A stretch of DNA of 56,320 nt from an uncultured Chitinophagaceae bacterium (GTDB taxonomy: Bacteria > Bacteroidota > Bacteroidia > Chitinophagales > Chitinophagaceae): positions 1 through 56,320 of the forward strand of contig CALJNC010000052.1 of the NCBI GenBank assembly GCA_937981995.1. Reading direction: 5' to 3'. Each line of letters begins with the position of its first letter. Position 1 is the stretch's first letter. The notes below the pieces were generated by a model. It was not told the DNA's origin. It saw nothing but the letters and a program-made list of their open reading frames with translations, and did not search any database. Shown one piece after another: positions 1 to 56,320 of the stretch. Position numbers and translations under genes: made by a program.

Positions 1-1877
1 TATTAAAAAAACATTGGGGCCACGATAGTTTTAGAGACCTACAGCAAGAAGCTATAGACTCCATCCTAAGTGGCAAGGACACGCTTGTGATTATGCCTAC
101 AGGCAGCGGCAAATCACTTTGCTATCAACTGCCGGCGCTTATGGCCAAAGGAGTTTGCTTGGTTATTTCTCCATTGATTGCCTTAATGAAAGATCAGGTA
201 CAACAACTCAATAAAAAAAATATTCCAGCGGCAGCGCTTTACAGTGGATTGAGCCATGAGGAAAGCAAAGAAATTTATCGCAATGCCTTAGACGAGGAAA
301 TAAAACTGCTTTACGTATCGCCTGAGCGTTTACAAAGCGAACGCTTTCTTAGATTCTTAACCAATGCGCGTATTTCATTTATCGCAGTAGATGAGGCACA
401 TTGTATTTCGCAATGGGGTCATGATTTTAGACCTGCCTATTTAAACATTAAGGACCTTAAATATGAACTGCCTGGTAAACCAATATTGGCACTAACGGCT
501 ACCGCTACACCCCAAGTAGAAAAAGAAATTATTAACTGCTTAGAATTAAAAGAAGCCAGCGTTTTTTATTCTAGTTTTTTACGTAAAGAGTTATCCCTCA
601 TTGTAAAAAAAGTAGAGAATAAAGAAACACAATTAGTTTCTTTATTAAAAAATAAAACACGCAGTAGTATCGTTTATTGTCGTAGCCGCAGAGCTTGTAA
701 AGAATTATCCTTGTTATTAAATCAAGAGGGTATCCATAGCAACTTTTATCATGCCGGGCTTAGCAAAGAGGAGCGCACCCAAGCACAAAATGATTGGTTA
801 GAAAATAAAGTGCAAACGGTAGTAAGCACCAATGCTTTTGGAATGGGGATTGATAAAGCTGATGTAGGTTTAGTGATACATTATGACTTACCCGAAAATT
901 TAGAAGCATACTATCAAGAAGTGGGACGTGCAGGAAGAGATGGCGTAAACTCTCAAGGAATTTTATTATATAATAGTAAAAGCTTGCAAAAGCAATTGGA
1001 TTTGGCGGCGCTAAAGTTTCCTAAGGAGGAGGCGCTGAGACAATTATATACAGACGTCTGTAATTATTTACAAATTCCTATGAACTTTGGAAGCGAAGAA
1101 TACTTTGATTTTGAGTTGCTCCCTTTCGTAAAACAAATGAATTATAATATTCTTACAGCTTTGCACGGCATGCAACTACTAGCTAAGCAAAAACTGTGGC
1201 AATTAAGCGACAACTTACATATGCCTATGCGAGTACAAATTTTAGCCTCACGCGAAGAGCTAAATTACATAGCACAAAACTACCACAGAGAAGATGCCGT
1301 ACTTAAGCAATTACTTAGAATGTATAACGGAATATGGCAGCATCCTGTACCAATTAATGAATATGACCTAGCTGCTAAAATCAAAACATCAGTAGATCAG
1401 ATAAAAAAACACCTGAATTTTTTAGCAAATCGATCTTATATAAAACTCCAAGCCAAAAAAGATAAACCACAGCTATTTTTTACAGATCAACGTTATCCTG
1501 CTGAGCAAATTGTAATAAAGTATGATGAGATACTTTGGCATAAAAAAAGAGATACAGAACGCTTAACCGCTTTGCAGCAATTTGTAATCAATACAACAGA
1601 CTGCCGTATGCAACAGCTAGCCACCTACTTTGGGCAAGTTATAAACAAGCCCTGCGGCACCTGCGATATATGTGATACAAGTGTAGCACGAGTATATTAT
1701 AAGGATCTTAAAGTGCAAATAGAATCCGCACTAGAATTAAACCCATCTATTGCCCTTAATGAATTATTGGGATCGTGTAGCACAGAAGAAAGAAAAATTG
1801 CTATACGCGAAATACGCGGAATGGTAAGCGAAGGCTTATTTAAAATAAATAGTTTGGGAGAGCTAAGTCAAAGTTAA
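1..1877 (+). CDS. recQ: ATP-dependent DNA helicase RecQ (5' end outside window)
   Basis: This is a superfamily 2 DNA helicase of the RecQ family, which unwinds DNA 3'-5' during recombination and repair. The reading frame is open from base 3 and already encodes the RecQ N-terminal signature (GHDSFRDLQQEAI) before the first in-frame ATG at base 87, so the true start lies upstream and the copy is partial. The Walker A motif MPTGSGKS follows, then the DEAH box in DEAHCISQWGHDFRP at about base 390, then the arginine-finger region QEVGRAGRDG. The zinc-binding part is seen as CRMQQLATYFG followed by CGTCDIC. The protein ends about 60 residues later, with no room for an HRDC domain, so it is the short RecQ form. 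The gap to sdaA is 34 bp, but sdaA has its own promoter-like box. Confidence 0.95.
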   Translation, partial: LKKHWGHDSFRDLQQEAIDSILSGKDTLVIMPTGSGKSLCYQLPALMAKGVCLVISPLIALMKDQVQQLNKKNIPAAALYSGLSHEESKEIYRNALDEEIKLLYVSPERLQSERFLRFLTNARISFIAVDEAHCISQWGHDFRPAYLNIKDLKYELPGKPILALTATATPQVEKEIINCLELKEASVFYSSFLRKELSLIVKKVENKETQLVSLLKNKTRSSIVYCRSRRACKELSLLLNQEGIHSNFYHAGLSKEERTQAQNDWLENKVQTVVSTNAFGMGIDKADVGLVIHYDLPENLEAYYQEVGRAGRDGVNSQGILLYNSKSLQKQLDLAALKFPKEEALRQLYTDVCNYLQIPMNFGSEEYFDFELLPFVKQMNYNILTALHGMQLLAKQKLWQLSDNLHMPMRVQILASREELNYIAQNYHREDAVLKQLLRMYNGIWQHPVPINEYDLAAKIKTSVDQIKKHLNFLANRSYIKLQAKKDKPQLFFTDQRYPAEQIVIKYDEILWHKKRDTERLTALQQFVINTTDCRMQQLATYFGQVINKPCGTCDICDTSVARVYYKDLKVQIESALELNPSIALNELLGSCSTEERKIAIREIRGMVSEGLFKINSLGELSQS

Positions 1878-1896
1878 TCCTGTCATCTTTTCTTAA

Positions 1897-1904
1897 TACA
1901 TTTG
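1897..1904 (+). promoter_or_regulatory. -7 box TACATTTG of sdaA
   Basis: Exact match to the Bacteroidota -7 consensus TAnnTTTG. It ends 7 nt before the sdaA ATG, so the transcript would have almost no leader. I see no clear -33 TTTG at the expected spacing. Confidence 0.5.
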
Positions 1905-1911
1905 CTCTTCT

Positions 1912-3351
1912 ATGCAACACGAATACATATCGGTATTTGACATTTTCAAAATTGGAATAGGGCCAAGTTCATCGCACACCTTGGGGCCATGGAAGGCTGC
2001 ATTACAATGCATAGAAGAATTACGCAGCGCCAATCAATTAAACGATGTTCAAAAAATACAGGTTCTACTATATGGCTCACTTGCCAAAACGGGTATAGGT
2101 CATGGTACGGATTTAGCAGTGCAGCTTGGCCTAAGTGGTTTTCAAGCGGAGACCTTTTCGCCAGATGATATTCAAAGTACATTAAACACAATAAAAGAAA
2201 AAAAGGAAATCAATTTTGCACAAGCAATCCCTATTCGCTTTTCGCCAGTGGATGATATAATTTTCTTAAAAGAGGAATCATTACCCTATCATCCTAATGC
2301 GCTTACTTTTTTAGTACAACTAAAAAATGGCGAGGATATATCTAAAACGTATTACTCAGTAGGTGGCGGTTTTGTGAGCAAGGGCGATGATGATAATCCA
2401 ATGACTACTTATATTCATTTGCCTTTTGAAATATCTACCGCTAAAGAATTAGAAACACATTGTATAAAAACGGGTCTAAGCATTTCCGAAATTGTACTTG
2501 AAAATGAAAGCGAATGGCACGGCGAAGAAAAAACAAAAAAAGGATTATTAGAAATATGGCAGGTAATGCAAGATTGTATTTACCGTGGTTGTCAACAAAC
2601 GGGTATCTTACCCGGTGGGCTAAATGTAAAACGAAGAGCTAATACCCTTTCTAAAAAATTATTAAAAGATGTAACGTTTTCAAATTATGATGAATGGTTA
2701 CAGGCTATTAGAAATAAATCTGATGCCACCGGACTTAACTTCCAATACATTTTGGATTGGGTAAGTTGTTTTGCGCTAGCAGTAAATGAAGAAAACGCAA
2801 GTTTTAGCAGGGTAGTTACAGCGCCAACTAATGGTGCGGCTGGGGTAATTCCTGCTGTTTTGCATTACTACCTTACTTTTTTCAAAGTAGATAGAGAAAA
2901 AACGATTGTCAACTTTCTTTTAACTGCAGGAGAGATAGGAAGCATATTTAAAAAACAGGCCACCATAAGTGCTGCAATGGGTGGTTGTCAGGCTGAAATT
3001 GGAGTAAGCAGCGCCATGGCCGCAGCTGCTTTATGTGAGTGTATGGGCGGTACGGTAAAACAAAGTTTAATGGCTGCAGAAATTGCCATGGAGCATCACC
3101 TAGGTATGACCTGTGACCCAGTGGGCGGTTTAGTACAAGTACCATGCATAGAACGAAATACAATGGGTGCGATTAAAGCAATTACCGCTGCTCAACTTGC
3201 CTTGCAAAGCAATCCGTTTGATGCAAAAGTGAGCTTGGATAAAATTGTAAAAACCATGCTAGAAACTGCCTTGGATATGAATCATAAATACAAAGAAACT
3301 AGTGACGGTGGTTTAGCAGTAAATGTTCCATTGAGTTTACCGGAGTGTTAG
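1912..3351 (+). CDS. sdaA: L-serine ammonia-lyase, iron-sulfur type, single chain
   Basis: This enzyme deaminates L-serine to pyruvate and ammonia with a [4Fe-4S] cluster. The 479-residue chain has the N-terminal beta domain with the SSHT signature ([13 protein letters not shown], residues 16-28) and the catalytic alpha domain ([14 protein letters not shown]). Three cysteines, at about 359 (GGCQAEIG), 401 (TCDPVGG) and 412 (VPCIERN), are spaced 42 and 11 residues apart. That is the spacing of the cluster ligands in characterised bacterial L-serine dehydratases, so the protein should be active. The ATG at 1912 follows a TACATTTG box. The gene converges on the next one with a single base between stop codons and no terminator. 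Confidence 0.95.
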
Positions 3352-3352
3352 A

Positions 3353-3991
3353 CTATTTATAGTAAATTTTTCTAATTGTTTTTAAAAGTGCCAATCTTCT
3401 AAATTCATCACTTCTTGGATCCTCTTTTCTTGTTTCGGTTTTATAATATATAAACCTCTTGTTCAAATTATCATAAAGTAAAACCGTCACTTCCATTCCC
3501 GTAGGATAAGTCGAGCTAATAAATATTTTATTTCTCGTAATAATATCCTTTGCATTAGTGCCCTGTGTATAATGCCCTGCAAAACGAAAGAGTAAAAAGT
3601 ATCTTCCTTCATTCGTTAGCTTATCTAACCATAAAGGCACTTGAATTGATTCAATACTTTTTTGTTTTGTGTTCAACTTTTCCAAAAGTATATAGAGACT
3701 ATCTCTAAAATTAGCAGGATTTGCATCTTCTGATTTAGCGTTTTTTATAATGTACTTTTTAGAAAGTAATTTCTTAATCTGTGTTTGTAGCTCGCTTTGA
3801 ATACTTATTCTGTTTTGCTCGTCTTTCGTTATTCCCCCTTTTTTATTAAGTGCTACAAAGTCAATAACCATTGGTAACAAAACGAGTGTGTCGATTTCCT
3901 TTTTTACTTTCTTAAAATTCTTGACCGATTTATCAGCAAGGCAAGTATGCGAAAGCAAAACACCAAATACAATTAGGAAGAACACCTTCAT
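3353..3991 (-). CDS. Secreted protein of unknown function
   Basis: I do not recognise this 212-residue protein. It starts with a clear signal peptide (MKVFFLIVFGVLLSHTCLA, residues 1-19) and has no lipobox, so it is probably periplasmic or exported. The mature part is lysine-rich and soluble, mixed alpha/beta by appearance: a hydrophobic strand (DTLVLLPMVIDFVAL) near the N-terminus and another (MEVTVLLYDNL) near the C-terminus. That loosely recalls small CsgG/TolB-like envelope proteins, but this is a weak resemblance. It stands alone between sdaA, convergent at 1 bp, and a divergent lipoprotein gene. A TATTTTTA box lies 5 nt before the ATG. Confidence 0.7.
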   Translation of the reverse strand: MKVFFLIVFGVLLSHTCLADKSVKNFKKVKKEIDTLVLLPMVIDFVALNKKGGITKDEQNRISIQSELQTQIKKLLSKKYIIKNAKSEDANPANFRDSLYILLEKLNTKQKSIESIQVPLWLDKLTNEGRYFLLFRFAGHYTQGTNAKDIITRNKIFISSTYPTGMEVTVLLYDNLNKRFIYYKTETRKEDPRSDEFRRLALLKTIRKIYYK

Positions 3992-3996
3992 ATAGC

Positions 3997-4004
3997 TAAA
4001 AATA
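3997..4004 (-). promoter_or_regulatory. -7-like box TATTTTTA before the 3991 start
   Basis: Seven of eight bases match TAnnTTTG on the minus strand. The box ends 5 nt before the ATG. Confidence 0.35.
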
Positions 4005-4060
4005 AAACAATCTTACCAATTAAATCAAGCTAGTCAACAGTCAAAGAACTTTTTCATTTA

Positions 4061-4068
4061 TATATTCG
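4061..4068 (+). promoter_or_regulatory. -7-like box TATATTCG before the 4073 start
   Basis: Seven of eight bases match TAnnTTTG. The box ends 4 nt before the ATG of the lipoprotein gene, which would make its transcript leaderless. Confidence 0.35.
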
Positions 4069-4072
4069 AGTT

Positions 4073-4534
4073 ATGCGATACGCCATACTATTATGTATAG
4101 TCTTTTTCATTTCATCCTGTAAGCCAGATCTTACCGATGATTTTTCATTCCTTGAAGGAAATTGGAAAATGGAAACTTCAGATTCAACTTACTTACTAGA
4201 ATCTTGGGAGAAAGTTGACGAACAAACTTATAAGGCATTAAACTATACCGTGAGTGATGTGGGCATGCAATTAAGCGAGCAAATTGCCATTGAAATTACA
4301 GATTCTGGCACCTATTATAAGCCCATGATTGAGGGGCTAAGCGAAGGGATTGAGTTCTCTTTTAAATTTGTATCACAAGATGACAACAAATATATTTTTG
4401 AAAATAAGACCTATGATTTTCCATCTAAAATATGGTACAAATTAGTGGATTCAAATACAATACAAGCCGGCATTGAAAACCAAGGTGGTGATAAGAGAGA
4501 ATCTTTTATTTATGAAAAAGTAGAGAACGAATGA
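4073..4534 (+). CDS. DUF6265-like lipoprotein
   Basis: A 153-residue lipoprotein: the signal peptide MRYAILLCIVFFISSC carries a lipobox (ISSC) with the lipidated cysteine at 16. The mature part begins with FLEGNWKMETSDSTYLLESW, which fits the DUF6265 pattern (a tryptophan-containing stretch followed by ESW) found in many small Bacteroidota envelope proteins shaped like short beta-barrels. The biochemical role of the family is unknown. Its stop overlaps the ATG of the RNA methyltransferase gene by 4 bp (ATGA), so the two are very likely co-transcribed and translationally coupled, although their functions have no obvious link. Confidence 0.75.
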   Translation: MRYAILLCIVFFISSCKPDLTDDFSFLEGNWKMETSDSTYLLESWEKVDEQTYKALNYTVSDVGMQLSEQIAIEITDSGTYYKPMIEGLSEGIEFSFKFVSQDDNKYIFENKTYDFPSKIWYKLVDSNTIQAGIENQGGDKRESFIYEKVENE

Positions 4535-5049
4535 TAAAAAAATCAATGGACCAACTCAACAGATTAAGCGTTGAGCAATTTAAAGAACAGGAAAAGAATA
4601 AAGTAATTATTGTACTAGACAATGTGCGCTCTATGCATAATGTAGGCAGTGTTTTTAGAACGAGCGATGCTTTTTTGGTAGAAGAAATTATACTTTGTGG
4701 TGTAAGCCCACAACCACCACACAGAGACATACACAAAACAGCACTAGGTGCTACTGAAACTGTTAACTGGTCATACCATAAAGAAACAATAGATGCTGTT
4801 TTAAAACTAAAAGAAAATGGCTACAAAATAATTGCAATCGAACAGGTGCATGATAGCGTTTCCTTATCAGATTTCACAAGAGTTGAAAACGAAAAAAATG
4901 TTTTTGTATTTGGAAATGAAGTACATGGTGTGAGCAATGAAATCCTAGCATTATGTGATGCCTGCATTGAAATTCCGCAGCATGGCAGTAAACATTCTTT
5001 TAATATTAGTGTGAGTGTGGGCATTGTACTTTGGGAAGTATTACGATAA
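4531..5049 (+). CDS. TrmH/SpoU-family RNA 2'-O-methyltransferase
   Basis: A 172-residue SPOUT-class enzyme expected to methylate a ribose 2'-OH in tRNA or rRNA using S-adenosylmethionine. All three SpoU motifs are visible: LDNVRSMHNVGSVFRTSDA (motif 1), FVFGNEVHGVSNE (motif 2) and IPQHGSKHSFNISVSVG (motif 3, forming the knotted cofactor site). It has the short form without the N-terminal substrate-binding domain of RlmB, so the RNA target cannot be named. The start at 4531 overlaps the upstream lipoprotein stop; an internal ATG at 4546 is possible but would lose the coupling. The gene converges on the efflux operon with 7 bp between stop codons and no hairpin. Confidence 0.9.
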   Translation: MIKKSMDQLNRLSVEQFKEQEKNKVIIVLDNVRSMHNVGSVFRTSDAFLVEEIILCGVSPQPPHRDIHKTALGATETVNWSYHKETIDAVLKLKENGYKIIAIEQVHDSVSLSDFTRVENEKNVFVFGNEVHGVSNEILALCDACIEIPQHGSKHSFNISVSVGIVLWEVLR

Positions 5050-5056
5050 TCTACTC

Positions 5057-6349
5057 CTATTCATAAAGCTCTTCTTTATCTACTACTTTAATCTTGTCTT
5101 TGTTCTTCAGCTTACGCGCTATGGCACCGTAAGGAGCGGTAAGTACATTTTCTTTTCCTTTAAGACCGGTAAGTATCTCTACGTATTTATTGTCCTGTAA
5201 ACCTGTTTTTACTTCACGTAATACAGCGTATCCGCTACTGTCAATAAATACATATTCTTTTATAATATCAGAATAACTTCCCTCGGCATCTTCATCCTCT
5301 CTTGTAGTAACTGCATTAATTGGCACGGCTAAAATTTCTTCTTTTTGTCGAGTATAAATTTCAACACTTGCACTCATACCGGGTCTAAATAAAGATCGGT
5401 TTGGGCTTTCATCCTGCAACTCTTTGTAACTAGTAGGATCTATTAATACGCTTACCGTATAGTTAGTTACTTGATCATTCATTGAGCCCGCTGCTTGAGC
5501 TAAGCTGCTTCCATTTGCTTGTTTGATTTGGCTCACCTTACCATAAAAAGATTGCGTGCCATAGGCCTCAATTTCAATTTTGGCGCTGTCGCCTAATTTT
5601 ACTTTTACAATATCGTTTTCGCCTACTTCTACATCAATTTTTAATTTACCCATTTGGCTTATGCGCATCATTTCTGTACCGGCCATTTGCATGGTGCCCA
5701 CTACGCGCTCTCCTTTTTTTACAAATAATGCTGAGACTGTTCCGCTCATAGGTGCATAAATTGTAGTACGGCGTAACTGTTGTCTTGCTTCTGTAACATT
5801 TGCTCTTGCACTGGCAACACCATATTGGTTTCCTTTTATAGTAGCCATAGATGCTTTATAATTAGCTTGTGCTGATTTATATGATGCTACTGCCGTTTCA
5901 AACTCAGAGGCACTAATCACTTGTTCTTTAAACAATTGATTGTTTCTGTTATACGTTGAGCGGGCTTGGTCTAACTGAGCTCTAAACTGTGCCTGTTGCG
6001 CTTTTGCATTTTGTACATTGGATTGAGTTTGGTTTAACTGTGCCTGTGCACGGCTTACACCAGAACGGTACGTCTGCGAGTTAATGGTTGCCAGGAGTTG
6101 TCCTTTTCTTACTTCATCTCCTTCCTCAACATTTAATACAACTACTTCACCCGAAACATCGGGGCTAATTTTTACTTCCTTCTCGGGGTATAATTTTCCG
6201 CTTGCAGAAATACTTTCTATTAAAGTGCGTTTCTTAGTTTGGTCAACAGCAACTTTTATGGCATCATCCTCTTTTAGATACTTCTCATATCCAAAATAAC
6301 CCAATGCTCCTAAAGCTGCCAATCCTAAAATCCAAAATACTAATCTCAT
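5057..6349 (-). CDS. HlyD/MacA-type periplasmic adaptor subunit of an efflux system
   Basis: This membrane-fusion protein would bridge an inner-membrane pump and the TolC channel. It has one N-terminal membrane anchor (VFWILGLAALGALGYFGY), a lipoyl/barrel-sandwich half (residues about 55-80), a long coiled-coil hairpin rich in Q and A (about 80-185), the second lipoyl half (IYAPMSGTVSALFVKKGERV) and C-terminal beta-barrel domains. The order and the 430-residue length fit MacA-like adaptors. I choose the ATG at 6349; a TTG one codon earlier is less likely. It lies 3 bp downstream of the TolC gene. No MacB or RND pump gene follows: the next gene is the convergent TrmH. The pump must be encoded elsewhere. 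Confidence 0.9.
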   Translation of the reverse strand: MRLVFWILGLAALGALGYFGYEKYLKEDDAIKVAVDQTKKRTLIESISASGKLYPEKEVKISPDVSGEVVVLNVEEGDEVRKGQLLATINSQTYRSGVSRAQAQLNQTQSNVQNAKAQQAQFRAQLDQARSTYNRNNQLFKEQVISASEFETAVASYKSAQANYKASMATIKGNQYGVASARANVTEARQQLRRTTIYAPMSGTVSALFVKKGERVVGTMQMAGTEMMRISQMGKLKIDVEVGENDIVKVKLGDSAKIEIEAYGTQSFYGKVSQIKQANGSSLAQAAGSMNDQVTNYTVSVLIDPTSYKELQDESPNRSLFRPGMSASVEIYTRQKEEILAVPINAVTTREDEDAEGSYSDIIKEYVFIDSSGYAVLREVKTGLQDNKYVEILTGLKGKENVLTAPYGAIARKLKNKDKIKVVDKEELYE

Positions 6350-6352
6350 CAA

Positions 6353-7816
6353 TTATAATTTTATGGGTTTACCAATATAAAAATCTAACACTTTCCGCTT
6401 AAAAATCATTTCATACTTAGCTGATAAAGTATTGAAACTTGTTTGATTATAATTGTTTTGCGTTTGGGTATATTCAAAAGTGGGTAACATACCTATATTG
6501 TATCTTTTAATTGCAAAATCTAACGCACGCTTTGCTGAGCGCTCAGCACTTTGTGCGGCTTTATATTTCTGTTCGGCTGCTTCAGCTTGTAATGATGCTG
6601 TATAAATCTCTTGTTGCAAAGTAAGCTGTTCTTTTTGCGTAGCCACTCGTTGATTGTACAATCCAATTTGCGCACGTTCAATATTGGTTTTTACTTGATG
6701 CCCATTAAAAATGGGTACACTTATCGTAAGGGCCAAGTTGCTTCTTACATTATTATCAAGTTGTGTACCGTAAGGGACTGTAGCACTTGTAAAATCGTAT
6801 ACCGGCGTGGTAATGGGATAATCCGTGCCCGCTACAGCTACGGTGCCTAGCTGTCGCTGACCTACAACTGTTTGATTGGTTACTTCTTTAAACTGTGATG
6901 AATAACTTGTGCTCAAATTTCCGCCCAAAAACAAGCTAGGATATTTCATTGCCTTGGCTTGCTCAACTCCTTTTTTAGCTGCATGCAGGTTTACATATTG
7001 TGCCTTAATTCTATGTTGGTTTTGCAGCGCCAAATCATAAATCTCCGAGGGCGTACTATAATCATTTTGCGTATTTAAAAGAGCATCATTTAAATTAGGC
7101 GATTCAATATCAAACTCACTTTTAAAATCCAAATTTAATAAAGCACGCAATTGCAAAAGGGCTAATTGTTCTTCCGTTTTTATACTTATTAAATTTGAAC
7201 TATCTGATGCTACTTGCGCTAACATTTGCTCCAGATTTAATTGTGGTAATTTACCTGCGCGTACAAATCGTTGCGTTTGGTTTAATTGTGCTTGATCAGT
7301 TTTTAATTGTTCTAATGAAACTTTTACCTGCTCCTTAGCTAGCAAAGCGCGCAAATATCCGTTGGCTACATTCAAGGAAATATTATCTCGTAGCTGCGCA
7401 TATATTTCATTAGCCGCGCGTGTTTTTAATTGGTTTTGTTCGATTTCTAATTTTTTTCTGAACCAACCAAAAAGCATTACTTGAGAGTTTACGCTCATAT
7501 TATTAAAAAGAAAACCAGCATTTACAAATTGATTTGAAGTTGGATCAATTGATCTACCATAGCTATTACCCAGGCTAATATCTGCATTAAGCGATGGCCA
7601 ACGGCTTGATTTACTTTGCTCCAATGTAAGATCAGCCATGCGTTGATTTAATTCACTTTCTGATAAGTCTAAATTATTTTCTACGGCGTAGTTAATGCAT
7701 TTTTCTAATGACCATGGACTTATGATTTCACTAATTTCTATTTCAGCAGATTGCGCATAAAGATTTGTGCTAACCAAAGCAAATAAAAAGAGTAAGGCTA
7801 AAATACATTTATTCAT
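6353..7816 (-). CDS. TolC-family outer membrane efflux protein
   Basis: An outer-membrane channel of the TolC type, forming the exit duct of a tripartite efflux or secretion machine. The signal peptide is MNKCILALLFLFALVSTNLYAQ. The mature protein begins with WSLEKCINYAVENNLDLS, the usual TolC-family opening helix, and contains two homologous halves made of long Q/A/N-rich helices (for example the segment after SLEQLKTDQAQLNQTQRF) and beta strands such as LALTISVPIFNG. I choose the ATG at 7816; a TTG nine bases upstream would add three residues before the signal peptide. It is the first gene of a two-gene operon with the HlyD adaptor, with 3 bp between them. Confidence 0.92.
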   Translation of the reverse strand: MNKCILALLFLFALVSTNLYAQSAEIEISEIISPWSLEKCINYAVENNLDLSESELNQRMADLTLEQSKSSRWPSLNADISLGNSYGRSIDPTSNQFVNAGFLFNNMSVNSQVMLFGWFRKKLEIEQNQLKTRAANEIYAQLRDNISLNVANGYLRALLAKEQVKVSLEQLKTDQAQLNQTQRFVRAGKLPQLNLEQMLAQVASDSSNLISIKTEEQLALLQLRALLNLDFKSEFDIESPNLNDALLNTQNDYSTPSEIYDLALQNQHRIKAQYVNLHAAKKGVEQAKAMKYPSLFLGGNLSTSYSSQFKEVTNQTVVGQRQLGTVAVAGTDYPITTPVYDFTSATVPYGTQLDNNVRSNLALTISVPIFNGHQVKTNIERAQIGLYNQRVATQKEQLTLQQEIYTASLQAEAAEQKYKAAQSAERSAKRALDFAIKRYNIGMLPTFEYTQTQNNYNQTSFNTLSAKYEMIFKRKVLDFYIGKPIKL

Positions 7817-7836
7817 ATTCAACAATCCTTGAGGTG

Positions 7837-7844
7837 TAAAATTA
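7837..7844 (-). promoter_or_regulatory. -7-like box TAATTTTA of the TolC-HlyD operon
   Basis: Seven of eight bases match TAnnTTTG on the minus strand. It sits 20 nt before the TolC ATG, leaving a short leader. Confidence 0.3.
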
Positions 7845-7930
7845 CAATAAGTATGCCGCCTGCTATGTGCTTTTATATAAGAAAATGTACAAAAGACTTT
7901 ATACTTAAGATAAAAGGCTCATTGGGTGTA

Positions 7931-8749
7931 TTACTGGTTTATTGTTATATCCATAAAGTCACTATTCCTAGAAGCTGCAATATTATCGGGCTCAATACCA
8001 AAGCAAAGTTTAAATTGCCCGCTAGTATCCGGAACGCTGATTGTGTATTCCGCCCCTTGTTGTAATAATTGCTTATTTAAATAAACCGTGTTCGGGTTTT
8101 CGTTAATTTGGGTGAGACCATCATAAATATAACATCGCAACTTAAGTGACGTATGCTCAAATACTTCATTGTACTGCTGGTAATAAGCAAAACGTAATTT
8201 TATTGGATATTGCTTACCAGCCATTAAATTATTAGGTACAGAATCAACAAGAACCTTCAAGTCTGAAACAGCTTGAAAATTATCGACCCATTGATAGGAT
8301 ACATTATGATCATCAGTTTTAAAAGAGTCAACCCAAATATTATTATAAGAAAAAATATAAAACACCTTTTTTCCTCTTAAGGATTCCTCCACATTCCATA
8401 AATCGTATTGCGATTTTCTTCCCGTAATACTAGCATAGGATAAGGCCTTTGCACCAGCATAAAATTGATATATTGATGCTAGCTGAAATGAGTTGACTTT
8501 AACCATTGGCGCACCCTTCGCTTTGTTTTTAATTGCTATTACAAGTTCCTTTTTCCCGTGAAACTTTTTTTTAAAACTATTATTAGGAATAATATCAATC
8601 ATTAAAAACAAGCGCGCCATCATAATTAATGCGATAGATGGTATTACCAGTTTAAAGTGTAATCTTCTTGAGTCGACATTGACGTTTAAATAATCATAGC
8701 CTATTATGATTAAAGGAATTGTAGAAATTAAAACCCAATTAATTTCCAC
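7931..8749 (-). CDS. GT39-type glycosyltransferase, C-terminal half (frame-disrupted)
   Basis: This 272-codon frame is the C-terminal half of the glycosyltransferase whose N-terminal half is at 8758-9585. It has two membrane segments (WVLISTIPLIIIGYDYL and VIPSIALIMMARLFLMI), followed by a soluble periplasmic-type tail including VNSFQLASIYQFYAGAKA and GRKSQYDLWNVEE, which are typical of the C-terminal domain of Bacteroidota GT39 proteins. Its apparent start is a GTG with no good initiation context. The frame stays open upstream of that GTG and reads ASLKGHVEINW, a conserved GT39 sequence that belongs directly after the last membrane segment of the upstream frame. It is therefore not an independent gene. 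The disruption is one missing base, either a true mutation or a sequence error. Confidence 0.8.
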   Translation of the reverse strand: MEINWVLISTIPLIIIGYDYLNVNVDSRRLHFKLVIPSIALIMMARLFLMIDIIPNNSFKKKFHGKKELVIAIKNKAKGAPMVKVNSFQLASIYQFYAGAKALSYASITGRKSQYDLWNVEESLRGKKVFYIFSYNNIWVDSFKTDDHNVSYQWVDNFQAVSDLKVLVDSVPNNLMAGKQYPIKLRFAYYQQYNEVFEHTSLKLRCYIYDGLTQINENPNTVYLNKQLLQQGAEYTISVPDTSGQFKLCFGIEPDNIAASRNSDFMDITINQ

Positions 8750-8757
8750 GTGCCCCT

Positions 8758-9585
8758 TTAAACTTGCAACAAGAAAAACACCAAAATACCTAGTGCGCTA
8801 AATTTCAAGGTGCGCTCAAACAAATTTTTAGGGACAAGGTGATAACAGGCCAAGTAAAAAATCAAACCAACAAAAGGTCCAAAAATGAATAACAAACCTA
8901 GTATATAAGAAAACAGATAGGTAATGGAATAGGGGCCAGTATCACGCTGAAAAAAATGATAATTTATAGGTTCAAAGTTGTTTTGGAATAGCCATACAAT
9001 ATGCGGCACCAAAACCAAAATAGCAATTAAGGTCGCAGACCAAAAATACTTTTTAAGTACAACGTTAGGATTGGCAAGTATAGTAAAAAGGACCAGTAAA
9101 ATTCCATGATATTTTGAGTATAACATTAGGGCAATTATGATACCTATCATTACACCCCATTTGATACTTTGATTTTTGTATAATTTTTTTAAACAATAAA
9201 AATACAAGCTTGCAAAAAAGAAAAGAGGACTATCCGGCGCAGCAATAAAACCTATGAAATGAAGTAGGCCCATTGAAAAAACTATCGATGCAAAAAGTAA
9301 ATAGTTTCGAGGTTGAATAATTTTTTCAATGATATAAATGCTGGCAGTACACAATGTAATTGACACAATGCGCACCCCTATTTCATTTTGCAAAAACGCA
9401 TACCCTGCCTTTACACAAAGGGCTATAAATGGTGGATGGTCAAAATACCCCCACGCTAAATTTTTTGAATAAACCCAATAGTAGGCTTCATCATTTAATA
9501 GCTCCGTAAAGTAAGCTTGTACAATACCTAAGATGAACCACGTTATATAAAAATATACGCGTACATAATTTGTTGGGGGTTTCAT
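8758..9585 (-). CDS. GT39/ArnT-like glycosyltransferase, N-terminal half (frame-disrupted)
   Basis: A polytopic membrane glycosyltransferase that would move a sugar from a polyprenyl-phosphate donor to an envelope acceptor. The first loop carries the GT39/GT83 signature LLNDEAYYWVYSKNLAWGYF followed by DHPPF; its Asp-Glu pair is the expected catalytic site. About eight membrane segments are visible in 275 residues. The frame ends abruptly at FFLLQV, whereas family members are about 500-550 residues long. The remainder is encoded in the -1 frame immediately downstream. The ATG at 9585 has a TACTTTTA box 4 nt upstream. The gene is divergent from an LpxL-like acyltransferase 65 bp away, which fits a role in lipid A or surface glycan modification. 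Confidence 0.85.
   Translation of the reverse strand: MKPPTNYVRVYFYITWFILGIVQAYFTELLNDEAYYWVYSKNLAWGYFDHPPFIALCVKAGYAFLQNEIGVRIVSITLCTASIYIIEKIIQPRNYLLFASIVFSMGLLHFIGFIAAPDSPLFFFASLYFYCLKKLYKNQSIKWGVMIGIIIALMLYSKYHGILLVLFTILANPNVVLKKYFWSATLIAILVLVPHIVWLFQNNFEPINYHFFQRDTGPYSITYLFSYILGLLFIFGPFVGLIFYLACYHLVPKNLFERTLKFSALGILVFFLLQV
8768..8797 (-). other. Inferred site of the single-base frameshift in the GT39 gene
   Basis: The two halves join as LGILVFFL-VASLKGHVEINW if one T is added to the five-T run at 8774-8778 (minus strand). The shift must lie between these bounds, because the downstream frame has a stop at 8798-8800 and is already conserved from ASLKG onward. The run does not form a canonical X XXY YYZ slippery site, so programmed frameshifting is less likely than a deletion. 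Confidence 0.6.
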
Positions 9586-9589
9586 TTAT

Positions 9590-9597
9590 TAAAAGTA
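9590..9597 (-). promoter_or_regulatory. -7-like box TACTTTTA before the GT39 start
   Basis: Seven of eight bases match TAnnTTTG on the minus strand. It ends 4 nt before the ATG at 9585. Confidence 0.35.
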
Positions 9598-9650
9598 GTT
9601 CTCTAATTAATATAACGGCATATTCAGTAATTTAGTATTTCATAAAGCTG

Positions 9651-10508
9651 ATGTATAAACTCACCTACGGAATATTATATAGTATTTCACTACTTCCTTT
9701 TTGGGTGTTGTATGGTTTAGCGCATTTTTTATATTTCATTTTTTACATCTTACTTGGATATCGCAAAAAAGTAGTGCGTGAAAATCTTTTACTTTCTTTT
9801 CCTGAAAAAAGTGAAAAAGAAAGAAAAAAAATCGAACGAAAATTTTACAGGAATCTTTGTGATAGCATAGTTGAAACAATAAAAATGATAAGTATTTCCA
9901 AAGAAGAACTAAGTAAGCGCTTTACTAATGATTGGGATATTGTAAATAAAATAAAAGACACAAATGCTATAGTATATGTATCACATCAGTTTAATTGGGA
10001 ATGGGGTACCCTGCTTACCAATGCCATGATTGATAAACAGTTTGTAGGCCCTTACTTGCCACTTACATCAGCAGTGTTTGATAAAATAATGATTAAAATT
10101 CGTGGGCGATTTGGTACCGTAGGCATCCCTGCCAATAAAATGGCAAGACAAATACCAGTATATCAAGCACAAGATTCATTATGGGGTTTTGTAGCTGATC
10201 AAACACCCGCGGATACAAGACGATGTGCGTGGGAAGATTTTTTTAATAGAAAAACGGCTTTTGCCAAAGGCGGAGAATTATTAGCTAGGCGTTATAACCT
10301 ACCCGTAGTAATGGGCGAAATAGTAAAAATTAAAAGGGGATACTATCAAACGAAACTAAAACTGACGTTTGAGAATCCTAGTGAAACAAAGGACGGAGAA
10401 ATTACCGCTGCCTATGTTCGTTTTCTTGAGGATTCAATCAAACGTCAGCCTGAGAATTGGGTTTGGTCACATCGAAGGTGGAAACACGTTTATCAAAAAA
10501 ATGACTAA
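9651..10508 (+). CDS. Lipid A biosynthesis acyltransferase (LpxL/HtrB family)
   Basis: This inner-membrane enzyme adds a secondary acyl chain to a lipid A precursor (or, in related members, to other lipids). The 285-residue protein begins with a hydrophobic anchor (ISLLPFWVLYGLAHFLYFIF), followed by the family segment GYRKKVVRENLLLSFPEKS. The catalytic HX4E motif is HQFNWE, with the histidine at about 112 and the glutamate at about 117. Further family landmarks are the FVADQTPAD stretch and the RR.N.PVV-like segment ARRYNLPVVMGEI. It is divergent from the GT39 gene. After the stop, 215 bp pass before the nearest terminator-like hairpin. Confidence 0.92.
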   Translation: MYKLTYGILYSISLLPFWVLYGLAHFLYFIFYILLGYRKKVVRENLLLSFPEKSEKERKKIERKFYRNLCDSIVETIKMISISKEELSKRFTNDWDIVNKIKDTNAIVYVSHQFNWEWGTLLTNAMIDKQFVGPYLPLTSAVFDKIMIKIRGRFGTVGIPANKMARQIPVYQAQDSLWGFVADQTPADTRRCAWEDFFNRKTAFAKGGELLARRYNLPVVMGEIVKIKRGYYQTKLKLTFENPSETKDGEITAAYVRFLEDSIKRQPENWVWSHRRWKHVYQKND

Positions 10509-10644
10509 GTCTTCATCTCCATATTCGCGGACCAAATAGTATAAGTGTTACATATGCTCACAAATATGCAACAATTTTTGACAATTGCAAATAGATTGTG
10601 AATGAATTAGGATAAGTTTAGTGTTTATGCGGGCTTAAGTTTTT

Positions 10645-10659
10645 TGGCACGGTACTTGT
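10645..10659 (+). promoter_or_regulatory. Sigma-54-like element (TGGCAC-N5-TTGT)
   Basis: The -24 half is perfect (TGGCAC). The -12 half reads TTGT instead of TTGC, so the key GC is GT. Spacing is correct. Without a known start site or enhancer-binding site this remains tentative. Confidence 0.3.
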
Positions 10660-10723
10660 TGCAATACTCTTGAATATAGTGTAGACACTATTTTCTTCAT
10701 AATACAATTTAAAGTCAAGAAAG

Positions 10724-10752
10724 ATCCTCACGCATAGCGGGAGGATTTTTTG
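10724..10752 (+). terminator. Rho-independent terminator-like hairpin
   Basis: The stem pairs ATCCTC with GAGGAT and CGC with GCG, with one A/G mismatch and an ATA loop, followed by six T. It ends either the acyltransferase transcript or a small RNA from the sigma-54-like element. Confidence 0.65.
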
Positions 10753-10799
10753 ATTTTCCATGATGAAGTTAATACTATAAATATTCACCCTAATTTTTA

Positions 10800-10807
10800 T
10801 ACTTTTG
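10800..10807 (+). promoter_or_regulatory. -7 box TACTTTTG of the outer-membrane protein gene
   Basis: Exact match to TAnnTTTG, ending 17 nt before the ATG at 10825. Confidence 0.5.
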
Positions 10808-10824
10808 ATTAAAATACACTTATC

Positions 10825-11616
10825 ATGAAAAAAATCACAACTACTATTTTATTTCTTTCTGTTGCTTTTTTTGCGCATGCGCAATTTGGAGTAATTGGTG
10901 GCGTAGCCAGTGCGGCTATGTCTAGCCAAAAAAGAGCCCACGTACAAAAACACTTATTTGTAAACGCCAATATGACGCTTCCTGTAAGTTTAAGCAGCTC
11001 TTTAACGGGCGGCAAGATGGTACTGCCTCCAACCTATTTATCTGTAGATTATGGTATAAAGGATAATATTACAATAGGTGGTATGGTAGGTACTATGAGC
11101 ACTAAAAGCACAGGTAGTATTGAAACACTAGCGCAAGACCTTTTAAATGGTGATATTGATGTAAACAATATAAACCTCTTAGACCTTGCACAAAATATAC
11201 TAGGCGGTGGCTCTACTACTACAAACGAGGATTATGAAGTAACTAATTCAAGCACAATGCTTGGCCTAACGTTTAAATATAACTTTACAGCCGGAAAAAA
11301 AACTATAATGTATATGGCTAACCGTACTGGCTTAAAAATTAGAAATGTAAAAAAAGAATATTTAGGTACTACAGGCAACGACCTTGTAGACCAAGTAGTA
11401 AATGTTGCTGAAAGCACTTCAGGCATATTCTCTTCTTTCTCTTTTGGAGGCTATTTCTTTTTAGATAAAAAGCAAAAATGGGCGGTAAATCCTGAAATTG
11501 GATGGGGCCCAGGATGGGGCGACGGTTTTACAATTACAGGAAATCCTGTGTTGCTTACCATTGGAGCTACCTACCACCGCAAACCTAAAAAACCAGTTTC
11601 TCCTAAATTAAGATAA
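10825..11616 (+). CDS. Putative outer-membrane beta-barrel protein
   Basis: A 263-residue exported protein with signal peptide MKKITTTILFLSVAFFAHAQ. The mature part has alternating strands typical of a small beta-barrel (YLSVDYGIKDNITIGGMVG, MLGLTFKYNFT, FSFGGYFFLDKKQKWAVNPE) and ends with an aromatic strand (LLTIGATYHRK) plus a short proline/lysine tail. No enzymatic motif is seen, so it is best called a barrel-type envelope protein of unknown cargo. It is monocistronic: its own -7 box lies upstream and a strong hairpin terminator follows at 11645-11673. Confidence 0.75.
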   Translation: MKKITTTILFLSVAFFAHAQFGVIGGVASAAMSSQKRAHVQKHLFVNANMTLPVSLSSSLTGGKMVLPPTYLSVDYGIKDNITIGGMVGTMSTKSTGSIETLAQDLLNGDIDVNNINLLDLAQNILGGGSTTTNEDYEVTNSSTMLGLTFKYNFTAGKKTIMYMANRTGLKIRNVKKEYLGTTGNDLVDQVVNVAESTSGIFSSFSFGGYFFLDKKQKWAVNPEIGWGPGWGDGFTITGNPVLLTIGATYHRKPKKPVSPKLR

Positions 11617-11644
11617 GCTGCTTTTTATAAACGTCTTTCATAAC

Positions 11645-11673
11645 ACCCTCATGCTTATGCGTGGGGGTTTTGT
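11645..11673 (+). terminator. Terminator of the outer-membrane protein gene
   Basis: A 10-bp stem with G-T wobbles (ACCCTCATGC/GCGTGGGGGT), a TTAT loop, and a T-rich tail. The -7 box of nadD begins at the next base. Confidence 0.75.
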
Positions 11674-11681
11674 TATCTTTG
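11674..11681 (+). promoter_or_regulatory. -7 box TATCTTTG of nadD
   Basis: Exact TAnnTTTG match, ending 6 nt before the nadD ATG and directly abutting the preceding terminator. The expected start site falls at or just before the ATG. Confidence 0.55.
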
Positions 11682-11687
11682 TTTTAT

Positions 11688-12257
11688 ATGAAAATTGCGC
11701 TCTATTTCGGTAGCTTTAATCCTATACATATAGGTCATCTCCTTATTGCAAATCATGTAATGAACGAAACCGACGCGGAGCAAATATGGTTTGTAGTATC
11801 GCCACATAACCCATTAAAAGAAAGTGCCTCGCTTTTAAACGAGCATCAGCGCTTGCACCTTGTCCGACTGGCAATAGAGGAAGAAGCTAAATTCCAAGTA
11901 AGTAATATTGAATTTGGCATGCCGCGTCCTTCTTACACAATAGATACACTTACTTTTTTAGAAGAAAAATATCCCAAACATGAATTCTCAGTAATACTAG
12001 GTGGTGATAGCTTCCAAAATATTACCAAATGGAAAAATCATAAAACCCTTTTGGAAAAGTATAATTTGCTAGTGTATCAACGACCTGGTTTTGACATTGA
12101 CACTTCATTATCCGATAAAATAAAAGTATTGGACGCTCCCTTATTAGAAATTTCTTCCACCCGCATACGTAAACTAATTAAGGAAAAAAAATCATACCGT
12201 TACTTAGTTACTGATCCTGTATTGAAAGAGATTGAAGCTGGTGGGTATTACCGTTAG
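11688..12257 (+). CDS. nadD: Nicotinate-nucleotide adenylyltransferase
   Basis: NadD converts nicotinate mononucleotide and ATP to nicotinate adenine dinucleotide in NAD synthesis. The 189-residue protein has the nucleotidyltransferase opening ALYFGSFNPIHIGHLLIANH, with the HxGH motif as HIGH, and the C-terminal ISSTRIRKLI motif (ISSTxIR). I start it at the ATG at 11688, where the family sequence begins (MKIALYFGSF). The longer frame from 11661 would run through the terminator stem and promoter box of this locus. It converges on the RluA-type gene with 3 bp between stop codons. Confidence 0.95.
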   Translation: MKIALYFGSFNPIHIGHLLIANHVMNETDAEQIWFVVSPHNPLKESASLLNEHQRLHLVRLAIEEEAKFQVSNIEFGMPRPSYTIDTLTFLEEKYPKHEFSVILGGDSFQNITKWKNHKTLLEKYNLLVYQRPGFDIDTSLSDKIKVLDAPLLEISSTRIRKLIKEKKSYRYLVTDPVLKEIEAGGYYR

Positions 12258-12260
12258 GTA

Positions 12261-12944
12261 TTACGCAAACCGATCCCAAATTACATCTTTAGGTAAAGGC
12301 GCTACAATTTTTAATCCTTCTTTTTTTACCGGATGTATAAAGGATGTATATCTACAATGTAAGTGTATGGATTGGTCACGATTAGCACGTTTATAACCAT
12401 ACTTATTATCGCCTATAATGGGTGAACCTAAATCAGCCAGTTGTACCCGTATCTGATGGTGGCGGCCTGTTTCTAATTGTACTTCGATTAGCTTATAAGC
12501 GCCATCGGTTTTTATAACTTTATAATGTAGCAAGCCTTTTTTGGCGCCAGGCTTTTTTTCATCTACTACGTAGCTTTTGTTTTGCTTTTCGTTTTTCCAA
12601 AGGAAGTTTTCGCAGCTACCCGATGCTGGTATATTACTATCGCGCACTACCGCCCAATAGGTTTTTTGCACCTCCCTACTTTTAAAAAGTTTGGTCATAC
12701 GAGTCAATGCTTTTGAAGTACGTGCAAATAATATGATACCACTAGTAGGCCTATCCAACCTATGAATCACTCCCAAAAAAACTTCTCCTGGTTTATTATA
12801 TTTTGCCTTGATATATGCTTTTACATATTCGCCTAAGGGTGCGTCACCTGTTTTATCTCCTTGACTTATATCGCCACTTTTTTTATTAATGGCTATAAGG
12901 TGATTGTCTTCGTATAGGATTTGTTCCTGCTGTAATACTTTCAT
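12261..12944 (-). CDS. RluA-family RNA pseudouridine synthase
   Basis: This enzyme isomerises uridine to pseudouridine in rRNA or tRNA. The catalytic motif is VIHRLDRPTSGIILFA, with the nucleophilic aspartate at about residue 64. Other family landmarks are YEDNHLIAINK near the N-terminus and LETGRHHQIRVQLADLGSPIIGDNKYG in two adjacent parts near the C-terminus. At 227 residues it has only the catalytic domain, with no S4 domain, like RluC/TruC-type short members, so the target base cannot be named. Its ATG overlaps the stop codon of the upstream M28 peptidase gene by one base (TAATG), indicating translational coupling. Confidence 0.93.
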   Translation of the reverse strand: MKVLQQEQILYEDNHLIAINKKSGDISQGDKTGDAPLGEYVKAYIKAKYNKPGEVFLGVIHRLDRPTSGIILFARTSKALTRMTKLFKSREVQKTYWAVVRDSNIPASGSCENFLWKNEKQNKSYVVDEKKPGAKKGLLHYKVIKTDGAYKLIEVQLETGRHHQIRVQLADLGSPIIGDNKYGYKRANRDQSIHLHCRYTSFIHPVKKEGLKIVAPLPKDVIWDRFA

Positions 12945-13906
12945 TACTCTTCGTATAAAACTTGTAATACCGTTTGACCTGCGGCTTTTAAAGTGCGCTT
13001 GTCAATAATGTCTATATCATCATCGTGGGTATGCCAGTATTTTCCAAAACTTCCTCCTTCTTGTAAGTTTATTATATCTACGCAAGGGATGTTTGCCATT
13101 TCATTTACCACTACATGATCATCGGTTATAGCTCCACCATCTTGGTATAAAAAGTATTGTCCATACCCCAATCGATTTGCTATATCCCAAATGTTGCGTT
13201 GCTTATCATCAGCATATTGTTTACTATAACCTTCCAATAAAAATTGTGCATTTTTTGCTCCAACCATATCTAGGCATATTCCATAGTTTGCTTTGTAATT
13301 AGCTACATGAGGATTTTTAGCCCAATACTGTGTACCCAAGCTATAACTTAATGAGCTCCACTCTGTTTTTCCAACATCCTCTACATCCACAAATAAGAAG
13401 TCTATACCAACATCCTCTAGTTGTAAATCACTTTCTTTAATTGCGCGTGCTACTTCTAGCATTACACCACAACCACTGGCCCCGTCATCAGCTCCTAATA
13501 TGGGTTTGTTTCGATTTTCGTCATCCATATCAGCCCAGGGTCTTGTATCCCAATGTGCTAATATTAATATTCGATATAAAGCATCGGGGTTCATGCTGCC
13601 TATAATATTTATGCATGGGTAATTTTTTTCAGATATGGGTTGTGTAACCTTAGCTTTTTGAACGTACACAGTATCACAATGTTTCTCTATTTCGCTTTGC
13701 AAATAAGCGGCACATTGTTTTTGACCATTCGTCCCTGGTACTCTGGGACCAAAGCTTAATTGTTTTTCAATATGCGCATATGCATTATCGGCATTAAAAA
13801 CAGGAGCTTCATTTAAAGCGGCGGGCTCATCAATTGTATTGTTTTCGTTTTCACAAGATGTGAAAATCAAAGTACATAGGATAACTGCAAGTAGTATTTT
13901 CTGCAT
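12944..13906 (-). CDS. M28-family metallopeptidase / glutaminyl-cyclase-like lipoprotein
   Basis: A 320-residue lipoprotein (lipobox FTSC, cysteine at 18) with an M28 zinc-hydrolase fold. Expected metal ligands appear in ILAHWDTR, LGADDGASG (about Asp-140), FVDVEDVG (about Glu-176), ICLDMVG and YWHTHDDDID. The spacing and the AHWDTRPWAD stretch resemble glutaminyl-peptide cyclotransferases of Bacteroidota, which form N-terminal pyroglutamate on exported proteins, more than aminopeptidases. The two activities cannot be separated by eye. This matters here because many exported proteins of this phylum have Gln right after the signal peptide, as several in this window do. A TAACTTCG box lies 4 nt before the ATG. 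Confidence 0.85.
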   Translation of the reverse strand: MQKILLAVILCTLIFTSCENENNTIDEPAALNEAPVFNADNAYAHIEKQLSFGPRVPGTNGQKQCAAYLQSEIEKHCDTVYVQKAKVTQPISEKNYPCINIIGSMNPDALYRILILAHWDTRPWADMDDENRNKPILGADDGASGCGVMLEVARAIKESDLQLEDVGIDFLFVDVEDVGKTEWSSLSYSLGTQYWAKNPHVANYKANYGICLDMVGAKNAQFLLEGYSKQYADDKQRNIWDIANRLGYGQYFLYQDGGAITDDHVVVNEMANIPCVDIINLQEGGSFGKYWHTHDDDIDIIDKRTLKAAGQTVLQVLYEE

Positions 13907-13910
13907 AGCA

Positions 13911-13918
13911 CGAAGTTA
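13911..13918 (-). promoter_or_regulatory. -7-like box TAACTTCG before the M28 gene
   Basis: Seven of eight bases match TAnnTTTG on the minus strand, ending 4 nt before the ATG at 13906. Confidence 0.35.
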
Positions 13919-14004
13919 CTTCTTTACTATTACCAATATTTGTTATCAGAATTAATTTATTGTTTTCTTAAGATTTACATAAACTCATTACACAGTAAAT
14001 CTTG

Positions 14005-14012
14005 TATATTAG
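14005..14012 (+). promoter_or_regulatory. -7-like box TATATTAG of the SnoaL-like gene
   Basis: Seven of eight bases match TAnnTTTG. It ends 21 nt before the ATG at 14034. Confidence 0.35.
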
Positions 14013-14033
14013 CTTTAATAAAATTTTTATATT

Positions 14034-14408
14034 ATGAACACACAAGAAGTAGCAAACCGATGGGCAGAACTATGCCGCCAAGGAGATTTTAAAACCTGCT
14101 ATGAAGAACTTTACTCACCTGAATGCGTAAGTGTAGAACCACAAGGGTCTCAATGGGAGCGCGCAGAAGGACTTGAGCAAATGGCTGAAAAAGGAAAACA
14201 GTGGAATGAAGGAATCCAAGAAGTACATGGCGCTGAGGTTGGAGAACCTATCGTAGCCGAAAACTTTTTTACTGCAAGACAAGCCATGGACATTACGTAT
14301 AAAGAAGGTGGGCGTCAGCAATTTGAAGAAATGAGCTTGTATGAAGTGCGTGATGGAAAAATTGTAAGAGAGCAGTTTTTTTATACGGTACAAAACCCTG
14401 CAAAATAA
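14034..14408 (+). CDS. SnoaL-like / NTF2-fold protein
   Basis: A 124-residue cytoplasmic protein with the cone-shaped NTF2/SnoaL-like pattern: an N-terminal helix pair (EVANRWAELCRQGDFKTCYE), a sheet with SVEPQGSQWERAEGLEQM, and the terminal strands EMSLYEVRDGKIVREQFFY, which are characteristic of the superfamily. Members include small isomerases and ligand-binding proteins. No catalytic Asp/His arrangement can be assigned, so substrate is unknown. It is monocistronic, followed by a strong bidirectional terminator. Confidence 0.8.
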   Translation: MNTQEVANRWAELCRQGDFKTCYEELYSPECVSVEPQGSQWERAEGLEQMAEKGKQWNEGIQEVHGAEVGEPIVAENFFTARQAMDITYKEGGRQQFEEMSLYEVRDGKIVREQFFYTVQNPAK

Positions 14409-14427
14409 TATTGTAGTTTAAAAAAGT

Positions 14428-14463
14428 AAAAGCCGTCACGCTTATAGCGTGACGGCTTTTTTT
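14428..14463. terminator. Bidirectional terminator between convergent genes
   Basis: A near-perfect GC-rich stem (AGCCGTCACG/CGTGACGGCT) has a T-run on its right side for the plus strand and an A-rich left side (Ts on the minus strand). It can end both the SnoaL-like gene and the PpiD-like gene at 14486. Confidence 0.85.
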
Positions 14464-14485
14464 ATTTCTTAGATGAAAGTTTGAT

Positions 14486-16606
14486 TTAGTAACCTAAACT
14501 TACGCTTCTGTTGTCTTTAATATTTGAACGTTTACGTAAAGCTTGTGGTATCATTTGATCCGCGCTATTTTTATACTGCTGCTCTACTTGCATGCGCTCC
14601 ATTTGAGGTATACGCGGTGCATTTTTTAAACCATCAGTAATTGACTTAACGGTTATGTAATACACACCACCTTTGCCAGCTATAGGACCAGTTACTTTAT
14701 TTACATTGTTTTTATTGATAGCTGCTGCTAATACTTTTTGCTCATATCCTAAATCAGGATTACTCATGCCCATCATTTTAACCGAGTCAGAAGATTTTAC
14801 CTCAGCATTAAATGTTGTTGCAATTGCTTGTAATGAAGAAGCACTTTTTGCTTTTGCTGCAATTTGTTCTACTTGCTTTTGCTTTCTTATTTCAGTTTCA
14901 ATTTGTGCACGGTTTGTTCCAAGGTCAACTAATTCTCCTTTTAATGTTTTATTAGTTAAGCGAGCTACTACTAATTTATCATCAAACATCATTGCGTTAG
15001 AAATATTACCAACCTCAGCTGAGTAAGCCCAACGAACTAAGTTTCTTACATTACCCAAACCTTGTACTACACCTTGTGTGCTTGTAATGTTTTGTGCAAT
15101 ACGTTTATCAATACCCGCTTTTTTAGCCGCTGCGTTATATGATTTTTCGTCCTTAGCTGCTTTTGTAAATGTGCTAGCTTTTTGCTGCGCTACATTTATT
15201 GTTTCCTGGCTAGCTACTAATGTTTTAGCAATTGTTGCTACCTTAATGTTTGGCTGAAACGCTTTTTGATCCGTAATTTTTACAACGTGATATCCATATT
15301 GTGATTGTATTACTTTAGACTCACCTTTTGCACCTTGAAAAACAAACTCGTTGTGCTCTTTTGAAAAGCCCATACCATTAGCCATATAACCAATGTCTCC
15401 ACCTTTAGCACCACTTTCTTTATCAGCACTTCTTGCTTGTGCTAGCTGTGCAAAATTTGCACCTGCTTTTACTTGTGCTAGTATACTATCTGCTGAGGCT
15501 TCAGCTTGTGCTTGGGTAAGTGTTTCGCTAGGTTGTATTAATATATGAGAAGAACGTACACTATCTGGCAATGATTTTCTTTCAGTTACTTTACTTAAAC
15601 GGTATGCACCATTTTCATAATAAGGTCCTACTAATGATCCAATAGGTGCTGCAATTAGCGTTGCACTATTTTCACTTTTTAAGGTCTTAGCATTATAAAA
15701 GTTTTCATCGCTTAGCTCATCTGTTTTGTCACTTGCAAAATCATAAGGATCTGTACTAGCAGCAAAATCTTCTTTTATTGTATTTAAATATCCTAATGAT
15801 GCAGCTGTATCTTTTGTAGTAGGTATGATAGGAAAACTTACATACTCCATAGTTACATTATCATCGTTGGCTGAAAAGGAAGATTTTCTTGCATTCATAT
15901 AATCCGTTATTTCAGCGTCGCTTACTTTAATAGTAGCCGCATTAATTGCTTCGTATGGCACTTTTACAAAATCTATATTAGATGTAATAAACTGTTGCTT
16001 TGCCATTTCATCCAACATAAACTTAGGAGTATAAATCCCGTTTTTAATCATGCTCAAATATTTGTTTGACTTGCGCTGCTTATATAATGACTCTTTAAAT
16101 TTAGCCCACTGTTTTTTCATACCTAGGTCTTCACCTTGGATAATCTGCTGTTCTCTTTGAATTACATCCTGCGGATTAAACTGTCCAGTTTGTGGATTGG
16201 CAAAGTTTTGTTTTACGATAGGGTCTGCATGCATTAAAGAAGTAAACATTGAGTTTTGTTCTTTCTCCGTAAGGCTAATACCTAATAAATCACTTTCTTG
16301 ATTTATTAAAACTTCATTCAGCTGCTGGTTCCAAAACTGTGTTCTTATATTCTCCTGCTCAGCATCGGTATAGCTTTCTTTACCTTGTTGGGTTTTTACA
16401 GCATTTTCATAATCTTGTAGTTCTTGGCTATATCTATTCGTTTCAATACGTTGGCCATTTACATCGGCTACTAGGGTTCTATCTTCTCTAAATAGTTCTC
16501 CTACATTCTGAAAAGAATCCATAAATATAAAGGCTACCAAAGCTAGTATTAGAACGATTGTTGCTACTACACTTCCTTTTCCTCTTAGGGTTTGAATTAC
16601 TGACAT
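14486..16606 (-). CDS. PpiD/SurA-like peptidyl-prolyl isomerase, membrane-anchored
   Basis: A periplasmic foldase held by one N-terminal membrane helix (VVATIVLILALVAFIFMD). The SurA-N-like chaperone region covers residues of roughly 30-330. A parvulin (PPIC) domain runs from about 350 to 450, seen as RSSHILIQPSETLTQAQAEA, then AKGGDIGYMANGMGF and SQYGYHVVKITDQKAF. The C-terminal quarter may hold a degenerate second parvulin unit. The length of 706 residues suits Bacteroidota PpiD proteins, which help outer-membrane proteins fold. I start at the ATG at 16606; a TTG at 16633 would precede the anchor with nine unneeded residues. A well-spaced -33/-7 promoter lies 24-56 bp upstream. Confidence 0.9.
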   Translation of the reverse strand: MSVIQTLRGKGSVVATIVLILALVAFIFMDSFQNVGELFREDRTLVADVNGQRIETNRYSQELQDYENAVKTQQGKESYTDAEQENIRTQFWNQQLNEVLINQESDLLGISLTEKEQNSMFTSLMHADPIVKQNFANPQTGQFNPQDVIQREQQIIQGEDLGMKKQWAKFKESLYKQRKSNKYLSMIKNGIYTPKFMLDEMAKQQFITSNIDFVKVPYEAINAATIKVSDAEITDYMNARKSSFSANDDNVTMEYVSFPIIPTTKDTAASLGYLNTIKEDFAASTDPYDFASDKTDELSDENFYNAKTLKSENSATLIAAPIGSLVGPYYENGAYRLSKVTERKSLPDSVRSSHILIQPSETLTQAQAEASADSILAQVKAGANFAQLAQARSADKESGAKGGDIGYMANGMGFSKEHNEFVFQGAKGESKVIQSQYGYHVVKITDQKAFQPNIKVATIAKTLVASQETINVAQQKASTFTKAAKDEKSYNAAAKKAGIDKRIAQNITSTQGVVQGLGNVRNLVRWAYSAEVGNISNAMMFDDKLVVARLTNKTLKGELVDLGTNRAQIETEIRKQKQVEQIAAKAKSASSLQAIATTFNAEVKSSDSVKMMGMSNPDLGYEQKVLAAAINKNNVNKVTGPIAGKGGVYYITVKSITDGLKNAPRIPQMERMQVEQQYKNSADQMIPQALRKRSNIKDNRSVSLGY

Positions 16607-16630
16607 ATTATACACAAAATTTAAGGTTCG

Positions 16631-16662
16631 CAAAAATAGGGGTTTTGTAGGTTCTTTTCAAA
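16631..16662 (-). promoter_or_regulatory. -33 TTTG / -7 TATTTTTG promoter of the PpiD-like gene
   Basis: Reading the minus strand, TTTG (16659-16662) is followed after exactly 20 nt by TATTTTTG (16631-16638). Both elements match the Bacteroidota consensus. This is the best complete promoter in the window; the leader would be about 20 nt. Confidence 0.65.
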
Positions 16663-17030
16663 GTTTCTTAGCCCACATTCTATCAAAAAATATGTGCATT
16701 GGATATTGATAAGTTTTAATAAGCTCACCCTTTTACTAGCTTATTTACATTTTGACTATTTTACCCTTAGTTTTTCAACACATTAGCATCTATTCTATAT
16801 CTGTTAATTTCGTTTGTCACAATAGTATCCTATTTGTTGGTTCTTGTTAGTTATGTAGGCTTTACTGCGTCTATTGTGTGAGTTTAAATGGTACCATTGT
16901 GTGGATATAACTTAGTAAGTAAGTTACTCAGAAATTAACAGCCCTAATAGTAACAATAGTTTTTTTTAAAAAAGAAGACTTATTAATAATGGGGGAGTGA
17001 ATTTCGTTGATAAATGATAAAATTTGATTC

Positions 17031-17038
17031 TATATTTG
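17031..17038 (+). promoter_or_regulatory. -7 box TATATTTG of the DUF6029-like gene
   Basis: Exact TAnnTTTG match ending 8 nt before the ATG at 17047. This argues against the upstream ATG at 17014, which would lie before the promoter box. Confidence 0.55.
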
Positions 17039-17046
17039 AAATTCTT

Positions 17047-18672
17047 ATGAAAAAAATAATTCTTTTTCTAACAGTTATGCTCACATGTTTTTCTATGGCA
17101 AATACAGCTTTTGCGCAAGGAAGGTTATCAGGTGATATCATGACGAATGTAAATTTCTATAACCGAGATACTAACATTGGTGCATTTGAAAATAATTTAT
17201 ACGATAACTACCTAAGCGGTGGTGAAGCGTGGTTAAGTGTGCGTTATGCTGATACCAAAGGTTTTTCGGCAACGGTTCGTTTTGATGGTTTTCAAAATAC
17301 GAATTTATTAAATCCTACCTCAGCATATACTGCGGCAGGTATAGGTGCTTTTAATTTGACTAAAGAGTTTAAAGATCTTACTATTTCTGCAGGGCACATT
17401 TATGATCAAATTGGTACTGGTATTTTATTTAGAGCATATGAAGACAGAGGATTATTGATAGATAATGCGTTGTTTGGTTTAAAACTAAAATACCAAATTA
17501 ATGATAACCTAAAAGTAAAAGGTTTTACGGGTCAGATAAAAAGACGAGGAGAATTTACCCGATATGAACCCATTGTAAAAGCAATAAATATAGAAGGAGA
17601 TTTTGCAGTAGGAGAAAAAGGATATAATACGCTGGGTGTAGGAGCTTTAAACAGAACAATGGACCAAGCAAGTATAGCCGGTGTAGTTAATAGTGTAAAT
17701 GGTTTAGATAGTGCCAATCGTTTTGTGCCTAAATACAATACAAACGGTGTTACATTGTACAATACACTAAATTACGGAGCCTTTACTTGGTATGTAGAAG
17801 GAGCTGCTAAAACGTCAGAAGCAATCGCTTTTAATGCAGAAGATATTTATAATGCAGCAGGTACTTCAGTATTTTCATCTTTAGGATTTGCTGTAAATAA
17901 ATTGGGTATTAATGCATCAGTAAAACGAACTGAAAATTTTGTAATGCGTACATCTCCTAATGAAACAGCATTAAATGGATTATACAATTGGCAACCGATT
18001 ATTGCTAATATTAGAACACAACGTGTAATAGCACGTTATAGCCCACAATCACAAGATGTAAGTGAGCAGGCTGGTAATATTAATGTGTTTTATAATCCAA
18101 GTGATAAAATAGGAATAAACGTAAGCTATACACACATTAATACACTGCAGGATAATATTTTTCCTGAGCCAACCAAACTGTTTAGAGAAGTATGGGGTGA
18201 GGTAGAATATAGCGGTTGGAAAAACTTTATACTACACTTAGGTGCTCAGTATATGGAGTATAATCAAGATTTATATCAGATAAAAGCAGGTGCACCTATG
18301 GTATATGCATTTACACCTTTTACTGAGTTGATTTATAAAATAGATAAAAAACACTCACTACGTTTTGAAGGACAATATATGGCAACTAAGCAAGATTATG
18401 GTTCTTGGTTATTTGGATTACTTGAGTTTAATATAGCACCAACTTGGTCTATAGCACTAACTGATATGTATAATTTAAAACCAAGCGGTATTAATGGCGA
18501 TGGAAGAGACCCTACGCACTATCCAAATGTGTTTGTTGCTTACACTAAGGGTCCTCATAGATTTACAGGACAATATGTAAAACAAGTAGAAGGAATAAAC
18601 TGTACGGGAGGTGTATGTAGATTTGAGCCAGCCTTTAGTGGGTTTAAATTTGGTATGACTTCTAGTTTTTAG
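17047..18672 (+). CDS. DUF6029-like outer-membrane protein
   Basis: A 541-residue protein with signal peptide MKKIILFLTVMLTCFSMANTAFAQ and a mature part that looks like a large beta-barrel. Repeated amphipathic strands occur throughout (ATVRFDGFQNTNLL, LFGLKLKYQINDNLKVKGFTG, FILHLGAQYMEY) and it ends in a short Gly-Phe-rich strand finishing in F. The segment ISAGHIYDQIGTGILFRAYE fits what I recall of the DUF6029 family, but I cannot confirm the family by search. I start at the ATG of the signal peptide; the ATG at 17014 adds an unlikely hydrophilic leader. The two Omp28-like lipoprotein genes follow on the same strand, starting 58 bp after its stop. Confidence 0.75.
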   Translation: MKKIILFLTVMLTCFSMANTAFAQGRLSGDIMTNVNFYNRDTNIGAFENNLYDNYLSGGEAWLSVRYADTKGFSATVRFDGFQNTNLLNPTSAYTAAGIGAFNLTKEFKDLTISAGHIYDQIGTGILFRAYEDRGLLIDNALFGLKLKYQINDNLKVKGFTGQIKRRGEFTRYEPIVKAINIEGDFAVGEKGYNTLGVGALNRTMDQASIAGVVNSVNGLDSANRFVPKYNTNGVTLYNTLNYGAFTWYVEGAAKTSEAIAFNAEDIYNAAGTSVFSSLGFAVNKLGINASVKRTENFVMRTSPNETALNGLYNWQPIIANIRTQRVIARYSPQSQDVSEQAGNINVFYNPSDKIGINVSYTHINTLQDNIFPEPTKLFREVWGEVEYSGWKNFILHLGAQYMEYNQDLYQIKAGAPMVYAFTPFTELIYKIDKKHSLRFEGQYMATKQDYGSWLFGLLEFNIAPTWSIALTDMYNLKPSGINGDGRDPTHYPNVFVAYTKGPHRFTGQYVKQVEGINCTGGVCRFEPAFSGFKFGMTSSF

Positions 18673-18715
18673 GAGTGTCATACAAAAATGACAATATGAA
18701 TTATGAATAATTCAG

Positions 18716-18723
18716 TAAATTTG
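18716..18723 (+). promoter_or_regulatory. -7 box TAAATTTG of the first Omp28-like gene
   Basis: Exact TAnnTTTG match ending 7 nt before the ATG at 18731. It implies that the Omp28-like pair can be transcribed separately from the barrel gene. Confidence 0.5.
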
Positions 18724-18730
18724 AATAGTT

Positions 18731-19624
18731 ATGAGTAAGAAAAAATCAATGTTTAGATTGTTAGTACTATGTATAAGTACAGCAGTAATTTTTAGTTCAT
18801 GTGAAGAGCAAAAACCACCAGGCTTAGATTTAGGTGACACTAGAGCCGCAGATTCTAGTTATATAGCATCTGTTGAATCTAAGCAAGATAAAGTAATTCT
18901 TATAGAAGAATTGACAGGAGTACAATGTGCCAATTGTCCCAAGGCAGCAAAAAATATTAAAACAATGAGCGATGCTAATCCGGGCAGAATATTAGCCGTA
19001 GGTATGCACCCACCATTAGCAGGAGGATTTACTGAGCCTATTCCTACTAAGAGTCTCTATGATTTTAGAGTAGCTAGTATTGATGAAATTATTACAAAGC
19101 TTGGTGGACTAACAGGTGGTTTACCTTCAGGATCTATCAATCGTGAGCAAAAAAGCGCAGGTGTAATTTTTGATAGTGATTATCCGGCGTGGATAGGACG
19201 TGTAACACCTATGTTATCTCAAACTACACCCGTTAATATGTATGTAAATAGTAGCTATTCAGCAGATAATAATTCAGGTGAAGTAGTAATAAAAGTATCA
19301 TTGACAGAAAATATTACTGATGATATTTACTTAACAGCTTACATTACCGAAAACGATATTGAAGATTATCAAGATGACGCAGGAGATAAAAAACTTTATA
19401 TGCACCAGCATGTTTATCGTAAAGCAATTACATCGGTATCTGGTAGTTCATTAAACTTTACAGCAAAAAATGCTGGAACCGTTTTACAAAAGCGCCTAAA
19501 ATTTGAAGCTAACATTGAAGGAGACAATGCTTGGAATTTAGACAATTGTAAAGTGGTTGCTTTTGTACATAAAAGTGGTAGCGATCAATCAATACTTCAA
19601 GCAGCAGAAGTAAAGTTGAAGTAA
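18731..19624 (+). CDS. Omp28-related lipoprotein, copy 1
   Basis: A 297-residue lipoprotein (lipobox FSSC, cysteine at 24) of the Omp28-related outer-membrane family. After the anchor comes VILIEELTGVQCANCPKAA, where a thioredoxin-like CxxC (Cys-66 and Cys-69) sits in the position where Omp28 proteins carry CxNCP. The C-terminal half (about 190-297) is a beta-sandwich-like domain (VVIKVSLTENITDDIYLTAY, NCKVVAFVHKSG). Redox activity is possible but unproven. It lies 2 bp before a second copy and shares blocks of almost identical DNA with it, including the last 110 bp. Confidence 0.88.
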   Translation: MSKKKSMFRLLVLCISTAVIFSSCEEQKPPGLDLGDTRAADSSYIASVESKQDKVILIEELTGVQCANCPKAAKNIKTMSDANPGRILAVGMHPPLAGGFTEPIPTKSLYDFRVASIDEIITKLGGLTGGLPSGSINREQKSAGVIFDSDYPAWIGRVTPMLSQTTPVNMYVNSSYSADNNSGEVVIKVSLTENITDDIYLTAYITENDIEDYQDDAGDKKLYMHQHVYRKAITSVSGSSLNFTAKNAGTVLQKRLKFEANIEGDNAWNLDNCKVVAFVHKSGSDQSILQAAEVKLK

Positions 19625-19628
19625 AAAT
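19519..19628 (+). repeat. 110-bp direct repeat, copy 1 (3' end of first Omp28-like gene)
   Basis: Matches 20391-20500 at 109 of 110 positions (one A/T difference at 19603/20475), while much of the rest of the two genes has diverged. It includes the stop codon of copy 1 and the first bases of the copy 2 start. Confidence 0.9.
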
Positions 19629-20496
19629 GAGATATATATTATTTTTAGGAATATTGGGTTTATTTTTTACTTCATGTGAAGAGCAAAAACCGCCGGGTGT
19701 AGATTTTGGAGACACAAGAGCTGTAGATTCTAGTTATATAGCATCTGTTGAATCTAAGCAGGATAAAGTTATATTAATAGAAGAACTAACAGGTGTGCAA
19801 TGTGCTAATTGCCCTCAAGCTGCAGCAACTATTAAAACAATGAGTGATGCCAATCCGGGTAGAATATTAGCCGTAGGAATACATCCTCCACTAGGTGGTG
19901 GGTTTACTGAACCAATTCCTACAAAGAGTATCTATGATTTTAGAGTACCAATAGCCGATGAAATAATTAATTTTTTGGGAGGGTATAGAGGCTTTCCTTC
20001 GGGTGCGTTAAATAGAGAGACTCAATCAGGAGGAGCTATTTTTATTACATCACCAGCAACATGGACCGCTTTGGTGAATCCCATATTGTTACAAACCACG
20101 CCTATAAACTTACATTTGGAAAGTAGCTATACAGCAGATAATAATACGGGTGAGTTACGAGTACGAGTAGCTATGACAGAAGATGTAAGCGATGATTTAT
20201 TCCTTACGGCCTATGTAATAGAAAATGATATAGAAGATTACCAAGATAATGCCGGTAATAAGGAACTATATATGCATCAACACGTTTTTCGTGCAGCTAT
20301 TACATTGGTATCAGGCACCTCTTTAAACTTCACCGATAAAAATGCTGGTAAGGTTATTCAAAAACGAATTAATTTTAATGCAAATATATCAGGAGACAAT
20401 GCTTGGAATTTAGACAATTGTAAAGTGGTTGCTTTTGTACATAAAAGTGGTAGCGATCAATCAATACTTCAAGCTGCAGAAGTAAAGTTGAAGTAA
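19627..20496 (+). CDS. Omp28-related lipoprotein, copy 2
   Basis: A 289-residue paralogue of the preceding gene, with a shorter signal peptide (MRYILFLGILGLFFTSC, lipidated cysteine at 17) and the same EEQKPPG stretch directly after it. The CxxC is kept (Cys-59 and Cys-62, in GVQCANCPQAA). Differences cluster in the middle, for example the GGYRGFPSGALNRET region, suggesting the two proteins may bind different partners. The ATG lies 2 bp after the stop of copy 1 (stop 19622-19624), so the pair is one operon. A hairpin terminator follows at 20517. Confidence 0.88.
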   Translation: MRYILFLGILGLFFTSCEEQKPPGVDFGDTRAVDSSYIASVESKQDKVILIEELTGVQCANCPQAAATIKTMSDANPGRILAVGIHPPLGGGFTEPIPTKSIYDFRVPIADEIINFLGGYRGFPSGALNRETQSGGAIFITSPATWTALVNPILLQTTPINLHLESSYTADNNTGELRVRVAMTEDVSDDLFLTAYVIENDIEDYQDNAGNKELYMHQHVFRAAITLVSGTSLNFTDKNAGKVIQKRINFNANISGDNAWNLDNCKVVAFVHKSGSDQSILQAAEVKLK

Positions 20497-20500
20497 AAAT
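20391..20500 (+). repeat. 110-bp direct repeat, copy 2 (3' end of second Omp28-like gene)
   Basis: Second copy of the repeat at 19519-19628, offset by 872 bp. Confidence 0.9.
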
Positions 20501-20516
20501 ATTTTTAGAATATTGA

Positions 20517-20552
20517 AAGGCCTTCTCTTATTTATTTGAGAAGGCTTTTTTA
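20517..20552 (+). terminator. Terminator of the Omp28-like operon
   Basis: Stem CCTTCTC/GAGAAGG extended by GC pairs, a 10-nt AT loop, then a T-run. It lies 20 bp after the stop of copy 2. Confidence 0.8.
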
Positions 20553-20577
20553 TTTTAATTGAATTAGTAAAAATAAG

Positions 20578-20976
20578 TTACTTTTTTTCTTGGCACAATT
20601 CTATTAGCACACCATTGGTATGTTTAGGATGCAAAAAACATACTAACTTATTATCGGCACCGTTCTTAGGATTTTCATTCAGCAATACAAAACCTTCTCC
20701 CTCTAATCGTTTCATTTCTGCTTTTATATCTTCTACATCAAACGCAATGTGATGGATTCCCTCACCGCGCTTACTTATAAATTTATTAATTACACCATCA
20801 TCTACATCGGCTACTAGCTCTATTTTATTTTCTCCTGTTTTAAAAAATGCAGTTTCCACTTGCTCGCTCTCTACCAATTCTTTTTTGTAGCAATTTGTAT
20901 TAAGGAGTTTTTCAAAGAGGGAAACACTTTGTTCGATGTTTTTTACTGCTATGCCTATGTGTTCTATTTTTTTCAC
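20578..20976 (-). CDS. mce: Methylmalonyl-CoA epimerase
   Basis: This enzyme interconverts (R)- and (S)-methylmalonyl-CoA, linking propionate metabolism to succinyl-CoA. The 132-residue vicinal-oxygen-chelate protein has two beta-alpha-beta-beta-beta modules. Metal ligands are seen in KIEHIGIAV (His-5 region), GIHHIAFDVEDI and VLIELCQ, and the GEGIHHIAF stretch is diagnostic. The start codon is GTG at 20976: the nearby ATG at 20978 is out of frame and runs straight into a stop. An exact TATTTTTG box ends 4 nt before the GTG. The mutase genes are not in the window. Confidence 0.93.
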   Translation of the reverse strand: MKKIEHIGIAVKNIEQSVSLFEKLLNTNCYKKELVESEQVETAFFKTGENKIELVADVDDGVINKFISKRGEGIHHIAFDVEDIKAEMKRLEGEGFVLLNENPKNGADNKLVCFLHPKHTNGVLIELCQEKK

Positions 20977-20980
20977 ATTT

Positions 20981-20988
20981 CAAAAATA
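20981..20988 (-). promoter_or_regulatory. -7 box TATTTTTG of the epimerase gene
   Basis: Exact TAnnTTTG match on the minus strand, ending 4 nt before the GTG start at 20976. Confidence 0.5.
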
Positions 20989-21054
20989 GACGTTTTTTGA
21001 GATTTTTATGACAATTACAAGCTTTGAACCCAAGGTTCATAAACGTTTTGTCAA

Positions 21055-21062
21055 TACCTTTG
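21055..21062 (+). promoter_or_regulatory. -7 box TACCTTTG of iscS
   Basis: Exact TAnnTTTG match, 49 nt before the iscS ATG, leaving a normal leader of roughly 40 nt. It is divergent from the epimerase promoter. Confidence 0.45.
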
Positions 21063-21111
21063 CATACCACTTATAACTTTAAGGGGATTGAACAATTAAA
21101 ATTATAGCGAT

Positions 21112-22326
21112 ATGGAACTTCCAATTTATTTAGACAATAACGCCACTACACCTTGTGACCCAAGAGTTGTAGAAACAATGGTGCCTTTCTTTACAAGCAA
21201 CTTTGGTAATGCAGCTAGCCGTAATCATAGCTTTGGATGGACGGCTGAGGAAGCAGTAGACTATGCTCGTGAGCAGGTAGCAGCATTAATTGGAGCCAAT
21301 CCTAAAGAAATTATATTTACTTCTGGTGCTACGGAGGGAGATAATCTGGCCTTGAAAGGTGTAGCAGAAATGTATGCAGCAAAAGGAAATCATTTTATTA
21401 CAACAACCGTAGAGCACAAAGCAGTTTTGGATACTTGTAAAGTATTAGAAAAAGAAGGTTGCGATGTAACGTACCTAGAAGTAGAGCGTGATGGTATGCT
21501 TGACTTAGCAAAGTTAGAAGCTGCTATTACTCCTAAAACAGTTTGCATAGCAGTTATGTATGCTAACAACGAGATTGGAACAGTGAATCCAATGAAAGAA
21601 ATTTCGGCAATTGCAAAAAAGCACGGTGTGCTTTTGATGAGCGATGCGGTACAAGCAGTTGGTAAAATACCAGTAGATGTAAATGAAGATGGGATTGACC
21701 TAATGGCATTTACAGCACACAAAATGTACGGACCAAAAGGTGTAGGTGCATTATACGTACGTCGTAAAAATCCAAGAGTAAAAGTTACAGCCCAAATGGA
21801 TGGCGGTGGCCATGAGCGCGGAATGCGTTCGGGTACATTGAATGTCCCGGGTATTGTAGGTTTTGGTAAAGCATGTGAGCTTTGTCGTTTGGAAATGGAG
21901 CAAGATGCTGCTCACACTAGTAAGCTTAGAGATAAGTTAGAAACAGAATTGATGAAAATCGAAGAGGCTTATTTAAATGGTCATAAAGAAAATCGTTTAC
22001 CTCATGTAAGTAATATCTCGTTTAAGCATGTTGAGGGTGAAGGGCTACTTATGGGTATTAACAAAGATATTGCTTTGAGCAGTGGTAGTGCTTGTACTTC
22101 AGCTTCGCTTGAACCATCGTATGTTTTAAAAGCATTAGGTCTAGGCGATGATTTAGCACACAGTTCATTACGTTTTGGTTTGAGCCGTTTTACTAAAGAA
22201 GATCAAATTGATCATGCCGTAGAATTGGTTCGTAAAACTGTATTAAAACTTCGTGATATGAGCCCGCTTTGGGAAATGTATAAAGAAGGTATTGACTTAG
22301 ATACTATTGAGTGGGCTGAGCACTAG
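21112..22326 (+). CDS. iscS: Cysteine desulfurase IscS
   Basis: A PLP enzyme that takes sulfur from cysteine as a persulfide for Fe-S clusters and tRNA thiolation. At 404 residues it matches the length of E. coli IscS. The PLP lysine is at about 204 in [10 protein letters not shown], and the persulfide cysteine at 328 in [16 protein letters not shown], the same number as in E. coli. The C-terminal tail [10 protein letters not shown] resembles the IscU-binding end of true IscS. It is monocistronic with its own promoter box and terminator. No iscU, iscA, hscBA or fdx genes are beside it, unlike the usual proteobacterial operon. Confidence 0.95.
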
Positions 22327-22347
22327 TCCAATTTTAAATATATTATC

Positions 22348-22379
22348 AAAGCCCCGTCAGTAATTGACGGGGCTTTTTA
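22348..22379 (+). terminator. Terminator of iscS
   Basis: Perfect stem AAAGCCCCGTCA/TGACGGGGCTTT with a 5-nt loop, ending in a T-run, 21 bp after the iscS stop. Confidence 0.9.
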
Positions 22380-22434
22380 TAATAATTAATTATTTTTTTC
22401 GTTAAGATCTGTACCTTTAGCAAAACCCTTTGAT

Positions 22435-23676
22435 ATGAAAGCATTAAAACTATACTCCGTTTTACTTCTAGTACTTTTTATTTCGTCCTGTATAAAAGAT
22501 GAAAACCTAAGAAGCTATACGTTTTATGATCCCGTATACGCAACCTTACAAGATGTACGTGATAATGTAAAAAGCAATCCAGCGCAAGCAATAGAAAATA
22601 TGGGTAGTATGATTGTTTACAACAATTATATCTTAGCTATTGAGGTAGGTAAAGGAATACATATTATTGATGCTTCTAACCGAAGCCTTCCTACAAGCAT
22701 TAGTTTTATTCCGGTGCCGGGCTGTACAGGTATTGCTATCAGAAACAATTATTTATATGCCAATGCATACATGGATTTATTTGTGATAGATATAAATAAT
22801 ATACAAGATATAAAACTGGTAAAAGTTACAGAAAATGTTTTTAGAAGTATGCGTACGGTGGGTGGTCATTATATGGATGGTGATTATAGAATTATTCGTT
22901 GGGACAAAAAGGATACTACCGTAAGTGAGGAATATATAAATACGCACTCAGGAGGTTCTTGGAGTGAAAGTTTAGGAGCGCAAGCTTCTTTTACATTAAT
23001 GTTTGACGCTAGTACAAGTGGTGGAAATTCTACAGGAGGTAGCATGGCACGTTTTACACTAGTCAATGATTATATGTATGCCGTAGATCAGGGAAATTTG
23101 TATAGTTTTAGTTTGTCTAATCCTCAGCAACCTACTGAAACGAATAGACAAAATGTGGGATGGAATATTGAAACGATTTATCCTTTTAAAGAGAACCTAT
23201 TTATTGGCTCTAGTGCTGGTATGTTTATATATAATATAAATAATCCTGGAGTTCCTTCAAAGCAGAGTGAGTTCAGCCATGTGAGTAGTTGTGACCCAGT
23301 AATTGCAAATGATAAATATGCTTTTGTAACACTACGTAGCGGTACGGCTTGCCAAGGCTTTACAAATCAAATGGAAGTTTTAAATGTGCAAAATATTACT
23401 TCACCTCAATTAATTAAAACATATCCATTCACCAATCCACATGGCCTTGGCTTAAGTGACAAAACAATGTTTTTATGCGATGGCCATGCAGGGTTAAGAA
23501 TCTTGGATGCAGGTAATCCGTCAAATATTAAGGAAACCATGAATTTTGATATTGGTACAGCTACCGACGTTATTTTAATTGGTAATACGGCGTATGTAAC
23601 TACCACAAACAAAGTATTAATTTATGAGTTCTCCTCTCCTACAGATGTTGTACTAAAAGGAGAAATACTTAAATAA
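22435..23676 (+). CDS. LVIVD-repeat beta-propeller lipoprotein
   Basis: A 413-residue lipoprotein (lipobox ISSC, cysteine at about 19) built of LVIVD-type repeats. Each repeat has a short strand pair such as GIHIIDASNRSLPTSISFI, DLFVIDINNIQDIKLVKV and GLRILDAGNPSNIKETM, which fold as beta-propeller blades. The family is common on Bacteroidota surfaces and has no established enzymatic role. It is followed after 4 bp by a small barrel-like protein, so the pair probably forms an outer-membrane unit. A near-consensus TACCTTTA box lies 15 nt before the ATG. Confidence 0.82.
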   Translation: MKALKLYSVLLLVLFISSCIKDENLRSYTFYDPVYATLQDVRDNVKSNPAQAIENMGSMIVYNNYILAIEVGKGIHIIDASNRSLPTSISFIPVPGCTGIAIRNNYLYANAYMDLFVIDINNIQDIKLVKVTENVFRSMRTVGGHYMDGDYRIIRWDKKDTTVSEEYINTHSGGSWSESLGAQASFTLMFDASTSGGNSTGGSMARFTLVNDYMYAVDQGNLYSFSLSNPQQPTETNRQNVGWNIETIYPFKENLFIGSSAGMFIYNINNPGVPSKQSEFSHVSSCDPVIANDKYAFVTLRSGTACQGFTNQMEVLNVQNITSPQLIKTYPFTNPHGLGLSDKTMFLCDGHAGLRILDAGNPSNIKETMNFDIGTATDVILIGNTAYVTTTNKVLIYEFSSPTDVVLKGEILK

Positions 23677-23680
23677 TCTC

Positions 23681-24265
23681 ATGCACAAATTATTAGTTCT
23701 TCTTAGTGTGTTTGTCATATTGGGTCAAACAGCAGGCGCGCAGGATGAACCTAAAATTACCTATGGTGGTATGCAACAGTTGGGCGTAGCCATTGAGGCA
23801 AATGCAGTAAATGCGATGCCTAATTTTATTAATGGTATCCGTTATGATAGATGGTTTGCAGGAATAGGAATAGCGTACGAAATTAAGTCGAACAATGGTT
23901 GGAGCTGGGGGGTAAGTACCATGCCCATTTATTTTGATGCTAGGCACTACTTTTTTAAAAAGAAATGGTTTTTTGCTTTGGCAGATGTGGGGGCGAATGT
24001 TCTAGTGGGAAATGAATGGATGACTATTATAAGTGAAAATGGAAACAAAGAGTATGACAAATTCGTTGGCTACTATGGCAATATTGGTTGTGGTGTAAAA
24101 TCTAAACTTGGGAATGCTACTTATTACTCTTTTGATGTGAGTTATAATTTTAAGCAAACTAAATATGATCGTGTGTGGGAAGATTGGCAAGGCCGACCAC
24201 TACAAGAGTCCAATAATTTCAAACAACGCAGAATTTTAGTGCGCTTAGGAATAGAGATTAATTAA
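23681..24265 (+). CDS. Small outer-membrane protein of unknown function
   Basis: A 194-residue exported protein with signal peptide MHKLLVLLSVFVILGQTAGAQ. The mature part has alternating strands rich in Tyr, Trp and Gly (YDRWFAGIGIAYEIKSNNGW, YYSFDVSYNF) and ends with a terminal strand (RILVRLGIEIN), consistent with an eight-stranded OmpA-like barrel without a peptidoglycan-binding domain. I do not recognise a specific family. It is four bases downstream of the LVIVD lipoprotein and must be co-transcribed with it. Confidence 0.75.
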   Translation: MHKLLVLLSVFVILGQTAGAQDEPKITYGGMQQLGVAIEANAVNAMPNFINGIRYDRWFAGIGIAYEIKSNNGWSWGVSTMPIYFDARHYFFKKKWFFALADVGANVLVGNEWMTIISENGNKEYDKFVGYYGNIGCGVKSKLGNATYYSFDVSYNFKQTKYDRVWEDWQGRPLQESNNFKQRRILVRLGIEIN

Positions 24266-24310
24266 TCATCTGTTGGGTGTAATAATATTCGTATTTTTAC
24301 GCCTTCTCTT

Positions 24311-25381
24311 ATGTTAGACAAACTAGAAGCTATAAACGCAAAATTTAATGATATTGGTGTTTCACTTACCAACCCAGATGTGGTAAGTGATCAGAAGAAG
24401 TTTATGGCTCTTAGTAAGGAGTATAGTAAGCTTGAGAAGATTGTGAAAAAACACCAGGCCTATAAAAAGTGTTTGGATAGTTTAGCCTTTGCCAAGGAGG
24501 TACTCAAAGAAGAACAGGATGAAGAATTGCGCGACTTGGCCAAGGCAGATATTACACCTTTAGAAGAAGAGAAAGAAGCTTTAGAAGATGAAATTCAGCA
24601 AATGCTGATACCTAAAGATCCACAAGATGAAAAAAATGTAGTACTGGAAGTACGTGCTGGAACCGGCGGCGATGAGGCTAGTATTTTTGTAGGTGACTTA
24701 GTGCGCATGTATATAAAGTATTGCGAAAAGCATGGTTGGAAAGTAGAAATGCTTTCGACCAATGAAGGTACAAGCGGTGGGTATAAGGAAGCTATTTTAC
24801 AAATAAGCGGTGAGGATGTATATGGTACCATGAAGTATGAGAGTGGTGTGCATCGGGTACAACGTGTACCTGCAACAGAAACACAAGGACGAGTACATAC
24901 TTCTGCGGCAACGGTAGCGGCTATGCCTGAGGCCGAGGAAATTGATTTTGAGCTAAAGGAAAGCGATGTAAAAATGGAAACTTCACGTAGTGGAGGTGCT
25001 GGTGGTCAAAATGTAAATAAGGTAGAAACCAAAGTACAATTAACACACGTACCTACGGGTGTGGTTGTAGTATGTTCTATGGATCGTACGCAGTTAGGAA
25101 ATAGGATTCGTGCCATGGAAATGTTACGCTCAAAACTTTATGAAGAGGAAGTGCGTAAGCATGAAGATGCAATTGCAAGTCAACGTAAAACATTAGTAAG
25201 CAGCGGAGATCGCTCAGCAAAAATTAGAACCTATAATTGGCCACAAGGAAGAATTACGGATCATCGCATAGGTAAAACGATGTATAACCTGGATGCATTT
25301 ATTAATGGCGATTTACAGGAAATGATAGACGCACTTATGTTTGCTGAGAATGCCGAGAAAATGAAGGCTGGGCAGAATTAA
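24311..25381 (+). CDS. prfA: Peptide chain release factor 1
   Basis: RF1 recognises UAG and UAA stop codons and triggers peptide release. The 356-residue protein has the PCRF domain, the anticodon-like tripeptide PAT (residues 187-189, in VQRVPATETQGRVH), which marks RF1 rather than RF2, and the catalytic GGQ at 231-233 (SRSGGAGGQNVNKVETKV). It appears complete and normal. The ATG at 24311 gives the expected N-terminus (MLDKLEAINAKF). It converges on the desaturase gene with a single base between stop codons and no terminator. Confidence 0.97.
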   Translation: MLDKLEAINAKFNDIGVSLTNPDVVSDQKKFMALSKEYSKLEKIVKKHQAYKKCLDSLAFAKEVLKEEQDEELRDLAKADITPLEEEKEALEDEIQQMLIPKDPQDEKNVVLEVRAGTGGDEASIFVGDLVRMYIKYCEKHGWKVEMLSTNEGTSGGYKEAILQISGEDVYGTMKYESGVHRVQRVPATETQGRVHTSAATVAAMPEAEEIDFELKESDVKMETSRSGGAGGQNVNKVETKVQLTHVPTGVVVVCSMDRTQLGNRIRAMEMLRSKLYEEEVRKHEDAIASQRKTLVSSGDRSAKIRTYNWPQGRITDHRIGKTMYNLDAFINGDLQEMIDALMFAENAEKMKAGQN

Positions 25382-25382
25382 T

Positions 25383-26360
25383 TTACCAGGCTAACCATTT
25401 ATACTTATACTGCTTCTCAGGTATTACAATTCGTTCTGATATTTTTTCGAGTCGATCTGGTAGGCCCATTAAAAAGTCTCGAGCTTTTTCTGCTTGACCG
25501 GTAAGGTCGCTCATTTTATCAATGGCCCACTCGGAGTTTAAGTGTCTAAATATATCAATATAATCTTGCGATGTGTATACCATTTGGCGTTGTGCAGCAT
25601 CAGAGAAATGTTTAAAGACATCTCCTATTTGTCCGCCGGTTTCGCGCATGAAGTGCGCAGGCATTACAATTTTTTTGCGCATCATATCCTCAAAGGCTAG
25701 CATCATTTCACTAGGGTCTACTTCAAAAATCTTTTTTACAAAATGTTGGTAAGCTTTAGCATGTCGTGCTTCGTCAGCAGCGATCACCCCATTAATTTTT
25801 GCTAAGTGTGCATTGCCTGATTTTTTTACCAATCCTGCTACGCGTCTGTGTGAAATGTTAGTAGCTAATTCCTGAAAACTTGTATATACAAAATTTCTGT
25901 ATGGATCATAACCTGTACCTATATCAAAACCATCGGCTATTAAGTGTTGGGTAGATGTTTCGAACTCGCGCATGTTTACGCGTCCGCTTAGGTATAAATA
26001 TTTATTCAACAAATCACCATGACGATTTTCTTCCGCTGTCCACGATCGTATCCATTGACTCCAACCATTATTGCTTTCTTGATCTATACCTTCTACGCTA
26101 GTTAACCATGATTCGTAGGACGGTAAGGCTTCTTCGGTAATAGTATCTCCTATTAATACAGCAAATACATCATAGTCTAACTCTTTAGCCAAAGCTTGAA
26201 TTTCTTCTACTTCATCATAAAAAGTTTCGCTACTTGAATCTGGTAATAAATCAGCTGGTTGCCAGTTTTCTTCAATTGGTTTTAAGTAAGTAGCCATGAA
26301 ATCAGTCATGGATTTCTCCAGCTGAGCCATTACTTCAAGACGTATGTTAGAAAGTTTCAA
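25383..26360 (-). CDS. Acyl-[acyl-carrier-protein] desaturase (soluble diiron)
   Basis: This soluble enzyme introduces a double bond into acyl-ACP and helps set membrane fluidity. The diiron site is visible as EENRHG (about residues 110-115) and DEARH (196-200), with further ligands in ITEEALP and SFQELATNIS. Length 325 is typical of the plant-type family found in many Bacteroidota. The start is probably the TTG at 26360: the residues it adds (MKLSNIRLEVMAQLEKS) resemble the usual N-terminus, and no upstream ATG exists before a stop. An ATG at 26330 is the alternative. Confidence 0.9.
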   Translation of the reverse strand: MKLSNIRLEVMAQLEKSMTDFMATYLKPIEENWQPADLLPDSSSETFYDEVEEIQALAKELDYDVFAVLIGDTITEEALPSYESWLTSVEGIDQESNNGWSQWIRSWTAEENRHGDLLNKYLYLSGRVNMREFETSTQHLIADGFDIGTGYDPYRNFVYTSFQELATNISHRRVAGLVKKSGNAHLAKINGVIAADEARHAKAYQHFVKKIFEVDPSEMMLAFEDMMRKKIVMPAHFMRETGGQIGDVFKHFSDAAQRQMVYTSQDYIDIFRHLNSEWAIDKMSDLTGQAEKARDFLMGLPDRLEKISERIVIPEKQYKYKWLAW

Positions 26361-26433
26361 GCCGTGAAAATACGATAAGATTTTGGTATACTAGAACTTG
26401 TAGACATTCTTAAATATTGATTGTTGGCACGAA

Positions 26434-28197
26434 CTATTTTATTTTCATAACTTTTTCAGCCGTTCCATCAGAATACATATATATCTGCAACTCGTTTTCT
26501 CGTACTTCTGTTTCCCTTCCTAGTATATCTACAATTTTTACTAATTTTTTGGGTTGTGCATTATAATTGCGAATACTTAATGGTGATTGATTATATATGT
26601 AGTATTCATATTCTGCCCGTTCGGGCGAAAGTTGCATTGTATTGGAGTTAGTGGCTTTGATATAGAATGCTACATCTTTTCCATTTCCTACATAAGGAAT
26701 GCTGGCAGTATAGGTACCATCATTGCCAGTTGCATCGCCATTTGTACCATCATCATACATTACAAATTCTTTAAACTTTGAGGCTTCTTTGTTTTGTGTA
26801 GCCATTATATAAACATCGTTTTCATTAATCACTTCTGCGCTAATATAGTTACCATTAATTTTTACATTGTTTATACTTGGAGGCGCCTGTGCAATTTCTG
26901 GTTGAGTGGATAAATAAGTAGCACGAGCTTGAACGGCTTCGGTTATGCCACCGTAGCCCCAACCAAAAATTGGAAAAATAATCCACTCAATATATGGTGA
27001 GCTAGTAGCACTCGAGAATTTTGTCATATCAAATTGCTTGAAAGTATCAAGACTAGCAGGACCATTAGCCAATGCGTGAATTTTGTTTATATTATTTCTT
27101 ATTACGTTGGTGTCGGTGGACTCTTTTAGAATCGTTCTTATATGAGCCGTATATTGATTTCTCCAGTGGGGACTGCTCATTATTTTATCTACTAAGGGCG
27201 TACCATTGGGTATATTGTATGGGTCTCTTTCGTAATGATTGTTTCGTATATTATTAAATCCTAAACCTAGTAGTGCACCTATGTAGCTTTCGCTTAAATC
27301 CCATGGAATCATTTGAAACTGACCATCCTTACGTTTATATAAATAGTAGTTATGAAGTACATCCATATTATAAGCATCTACATTGAGCAATACATGGTTT
27401 ATAGCAAACGCCCACAGCACGCGATCAACATTAAGTACACTATCAATATGATCAAAGTGATTATTTAGTGTATCAATCAAATCAACCATATGTCCCCAAC
27501 CCTTATCAGATTTTAAAGTATAATCGTCGTAATAATCTGTTGAGTCATTTCCTTTCCATACAAGGTCTGGCGTACCATTAGCTGTGCTGTTTCCACAAAA
27601 AACTTGTGTAGGATCACACTTAAAAAGAGTCCCGTTTTTTTCATCAAAATGTTTTTCAAGAAATTGTTTATTTATAGATTCTGTATTGACATATAATCCA
27701 AGGTAGTTTCCTTGTACGTTCAATTTCATAAGGTTTACTTCAGGAGTTGGTAAATATTTTCTGTACGTTTTAGCAGCTGTAAATTCTCTTACAAATGTTG
27801 CATCGGTCCATGCGTTGGCAAGTTTTACTTTTTTAAAGCCGCTTAGCTTTTGTCCTGATTTCCAATAGTTCATATCAATATTGTAAGGCACTTTGGGTAT
27901 GCTATCATCATTGGGTAAACAAAAGGTAGAGTTGCCTTTGTAACGAATACCACAGCTATCATATGTAGTACCATTCATTGTAATCGTGGCAGGTATACGA
28001 TAGGAAGGATTATTAAAAAAACTATTTTGAAGTATAGAGTGATAATTCGCATCTTGAAATTGTATGTTTATAGTTTGTAAAGAATCTTTATCGAATAAAC
28101 TGCCGGGTGCTTCATATAAGGTTTGGGGATTGTGAAGTGTTTGCCCCATAGCAAATAGTGGGAAAATACAAAATATGATAAAAGCTATCCGATTCAT
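26434..28197 (-). CDS. CotH-kinase-family surface protein with T9SS-like C-terminus
   Basis: A 587-residue exported protein with signal peptide MNRIAFIIFCIFPLFAMGQ. The CotH kinase domain spans about 60-330: KKVKLANAWTDATFVREF, then VNLMKLNVQGNYLGLYVNTE, then MIPWDLSESYIGALLG, which corresponds to the kinase metal-binding region. Residues of about 440-540 form a choice-of-anchor-X-like sandwich (YDDGTNGDATGNDGTYTAS). The last 40 residues (KKLVKIVDILGRETEV, ending SDGTAEKVMKIK) are a T9SS type A sorting domain, so the protein should reach the cell surface. Related CotH proteins phosphorylate secreted proteins; its target is unknown. The TATCTTTA box ends 5 nt before the ATG. Confidence 0.87.
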   Translation of the reverse strand: MNRIAFIIFCIFPLFAMGQTLHNPQTLYEAPGSLFDKDSLQTINIQFQDANYHSILQNSFFNNPSYRIPATITMNGTTYDSCGIRYKGNSTFCLPNDDSIPKVPYNIDMNYWKSGQKLSGFKKVKLANAWTDATFVREFTAAKTYRKYLPTPEVNLMKLNVQGNYLGLYVNTESINKQFLEKHFDEKNGTLFKCDPTQVFCGNSTANGTPDLVWKGNDSTDYYDDYTLKSDKGWGHMVDLIDTLNNHFDHIDSVLNVDRVLWAFAINHVLLNVDAYNMDVLHNYYLYKRKDGQFQMIPWDLSESYIGALLGLGFNNIRNNHYERDPYNIPNGTPLVDKIMSSPHWRNQYTAHIRTILKESTDTNVIRNNINKIHALANGPASLDTFKQFDMTKFSSATSSPYIEWIIFPIFGWGYGGITEAVQARATYLSTQPEIAQAPPSINNVKINGNYISAEVINENDVYIMATQNKEASKFKEFVMYDDGTNGDATGNDGTYTASIPYVGNGKDVAFYIKATNSNTMQLSPERAEYEYYIYNQSPLSIRNYNAQPKKLVKIVDILGRETEVRENELQIYMYSDGTAEKVMKIK

Positions 28198-28202
28198 GAG
28201 TT

Positions 28203-28210
28203 TAAAGATA
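28203..28210 (-). promoter_or_regulatory. -7-like box TATCTTTA of the CotH-kinase gene
   Basis: Seven of eight bases match TAnnTTTG on the minus strand, ending 5 nt before the ATG at 28197. Confidence 0.4.
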
Positions 28211-28237
28211 CGGAAATTACTACACTGTAGGTATAAA

Positions 28238-28268
28238 TTAAAAAAGCCAACCTAATTGGTTGGCTTTT
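28238..28268 (-). terminator. Terminator of the DPP III gene
   Basis: Perfect 11-bp stem (AAAAGCCAACC/GGTTGGCTTTT) with a 5-nt loop, followed on the minus strand by more Ts. It lies 17 bp after the stop of the peptidase gene. Confidence 0.85.
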
Positions 28269-28285
28269 AATTTTTTGCTTTGGTT

Positions 28286-30325
28286 CTAATTCATAACAGG
28301 TAAGAAAGAGTATTTTTTACCGTATTCTAACATTTGCTCAAAGAATGATTTTGGGTATTCAACTTTTACGCTTTTTACTTTATCATCACTCATCTTAGCT
28401 ACTAAGCGTGGTTGTATGAATCCACTGTATGGTTTAGAATTTAATTTTTTGTAACGCTCCAACACCTCTTTGTGTAATACCTGATTAACTTTTACACCAT
28501 AGTTTTCTACAAGTGCTTTACCTGCTGCATAATCTCCTTCAGATTTAATACGTTGAATTTCTCTTAGCAATTCGCCAAATAGTGTACGTAATTTATTGTA
28601 GTCATTAATTTTTATATACGTTTTACCTTCTTCTTTGTACCATTCAATCACGTTATCTGCTTTACCTTTTTCGTATACCCAAGCAGCATTTAACTGACGG
28701 TTACGCATGTGAGCTTCTTCAATATTGTCACCTAGTTTAAGGCGTACTAATTGTGTCATCATACCATTACGTATATAGGAGTCAAACTCAGCTTTACCCA
28801 CTTCAATACTTGGCATAACGCCTATGTCTACTAGCTTTTGATCAGTAATGTAATATAAAGCTACAAGGTCTGCACGAGCTTCTTCAAGGCAACTAGCATA
28901 TGTTTTTAATGTTTTATCTGGTGTTTCAACGCCTTCGTTTATTTGTCCGCTGGCATGTCCTATACACTCGTGCATATCAGTATGTAACTTACTACCTAGT
29001 GCTCCATATTTTTCTTCACGCTCTCTAATTTCTTTTCTGTTTTCAAACTCAGCACCAAAACCACTTTTCTTTTTGATGTTGTCATAAGCATCTACAATGT
29101 TACCCAGGTTAACAGATTTACTACCGTGGTTTTTACGAATCCAATCAGCATTAGGAAGGTTAATCCCTATAGGCGTACTAGGTGCAGCATCGCCACTTTC
29201 TACTACAGCGTTTATTACTTTAGCATTTATCCCTTTTACGTTTTTCTTTTTGTGCGCTTCTATTAGTGGAGAGTTATCTTCAAACCATTGTGCATTATCT
29301 GATATAGTTGCAATACGTTTTGATGTTTCTACATCTTTTACATTCACTACACTTTCAAAACTTCCTTTTCTGCCCACGGCATCAAGATATACTTCTATAA
29401 AACCATTTATAAAATCAATAGAACTTTCGGTATCTTCTACCCAAGCAATACTATAGTCGTCAAAGTCTTTTAAGTCGCCGCTTTTATAATATTTAACTAA
29501 TAGGTCAATATGCTTTTTTTGTTTTTCGTTTTCGGCTACGGTGCTAGCTTTCTCTAACCAGTAAATAATTTTATCAATTGCCGCACCATACATACCGCCA
29601 CTTTTCCAAACTTTTTCTATTACTTGACCATTCTCGTCTTTCATTAGTTTGGTATTTAAGCCCCAGCTTGGTTGATTGCCTGTACTAGGAAATTTAGCAT
29701 AAAATGCATCTGCTTCTTTTTGAGTAACTCCTTCATAAAAATTGTTGGAACTCTCAGCTACATTGTCTGCTTTGGAATCTTGGTTAACACATTTAGGTTC
29801 AAAATTTATATCAAACATAATTGGCTCCATACGCGCTAGGAAGTTACCTATGGTTTCTCCTTCATTTAAAGGAAACCCATTAGGGTCACTTTTTTGGGCA
29901 ATGTCTACAAAGTACTCATAGGTACATTCTGGTATAAATTTTTCATTTCCGTAGTGATGGAAATAACCATTACTAAACCAAAAACGTCCGCAGTATTCTT
30001 CAAACTTCTTCCACTCTTCAGATGATTTGTTTCCACTATAGGTACCATATATGTTTTCAATAGCTTTACGTACGGTAAGGCCATACTTACTTTTTTGATC
30101 ATATATAATATCGCGTCCGCTGAGTGCCGCTTCATAGAGATAGTATAATAGTTCGTGTTGCTTATCTGTCAGTTCATCCCAGCCTGGTATGTTGTATCGA
30201 AGTACCTTAATGTCAGCAAACTCTTCGGCCTCTACATCGAATCCAGCCATGGAGCCGCTTTTGTTGCTCGAGTTGCAGCTAAAGATGATAGCAGGAAGTA
30301 TTAGTAATAATAGAAAACGTTTCAT
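28286..30325 (-). CDS. Dipeptidyl-peptidase III (M49) lipoprotein
   Basis: A zinc peptidase of family M49 that removes dipeptides from short peptides. The zinc motif HEXXGH is HECIGH at residues 452-457 (in MHECIGHASGQIN), and the second motif is EEARADLVALYY, with the glutamates at 481-482. Both spacing and sequence fit DPP III from Bacteroidota. It carries a lipobox (MKRFLLLLILPAIIFSC, cysteine at 17), so it is membrane-anchored in the envelope, unlike the cytosolic eukaryotic enzyme. Length 679 is complete. A TATCTTTA box lies 17 nt before the ATG, and a terminator follows. Confidence 0.93.
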   Translation of the reverse strand: MKRFLLLLILPAIIFSCNSSNKSGSMAGFDVEAEEFADIKVLRYNIPGWDELTDKQHELLYYLYEAALSGRDIIYDQKSKYGLTVRKAIENIYGTYSGNKSSEEWKKFEEYCGRFWFSNGYFHHYGNEKFIPECTYEYFVDIAQKSDPNGFPLNEGETIGNFLARMEPIMFDINFEPKCVNQDSKADNVAESSNNFYEGVTQKEADAFYAKFPSTGNQPSWGLNTKLMKDENGQVIEKVWKSGGMYGAAIDKIIYWLEKASTVAENEKQKKHIDLLVKYYKSGDLKDFDDYSIAWVEDTESSIDFINGFIEVYLDAVGRKGSFESVVNVKDVETSKRIATISDNAQWFEDNSPLIEAHKKKNVKGINAKVINAVVESGDAAPSTPIGINLPNADWIRKNHGSKSVNLGNIVDAYDNIKKKSGFGAEFENRKEIREREEKYGALGSKLHTDMHECIGHASGQINEGVETPDKTLKTYASCLEEARADLVALYYITDQKLVDIGVMPSIEVGKAEFDSYIRNGMMTQLVRLKLGDNIEEAHMRNRQLNAAWVYEKGKADNVIEWYKEEGKTYIKINDYNKLRTLFGELLREIQRIKSEGDYAAGKALVENYGVKVNQVLHKEVLERYKKLNSKPYSGFIQPRLVAKMSDDKVKSVKVEYPKSFFEQMLEYGKKYSFLPVMN

Positions 30326-30342
30326 AATAAAAATTTAGTTCG

Positions 30343-30350
30343 TAAAGATA
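30343..30350 (-). promoter_or_regulatory. -7-like box TATCTTTA of the DPP III gene
   Basis: Seven of eight bases match TAnnTTTG on the minus strand; the leader would be about 12 nt. Confidence 0.35.
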
Positions 30351-30405
30351 GGAAAATCTTTGACATAGAAAACTGTTGAAAATGGGTTCAAGGGCTAGAT
30401 TCCTT

Positions 30406-31338
30406 TTATTGAACTACAACTTTTTTAATTACGCGTTGTTGTTTCTCCAAGATGAATTTACAGTAATACACACCAGGTTCTATGCCATTTACTTTGAATG
30501 TATTGATATTTTTCGTGTTGGCGTCAAATGATTTAATGGCTTTACCACTTATATCCACGATTGTTATTTGTTTTATTTTTTCAGAGTAATTTGATTTTAT
30601 ATTAAAACTGTTACTAGTTGGGTTAGGATAAATGGTAAACTGTTTTGAGATGTTATTGTAGTTCACCGTATTGGTAGGATATTGGGTTGTGAAGCAAGTT
30701 GGATTAGTGGACCACACACTGAAACCAACTGACGGACAACGGGATCGGACATATGCGCAATACGTTGTATTTGGTGCTAAACCGCTAAGGGTATAGGGAT
30801 TCGTTACCATGGTATGGGTTGGTATGCCTGTGGGTATAAAGTTTTGAATTCCTACTTCTAGATCCCAAGACAATGAAGGGGGAGTATTATTGTCTATCCA
30901 AGCAATATCTGCAGTGTCGGAAGAAATATTTGAAATGCTGATGTTTGTTGGGGGTTGACATGAAGGAACTGTTAAGGTTGAAAAGCAAGTATCGCTTGTA
31001 ATCCATGGGCTATAGCTATTTGTGCTAGTGCAGTAGCTACGTACGTATACCCGCATGGATGTTGCAGAGGATAAGCCGACCAGATGGTATGGATTAAAAC
31101 TTATGGGGTTTGTAATAGTTGAACTAACTGTTGGTATACCTGAAGGTGTGAGCCCACATAGGCTTACTTCCATATCCCAAAGAGAGTCTGCAGCAGCGTT
31201 GTTGTTTATCCAGGTGTATTCCAATGATGACGCCGTAGCGTTGTTTAATGTCAAGTTGCTTGGTGGTAAGCAGTTTTGTGCATCAGCAAAACACACAGAA
31301 AATAGAATGGCTAAAAGAAGTAGTAAAAAGGTTTTCAT
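30406..31338 (-). CDS. Fibronectin type III / T9SS-sorted secreted protein
   Basis: A 310-residue exported protein: signal peptide MKTFLLLLLAILFSVCFADAQ, two fibronectin type III domains (CLPPSNLTLNNATASSLEYTW and CQPPTNISISNISSDTADIAW as starts, each ending in a YCAYVRSRC-like strand), and a T9SS type A sorting domain opening with FTIYPNPTSNSFNIKS and ending QRVIKKVVVQ. This is the smallest of the fibronectin/T9SS proteins here and resembles single units of the giant proteins at 49677 and 55101. Probably a surface adhesin or matrix component; no enzymatic motif is seen. Confidence 0.88.
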   Translation of the reverse strand: MKTFLLLLLAILFSVCFADAQNCLPPSNLTLNNATASSLEYTWINNNAAADSLWDMEVSLCGLTPSGIPTVSSTITNPISFNPYHLVGLSSATSMRVYVRSYCTSTNSYSPWITSDTCFSTLTVPSCQPPTNISISNISSDTADIAWIDNNTPPSLSWDLEVGIQNFIPTGIPTHTMVTNPYTLSGLAPNTTYCAYVRSRCPSVGFSVWSTNPTCFTTQYPTNTVNYNNISKQFTIYPNPTSNSFNIKSNYSEKIKQITIVDISGKAIKSFDANTKNINTFKVNGIEPGVYYCKFILEKQQRVIKKVVVQ

Positions 31339-31355
31339 AATTAGTGGGGTTTTGC

Positions 31356-31363
31356 TAAAGATA
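31356..31363 (-). promoter_or_regulatory. -7-like box TATCTTTA of the fibronectin/T9SS gene
   Basis: Seven of eight bases match TAnnTTTG on the minus strand, 17 nt before the ATG at 31338. Confidence 0.35.
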
Positions 31364-31491
31364 ATTAATTTTTTGACAACAAAAAATAACGAGATATGCA
31401 GGCATGTTGCAAGATTGATAAGAGTATTCTACCACAATAAATAAACCTTATAAACGCCTTCATCTTTATAAATCTTTTAAGCGTTTTACTT

Positions 31492-31499
31492 TACATTTG
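31492..31499 (+). promoter_or_regulatory. -7 box TACATTTG of the DUF5606 gene
   Basis: Exact TAnnTTTG match ending 7 nt before the ATG at 31507. Confidence 0.5.
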
Positions 31500-31506
31500 T
31501 TTACCT

Positions 31507-32037
31507 ATGAATTTTAGTGATTTAGTTTCTATATCGGGTTTAAGTGGTTTGTATCAATTAATGGGTACCAAATCAGATGGTGCCATTGTAAAAAACTTTG
31601 ATGATGATAAAACGCTTTTTGTATCGGCACGTAAGCATGAGGTAACACCTCTGGATAGCATAGAAGTTTACACACAAACTGATAATGTTCCTCTACGCGA
31701 GGTATTTGCCACTTTCAAGAAAAATGTAGGCGAAGTAGAAAAAGTAGCTGTGCACAAAGAGGGCAATAAAGTAATACAAGAAACCTTTGGTAAGTTGTTT
31801 CCTGATTATGATAAAAGCCGCGTATATGCAAGTGACATGAAAAAAATGCTAAAGTGGTATGGCATACTTAAGAAACTTGACTTGTTGAATTCATTAGAAG
31901 AAAATGATGAGGATAGTAGTAAGAAAACTGCTGCAGCCAAAACTGCAAAAAAGCATGTAGCTAAAAGCAATGCTGCAAAACAGTCTTCTGCTAAAAAGGC
32001 TCCGCCCAAAAGAAGTATGAACTCCAAAAATGGATAA
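31507..32037 (+). CDS. DUF5606 domain protein with lysine/alanine-rich tail
   Basis: A 176-residue cytoplasmic protein. Residues 1-125 fit the DUF5606 family, widespread in Bacteroidota: [20 protein letters not shown] opens the domain, followed by [19 protein letters not shown] and [13 protein letters not shown]. The function of the family is unknown. The last 40 residues are low-complexity, rich in Lys, Ala and Ser ([16 protein letters not shown]), resembling a flexible basic tail that could bind nucleic acid. It stands upstream of gcvH with a 98-bp gap. Confidence 0.82.
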
Positions 32038-32105
32038 GGCTTAGTAAGCTTTATTTTGCAATTTTAATCGTAGTTGAGCCTATTGGCAATTCGCAATTCC
32101 CTAGT

Positions 32106-32113
32106 TATATTTA
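32106..32113 (+). promoter_or_regulatory. -7-like box TATATTTA of gcvH
   Basis: Seven of eight bases match TAnnTTTG, 22 nt before the gcvH ATG. Confidence 0.3.
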
Positions 32114-32135
32114 CATCACCAAAAAATTTAGAACA

Positions 32136-32513
32136 ATGAACATACCAGCAGACTTAAAATACACGAAAGAACACGAGTGGATTAAAATAGAAGGAGATAT
32201 AGCCACAGTAGGCGTTACAGACTTTGCACAAGGCGAACTTGGTGACATTGTTTTTATTGATATTGATACATTAGAACAAGACGTAGCTAAAGACGAAGTT
32301 TTTGGTACCATTGAAGCCGTGAAAACGGTAAGTGATTTATTTATGCCATTGAGTGGTAATGTTGCTGAGTTTAATGAGGCCTTAGAAGGCGAACCAGAAA
32401 AAGTAAACAGCGATCCTTATGGTGATGGTTGGATGGTAAAAATTAAAATAAGTGATTTAGCACAAGCAGATGATTTGTTAGATGCTGCAGCTTATGAAGC
32501 ATTAGTTTCTTAG
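32136..32513 (+). CDS. gcvH: Glycine cleavage system H protein
   Basis: The lipoyl carrier of the glycine cleavage system, shuttling the aminomethyl group between P, T and L proteins. The 125-residue protein has the lipoylation site [19 protein letters not shown], with the lysine at 63, inside the all-beta lipoyl domain. It looks complete. The VanZ-family gene begins at the base right after its stop codon, so they share a transcript; mnmG follows 39 bp further on. None of gcvP, gcvT or lpd is in the window. Confidence 0.96.
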
Positions 32514-32891
32514 ATGCTCAAAACTATTTTTTTAAATAAAAAATTGATGATGGTCCTTGCAATAGCTTGGACCATTCTTATTTTTATTGGGTGCTCTTTA
32601 CCTGGTAAAGACTTACCTCCTATTTCTGTTTTTGATCATTTTGATAAAGTGATTCATTTTATTTTTCTATTCGTCTTTTCTATTTTTTGGATGTTGGCCA
32701 TGGGTATAAAATCACTCAAAGGCTATTTATTGATAATATCCGTTTGTTTTGGATATGGTTTTTTTATTGAATGGTATCAGATAAATTTTGTTCCTGGTAG
32801 ATCATGGGATGTCTGGGATGGAATTGCCGATGGTATCGGCGGTATTTTTGGAGTCTTTTTTTTCAAGAAGTTTTTAATGAAGTTTGTTTAG
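32514..32891 (+). CDS. VanZ-family membrane protein
   Basis: A 125-residue protein with four membrane segments and the VanZ-family motifs FDHFDKVIHFIFLFVFSIFW and FFIEWYQINFVPGRSWDVWD (the latter the conserved E-x-x-Q ... R-x-x-x-x-x-D pattern). Founding members influence glycopeptide tolerance, but most VanZ-like proteins, including those beside gcvH in Bacteroidota, have no known function. It abuts the gcvH stop with no gap, so translational coupling is likely. Confidence 0.88.
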   Translation: MLKTIFLNKKLMMVLAIAWTILIFIGCSLPGKDLPPISVFDHFDKVIHFIFLFVFSIFWMLAMGIKSLKGYLLIISVCFGYGFFIEWYQINFVPGRSWDVWDGIADGIGGIFGVFFFKKFLMKFV

Positions 32892-32930
32892 CTTTGCAGT
32901 GCGTTATATGCGCTATAAAGCAATTAACAC

Positions 32931-34814
32931 TTGAATAACAAATACGATATAATCATTGCAGGTGGTGGTCATGCGGGCTGTGAGGCTGCTGCAGCTGCTG
33001 CTAACTTAGGTAGCAAGGTTTTACTCATTACCATGAATATGGGTACGATTGCTTCTATGAGTTGCAATCCGGCTATGGGTGGTATTGCCAAGGGGCAGAT
33101 ATTACGCGAGGTTGATGCTTTAGGTGGTTACTCCGGTATAGTATCAGACGAAAGTATGATACAGTTTAGAATGCTTAATCGTTCTAAGGGTCCGGCCATG
33201 TGGAGCCCGCGTACTCAGAATGATCGTGTAGTTTTTGCAATCAAGTGGCGTGAAAAACTGGAGTCTATTCCAAATCTTGATATGTGGCAGGATATGGTTA
33301 CGGGTATAAATGTTTCACGTGGAACAAATGGCCAGAATCAAGTTACAGGAGTAAAGACACAATTGGGTATTGATTTTCATGCCCAGGCTGTTGTGCTTAC
33401 TTCGGGGACTTTTTTGAATGGTAAAATTCATATAGGAAATAAAAACTTTGGTGGAGGCCGAATGGGTGAGAAAGGGGCTACAGGTATTACGGAACAGCTA
33501 GAAGGCTTAGGCTTTGAAAGCGATCGATTAAAAACAGGAACGCCACCTAGGGTAGATGGTAGATCATTAGATTATTCTAAGTTTGAAATTCAAGAGGGAG
33601 ACAAAGAGATTGTAGGTTTTTCTTATTTAGATAGTTATAAACCCAAAGCTGAAGACCAAATACCGTGTCATATTGCTTATACTAATCCTGAGGTTCACGA
33701 AATACTTCGTGTTGGATTTGAAGACTCCCCTATGTTTTCCGGAAGAATTCAGGGAACGGGTCCAAGGTATTGCCCTAGTATAGAAGATAAGATTGATCGT
33801 TTTTCTGAGCGGGATAGACACCAATTGTTTATAGAGCCCGAAGGTTGGAAAACGGTAGAGATTTACCTTAATGGTTTTTCTACTTCTTTGGCTGAGGAAA
33901 TACAATATAATGCCATGACCAAAATACCTGGCTTTGAACATGTAAAAATGTTCCGTCCAGGTTATGCTATTGAGTATGATTATTTTCCGCCTACGCAGTT
34001 GCAGTATAACTTAGAAACCAAGCTAGTTGATAATCTTTTCTTTGCAGGACAAATTAATGGTACCACTGGTTATGAGGAAGCTGCTTGCCAAGGATTAATG
34101 GCAGGAATCAACGCTCATAATAATGTAGAAGGTAAAGAAGCCTTTACATTAGCAAGAGATGAAGCTTATATAGGTGTATTAATTGATGATCTAATAAATA
34201 AAGGTACGGATGAACCTTATAGAATGTTTACATCTAGGGCTGAGTTTAGAACAATATTGCGCCAGGACAATGCTGATTTACGACTTACAGAGATAAGTAA
34301 TAAATTAGGTTTGGCAAGTGATGAGCGGATGAAACTAGTTGAAGCCAAAGAAAAAGAGATAGCTAACACCAAAGGTTTATTTGAAAAAACTAGACTGAAG
34401 CCAAAGGAGATTAACCCATACTTGGAAAGTATTAATTCATCACCTCTTAAAGAGCATTTTACTATCAAGAAGGTATTGTGCCGCCCAGAGATAGAACTAG
34501 ATAATTTACTGGAAGGGTCACAAGTCGTGCGCGATATTGCCAAGGATGTTTCACGTGAAACTTTAGAGCAAGTTTCTATACAGTTGAAGTACGAAACTTA
34601 TATAAGTAAAGAAAAAGACCTTGCTTTAAAAGCAAAGCAATTGGAGGATTTAATTATCCCTGATAACTTTGATTATGATAAGCTGCCTAGTATGCGCATA
34701 GAAAGTAGGCAAAAGTTTACAAAAATTAGGCCTAGGACTATTGGACAAGCTAGCCGCATAAGCGGCGTAAACCCTACTGATATACAAATTCTTATGGTTT
34801 ATATGGGGAGATAG
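32931..34814 (+). CDS. mnmG: tRNA uridine 5-carboxymethylaminomethyl modification enzyme MnmG
   Basis: MnmG (GidA) works with MnmE to build the cmnm5 group on wobble uridine 34 of certain tRNAs, using FAD. The 627-residue protein has the FAD-binding opening IIIAGGGHAGCEAAAAAANL, the family signature SCNPAMGGIAKGQILREVDA, and GQINGTTGYEEAACQGLMAG in the C-terminal FAD-binding part. The start must be TTG at 32931: an in-frame stop lies 6 bp upstream, and the next ATG would remove the FAD motif. It follows vanZ by 39 bp. Confidence 0.96.
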   Translation: MNNKYDIIIAGGGHAGCEAAAAAANLGSKVLLITMNMGTIASMSCNPAMGGIAKGQILREVDALGGYSGIVSDESMIQFRMLNRSKGPAMWSPRTQNDRVVFAIKWREKLESIPNLDMWQDMVTGINVSRGTNGQNQVTGVKTQLGIDFHAQAVVLTSGTFLNGKIHIGNKNFGGGRMGEKGATGITEQLEGLGFESDRLKTGTPPRVDGRSLDYSKFEIQEGDKEIVGFSYLDSYKPKAEDQIPCHIAYTNPEVHEILRVGFEDSPMFSGRIQGTGPRYCPSIEDKIDRFSERDRHQLFIEPEGWKTVEIYLNGFSTSLAEEIQYNAMTKIPGFEHVKMFRPGYAIEYDYFPPTQLQYNLETKLVDNLFFAGQINGTTGYEEAACQGLMAGINAHNNVEGKEAFTLARDEAYIGVLIDDLINKGTDEPYRMFTSRAEFRTILRQDNADLRLTEISNKLGLASDERMKLVEAKEKEIANTKGLFEKTRLKPKEINPYLESINSSPLKEHFTIKKVLCRPEIELDNLLEGSQVVRDIAKDVSRETLEQVSIQLKYETYISKEKDLALKAKQLEDLIIPDNFDYDKLPSMRIESRQKFTKIRPRTIGQASRISGVNPTDIQILMVYMGR

Positions 34815-35096
34815 GCCAAGTATAACAAGCTAATAAACAGCGAGTTATATAATATGCTTTTTCTTTCTCATTTTTCATGGAATGTTTTGTTCTCCTATTG
34901 AAATTTCAAACTATTTCTAACAATTATTTCAAATCGTATTGTTGAGCATTTATACTATTTGACAAGTTCATTCTTCAAAACATATATTTTAGGAAACATA
35001 CAAAAGGTTTGTTATAACATTTTTTTTAACATTTCTTTTGTTTTAATTCTATTGATAATTTATATTCACGAATCTATTGAAAAAATTGTATAAATT
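34815..35096. other. 282-bp intergenic region before the first giant T9SS gene
   Basis: Very AT-rich with no coding frame. It holds a TATATTCA box at 35061-35068, 28 nt before the ATG, which weakly resembles the -7 element. No hairpin terminator for mnmG is evident. Confidence 0.4.
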
Positions 35097-38000
35097 ATGA
35101 AGAAAATTTTGACACTACTTCTATTGTGTGTTGCCTGTACTACTATGCAAGCACAAATTGGGCCTGGATCAACAGGTTCAGCAGCTGCGCCCTTTGGCCC
35201 AGAAACTTTTGCCGCAATTGGTATTCCTGCCGGATGGGGTACCTACTTTACTACTGGTAACACTTGGGTGACCGCAGTAAACCAAACGAACAATTCGACC
35301 TGTGCTAATTCTGGAGACGGAACACCAGGTGGGGGAACTCGTTGGGCTCTATTGGACCAGTCTGGAACTGACGCTGGGAATTGTTTACAACTTCCAGATT
35401 TGGATGTTAGTTCACTAACAGCTCCCTTATTGCAATTTAATTATTTTATGTGTGGAATTGCTATTCCAAATGAAACCTATGTAGAATATTGGGATGGTAC
35501 GGCATGGGTAATTGCTCAGAGTAATTTAACAGCCACCAACGGTTGGGAAACTAGATGTATAGATATAACTGCATTCACGTTTGATGTTGCTGGCGATTCA
35601 GTTCGTCTTCGTTTCAGAGCAGAATCTGGCGGAGCGGGTGATGATTTTAATGCTGATAATTCTATTGATGATGTTCAGGTTATAGATAACCCACCTTGTA
35701 CAACTCCGGCTATGCTAACTTTAACTCCTGCTACTATGGTATCTTGTGGCACACCGCTCGATACTATTAGAGGTCTGGGAATTAATGCTCCGGGATGTGC
35801 TTTATTAGGGTATTCATTCGCTTGGGAAAGTTCAACAGATGCAGGTGTAACATGGAATCCTGCTGTCGGAGGTACAATTATTGACGATACAACATTCGTA
35901 CCAGCACCATTAGCTTCAGGTACTATAGATTATAGATTGGTAGTTACATGTAATGCTTCTACGACTTCAACGAATTCTTCAGTAACTTCAATTACTGCTT
36001 CGGTAGCTCCTGTTGCATCCATTACTGCAGCACCAGATTCAATTAGCTGTGGTGGTTCTTCTACCTTAGATGCTTCTACAAGTACTGGGGCAACTTCTTA
36101 TAGTTGGTCTCCAGGAGGAACATTAAATATGACTACAGGTGCTATTGTTATAGCATCTCCTGGCGTTAGTACAACAACTTATACCGTTGTTGCAAGTACT
36201 GCTGCTGGTTGCACGGATACTGCTACTGTAACAGTTAATGTAACGGGCGCCAAAACACATATTCTTGAAACCTTTGATGCCACATTTACAGGATCTCCTG
36301 CAGATTGGACAGATAATGGTGTAGGACCGAATTGGAGTTGGGATAATAATACAACAGGTTCGGGCAATACGGGTCCTTCGGCGGGTGTTGGAAGTCCTGG
36401 GTATGCCTATCTTGAAACATCATCGGGTGCAGGTTCTGACACACTTTTTACTCCTATTTTTGATTTAGCAGATGCTAGCGCTGGAGAACTCTCATTCTAC
36501 TGGCATATGTACGGTGGCGCTATGGGTACTTTAGAGGTTTATTTAATGGAAACAGATACATTAAGAAACAGAACCTTTACTTCTTTGTTTTCACAAACGG
36601 GTCAAGTTCAAACTGATGAATTAGATCCTTGGAATAAAACAACAGTTTCACTGCCTGCTGGTTCGCCATCCTATGGTACGGCACAAATTGTATTTGTAGG
36701 TATAAGAGGTACATCTTTTACAAGTGATATGGCTATTGATTCTGTATTAGTTAAATCATGCAGCGATGCCTGTGCAACTCCGGAAGGAGGAACTGTCCAT
36801 GCATTTGGAGAACCCAATGCTGTTTGTGGACCCACCGGCTTAGATTTAGGTTTAGTTGATGCGAGTCTGTGCGATGGATATTGGACAGAAGCAACAGGCA
36901 CACCAACGAATTCACAGTCTACTTATCAATGGCAGTCTGCTCCGTCGGCAACAGGTCCTTGGACAAATGTTGGAACAGGAGATATATTTTACAATACAGG
37001 AATTCTTGCTAGTACTACTTACTTTAGGGTTGAAGTATTATGTGACCCTTTAAGTACACCAGCTTACTCCTCAATATTCTCAGTTTTAGTAGGCACACCT
37101 CCAACAATGGCTTTGGCAACTACTCCTAGTTCTACCATTATTTGTTCAGGCGACACAGCGGGTGTAACCTTAGATGCAAGTGGGACTACAGGTGCCGATT
37201 CTCTTAGTTGGACACCAAGTACTAGTTTAGATACTGACACGGGCACAGTGGTAGTAGCTACACCGCTTGCAACAACATCTTATACAGTAACGGCTTATGA
37301 TTCTGTTGGTTGTAGTTCTGATACTACAATTACAGTTACGGTAAATCCATTACCAATATTAGACAGTTTAACAGCTTCTTCCGATATCATTTGTTCTGGA
37401 GATACAACTATGTTAGCGGCTAACTACATAATGCCAACCTCAGCAACATTTGATAGCTATTTATTTGGCTCTTCAGCTACTTCGACACCACATGTGTTTA
37501 CGTCGCCAACAACAATTGTAAGTTCAGGTGTTGATGATAATATAAGTGCTGTTCAAAATATAGGTTTTAACTTCAACTATGATGGAGTTAACTATACTCA
37601 GTTTAAAGCTTCACCTGATGGTTTCCTTACTTTAGGCAGTACAGGTGTTAATGACTTTAGTAATAGCATTGAATTTCCAAATGCTGGTAATTCACCTATG
37701 TTATTCCCTTATTGGGATGATTTAGCTACTGGTACAGATGGTTCTGTACAAATGGAGACTGTGGGAACAGCACCAAATCGTATGTTGATCGTTGAGTGGT
37801 TTGTAACCGCACCAAGAGCGACAACAGGACCGGCTAATGCTCGTTTCCAATGTAAAATAACTGAGACTACAAATGCTATAGAGTATATTTATATTACCGG
37901 CGGAACTTCACCTTCTGCATCAGTAGGTGCAGGTGGCCTAGGTCCAAACCCAGTAGCAAATTACCAATCTGTAACATTAAGCAGTAATACGTCAAGTACA

Positions 38001-41000
38001 ACAGCAGTTGATAATTTAAATACTGCATTACCAGCAAATGGTACAAGTTATACTTTAACGCCACCACCGAGCTCAATAAGTTATGCATGGACACCAACAG
38101 CTGATGTTGTAAGTCCAACGATGGCTAATACAGCAACCAATGCGTTGACCATGACAACAGACTTTATTGTTTCAGCAACGCACGACTCAACTGGTTGTGT
38201 ATCTACAGATACCATAACCGTTACAGTAATTACCCCAACAGCTGTAGCAACTGCCAGTCCAAGTGCATCTGTTTGTGTTGGTGATACGGTAACCTTAATG
38301 AGCGGTGCAAATGCTACAGATACAGTAATGTGGAATATGGTTACTACAGCTGGAGCGGATACTTTATTGGCTCCGGCAATAGCTGGTTCGTACACACTAA
38401 AAATTACAGATTCAAATGGTTGTATGGCAAATGATACAATAGATATTATAGTAAACACGCCATTACCATTTGATAGTATAGTAGCGAATACGGCGCCGTT
38501 CTGCGAGGGCGATACGGTTACGATACAAGCATTCCCAGGAGTAGCAAGTGCCTATTGTATTTCTGGTTTCTCAAGTACTGCTGATACGCATATTGATAGT
38601 ACGAACATTAATGGTACAGCTACAACGGCAGTACCTTTAACGAACGGAGCTGGTTATACTGATTATACGAGTACCGTTGTACCTGTTACAGCAGGAACAG
38701 CCTTCCCTATATCTCTTACGAAAGGATTAACAGGTACTGCAACCTATTCAGCTTGGGCCACGGTTTATATAGATTTAGATCAGAACGGTGTATTTGATTT
38801 ACCAGGCGAAGAGTTTACGAGTCAAACGGCTGGTGGATTTGGATCAGGTAGATTTACAGTTACTGATAATATTACAATACCACCAACAGCGACCAACGGT
38901 CCAACGAGAATGCGAATTGTATTATGGGAAAGCGGATCAGCGACAACGAACCAACCTTGTGGAGGAGGAACTTGGGGAGAGACCGAGGACTACACTATAG
39001 ATATCTCTGGAGGGGTTCCTGCAACACCAAGCTTTGCGAGTATTACATGGGATCCAACAGCTAACTTGAATCCAACAACAGGAGATAGTTTAAGTGCTAT
39101 CGGATTAACAGGAACAACAACTTATGTGGCTACTGGTACAGATGCGAATGGCTGTGTAAGTATGGATTCAATAACGATTACAGTTAATCCATTACCTACG
39201 CTTATGGCTAGTGCCACACCTGCAGCGATCTGTGAGGGCGATAGTGCCACATTGAGTGCAACAAGTAGTGCAACAGATATAGTATGGAACCCTGGCATGT
39301 TAATGGGAGGTACTCAAACGGTTGCTCCAACGGTGTCGACGGTTTACACTGTGGTCGCAACAGATACGATGACCGGTTGTACAATAGATACTGCGATAAA
39401 TCTTATAGTAAATCCTTTACCTGTGATAGCCGTTATGGTAGATACGAACGAGAGTTGTCCTGGAGCAATGGACGGTATAGCAAGTGCAACGATCATTCCA
39501 GACACCGTGAGTATTTATACAGAAGGTTTTGTAACAGCAACCGGAATAGCAACTACAATTCCAAATGCTGCAGCACCAGGTTGGACAAGTTCAGGTTCTG
39601 GTCCCTTTTGGCGCACAGATAATAATGGCGGAAACAGTGGTGGAACGGGTCCAGTGGCCGGGGCGAATACTCCTGGATATGTATTCTTAGAGAGTTCATC
39701 AGGAGCCGGAGAGGATACTTTGATATCCCCAGCGATTAATATGACTTCTTTAACGGGAGGAGCCTTTGTTACTTTCTACTATCACATGTATGGAAGCAGT
39801 ATTGATTCTTTAGCCTTCCTTGTAGATAATGGTACAACGGTTACCCAAGAATGGGCATTGGCTGGTCAGCAACAAACAGCTAGTACAGACCCTTGGATAC
39901 CGGTAACTATAGACTTGAGTGCTTATATAGGTCAGAACATTAATTTAATGTTTAGAGGAAAACGAACGATTGGTTTTGCGAATGACATGGCTATTGATGA
40001 TATAGAAGTAATCAATACGTTGCCAGCTACCTTATTATGGTCAAATGCAGCAACAACAGATACGATTACAGGTTTAACTGCAGGAACGTATACAGTAACG
40101 GCAACAAGCGCTGCTGGTTGTATAGCTAGCGATAGTGTTATGATTACTACTTTAGGTGCTGAGCCTGTTTTGGCTGCTGTAGGTGATACGGTTTGTACAG
40201 GAGACCCTGCTACTGTAATGAGCGGTGGTACTTCTGCAAATACTATCTATACTTGGAATAGTAATCCTGGAAATGTAGATACTACAATTACACCGGCAGT
40301 TGCTGGTCAGTATATAGTAGTTGCTACAGATACAGTTTCTGGTTGTATAGCTTCTGATACGGCTGATGTAGTGGTTAATACACTAACATTGTCTGCTAGT
40401 GCAAGCCCTGATTCAATTTGTATTGGTGGGTCTGCCACGCTTTCAGCTACAGGTGATGCAACTGATTACGTATGGACGCCTGGTATGTTAATGGGTGCTA
40501 CACATTCTATTACACCAACTGCTACTACGACTTATACGGTGACAGCAACGGATAGTGTGACAGGCTGTACTGCTGATTCAATGATTACGGTTATTGTAAA
40601 TCCAAATTGTTTCCCATTAAATGTTGATTACAAAACATTTAAGGTTACTAAGCTGACAACTTCTGACTTAGTTGAGTGGACAACAGTGGCAGAACAAAAC
40701 AACAAATGGTTTAATATTTTACGTTCTAATGATGGTCAAGTATTTGAAACATTAGGAACTGTAAATTCAAAAGCAATTGGTGGCAATAGCAATAGCGAAT
40801 TAAACTACAGCTTTGTAGATCAATATCCTCAAGTAGGACATAACTACTATAAGCTTGAGCAAGTTGATTTTGATAATTCGAAGCGTTACACCAATGTGAT
40901 TGATATTATTTGGGGTCGTGATGGAAGCGTAGTTTCTATCTATCCGAATCCTGCCAAGGATATCTTAAATATTGATATTAGTGCGGCAAAAGTTGCACAA

Positions 41001-41177
41001 ACTGAAATCAAGTTGTTGGATATGAGTGGTAGAGTTGTAAAGAGTATCATTGCTCAATCAGTTAAAGGAATGAATCATATGACACTTGACTTAAGCGATA
41101 TGGCCGATGGCGTATATGGTGTTCAAGTGTTTGAAAACAATAAATTGACTCATGTGAGTAAGGTTCGTAAGAATTAA
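35097..41177 (+). CDS. Giant T9SS-secreted multidomain surface protein (2026 aa)
   Basis: A 2026-residue exported protein with signal peptide MKKILTLLLLCVACTTMQAQ. By eye the order is: a MAM/choice-of-anchor-J-like domain (about 25-200), Ig-like domains, a second MAM-like domain (about 389-555), more Ig/PKD-like repeats with CxG..L.A and YTV.ATD..GC patterns, a GEVED-type domain ending in GETEDYTIDISGG (about 1148-1305), Ig-like repeats, a third MAM-like domain (about 1471-1640), further repeats, and a conserved C-terminal module (1842-2026). That module ends in a T9SS type A sorting domain, SIYPNPAKDILNIDIS to the end. It is probably a fibrous adhesin or matrix protein; no enzyme motif is seen. 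Base use appears to shift within the gene. Confidence 0.92.
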   Translation: MKKILTLLLLCVACTTMQAQIGPGSTGSAAAPFGPETFAAIGIPAGWGTYFTTGNTWVTAVNQTNNSTCANSGDGTPGGGTRWALLDQSGTDAGNCLQLPDLDVSSLTAPLLQFNYFMCGIAIPNETYVEYWDGTAWVIAQSNLTATNGWETRCIDITAFTFDVAGDSVRLRFRAESGGAGDDFNADNSIDDVQVIDNPPCTTPAMLTLTPATMVSCGTPLDTIRGLGINAPGCALLGYSFAWESSTDAGVTWNPAVGGTIIDDTTFVPAPLASGTIDYRLVVTCNASTTSTNSSVTSITASVAPVASITAAPDSISCGGSSTLDASTSTGATSYSWSPGGTLNMTTGAIVIASPGVSTTTYTVVASTAAGCTDTATVTVNVTGAKTHILETFDATFTGSPADWTDNGVGPNWSWDNNTTGSGNTGPSAGVGSPGYAYLETSSGAGSDTLFTPIFDLADASAGELSFYWHMYGGAMGTLEVYLMETDTLRNRTFTSLFSQTGQVQTDELDPWNKTTVSLPAGSPSYGTAQIVFVGIRGTSFTSDMAIDSVLVKSCSDACATPEGGTVHAFGEPNAVCGPTGLDLGLVDASLCDGYWTEATGTPTNSQSTYQWQSAPSATGPWTNVGTGDIFYNTGILASTTYFRVEVLCDPLSTPAYSSIFSVLVGTPPTMALATTPSSTIICSGDTAGVTLDASGTTGADSLSWTPSTSLDTDTGTVVVATPLATTSYTVTAYDSVGCSSDTTITVTVNPLPILDSLTASSDIICSGDTTMLAANYIMPTSATFDSYLFGSSATSTPHVFTSPTTIVSSGVDDNISAVQNIGFNFNYDGVNYTQFKASPDGFLTLGSTGVNDFSNSIEFPNAGNSPMLFPYWDDLATGTDGSVQMETVGTAPNRMLIVEWFVTAPRATTGPANARFQCKITETTNAIEYIYITGGTSPSASVGAGGLGPNPVANYQSVTLSSNTSSTTAVDNLNTALPANGTSYTLTPPPSSISYAWTPTADVVSPTMANTATNALTMTTDFIVSATHDSTGCVSTDTITVTVITPTAVATASPSASVCVGDTVTLMSGANATDTVMWNMVTTAGADTLLAPAIAGSYTLKITDSNGCMANDTIDIIVNTPLPFDSIVANTAPFCEGDTVTIQAFPGVASAYCISGFSSTADTHIDSTNINGTATTAVPLTNGAGYTDYTSTVVPVTAGTAFPISLTKGLTGTATYSAWATVYIDLDQNGVFDLPGEEFTSQTAGGFGSGRFTVTDNITIPPTATNGPTRMRIVLWESGSATTNQPCGGGTWGETEDYTIDISGGVPATPSFASITWDPTANLNPTTGDSLSAIGLTGTTTYVATGTDANGCVSMDSITITVNPLPTLMASATPAAICEGDSATLSATSSATDIVWNPGMLMGGTQTVAPTVSTVYTVVATDTMTGCTIDTAINLIVNPLPVIAVMVDTNESCPGAMDGIASATIIPDTVSIYTEGFVTATGIATTIPNAAAPGWTSSGSGPFWRTDNNGGNSGGTGPVAGANTPGYVFLESSSGAGEDTLISPAINMTSLTGGAFVTFYYHMYGSSIDSLAFLVDNGTTVTQEWALAGQQQTASTDPWIPVTIDLSAYIGQNINLMFRGKRTIGFANDMAIDDIEVINTLPATLLWSNAATTDTITGLTAGTYTVTATSAAGCIASDSVMITTLGAEPVLAAVGDTVCTGDPATVMSGGTSANTIYTWNSNPGNVDTTITPAVAGQYIVVATDTVSGCIASDTADVVVNTLTLSASASPDSICIGGSATLSATGDATDYVWTPGMLMGATHSITPTATTTYTVTATDSVTGCTADSMITVIVNPNCFPLNVDYKTFKVTKLTTSDLVEWTTVAEQNNKWFNILRSNDGQVFETLGTVNSKAIGGNSNSELNYSFVDQYPQVGHNYYKLEQVDFDNSKRYTNVIDIIWGRDGSVVSIYPNPAKDILNIDISAAKVAQTEIKLLDMSGRVVKSIIAQSVKGMNHMTLDLSDMADGVYGVQVFENNKLTHVSKVRKN

Positions 41178-41200
41178 GCATATCGAAATTTTATTAAATG

Positions 41201-41233
41201 AGCCACGACTTGAAAAAGTCGTGGCTTTTCTTT
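41201..41233 (+). terminator. Terminator of the 2026-aa T9SS gene
   Basis: Perfect 11-bp stem (AGCCACGACTT/AAGTCGTGGCT) with a GAAA tetraloop and a T-rich tail, 24 bp after the stop. Confidence 0.9.
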
Positions 41234-41280
41234 AAGGTTAATATTGTTAAATGTTCTTTTTATATTCCTATGGTGTTTCA

Positions 41281-41288
41281 TAGCTTTG
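41281..41288 (+). promoter_or_regulatory. -7 box TAGCTTTG of the 379-aa T9SS gene
   Basis: Exact TAnnTTTG match, 29 nt before the ATG. The same octamer occurs upstream of the giant gene at 49677. Confidence 0.5.
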
Positions 41289-41317
41289 TATTCTGAAAAA
41301 AGTCTTCAAATATTTAT

Positions 41318-42457
41318 ATGAAAAATCACATTACAAAAGCAATCGTTCTAACAGTTTTGTTGTTTGCCTCCACCTCACAATTTTTGCTTGCGCAAACTAC
41401 AACTACTATAAACTTTGATAACACGGCTAATTGGACGGCTGGTTCTGGTTCTTTAAGCTCCTATCAATCAGACCATACGTACACTGAGGGTTTATTTTCA
41501 GCATCTACAGATTTTGATGCTTTACGGCAAAATTCGGCCTTGCAAGATGGATTTGCTGGTGCCAATGGAACATTTGCTTGGCGCCTAAGAAATAGTGGTA
41601 CAGGTGCCTGGACTGCAACGATTGCCTCAGGTGGAGTTTCTTCTTTTAGTGTAGGTATAAGACGTTGGGACAATTCACCTAATCCAAATTATACATTAGA
41701 TTACTCAATAGATGGTGGAATAACATGGTCAAATGTGGCAACCGTAAATAATACAACACTTGCTAACTCAAGTGCTTATACTACATTCAATGGTACTTTA
41801 AATAAAGCAAATGCAAATATTCTTATTAGAGTAAACAGAGTTAGCGGAGAGCGAATAATGATAGATGATTTTGTGTGGACAGATTTTGCAGTTGTTCTTC
41901 CTACAATTTATAAATCGCTTACTGTTTCAAAAAAGTCCAATGCGCATCGTATTGAATGGATTACTACCTCAGAATTAAATTGTAAGTTTTTCAATATACA
42001 ACGATCAAATGATGGTAGTGTATTTGAAACCATTGGTACTTTAAACTCAAAAGGAATTGATGGTAATAGTTCTGAAAACTTGACCTATTTCTTTTCAGAT
42101 GACAAGCCTTTTATTGGTCATAATTATTATCGATTGGAGCAAGTAGATTTAGATGGTAATTTAAGTTACTCTGATGTAATGGACATTGTTTGGAGCTCGG
42201 ATCAAAGCGTTGTTAGTATTTATCCTAATCCTACAAAAAATGTATTGCATATAGATGTAACATCAAATAAAATTTCAAAAACTAAAGTGCAAGTTGTGGA
42301 TATGAATGGTCGCATCATTAAATCTCAAACAAACAACACGCACAAAGGTTCCAATTATCTAACACTTGATTTAACAGATGTAGCAATTGGAGTTTATGGT
42401 TTAGAAATCTATGAAAACAATAAATTAATAAACGCAACCAAAATTCATAAAAATTAA
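41318..42457 (+). CDS. T9SS-sorted secreted protein (379 aa)
   Basis: An exported 379-residue protein with signal peptide ending FLLAQ. Its N-terminal domain (about 26-190: TINFDNTANWTAGSGSLSSY, then FAWRLRNSGTGAWTATIASG, then GERIMIDDFVWTDF) looks like a jelly-roll carbohydrate-binding or choice-of-anchor domain. Residues of about 195-379 are the same C-terminal module found in the two giant proteins: a sandwich with FFNIQRSNDGSVFETIG and GHNYYRLEQVDLDGNLSYSD, then the sorting domain from SIYPNPTKNVLHIDVT. It looks like a minimal member of the family, with one N-terminal cargo domain on a shared secretion and anchoring unit. Confidence 0.88.
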   Translation: MKNHITKAIVLTVLLFASTSQFLLAQTTTTINFDNTANWTAGSGSLSSYQSDHTYTEGLFSASTDFDALRQNSALQDGFAGANGTFAWRLRNSGTGAWTATIASGGVSSFSVGIRRWDNSPNPNYTLDYSIDGGITWSNVATVNNTTLANSSAYTTFNGTLNKANANILIRVNRVSGERIMIDDFVWTDFAVVLPTIYKSLTVSKKSNAHRIEWITTSELNCKFFNIQRSNDGSVFETIGTLNSKGIDGNSSENLTYFFSDDKPFIGHNYYRLEQVDLDGNLSYSDVMDIVWSSDQSVVSIYPNPTKNVLHIDVTSNKISKTKVQVVDMNGRIIKSQTNNTHKGSNYLTLDLTDVAIGVYGLEIYENNKLINATKIHKN

Positions 42458-42478
42458 AACGTCCTTAAAATAAAACAC

Positions 42479-42508
42479 AGCCCTGCCATTTTGGTTAGGG
42501 CTTTTTTT
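42479..42508 (+). terminator. Terminator of the 379-aa T9SS gene
   Basis: Stem AGCCCT/AGGGCT with extra imperfect pairs toward the loop, followed by seven Ts, 21 bp after the stop. Confidence 0.8.
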
Positions 42509-42542
42509 ATAAAAATTGTATGCAGTAAATTGCAGTAATAAA

Positions 42543-43352
42543 ATGGCAAAAAAGAAACCAAAATGGTATGTAGTATGGAAGGGTAAAGAACCTGGAATTT
42601 ATACATCATGGTGGGATGCCAAAAAACAAATTGATGGTTATGCCGGTGCGCAGTATAAATCGTACGAATCCAAAACAGCAGCGCAAGCCGCATGGGAAGA
42701 CCCTGTGCACGCACAAGAAGTAATTAAGGAAAATCGTAAAACGATTTACTACGTTATTTGGAAAGGCCGACAAACAGGAGTTTTTACAGATTGGGAAGTA
42801 GTTAAATCATTGATTGAGGGTTTTCCTGGACCGCAGTATAAATCCTTTGGTAGTAAACAATTAGCGCAACAAGCTTATAAAGAAGGTCCTGAAAAATATA
42901 AAGGGCGCAGCTTTAAAAAAACCATAGACATGACACCGGCCGACAAGGCTAAGTACGGTATGCCTAATGAAATGACAATAAGTGTAGATGCTGCTTGTAA
43001 CGCAAAAGGTGACATGGAATACCGCGGCGTATACACCTATTCAAGCGACGAAATTTTTAAGAAAGGTCCATATAAAAATGGTTCAAATAATGTAGGAGAA
43101 TTTTTGGCATTGGTGCATGCATTAGCTTGGCTCAAAAGTCAAAAAAGTGACTTGCCTATATACTCGGATAGTAAATATGCCATGGCGTGGGTAGCCAAGA
43201 AAAAGACCAACTCAAAAATTACGGATCCATACTTGATGGACCTTGTACAACGAGCTGAAAATTGGTTGAAAGAAAATGAGTATCCAAATGAAATCATCAA
43301 ATGGCAAACAAAATTTTGGGGTGAGATACCGGCCGACTTTGGAAGGAAGTAG
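42543..43352 (+). CDS. rnhA: Ribonuclease H with two hybrid-binding (viroplasmin) domains
   Basis: RNase H1 cleaves RNA in RNA:DNA hybrids. The 269-residue protein carries two copies of the N-terminal hybrid-binding domain: residues 7-51 (KWYVVWKGKEPGIYTSWWDA) and 67-112 (TIYYVIWKGRQTGVFTDWEV), each with the aromatic W/Y positions and the QYKS(Y/F) loop. The catalytic domain follows, with probable acidic residues D149 (SVDAAC), E186 (VGEFLAL), D209 (YSDSKYA) and D265 (ADFGRK). I start at ATG 42543; a TTG nine codons earlier lies just past the terminator tail and is unlikely. It converges on hutH with a single base between stop codons. Confidence 0.92.
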   Translation: MAKKKPKWYVVWKGKEPGIYTSWWDAKKQIDGYAGAQYKSYESKTAAQAAWEDPVHAQEVIKENRKTIYYVIWKGRQTGVFTDWEVVKSLIEGFPGPQYKSFGSKQLAQQAYKEGPEKYKGRSFKKTIDMTPADKAKYGMPNEMTISVDAACNAKGDMEYRGVYTYSSDEIFKKGPYKNGSNNVGEFLALVHALAWLKSQKSDLPIYSDSKYAMAWVAKKKTNSKITDPYLMDLVQRAENWLKENEYPNEIIKWQTKFWGEIPADFGRK

Positions 43353-43353
43353 A

Positions 43354-44817
43354 TTAGGTTGTTAAAAATGAAGTAGCCTGATTAATATCATCACTAATCA
43401 CCCGATCCTTACCCATAAACGAAACTTCTTTTCTAAAGTCGTCATAATATTTTTTCATTGCACTAGATAGTAAATCAGGATTTTTAAAATCCAATGCCTG
43501 CGCTGCACATAAAAGTTCAATGGCTAAAACACGCTCAGTATTTTTTACTACTTGGTAAAGTTTGGTAGCAGCATTGGCACCCATGCTTACATGATCCTCT
43601 TGACCATTGCTACTTACAATACTATCAACTGATGCTGGTGTACACAATTGTTTGTTTTGACTTACTAGTGAAGCTGCAGTATACTGGGCAATCATGAAAC
43701 CGCTTTCAAGTCCTGGATTTTTAGAAAGGAAAGCAGGTAAGTCTCGTTGACCCGAAACTAGTAAGTAGGTGCGGCGCTCAGAGATATTTGCTAATTCTGA
43801 AAGTGCAATAGCTAAATAATCTAATTGCAAAGCAAGTGGTTGTCCATGGAAATTTCCACCGCTTACAATTTCATCTTCATCAGGAAAGATTAATGGATTA
43901 TCCGTCACTGAGTTTATCTCGCATTCAATCACTCTTTTTGCTTGTGCAAATGCATCATAGCTTGCACCATGAACCTGTGGTATACATCTAAAACTGTAAG
44001 GGTCTTGCACTTGCTTTTTCTCGGCAAAAGCTGATTGACTTCCTTCAATTAATTTTCTAAATGCCAAGGCAATTTTTAACTGACCTTCATGCGGACGCAC
44101 GGCATGTATACCTGCATACAGCGGACTTGGTTTACAATCGTATGCTTCAAAACTCAAAGTAGCAATTTTGGTAGAATGCGTAATTATTTTTTGCATACGC
44201 TGCAAAGCCCATACACCATATGAGCTCATAAACTGTGTACCATTAAGCAAGGCCAGGCCTTCTTTGCTTTTAAGCTTTAATGGCTTTAGCTTATTTTCTT
44301 TTAAAATAGAAACACTTTCAGACCAGTTGCCATTTTTACTTTTTAATTTTCCATGACCTAATATTGGCAAACTCAAATGTGCTAAAGGTGCTAAATCTCC
44401 GCTTGCACCCAAACTACCTTGCTGAAAAACTTCGGGCAATAAATTTTCATTATACAATAAAATCAAACGCTCCATAAGCTCCATACTTACACCACTATGC
44501 CCGTAGGTAAAGTTTTTGATTTTAAGCAGGAGCATTATTTTAATAATGTCATCTGGTACTGGCTCTCCAACCCCACAGGCATGTGATAATACCAAATTAG
44601 TTTGCAAGTCCTCAAGTTCTTCTGGCTTCACTACCACATCGCATAGGCTACCAAAACCAGTATTGATGCCATAATATACAGCACCGGTTTTTGCTTTATC
44701 GTCAAGGTAAGCTCTACATTTTTTTATTCTATCAATTTGATCTTGACTAAGTTCAATGGAAGATGATAAAAGAGATTCGATTTGCTCTAATTGTATAGTA
44801 TCTAATAATTCTTGCAT
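43354..44817 (-). CDS. hutH: Histidine ammonia-lyase
   Basis: HutH removes ammonia from histidine to form urocanate, the first step of histidine degradation. The 487-residue protein has the MIO-forming triad ASG at 138-140 (GSLGASGDLAPLAHLSL), the active-site tyrosine loop YYGINTGFGSLCD at about 48-60, and DPYSFRCIPQVHGASYDAF in the substrate region. Length and motifs are those of HAL rather than PAL. The other hut genes (hutU, hutI, hutG) are not adjacent, so the pathway is dispersed or the enzyme acts alone. A TATCTTCG box lies 18 nt before the ATG. Confidence 0.95.
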   Translation of the reverse strand: MQELLDTIQLEQIESLLSSSIELSQDQIDRIKKCRAYLDDKAKTGAVYYGINTGFGSLCDVVVKPEELEDLQTNLVLSHACGVGEPVPDDIIKIMLLLKIKNFTYGHSGVSMELMERLILLYNENLLPEVFQQGSLGASGDLAPLAHLSLPILGHGKLKSKNGNWSESVSILKENKLKPLKLKSKEGLALLNGTQFMSSYGVWALQRMQKIITHSTKIATLSFEAYDCKPSPLYAGIHAVRPHEGQLKIALAFRKLIEGSQSAFAEKKQVQDPYSFRCIPQVHGASYDAFAQAKRVIECEINSVTDNPLIFPDEDEIVSGGNFHGQPLALQLDYLAIALSELANISERRTYLLVSGQRDLPAFLSKNPGLESGFMIAQYTAASLVSQNKQLCTPASVDSIVSSNGQEDHVSMGANAATKLYQVVKNTERVLAIELLCAAQALDFKNPDLLSSAMKKYYDDFRKEVSFMGKDRVISDDINQATSFLTT

Positions 44818-44835
44818 GGAATAAAATAATTAAAA

Positions 44836-44843
44836 CGAAGATA
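44836..44843 (-). promoter_or_regulatory. -7-like box TATCTTCG of hutH
   Basis: Seven of eight bases match TAnnTTTG on the minus strand, 18 nt before the hutH ATG. Confidence 0.35.
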
Positions 44844-44931
44844 GAAAAGATACGATAAGAAAGATGCCAGCAATAGGATTTTATAAGTCCATAGATTATT
44901 GTATTTTGCGTAATCTATTCAGGCAAGAATT

Positions 44932-46239
44932 ATGCGCTTCATTACTTCACTTTTATTCTTATCAATCTTTTTTACAGTAGCGTGTACTCATTCTAAAAAA
45001 ACATCATTGTCTCCCAATTACTTGCATGCTTGGAATGAAGCCTATGAAAAAGGAATAATCAATGATTTTTTTAGTCCGCCGGTAGCTGCTAGGATGTATA
45101 CCTATCCTAACTTGGCAGCATACGCCTTACTTACGAATGGAGAAGGTAACGTTTTAAAATCAGTTTCTACTTTTCCTAAGCTTGAGCAGCCAAAGAAGCA
45201 CCCTGAGCTTGTAAGCCTTTATTCATTTTATTATGTAGCTAAAAAAACGATCTATTCTTATAACTATCTAGATGAGTATTTGCCACAATTTGAGAAGGAA
45301 ATGATTGACCAAGGTTACACAAGTTCAGATTTAAACAATGCAAAAAATACAGCTGAGAAAATTGCAGAAGAAATAAATGCTTGGGTTAAGCAGGATAATT
45401 ATAAAGAGACAAGGTCAGATTCTAAGTTTACTTTAAACAATAAGGCGGGTCATTGGAAGCCAACGGGTCCTGATTATGCCGATGCGTTAGAACCTAATTG
45501 GGAAAAAATAAGATCATTTTTTATAGACTCCGCTAGCCAGTTTACTAAAAAGTATACTCCCTACCCTTATAATATGACTGACAAGCAAAGTGGGTTTTAT
45601 AAAGAGCTGATAGAGGTGAAAGAACAAGTAGATAAAACGAATGCTGAAGAATTAGCCACTTCAAAATATTGGGACTGTAATCCACTAGCACCACAACATG
45701 TATCACATGCAACCTATGCCGAAAAAAAACTAACACCAGGAGGTCATTGGATGAGCATTACAAGAAGAGTATCCAGAGACAAAAAAGAAAACCTACTGAA
45801 TGCATCTAAGGCATATACGCTCGTTGCATTATCTATAAACGATGGCTTTATTGCATGCTGGCAAGCTAAATATTTTTATGATTACATAAGACCTATTACT
45901 GCCATCCAAGATAATTGGGATAGTAAATGGAACACTTTAATTCTTACGCCTAACTTCCCTGAGTATCCTAGCGGACATAGTGTTATATCAGGAGTAGCCT
46001 CAACAGTTTTAGCTTCGCATTATGGTGAGCAAACTACCTTTACAGATAATGCCGAAGAACCTTTTGGAATGACTCCGCGTAAATTTACCTCGTTTACAGA
46101 TGCTTGTGATCAAGCAGCCATTAGTCGTTTTTATGCTGGCATACATTTTAAAAAAGCGATTGTAGACGGCGTAGACATGGGGCGCGAAATAGGTAATTAT
46201 ATTCTGAAAAAATTAGAAGAAGATGTTTCAAAAAAATAA
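44932..46239 (+). CDS. Vanadium-haloperoxidase/PAP2-family lipoprotein
   Basis: A 435-residue lipoprotein (MRFITSLLFLSIFFTVAC, cysteine at 18) of the PAP2/vanadium-dependent haloperoxidase superfamily. The oxyanion-binding motifs are complete: K-x6-R-P as KYFYDYIRP (K313, R320), PSGH (346-349) and SR-x3-x-H as SRFYAGIH (R399, H405). These bind either vanadate or phosphate, so the enzyme could be a bromo/iodo-peroxidase or an acid phosphatase. The long helical N-terminal half is the arrangement of the haloperoxidase-like members. Its stop codon lies 17 bp inside the following VCBS gene, so the two are co-transcribed and may act together in the envelope. Confidence 0.88.
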   Translation: MRFITSLLFLSIFFTVACTHSKKTSLSPNYLHAWNEAYEKGIINDFFSPPVAARMYTYPNLAAYALLTNGEGNVLKSVSTFPKLEQPKKHPELVSLYSFYYVAKKTIYSYNYLDEYLPQFEKEMIDQGYTSSDLNNAKNTAEKIAEEINAWVKQDNYKETRSDSKFTLNNKAGHWKPTGPDYADALEPNWEKIRSFFIDSASQFTKKYTPYPYNMTDKQSGFYKELIEVKEQVDKTNAEELATSKYWDCNPLAPQHVSHATYAEKKLTPGGHWMSITRRVSRDKKENLLNASKAYTLVALSINDGFIACWQAKYFYDYIRPITAIQDNWDSKWNTLILTPNFPEYPSGHSVISGVASTVLASHYGEQTTFTDNAEEPFGMTPRKFTSFTDACDQAAISRFYAGIHFKKAIVDGVDMGREIGNYILKKLEEDVSKK

Positions 46240-49200
46240 AATTGGTTTCCTTTCGTTTCTTGTTGGCGTTACCTACATAGTAGCTTCATGTGGTGGTAGT
46301 TCTTTGAGCGATAAACCATTATTTACCTTAATGGATAGCACAGAAACGGGCTTCTTTTTTTGGAATGAAATTTATGATAAGCCCGAACTTAATGCATTGA
46401 ACTACGGTTATTTTTATAACGGTGGTGGCGTAGCTGTAGGTGATATTAATAATGATGATTTACCCGATGTGTATATGGTAGGCAACACATTTGGCGGACG
46501 AATGTATGTAAATGATGGCGATTTAAAGTTTCATCAAATAACGGCTACATCTAATACAGCTACTGATGGTTTTACGCATGGTGTAACTATGGAAGATGTA
46601 AATCAAGATGGTTTTTTAGATATTTATTTATCACGCTCCATGGCAAATGTTGATAGCATGCGCGCCAATCGATTGCTTATAAATAATGGCGATGAAACTT
46701 TTACTGATAAAGCTAAAGAATATGGTGTAGACGATATGGGCTTTAGTACGCACGCTAATTTTTTTGATTATGATAATGATGGCGATCCTGATTTATACGT
46801 ATTGAATCATTCAATCAATTATGACTTAGCCATGGGTATTATTACGCAAGAACAACGAGATAAAAACCTGCGTTCAATTTCTGCCAAAGACTATACTGCT
46901 ACTGTATCAAAATTGTACCGCAACAATGGCGATGGCACCTTTACAGACGTAACAATACAAGCAGGATTAAAAGATGTATTTTTTGGCTTGAGTGCCACGG
47001 CTAGTGATGTAAATAATGATGGATGGTTGGACTTGTATTGCACCTCAGATTTTGCCGATAAAGACCACCTATATATCAATAATAAAAACGGAACGTTTAC
47101 CGATAAAATTCATGAAGCCTTTGGCCACATAAGTCAAAATTCTATGGGCTCAGATATCGCTGATTTTAATAACGATGGCGCCTTGGATATTTTAACGGTA
47201 GACATGATGTCTGAGGAAAATTATAGAAACAAACAACTTAAAGGAAACAACCCATACGACCTTTTTCAAATGAGTATGGAGTACGGCTATCACTGTCAGG
47301 TCATGCGCAATTGCTTACAGCTTAATAACGGAAATGGTAGTTTTAGTGAGGTGGGTCAACTAGCAGGCGTCTCGCATACTGATTGGAGTTGGGCGCCTTT
47401 GTTTGCTGATTTTGATAATGATGGTAAGAAAGATCTTTTTGTAAGTAACGGATACAAAAAAGACCTTACTGATATGGATTATATGAATTATGAAAGCAAT
47501 GAAATAATTCGAAAAGCAGGAGGTAAAATGAATGTTGAATTTATGCAATTGTTAGATGGTGTAAGTTCAACTCCTGTTGAAAATTATGTTTATCAAAACC
47601 TTGGAAATTTTGAGTTTAAAAACAAAACTCATGACTGGGGCTTAAAAGAAAAAAGTTTTTCAAACGGTGCGGCTTATGCCGATTTAGATTTGGATGGAGA
47701 CTTAGATTTGATTGTAAATAATTGGGGGGAGCCTAGCTTTTTATATCGTAATAATTCTGTTGAAAATCATCCGGAAAATAAGTACCTAGCTTTCACCTTT
47801 GATCCTAAGCAACATGCCGCAGTGCATGGTACTAAGGTGACTCTTCTTACTGATAGCGGTAAGCAGTTTCAGCAGCTCGTAAGTAACCGTGGATTTTTAT
47901 CAAGCATGCAACAAATAGTGCATTTTGGTTTGGGCAAAAATAATAAAGTTGCTGAGGTGCAAGTGGAGTACCCCAATGGTACGATTCAAAAAATAAGTGC
48001 GCCTAAAGTAAACACCCAAATAAAATTAGATATTACAAATGGTAAAGAAGGCACTTTTTTAAAGGAGGAAAAGTTTGAATCATTATTAACTAAAATTGAT
48101 GATGCTTTCTCCCCTAGTTTGAAACATACCGAAAGTGATTTTATAGATTTTAAAGATGAGCCGCTTCTGGAACAAATGTATTCTAATCGCGGGCCGTATG
48201 TAGCGGTAGGCGATGTAAACAATGATGGCTTGGATGATATTTATTTTGGAGCATCGGCCGGTTATGAAGGCAAGTTATATGTACAAGGGAGCGATGCAAA
48301 ATTTATATTAAAAGCAGCTAGTGATTTTGTAAGCGATAAAAAATATGAGGATGGCCGCAGTATATTTTTTGATGCAGATGGTGATAAAGATTTAGACTTA
48401 TACGTGACCAGCGGAAGCAATGAGGTACGGGATAATTTATTATTTCAAAATCGATTATACTTAAATGATGGTGAAGGAAATTTTTCAAAAACATCTGATC
48501 GCTTACCTAGCATTACATCAAATACATTGGCTGTAAATGCATTGGATATAGAAGGCGATGGTGATCTTGACTTAATAGTGGGTGGTAACGTAAAACCAAA
48601 ACAATTTCCGTTTTCGTTTTCTTCTTATATATTACAAAATGATGGTAAAGGATTTTTTAGTTTAAAAGAAAATGCCTTAGCTAACAATGGCGCACTTGGC
48701 ATTATAAATGATATTCAAATAGCAGATATGAATTTGGATGGCAAAGATGATATTCTACTGGCTGGTGATTGGATGCCTATTACTATTTTAGAGCAACAAG
48801 AAAATCGTTTTGTAGATAAAACAAAAGACTATGGACTAGAGAATAGTAGCGGTATGTGGAACACGCTAAAACTAATTGATGTAAATAATGATGGTAAAAA
48901 AGATATAGTTGGTGGCAATCGGGGTGGTAATAATTTTTTTAATTGCGATGAAAAGCATCCTGCAACGATGTATGTAAATGATTTTGATGAGAACGGTGAA
49001 AAAGAAGGCTTAGTCAATTATTATTTTAGTGATGGTGTTATGTATCCCAAATATTCTTTGAATGAAGTATTAGAACAACTACCCTCTTGGCGTGGCCTAT
49101 TTAGTAGGTATGCAAAATATTCCTCTGCTACTAGTGCAACAATTTTTTCTGAAAAGAAATATGCTGGTACAGAAACCTATACCTGCAAAAATTTTAGGAG

Positions 49201-49555
49201 CTTAGTTTTTATACGCTCGGGCAATAGATTTGATATGAATGCATTACCAACAAGGGCGCAGTTTAGCCCGGTTTTTGGGATACTTGATATTCCGCAGAAA
49301 CAGCAAGCGCCCTATCTAATTACTGCAGGGAATAATTATGGCGTAGATGTCAATACTGGCCGCATGGATGCCGATCGTGGAGCCATTTGTCATTGGACCG
49401 ATGCAGGCTTGGTACCAATTTCCGCCAGTCAAGCTGTAGATATAGGCGGTCAAACAAGGCAAATTGCTCGAATAAAAACAAATAACAATAATTTTTTTGT
49501 GCTTATAATACGCAATGGAAATGCACCTATAATGTATAGATTATCAGCAACTTAG
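46223..49555 (+). CDS. VCBS/FG-GAP repeat lipoprotein with ASPIC/UnbV domain (1110 aa)
   Basis: A 1110-residue lipoprotein (lipobox VASC, then GGSSLSDK). At least twelve calcium-binding-like repeats of the type DINNDDLPDVY, DVNNDGWLDLYC, DFDNDGKKDLFV and DLDLDGDLDLIV form two beta-propeller blocks (about 60-520 and 650-900), separated by an ASPIC/UnbV domain (about 530-620, seen as GTKVTLLTDSGKQFQQLVSN and VQVEYPNGTIQKI). The C-terminal 200 residues are unassigned. Propellers of this kind bind glycans or proteins, so it may be a partner or scaffold for the haloperoxidase-like enzyme, whose gene it overlaps by 17 bp. Its ATG lies inside that gene. Confidence 0.9.
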   Translation: MFQKNKIGFLSFLVGVTYIVASCGGSSLSDKPLFTLMDSTETGFFFWNEIYDKPELNALNYGYFYNGGGVAVGDINNDDLPDVYMVGNTFGGRMYVNDGDLKFHQITATSNTATDGFTHGVTMEDVNQDGFLDIYLSRSMANVDSMRANRLLINNGDETFTDKAKEYGVDDMGFSTHANFFDYDNDGDPDLYVLNHSINYDLAMGIITQEQRDKNLRSISAKDYTATVSKLYRNNGDGTFTDVTIQAGLKDVFFGLSATASDVNNDGWLDLYCTSDFADKDHLYINNKNGTFTDKIHEAFGHISQNSMGSDIADFNNDGALDILTVDMMSEENYRNKQLKGNNPYDLFQMSMEYGYHCQVMRNCLQLNNGNGSFSEVGQLAGVSHTDWSWAPLFADFDNDGKKDLFVSNGYKKDLTDMDYMNYESNEIIRKAGGKMNVEFMQLLDGVSSTPVENYVYQNLGNFEFKNKTHDWGLKEKSFSNGAAYADLDLDGDLDLIVNNWGEPSFLYRNNSVENHPENKYLAFTFDPKQHAAVHGTKVTLLTDSGKQFQQLVSNRGFLSSMQQIVHFGLGKNNKVAEVQVEYPNGTIQKISAPKVNTQIKLDITNGKEGTFLKEEKFESLLTKIDDAFSPSLKHTESDFIDFKDEPLLEQMYSNRGPYVAVGDVNNDGLDDIYFGASAGYEGKLYVQGSDAKFILKAASDFVSDKKYEDGRSIFFDADGDKDLDLYVTSGSNEVRDNLLFQNRLYLNDGEGNFSKTSDRLPSITSNTLAVNALDIEGDGDLDLIVGGNVKPKQFPFSFSSYILQNDGKGFFSLKENALANNGALGIINDIQIADMNLDGKDDILLAGDWMPITILEQQENRFVDKTKDYGLENSSGMWNTLKLIDVNNDGKKDIVGGNRGGNNFFNCDEKHPATMYVNDFDENGEKEGLVNYYFSDGVMYPKYSLNEVLEQLPSWRGLFSRYAKYSSATSATIFSEKKYAGTETYTCKNFRSLVFIRSGNRFDMNALPTRAQFSPVFGILDIPQKQQAPYLITAGNNYGVDVNTGRMDADRGAICHWTDAGLVPISASQAVDIGGQTRQIARIKTNNNNFFVLIIRNGNAPIMYRLSAT

Positions 49556-49584
49556 CGTAAAAATTATAACAATTTCTATCTATT

Positions 49585-49592
49585 TAGCTTTG
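49585..49592 (+). promoter_or_regulatory. -7 box TAGCTTTG upstream of the 1742-aa T9SS gene
   Basis: Exact TAnnTTTG match and the same octamer as at 41281. It lies 84 nt before the ATG at 49677. A second candidate, TAACTTAG, lies closer (about 25 nt) and may be the real one. Confidence 0.35.
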
Positions 49593-49676
49593 TATAAAAT
49601 TATGTGTTAAAAAGATTAATTTGTTTGGTATGCTAAAATTTTCATAACTTAGTGAGTTCAAACAAAATTTATAAAT

Positions 49677-52600
49677 ATGAAGAAAATCGTACTTTTTTTA
49701 TTAATAGTGTCTGTATTTTTTTCTTTTCAATCTGAAGCTCAAGTAGTTACACAGATTGGATCGGGAACTACAACAAACACTACAACATCTTATCCGGCTC
49801 CTTTTGGGAACTACTGGTGGGGTGCCAGACATCAGCAGTTATATACAGCTGCTGAGTTAACTTCAGCGGGATTAACCGCGGGTGCTATTATTAATGATTT
49901 AGGTTTTAAAGTTGTGGGTGCTGCTCAAAATCAGCAGCTTGACAACTTTGAAATGAAAATTGCAGGTGTAACAAATACTACACTGACCACAGCATGGGTT
50001 ACTGGTACCGCAACTGTTTTTGGTCCAGCAAATTACACTCCTACTACGGGTACCAATTTGTTCACTCTTTCCGCTCCTTGGGTTTGGAACGGAACAGACA
50101 ACTTATTAGTAGAAACTTGTTTTAATAACGGATCATTTAATAATAATGAGGTTATGGAAAACACGGCGATAGCAAATATGAGTAATCACTACCGAGCAGA
50201 TGCTACTGGTGTATGTGCCAATGCTGCTTCTACTGGTTTAAATACAAGTCGTGCTAATTTGGTAATAAACTATCTTCCACCAGGAAGTTGTTTGCCACCT
50301 ATCGGTCTATCTGCTACTAATATTATGCCTACAAGTGCAACTTTAGGCTGGGTAGATACTTTAAATGCAATGCCTGCTATGACTTATGATATTGAGTTAT
50401 TGCCTGCAACGGCACCACCTTCTGGTACGCCTACTGCAACTGGTATTACAACAACTTCCTATAATCAAACAATGTTGACACCAAGTACGTCTTATGATTT
50501 TTATGTTAGAGGCCATTGCTCAGCAACAGATACAAGTATCTGGATTGGGCCATTTACGTTTACAACAATAGCGTCTTGTGCTGCCCCTACTGCTTTAAGT
50601 GCAACATCGGTTGCTATGGGTACAAGTATTACTGCTACATTGGATTGGACAGAGAATAATATGCCTGCGGTAAATAATTGGGATTTAATTTTAGGCTTAA
50701 GCGGAACGGTACCTACACCAACTGCGACTTCTACCCCAACTATTCCTGGAATAACAACAAAGCCTTACAGTATTCCTGGTTTACCAGAGAATACTTGTTT
50801 TGATTATTATGTTAGAACAAATTGTGGAGCAGGTACTAGTTTATGGGTTGGTCCATTTACGTTCTGTACTCCAATCTTACCTTTGAGTTGTGCTTCAGGC
50901 TCACCTACAATTGTATACCAAGAAGAATTTACAAATACATTTACGTTCCAAACGAACATACCCAATGCAGCTGCTCCGGGATGGACAAATACTGCGACTG
51001 CGAATCCACGTTGGGCTTTAGAAAGTAATGCAACAGGTTCTGCAACTACAGGTCCTAACTTTGGTGCACAAGGTAGTAGTGGTTATGCTTACTTAGAAGT
51101 AAGTTGTGTAAGCGGAGGTACAGATACCTTAACTTCTCCAGCTATTGATTTAACTGCTGCTACAGGTGCAGCTCGAGTAAAATGGTTTAATCATATGTAT
51201 GGTCCTAATTCAGGAGCTTTAGAATTATTTATTGATGATGGTACTACGGTAACAAGTGTATGGTCAGATTCTGGACAGACGCAAGCTTCTTCAGCAGCCC
51301 CTTGGGACTCTGCAGTAGTTAATTTGAATGCTTATGTAGGTTCAACGATAAATCTTGTATTTGTTGGTACGGCTGCTAACCCTGGTGGTTGTAGTGGAGA
51401 TCGTGGTATAGATCAAATTGAAGTTGAAGCATGTTTACCGCAATTAGTGGATATGGCAGCTGATACTATTACAGCACCAGTTGATATGGCTAGTTGTTAT
51501 ACGGCTACTGAAACAATTGATGTACAAATAAGCAATGCTTCTTTATCAACTATTGACTTTAGTGTGGATTCTGTTTTGGTTACTGTAGATATTACAGGTG
51601 CTACAACAGCCACATTAACTGAATGGGTAACTACTGGAACGTTAGCAGGAAATGCTACGCAGATAGTTACAATGACTACGCCTGTAGATATGACTACTGC
51701 TGGTGCTTATAATATAAGCGCTTATGTAACTGTAATGGGCGATACGGATTCATTGAATGATACTACAGCTAATGTTGCTGTTTATATGGCAGGAGCAGGT
51801 GCAGGTTCTATAGGAGCTTCACCTGATGTTCTTTGTGTATCAGGTACAACTGATGTAAGCTTTAGTGGTTTACCAGGTGTTACGGTTCAGTATCAAGAAG
51901 CTGCTGCAGCTACTGGTCCTTGGACAAATGTAGGTACTGGTGGTACAATGTACACGAGTGGTACGCTTACTGCTACTACTTATTACAGAGCTTTATTCTC
52001 TTGTAATGGAACAACTGATACTACTAATGTAGATACCGTAATTGTAAATAACCCAATGATGTTAACAAGCATGGGCGATACAATTTGTGGTGCAGATACT
52101 GCTACCCTTATGGCTACAGCTACTAGTGCAACTATTAATTGGTATGATGCTGCTACTGGCGGTAACTTATTAGATACAGGAGGTGTGTTTAATCCTTTTG
52201 TTACGGTAACTGATACTTTTTATGTAGCTCCTTTAGATGGTGCGGGTAAATTATTAATTACTGGAGTTTGTAACTTTAATAATGCTACAGGATGGTTAGC
52301 GCCAACGGCGCCTGTACCGGCAGCGGTACAAGATCCACTTGAATTTACGAATATTGGTACAGCACCTCTTGACGTAAGTGGATGGAAAGTAGAAGTAACT
52401 GGCGGAGCTGCTGGTTCGTTTACCTTCCCAGCTGGTGCAATCGTTGCTCCTAATTCAACAGTTGTTTTAGGACGTGGTACTTCAGCTGGTCCTGATGTTG
52501 CTGGGCAATACTACCAAGCACCTACATTACCAACTACAAGTTCTGGAGTTGCATTAGGTGTAATAGTAAGTGATGCTGCTGCAACGGTACAAGATGTAAT

Positions 52601-54905
52601 GTCTTACTCTGGTTTTGCTGTAGTAGGTACAGGTACTCCTGCTGCTACGGCTGCTGATTGGACTGGTACTACTGTAGGTGGTGGCGGTACAGCTGGTTGG
52701 ATTAGAACAGGATTGGATGATACCAATGATGCTTCTGATTGGACAGTTGCTAGTGCAACTAACACAATTTCTTATGGTGCATTAAATGCTGCTTATACGC
52801 CAGCTGGTTGTGAAGGAACTAGAACTGCTGTGATTGTGGTTTCAACTCCTGCAACTCCAATTACCGCATCTTCTGATACTACAGTATGTTGGGATGGTTC
52901 TGTAACGGTTCCATTAACTGCAACTAGTACGAATACTGCTTATACATATACGTGGTCTCCAGCAACTGGTTTAAATACTGCAATGGGCGCTACAGTAAAT
53001 GCAAATCCTACTGTGGCAACACAATATGTTGTAACAGGTGTAGATGCTACAGGTTGTGGTAATACGGATACTGTAAACATTGCTGTTGTAGATTCATTTA
53101 CAACTACAGCAAGTGTGAATCCTGGATATATTTGTGGATCAGATTCTGCTGAAATTAGTGCAATGACATTAATACCACCATATTGTGCAAGTAATGCGAC
53201 CAATGGTTTTGATACTAAAATTGATACGGTAACTTTTGCAGGTGTATCTATTGGATCTCCTACTACTGGTCAGGAAACATACACTGATTATACAGCAACA
53301 GTAATTCCAGTAACTGCAGGTGTAGCATTGCCATTAGCTATTCGTAATGGAGCTTCTGGAACAGCGCACTATGCTTCTTATGTAAAAGTATTTATTGATT
53401 ATAACCAAGATGGAACATATGCAGCTTCGGAAGAAGTATATGCTTGGGGTAATACCACTGCGTTTAACACTATTCCAGCTACAACCGTAACGATTCCTAC
53501 AACTGCCTTAAATGGTATGACAGGAATGAGAGTAGTGCTTAGAGAAAGTGGTTCAGCTACAACAACACTAGCATGTGGAACATTTACGTATGGTGAAACC
53601 GAAGATTATATGTTAGATATCTCAGGCGGTTCGGCTGCTCCAGTATTTAACTATGCTTGGATGCCAGGAATGTTAATGGGAGATACAGTTGTAGTAACTC
53701 CAGCAGGAACTACAACCTATACAGTAACACAAACTGATGGTTTTGGATGTTCTTCTTCTGATTCAGTAGTAGTAAATGTAAATGCCGTGTCTGGTATTTT
53801 ATCGCAAGCAACTGCTTCAAATGCTGCTTCAACTACAGGTACTCAAAATCAAACCTACCCACAAATGGATGGTACCACTATCAATTACTATGACCCAAGT
53901 TGTAACTTGATTGTAACAGTAAATGATGGTATGGGTGGTAATGTACTAGGTAGTACAGTATCAGATGTAACAATTGATGCAACGGTTCAAAACCATAACG
54001 GTCAGCCTTATACGCGTCGTTGGTTTGAAATTACACCAACTAGCGATGGACCAGCAACAGTTACTATCTATCAAACACAAGCAGACTTTGATGATTACAA
54101 TGTATTTGCAACCGCAAACGGATGGCCTTTATTGCCAACTGGTCCTACGGATGCTGCTGGTATAGCAAATGCACGTGTAACGCAAATTAGCGGTGGTACA
54201 TTAGGAGTAGGTACTCCTACACAACACACTCCTGCTACAATTGTATGGGATGCTACTGATTTGCATTGGGAGCTTACTTTCCCTGTTACAGGGTTTAGTG
54301 AATTCTATACACATACTGTGAATCCAGGAAACGTTGTATTACCAGTTACATTAACTGAGTTTACAGTAACTAAGGATGGTAGTGTAAGCTTAGCTGCTTG
54401 GATTACTTCAAGTGAGCGTAACAACAGCCACTTTAACTTACAACGTAGTGTTGACGGAAACGACTTTACTACATTAGGTAAAGTGAATACGAAGTCAGTA
54501 GACGGAAATAGCACAACTGAGTTGAGCTATAACTTTACAGATGTAGCACCTCAAATAGGACATAACTACTACAGATTAGAGCAAGTAGACCAAGATGGTC
54601 AAATGAGCTATAGCGAAATAGTAGATGTAGTATGGGGCGCTGACGGAAGTGTTGTAACGATCTATCCTAATCCTGCAACTGATAACTTAAACGTAGATGT
54701 ATCTACGGATAAAGTATCTCAGATTGAAGTAAGATTAGTAGATATGAGCGGTCGAGTGATTCAAAGCGTAATGCAGAAAACTGCAAAAGGCATGAACAAC
54801 GTAAGCTTAGACCTTAGCACGATTGCTAATGGTATCTACGGTGTTCAAATCTTAGAAAACAACAACTTGATTCACACAAGTAAGGTGAACAAGCAAGACA
54901 AGTAA
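49677..54905 (+). CDS. Giant T9SS-secreted multidomain surface protein (1742 aa)
   Basis: An exported 1742-residue protein with signal peptide MKKIVLFLLIVSVFFSFQSEAQ. By eye: an N-terminal sandwich (about 22-200), two fibronectin type III domains (203-400, starting CLPPIGLSATNI and SCAAPTALSATS), a MAM-like domain (about 410-590), a CARDB-like domain (about 595-700), Ig-like repeats, a lamin-tail-like domain (about 856-1000, DPLEFTNIGTAPLDVSGWKV), more Ig repeats, a GEVED domain (about 1165-1325, ending TYGETEDYMLDISGG), and the C-terminal module 1557-1742 with the sorting domain from TIYPNPATDNLNVDVS. It shares MAM, GEVED, GMLMG-repeat and C-terminal units with the 2026-residue protein. Probably an adhesin or matrix protein. 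Confidence 0.92.
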   Translation: MKKIVLFLLIVSVFFSFQSEAQVVTQIGSGTTTNTTTSYPAPFGNYWWGARHQQLYTAAELTSAGLTAGAIINDLGFKVVGAAQNQQLDNFEMKIAGVTNTTLTTAWVTGTATVFGPANYTPTTGTNLFTLSAPWVWNGTDNLLVETCFNNGSFNNNEVMENTAIANMSNHYRADATGVCANAASTGLNTSRANLVINYLPPGSCLPPIGLSATNIMPTSATLGWVDTLNAMPAMTYDIELLPATAPPSGTPTATGITTTSYNQTMLTPSTSYDFYVRGHCSATDTSIWIGPFTFTTIASCAAPTALSATSVAMGTSITATLDWTENNMPAVNNWDLILGLSGTVPTPTATSTPTIPGITTKPYSIPGLPENTCFDYYVRTNCGAGTSLWVGPFTFCTPILPLSCASGSPTIVYQEEFTNTFTFQTNIPNAAAPGWTNTATANPRWALESNATGSATTGPNFGAQGSSGYAYLEVSCVSGGTDTLTSPAIDLTAATGAARVKWFNHMYGPNSGALELFIDDGTTVTSVWSDSGQTQASSAAPWDSAVVNLNAYVGSTINLVFVGTAANPGGCSGDRGIDQIEVEACLPQLVDMAADTITAPVDMASCYTATETIDVQISNASLSTIDFSVDSVLVTVDITGATTATLTEWVTTGTLAGNATQIVTMTTPVDMTTAGAYNISAYVTVMGDTDSLNDTTANVAVYMAGAGAGSIGASPDVLCVSGTTDVSFSGLPGVTVQYQEAAAATGPWTNVGTGGTMYTSGTLTATTYYRALFSCNGTTDTTNVDTVIVNNPMMLTSMGDTICGADTATLMATATSATINWYDAATGGNLLDTGGVFNPFVTVTDTFYVAPLDGAGKLLITGVCNFNNATGWLAPTAPVPAAVQDPLEFTNIGTAPLDVSGWKVEVTGGAAGSFTFPAGAIVAPNSTVVLGRGTSAGPDVAGQYYQAPTLPTTSSGVALGVIVSDAAATVQDVMSYSGFAVVGTGTPAATAADWTGTTVGGGGTAGWIRTGLDDTNDASDWTVASATNTISYGALNAAYTPAGCEGTRTAVIVVSTPATPITASSDTTVCWDGSVTVPLTATSTNTAYTYTWSPATGLNTAMGATVNANPTVATQYVVTGVDATGCGNTDTVNIAVVDSFTTTASVNPGYICGSDSAEISAMTLIPPYCASNATNGFDTKIDTVTFAGVSIGSPTTGQETYTDYTATVIPVTAGVALPLAIRNGASGTAHYASYVKVFIDYNQDGTYAASEEVYAWGNTTAFNTIPATTVTIPTTALNGMTGMRVVLRESGSATTTLACGTFTYGETEDYMLDISGGSAAPVFNYAWMPGMLMGDTVVVTPAGTTTYTVTQTDGFGCSSSDSVVVNVNAVSGILSQATASNAASTTGTQNQTYPQMDGTTINYYDPSCNLIVTVNDGMGGNVLGSTVSDVTIDATVQNHNGQPYTRRWFEITPTSDGPATVTIYQTQADFDDYNVFATANGWPLLPTGPTDAAGIANARVTQISGGTLGVGTPTQHTPATIVWDATDLHWELTFPVTGFSEFYTHTVNPGNVVLPVTLTEFTVTKDGSVSLAAWITSSERNNSHFNLQRSVDGNDFTTLGKVNTKSVDGNSTTELSYNFTDVAPQIGHNYYRLEQVDQDGQMSYSEIVDVVWGADGSVVTIYPNPATDNLNVDVSTDKVSQIEVRLVDMSGRVIQSVMQKTAKGMNNVSLDLSTIANGIYGVQILENNNLIHTSKVNKQDK

Positions 54906-54934
54906 TAGAAGTAAATAACGTTACTTATTATAGC

Positions 54935-54966
54935 AAGCGCCCTTCATTTTGAAGGGCGCTTTTTTT
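54935..54966 (+). terminator. Terminator of the 1742-aa T9SS gene
   Basis: Stem AAGCGCCCTTC/GAAGGGCGCTT with a 5-nt loop, ending in a run of Ts, 30 bp after the stop. Confidence 0.9.
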
Positions 54967-55065
54967 GATTTACTCAAATTTTTTTATACTAAAACCATTC
55001 AAACTAATTAAATATTAGAGTTAATGAAATGTTTTTCACTTTTTGGTAGTCTTAAAAAATTAAGA

Positions 55066-55073
55066 TAACTTTA
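55066..55073 (+). promoter_or_regulatory. -7-like box TAACTTTA of the last gene
   Basis: Seven of eight bases match TAnnTTTG, 27 nt before the ATG at 55101. A similar TAACTTAG lies at a comparable distance from the ATG of the 1742-aa gene. Confidence 0.35.
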
Positions 55074-55100
55074 GTTCTCATTTAAAAAAATTTATTAATT

Positions 55101-56320
55101 ATGAAGAAAATACTACTACTATTTGTAGCAATATTATGTGCTTCTGTTATGTCCTTTGGACAAACACCGCCCTTTGCCCCTACCACTTTGGGTACAAGCA
55201 GCAATTCCATTCCTTTGAATGGTACGTCTACATCTTGGCAAAAAATTCAAAACATTTATCCAGCAGGTTATTTTGCCGGAGGTGCTTACATAGGTATCAT
55301 TGATACTTTATGGATTAGATGTGCAACCAATCGCCCAACAGGAGCTGGCCTTTATGGTGGCTTTGAGGTATCTGTTGCACAAAACGTAGGAACCCAAGCT
55401 AATTGGACAAATACTACGTTTAATACAGGAATGACTTCCATTTTTAGTAATGCATCTTACACAACAAATCCGATTGTAACCGCATTGCCTAATAATGGTT
55501 GGTTGGCTATTCCTATAACTACTCCATTTTTATATAACCCAGCTTTATCGTTGGTTATTGAAATTCGTCAAAACTCTTACACTACCTTTAACGGTACTAC
55601 TGTAAGAAATAACACAACTACAGGTACTTCAAGAATGTGGGGTCTTTATGGTGCAACAACTGGTTCTTCAGGTACGGGCTTAATGGATGCAGGTTTATCT
55701 TTATTATCTCCATTAAATTGTGCTACTCCAACAATGGGTACTGCATCTTATGTAGGTACAGATTCTGTAACTTTATCTTGGACAGAAAATAATACACCTG
55801 CTGCAACTACTTGGGAAATTGAGTGGGGTCCTGCAGGATTTACTCAAACAGGAACACCTCAAATTACAACAACTACAAATCCTCATGGGATTGGAGGTTT
55901 AACTAACAATACTGCTTATGATTTTCATATAAGATCTTATTGTGGCGCTGGTGATTCAAGTTTTTATCATTCAATATTAAATGTAACTACCTTGGCAACT
56001 TGTCCTTGGCCAACTACATTAAACGCTACAGGTATTACCGCAACACAAGCAACATTAAGCTGGGTAGATCCAGCTCCAACACCAAGTGGTAATTATGATT
56101 TATTATTAGGTTTAGCAGGAACACTTCCTGATCCAAACCTTATGAATACAACTCCAACTATTCCTGGATTAACTTCAACAACCTTTACATTACCTGGTTT
56201 ACCAGATAATACGTGTTTTGATTATTATGTTCGTTCAGATTGTGGGCCTGGTGATTCAAGTGTATGGACAGGACCTTATACCTTCTGTACTTTAATTGCT
56301 CCATTAAATTGTACTGCAGG
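55101..56320 (+). CDS. Fibronectin-III secreted protein, 3' end outside window (probable T9SS cargo)
   Basis: The frame is open from the ATG at 55101 to the window end (406 codons), so the gene is cut by the boundary. It begins with signal peptide MKKILLLFVAILCASVMSFGQ. An N-terminal sandwich follows (about 25-205, with GAYIGIIDTLWIRCATNRP and LVIEIRQNSY), then at least two fibronectin type III units beginning LNCATPTMGTASYVGTDSVT and TCPWPTTLNATGITATQATL; the second ends in FDYYVRSDCGPGDSSVWTGP. The latter strongly resembles the FDYYVRTNCG end of a unit in the 1742-residue protein just upstream. A T9SS sorting domain is expected at the missing C-terminus but is not seen. Confidence 0.88.
   Translation, partial: MKKILLLFVAILCASVMSFGQTPPFAPTTLGTSSNSIPLNGTSTSWQKIQNIYPAGYFAGGAYIGIIDTLWIRCATNRPTGAGLYGGFEVSVAQNVGTQANWTNTTFNTGMTSIFSNASYTTNPIVTALPNNGWLAIPITTPFLYNPALSLVIEIRQNSYTTFNGTTVRNNTTTGTSRMWGLYGATTGSSGTGLMDAGLSLLSPLNCATPTMGTASYVGTDSVTLSWTENNTPAATTWEIEWGPAGFTQTGTPQITTTTNPHGIGGLTNNTAYDFHIRSYCGAGDSSFYHSILNVTTLATCPWPTTLNATGITATQATLSWVDPAPTPSGNYDLLLGLAGTLPDPNLMNTTPTIPGLTSTTFTLPGLPDNTCFDYYVRSDCGPGDSSVWTGPYTFCTLIAPLNCTA

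Follow-up and report, generated by a model that had tools for sequence, protein, structure and literature searches.

An FN3-like domain adjoining the type A sorting signal of T9SS cargo proteins recurs across Bacteroidota

The window, by which we mean the whole stretch of DNA analysed here (56,320 bases, identical with the contig), encodes three proteins of 2026, 379 and 1742 residues at the places where the initial annotation had put them, followed by a fourth gene that is open at the contig end. The three proteins have in common a C-terminal module in two parts, a sandwich domain (about 100 residues) followed by a type A T9SS signal (about 80 residues); the features of the locus, with the sandwich scored by our profile A1, are the following:

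35097..41177, + strand: T9SS cargo protein of 2026 residues, with two MAM domains, GEVED, Ig_7 repeats, sandwich and type A CTD
40614..40925, + strand: FN3-like sandwich of the 2026-residue protein (profile A1, 121.2 bits, E 4.3e-35)
40938..41174, + strand: type A CTD (PF18962) of the 2026-residue protein, reaching the last codon (57.1 bits at 40938-41162)
41318..42457, + strand: T9SS cargo protein of 379 residues, with sandwich and type A CTD; an upstream Reelin-subrepeat match is below cut-off
41894..42208, + strand: FN3-like sandwich of the 379-residue protein (profile A1, 120.3 bits)
42218..42454, + strand: type A CTD of the 379-residue protein (52.0 bits at 42218-42430)
49677..54905, + strand: T9SS cargo protein of 1742 residues, with fn3, Ig_7, GEVED, sandwich and type A CTD; an LTD match is below cut-off
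54336..54647, + strand: FN3-like sandwich of the 1742-residue protein (profile A1, 122.2 bits; pLDDT 90-96 in the block of model residues 11-100)
54636..54650, + strand: short inter-domain joint of the 1742-residue protein (model residues about 103-107), the proposed region of a putative PorU cleavage; pLDDT falls to 74 in residues 101-110
54660..54902, + strand: type A CTD of the 1742-residue protein (57.5 bits at 54660-54884), with a predicted fold like that of the PorU CTD (6za2)
55101..56318, + strand: fourth gene, open at the contig end, by sequence comparison an N-terminal paralogue of the 1742-residue protein

By their C-terminal sorting domain the three proteins are T9SS type A cargo: PF18962 matched them with 50.6, 49.6 and 52.7 bits (cut-off 27) and TIGR04183 with 36.2, 35.6 and 42.2 bits (cut-off 23), in the order of the list, and secretion followed by cleavage of the CTD is predicted from sequence. 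The genome itself encodes a T9SS (PorU, 1300.9 bits; SprA, 2529.7 bits), and the N-termini of the three cargo proteins and of the fourth gene product are hydrophobic as judged by eye. The description of the locus as a cluster of giant proteins with different N-terminal domains was right in part: the 379-residue protein is not giant, and two regions recur in both the 2026- and the 1742-residue protein, in differing order: MAM/choice-of-anchor-J, at 44% across 176 columns, and GEVED, at 37% across 303 columns. The 406 visible residues of the fourth gene align with the N-terminus of the 1742-residue protein at 32% over 433 columns; its C-terminus lies beyond the contig end, where the presence of the module cannot be seen.

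With the module of the 2026-residue protein as query, the other two window proteins were recovered at E-values of 2.0e-66 and 5.9e-64, and pairwise identity within the trio amounts to 51-53% for the sandwich and 47-58% for the signal half, which bears out the claim that one module ends all three proteins. The pre-sorting part had also been described as no less conserved than the sorting signal, and this held over 20 paralogues of the genome (mean pairwise identity of 28.2% for the sandwich and 23.5% for the signal); with the trio excluded, similarity was higher in the sandwich than in the signal for 103 of 136 pairs, these pairs not being independent and the set having been gathered with a whole-module search. 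The 11 Ig_7-like repeats of two window proteins (8 in the 2026-residue and 3 in the 1742-residue protein, so that mostly repeats inside one protein are compared) show a mean identity of 34.8%: the sandwich, although better conserved than the signal, is not more alike than these Ig-like repeats, and its conservation is not exceptional by this control. Within the module alignment the polar residues E29 and N31 as well as D87 are invariant, and D89 is nearly so.

Neither Pfam nor NCBIfam yielded a model matching the sandwich in the window trio, and all Pfam matches of ten copies from this genome scanned singly were below cut-off. The fibronectin type III model (PF00041) gave no match on the sandwich of the three window proteins at E up to 0.1 (the fn3 match of the 1742-residue protein sits elsewhere, at residues 207-283) and was absent among the 11 families matched by 20 sandwiches scanned alone at the same limit, one of which was matched by a different model, ASTN1_2_fn3, at E 0.058. 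The fold nevertheless appears to be that of fibronectin type III: in a predicted model of the module of the 1742-residue protein (pLDDT 89.9, pTM 0.56), residues 4-103 resemble 2ibb (Z 10.6, 2.6 Å, 97 aligned), the signal half resembles the PorU CTD 6za2 (Z 9.9, 2.6 Å over 88 residues, 23% identity) and the module as a whole overlies the tandem FN3 pair 4lxo (Z 10.8, 2.8 Å, 168 aligned), with the mutual orientation of sandwich and CTD left uncertain by the pTM.

The sandwich is not special to the window and recurs across classes of Bacteroidota. Profile A1 found 24 copies in this genome, 21 carriers being added to the three of the window, as the initial annotation had anticipated for other T9SS proteins, and matched strongly in 89 of the 198 Bacteroidota genomes sampled (110 of 198 if 21 genomes having weak matches alone are taken in; matches under about 40 bits are a mixture of generic fn3 domains, a separate 'SIKAMF' family and some CTD neighbours). 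All 24 own copies stand directly before the C-terminal signal and none is internal, and in seven other genomes 72 of 72 copies, drawn from the best-ranked matches listed and hence from the top of the sandwich profile ranking, lie 60-130 residues from the C-terminus together with a CTD-profile match: the sandwich is conserved as a domain in its own right and goes together with the T9SS signal. The best match per genome in 30 genomes (our own and those seven included) lay 68-105 residues before the C-terminus, with a CTD-profile match in 28 of them. Spacing is nearly constant, the distance from the YYRL strand to the PNP motif being 30-35 residues in 74 of 85 measured copies (92 were tried and 7 were not measurable; the 11 outside this range may be mis-anchored by the text pattern). 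One of the stronger copies (L064 in genome G115) belongs to a protein that ends 34 residues past the sandwich, with a signal cut short to its start. PorU scored over cut-off in 82 of the 89 strong-match genomes, with at most about 3 candidates scored per genome; in the remaining 7 the SprA translocon is present.

The carriers are very varied, including SdrD_B repeats, an M43 peptidase, DUF1501 and MAM proteins, and of the 22 carriers found in PLSDB, 10 were listed: seven were named only 'T9SS type A sorting domain-containing protein', two 'hypothetical protein' and one by its enzyme. No relative of the window trio was found among IMG/VR viral contigs; two huge phages in a phage collection carry the sandwich, on proteins without any Pfam match at E up to 0.01. 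A published description of the domain was not found in open-licence full texts, which is no proof of absence, nor was an experiment in a bacterium having it in the literature searched. Could the sandwich be a ligand-binding module, for example for carbohydrates, which keeps secreted proteins near their substrate and adjoins the CTD by historical accident? The invariant polar residues would suit such a role, as would the nearest solved sequence, an fn3-like stretch of the BDI_3064 protein (5z06, E 0.0071), which was one of 3 matches that profile A1 gave against the PDB sequences as a whole (E up to 10). Of 20 sandwiches searched by themselves, 4 show a likeness, below cut-off, to the F5/8 type C family and 3 to the NedA-like galactose-binding family (best E 0.0022 and 6.3e-5); among the ten scanned singly the cut-offs of PF00754 and PF22633 were not reached (best 23.9 bits against 27.8 and 18.1 against 28.2), the other ten being judged for these families by E-values alone. 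However, the predicted fold is FN3 rather than that of a galactose-binding domain, the carriers are very varied, and internal copies would be expected as well, of which there were 0 among 24 in the genome; we consider a ligand-binding module very unlikely.

The link to the type of signal is strong in one direction only. Whilst 16 of 17 further carriers matched PF18962 and 17 of 17 matched TIGR04183, with 2 of the 24 own carriers missing the PF18962 cut-off, the sandwich is found on 22 of the 126 over-cut-off type A signals of the genome and is lacking on the other 104. The DUF1501 homologues give a similar picture, since 28 of 30 have a signal but only 2 a sandwich (one locus, the best, was taken from each of 30 out of 69 matching genomes; some homologues outside the 30 have longer frames), one of these two sandwiches (L193) reaching 31.1 bits only. 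Both results rule out the sandwich as a required part of the signal. Nor was there a sign of altered CTDs in carriers: CTD scores did not differ (medians of 44.5 bits with and 47.2 bits without the sandwich, P 0.44). None of the 21 over-cut-off type B CTDs of the genome is preceded by a sandwich, yet restriction to type A is not clean, as one carrier (L017 on C60) has an additional type B match that narrowly misses its cut-off (26.3 bits against 27), and a weak type C match (NF033708, E 0.00013) was obtained for one of 17 carriers.

These results also bear on the proposal of the initial annotation that the sandwich is a unit for surface docking or polymer assembly and is recognised jointly with the T9SS signal. 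Its place next to the signal, the near-constant spacing and the lack of a type B partner in the genome are what such a unit would lead one to expect; joint recognition is disfavoured by the 104 type A signals and the DUF1501 cargo that do without it and by the unaffected CTD scores, with the domain orientation uncertain in the model, and nothing was found that shows a polymerisation feature. The more general suggestion of a function of its own fares better, in that the domain is separately conserved and in some genomes inherited with the signal; docking or polymer assembly finds no support, and we hold it to be quite unlikely. Unlikely, too, is that the sandwich represents a second, unnamed T9SS sorting determinant, which would mark a type A subclass with a fate of its own (such as retention or a form of attachment), be spread by Bacteroidota as a sandwich-plus-signal cassette and be carried by huge phages on their own signal-peptide-like proteins.

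Exchange of the module as a cassette was observed in two other genomes. In G066, the DNA upstream of the module in two loci (L166 and L162) is unrelated, with 29-39 of 60 bases alike per 60-base stretch of alignment, and where the module starts, agreement rises sharply, to 53-59 of 60 in nine such stretches and 48 in the tenth; G140 (L120/L121) provides a weaker case of a near-identical module below unrelated upstream regions. Four tandem paralogues in G132 are near-identical to either side of a tract of about 217 bp inside the sandwich that differs in one of them, for which no donor above about 76% identity at tract length was found within G132 (the best long match is 70%; short stretches reach 90-100%). 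The DUF1501 paralogues of our own genome are 61% identical in the enzyme part and 33% in the CTDs, with a sandwich on one only, which suits a replaced tail. In some genomes sandwich and signal are inherited as one unit, and outside our own genome they have been transferred jointly to unrelated cargo. Divergence of the two halves in step is not a general rule: their divergence is uncorrelated in our own genome (rho 0.02), and thus gives no sign of a mutual fit, but is significantly correlated in three of the seven other genomes (G132, 0.45; G066, 0.94; G017, 0.39), where the values for G066 and G132 are driven at least in part by recent copies, and not significantly so in G158, G140, G091 and G072; the sets from other genomes consist of the best-ranking matches to the sandwich profile, a selection that biases comparisons of the two halves towards the sandwich.

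Such copying invites the explanation that the sandwich has no role in secretion and is common because copying and recombination of the 3' ends of cargo genes carry it along with the signal, its conservation reflecting copying and the constraints of the fold. The near-identical modules beneath unrelated upstream regions, the divergent tract of the G132 paralogue and the apparently replaced DUF1501 tail all fit this explanation. Copying alone would not, however, lead one to expect conservation across classes, in which the sandwich usually surpasses the functional signal, or its absence before 21 type B signals; the lack of correlation between the halves in our own genome and of a close donor for the G132 tract also speak against it. 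We regard passive copying as possible, though rather unlikely.

The closest likeness to a known system is to the IgSF-CTD tandem of the gingipain RgpB from Porphyromonas gingivalis, where, according to passages of PMC4804311 and PMC11285876, a sandwich likewise stands right before a type A CTD, with a short linker in between. Passages of PMC4804311 report that this tandem has no fixed orientation by SAXS, that a longer linker abolishes anchoring, and that a spacer or insulator role is proposed for the IgSF domain; for our module, the uncertainty of orientation is a property of the model alone. In contrast to RgpB IgSF, the fold matches of the window module are FN3, one family extends over many cargo types, and its presence is optional. 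No gingipain appeared by name among the 3 PDB sequence matches of profile A1, and the gingipain IgSF domain was not among the best 50 structural matches listed, where absence excludes nothing. The signal half of the module is a standard type A sorting domain, the family models of which (PF18962/TIGR04183) span the last ~75 residues only and leave the sandwich outside. For type B CTD regions more than 200 residues are needed for secretion, as stated in part of PMC10202324, which is a parallel in that an upstream region matters, whereas the sandwich precedes no type B CTD here.

We lean, with little better than even confidence, towards the sandwich being an optional collar or insulator that sits between the cargo and the type A signal. 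It would cap highly varied and often repetitive cargo with one standard domain and would keep the signal at a near-constant distance from its folded neighbour; PorU would cut the linker between sandwich and CTD, after which the sandwich would stay on the mature protein as its membrane-proximal end, whilst sandwich and signal can be copied together as a 3' cassette onto new cargo. The insulating role is suggested by the likeness to the gingipain IgSF domain. Domain make-up, position, spacing, the lack of a type B partner in the genome, optional presence and cassette exchange were observed directly, with the fold being predicted. Given the 104 type A signals without a sandwich, insulation cannot be a general need. 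Unless they have a divergent PorU or one that escaped the search, the 7 strong-match genomes without PorU over cut-off indicate that a role in PorU cleavage is not shared by all. Three further observations run counter to a collar: the halves diverge independently in our own genome, the galactose-binding likeness leaves some room for ligand binding, and the protein at L064 retains only the start of a signal.

Neither of the two family libraries searched has a model for this domain, which adjoins the T9SS signal in almost all of the strong copies examined. The sandwich may flag cargo that the standard signal model misses, as in the two own carriers below the PF18962 cut-off and the two phage proteins without a Pfam match, and naming it would improve the prediction of T9SS cargo. 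A named sandwich would also be a swappable part for testing the role of the signal-adjacent domain, a question that was studied on gingipains in the literature found. Finally, cassette exchange of sandwich and signal is one route by which these bacteria recruit new surface proteins.

Three genes of the window, which is a complete contig of this 2.73 Mb genome (82 contigs), encode proteins that end in one common C-terminal module, in agreement with the initial annotation:

35097-41177, 2026-residue protein, module at the C-terminus
41318-42457, 379-residue protein, module at the C-terminus
49677-54905, 1742-residue protein, module at the C-terminus

The last ~75 residues of this module are a T9SS type A sorting domain (CTD, here the signal) scoring above both the Pfam and NCBIfam cut-offs in all three proteins, and the ~100 residues preceding it, an FN3-like sandwich, matched no Pfam or NCBIfam model in these proteins at E values up to 0.1. 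Pairwise identity amongst the three is 51-53% in the sandwich half and 47-58% in the signal half. The N-terminal domains had been described as different; in the case of the 2026- and 1742-residue proteins they are not wholly so, since MAM/anchor-J and GEVED regions are common to both in a different order, which points to shuffling of domains outside the tail as well. The fourth gene starts at 55101 and is open at the contig end, with its tail outside the contig; its product is paralogous to the N-terminal part of the 1742-residue protein. The window also holds a type A T9SS cargo gene lacking the sandwich (30406-31338, minus strand; CTD 30412-30633, 52 bits) and, just past the gene for the 379-residue cargo, a gene (42516-43352) whose product by eye resembles ribonuclease H1 of the type with viroplasmin-like repeats.

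A genome-wide search with a profile of the sandwich alone (A1, aligned from 20 sequences of this genome) returned 24 copies, all 24 directly before a C-terminal T9SS signal: 22 adjoin a PF18962 match above cut-off, one a match below it (19.9 bits) and one, L027, a TIGR04183 match without PF18962. With the type A signal model itself, 134 places matched (E ≤ 0.01); by row count 126 of them, PorU included, lie above cut-off, and just 22 of these 126 carry the sandwich; thus, the sandwich implies the signal in this genome, but not the converse. It was found before none of the 21 above-cut-off type B signals, and one sandwich carrier, L017, has an additional type B match barely below cut-off (26.3 bits against 27). 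Scores do not differ between signals with (n=23) and without (n=111) the sandwich (medians 44.5 vs 47.2, P 0.44). The cargo is diverse, comprising SdrD_B-type repeats (L008, L013), M43 peptidase (L010), DUF1501 (L012) and MAM (L015) proteins; P_proprotein and choice-of-anchor V also occur among the 25 of 33 Pfam families listed for the 17 carriers outside the window, several of which were scanned only from 500 residues upstream of the sandwich match.

Structure prediction for the module (17 sequences) gave a pLDDT of 89.9, falling at the joint, and a pTM of 0.56; the model comprises two well-formed sandwiches whose relative orientation is taken as uncertain. Using VIA-align 2, the first half of this model aligned with FN3 domains (2ibb, Z 10.6, 2.6 Å over 97 residues); its second half aligned with the PorU CTD (6za2, Z 9.9, 2.6 Å over 88 residues, 23% identity), other sandwich domains reaching scores about equal to the latter; the whole model superposes on tandem FN3 pairs (4lxo, Z 10.8, 2.8 Å over 168 residues). 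The YYRL strand and the signal's PNP are 30-35 residues apart in 74 of the 85 copies measured (92 tried). Amongst PDB sequences, the sole match to the sandwich at E < 1 was the BDI_3064 protein (5z06, E 0.0071). When 20 sandwiches of this genome were scanned in isolation (Pfam copy of 2025, NCBIfam of 2026), 11 Pfam families appeared at an E threshold of 0.1, none of them in more than four members, the best being NedA-like galactose-binding PF22633 (three members, best E 6.3e-5), with F5/8 type C PF00754 in four (best E 0.0022); NCBIfam gave four families with one member each (best E 0.0054). None of ten sandwiches scanned singly against Pfam reached a curated cut-off, the top match scoring 23.9 bits against 27.8. 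Going by these scans, the family is covered by no model, with a weak likeness to sugar-binding families. No published description of the domain was found in open-licence full-text searches; the combination of sandwich and CTD is already known, and what appears new, going by these scans, is this sandwich family.

The proposal that the pre-sorting half is as conserved as the signal holds: mean identity over 20 paralogues is 28.2% for the sandwich and 23.5% for the signal (2.04 and 1.89 bits per column), and the sandwich is ahead in seven of eight genomes (exception G066, 0.774 vs 0.777), although these sets were recovered via the sandwich or the whole module and hence favour the sandwich. The Ig_7-like repeats of two window proteins, which at 34.8% mean identity are more alike, speak against special conservation of this half.

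Across Bacteroidota, profile A1 matched in 110 of the 198 genomes sampled, which represent 83 of 103 genera, and the best match is strong (E up to 1e-12) in 89. PorU is above cut-off in 136 of the 198 and in 82 of the 89. The remaining seven (G007, G091, G126, G099, G122, G147 and G195; 2 to 24 strong matches each) contain the SprA translocon, which was present in 12 of 12 genomes searched; their sortase, below cut-off, may be divergent, missed or missing. The best match per genome in 30 genomes, including this one, lies 68-105 residues before the C-terminus, with a CTD-profile match in 28 (two further matches within these loci extend beyond the fetched stretch). All 72 copies drawn from the best-ranked matches listed for seven other genomes, themselves part of the 30-genome set, lie 60-130 residues before the C-terminus with a CTD-profile match. 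In a further set of 26 genomes, where matches were few or weak, the stronger copies again adjoin a signal, except L064, where the frame stops 34 residues past the sandwich and only the signal start is left. Below about 40 bits the profile picks up other fn3 domains, and the family edge is therefore soft there. Relatives of the three window proteins were found at 15 loci, including Siphonobacter, Fulvivirga, Spirosoma, Pedobacter, Membranihabitans, Saprospiraceae, Chitinophagaceae and Ignavibacterium; all 14 complete loci show a signal-like tail by eye.

A separate short family of ~130-150 residues by eye (L066, L067, L068, L071, L072, L075, L076, L078, L085, L090) has a hydrophobic N-terminus and a single fn3-like sandwich and lacks a CTD, its conserved C-terminal tail resembling VRRTWGSIKAMFQ (variant VKRSWGMIKELFR in L090); the next downstream gene is pyrR-like in 8 of 10 loci (by eye; at L071 its start alone is readable).

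In PLSDB, 22 plasmids match a module of this genome, and their genera all belong to the Bacteroidota. Proteins with a hydrophobic N-terminus and, at the end, sandwich and CTD-like tail are also encoded in two records of uncultured huge phages: LR756504.1 (636 kb; L213:3503-4525; 94.7 and 10.2 bits) and LR756500.1 (462 kb; L214:3422-4555; 79.7 and 27.4 bits). Genes near L214 match phage families such as PhoH, and near L213 one gene matched, to families of unknown function. These proteins hint at a possible use of the host T9SS by phages.

Presence of the sandwich is optional for a given cargo. The enzyme part of the DUF1501 carrier L012 matched in 69 of 119 genomes of the order; at one locus in each of 30 of these (L012 itself included, one locus broken by a contig end) a signal follows the enzyme in 28 and a sandwich in two, the second (L193) being weak at 31.1 bits. 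A paralogue of L012 in the same genome, 61% identical, has a signal without sandwich, and the two signals are only 33% identical, which looks like replacement of the entire tail. At L166 in G066, the DNA is unrelated upstream of the module, and from the module start 53-59 of 60 bases are identical in nine windows and 48 in the tenth; L120/L121 in G140 show the same kind of exchange more weakly. In G132, the tandem T9SS cargo paralogues L133, L137, L138 and L139 are near-identical on both sides of a ~217-bp tract inside the sandwich that differs in L133, a clean mosaic; no full-length donor for the tract was found in G132 (best long match 70%).

Position, spacing, predicted fold and mobility of the sandwich are established by these results. 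The nearest model for its role is RgpB from P. gingivalis, in which an IgSF domain precedes the CTD, as opposed to the FN3-like sandwich here. In the RgpB study (PMC4804311), this domain shows no fixed orientation by SAXS, lengthening of the linker yields soluble, non-glycosylated RgpB whilst replacing its sequence does not, and a spacer or insulator role is suggested by the authors; in a second study (PMC11285876), the A719R substitution disturbs contact with the domain ahead of it, and RgpB carrying it fails to be secreted. The initial annotation had instead read the sandwich as a docking or polymer-assembly unit recognised together with the signal, a less likely reading that only the adjacency of sandwich and signal and the spacing between them support. 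Given the RgpB precedent, we take the sandwich as the FN3 counterpart of that IgSF domain, which by analogy would act as a standard collar insulating the signal from diverse cargo and, following the inferred PorU cut, would stay on the mature protein.
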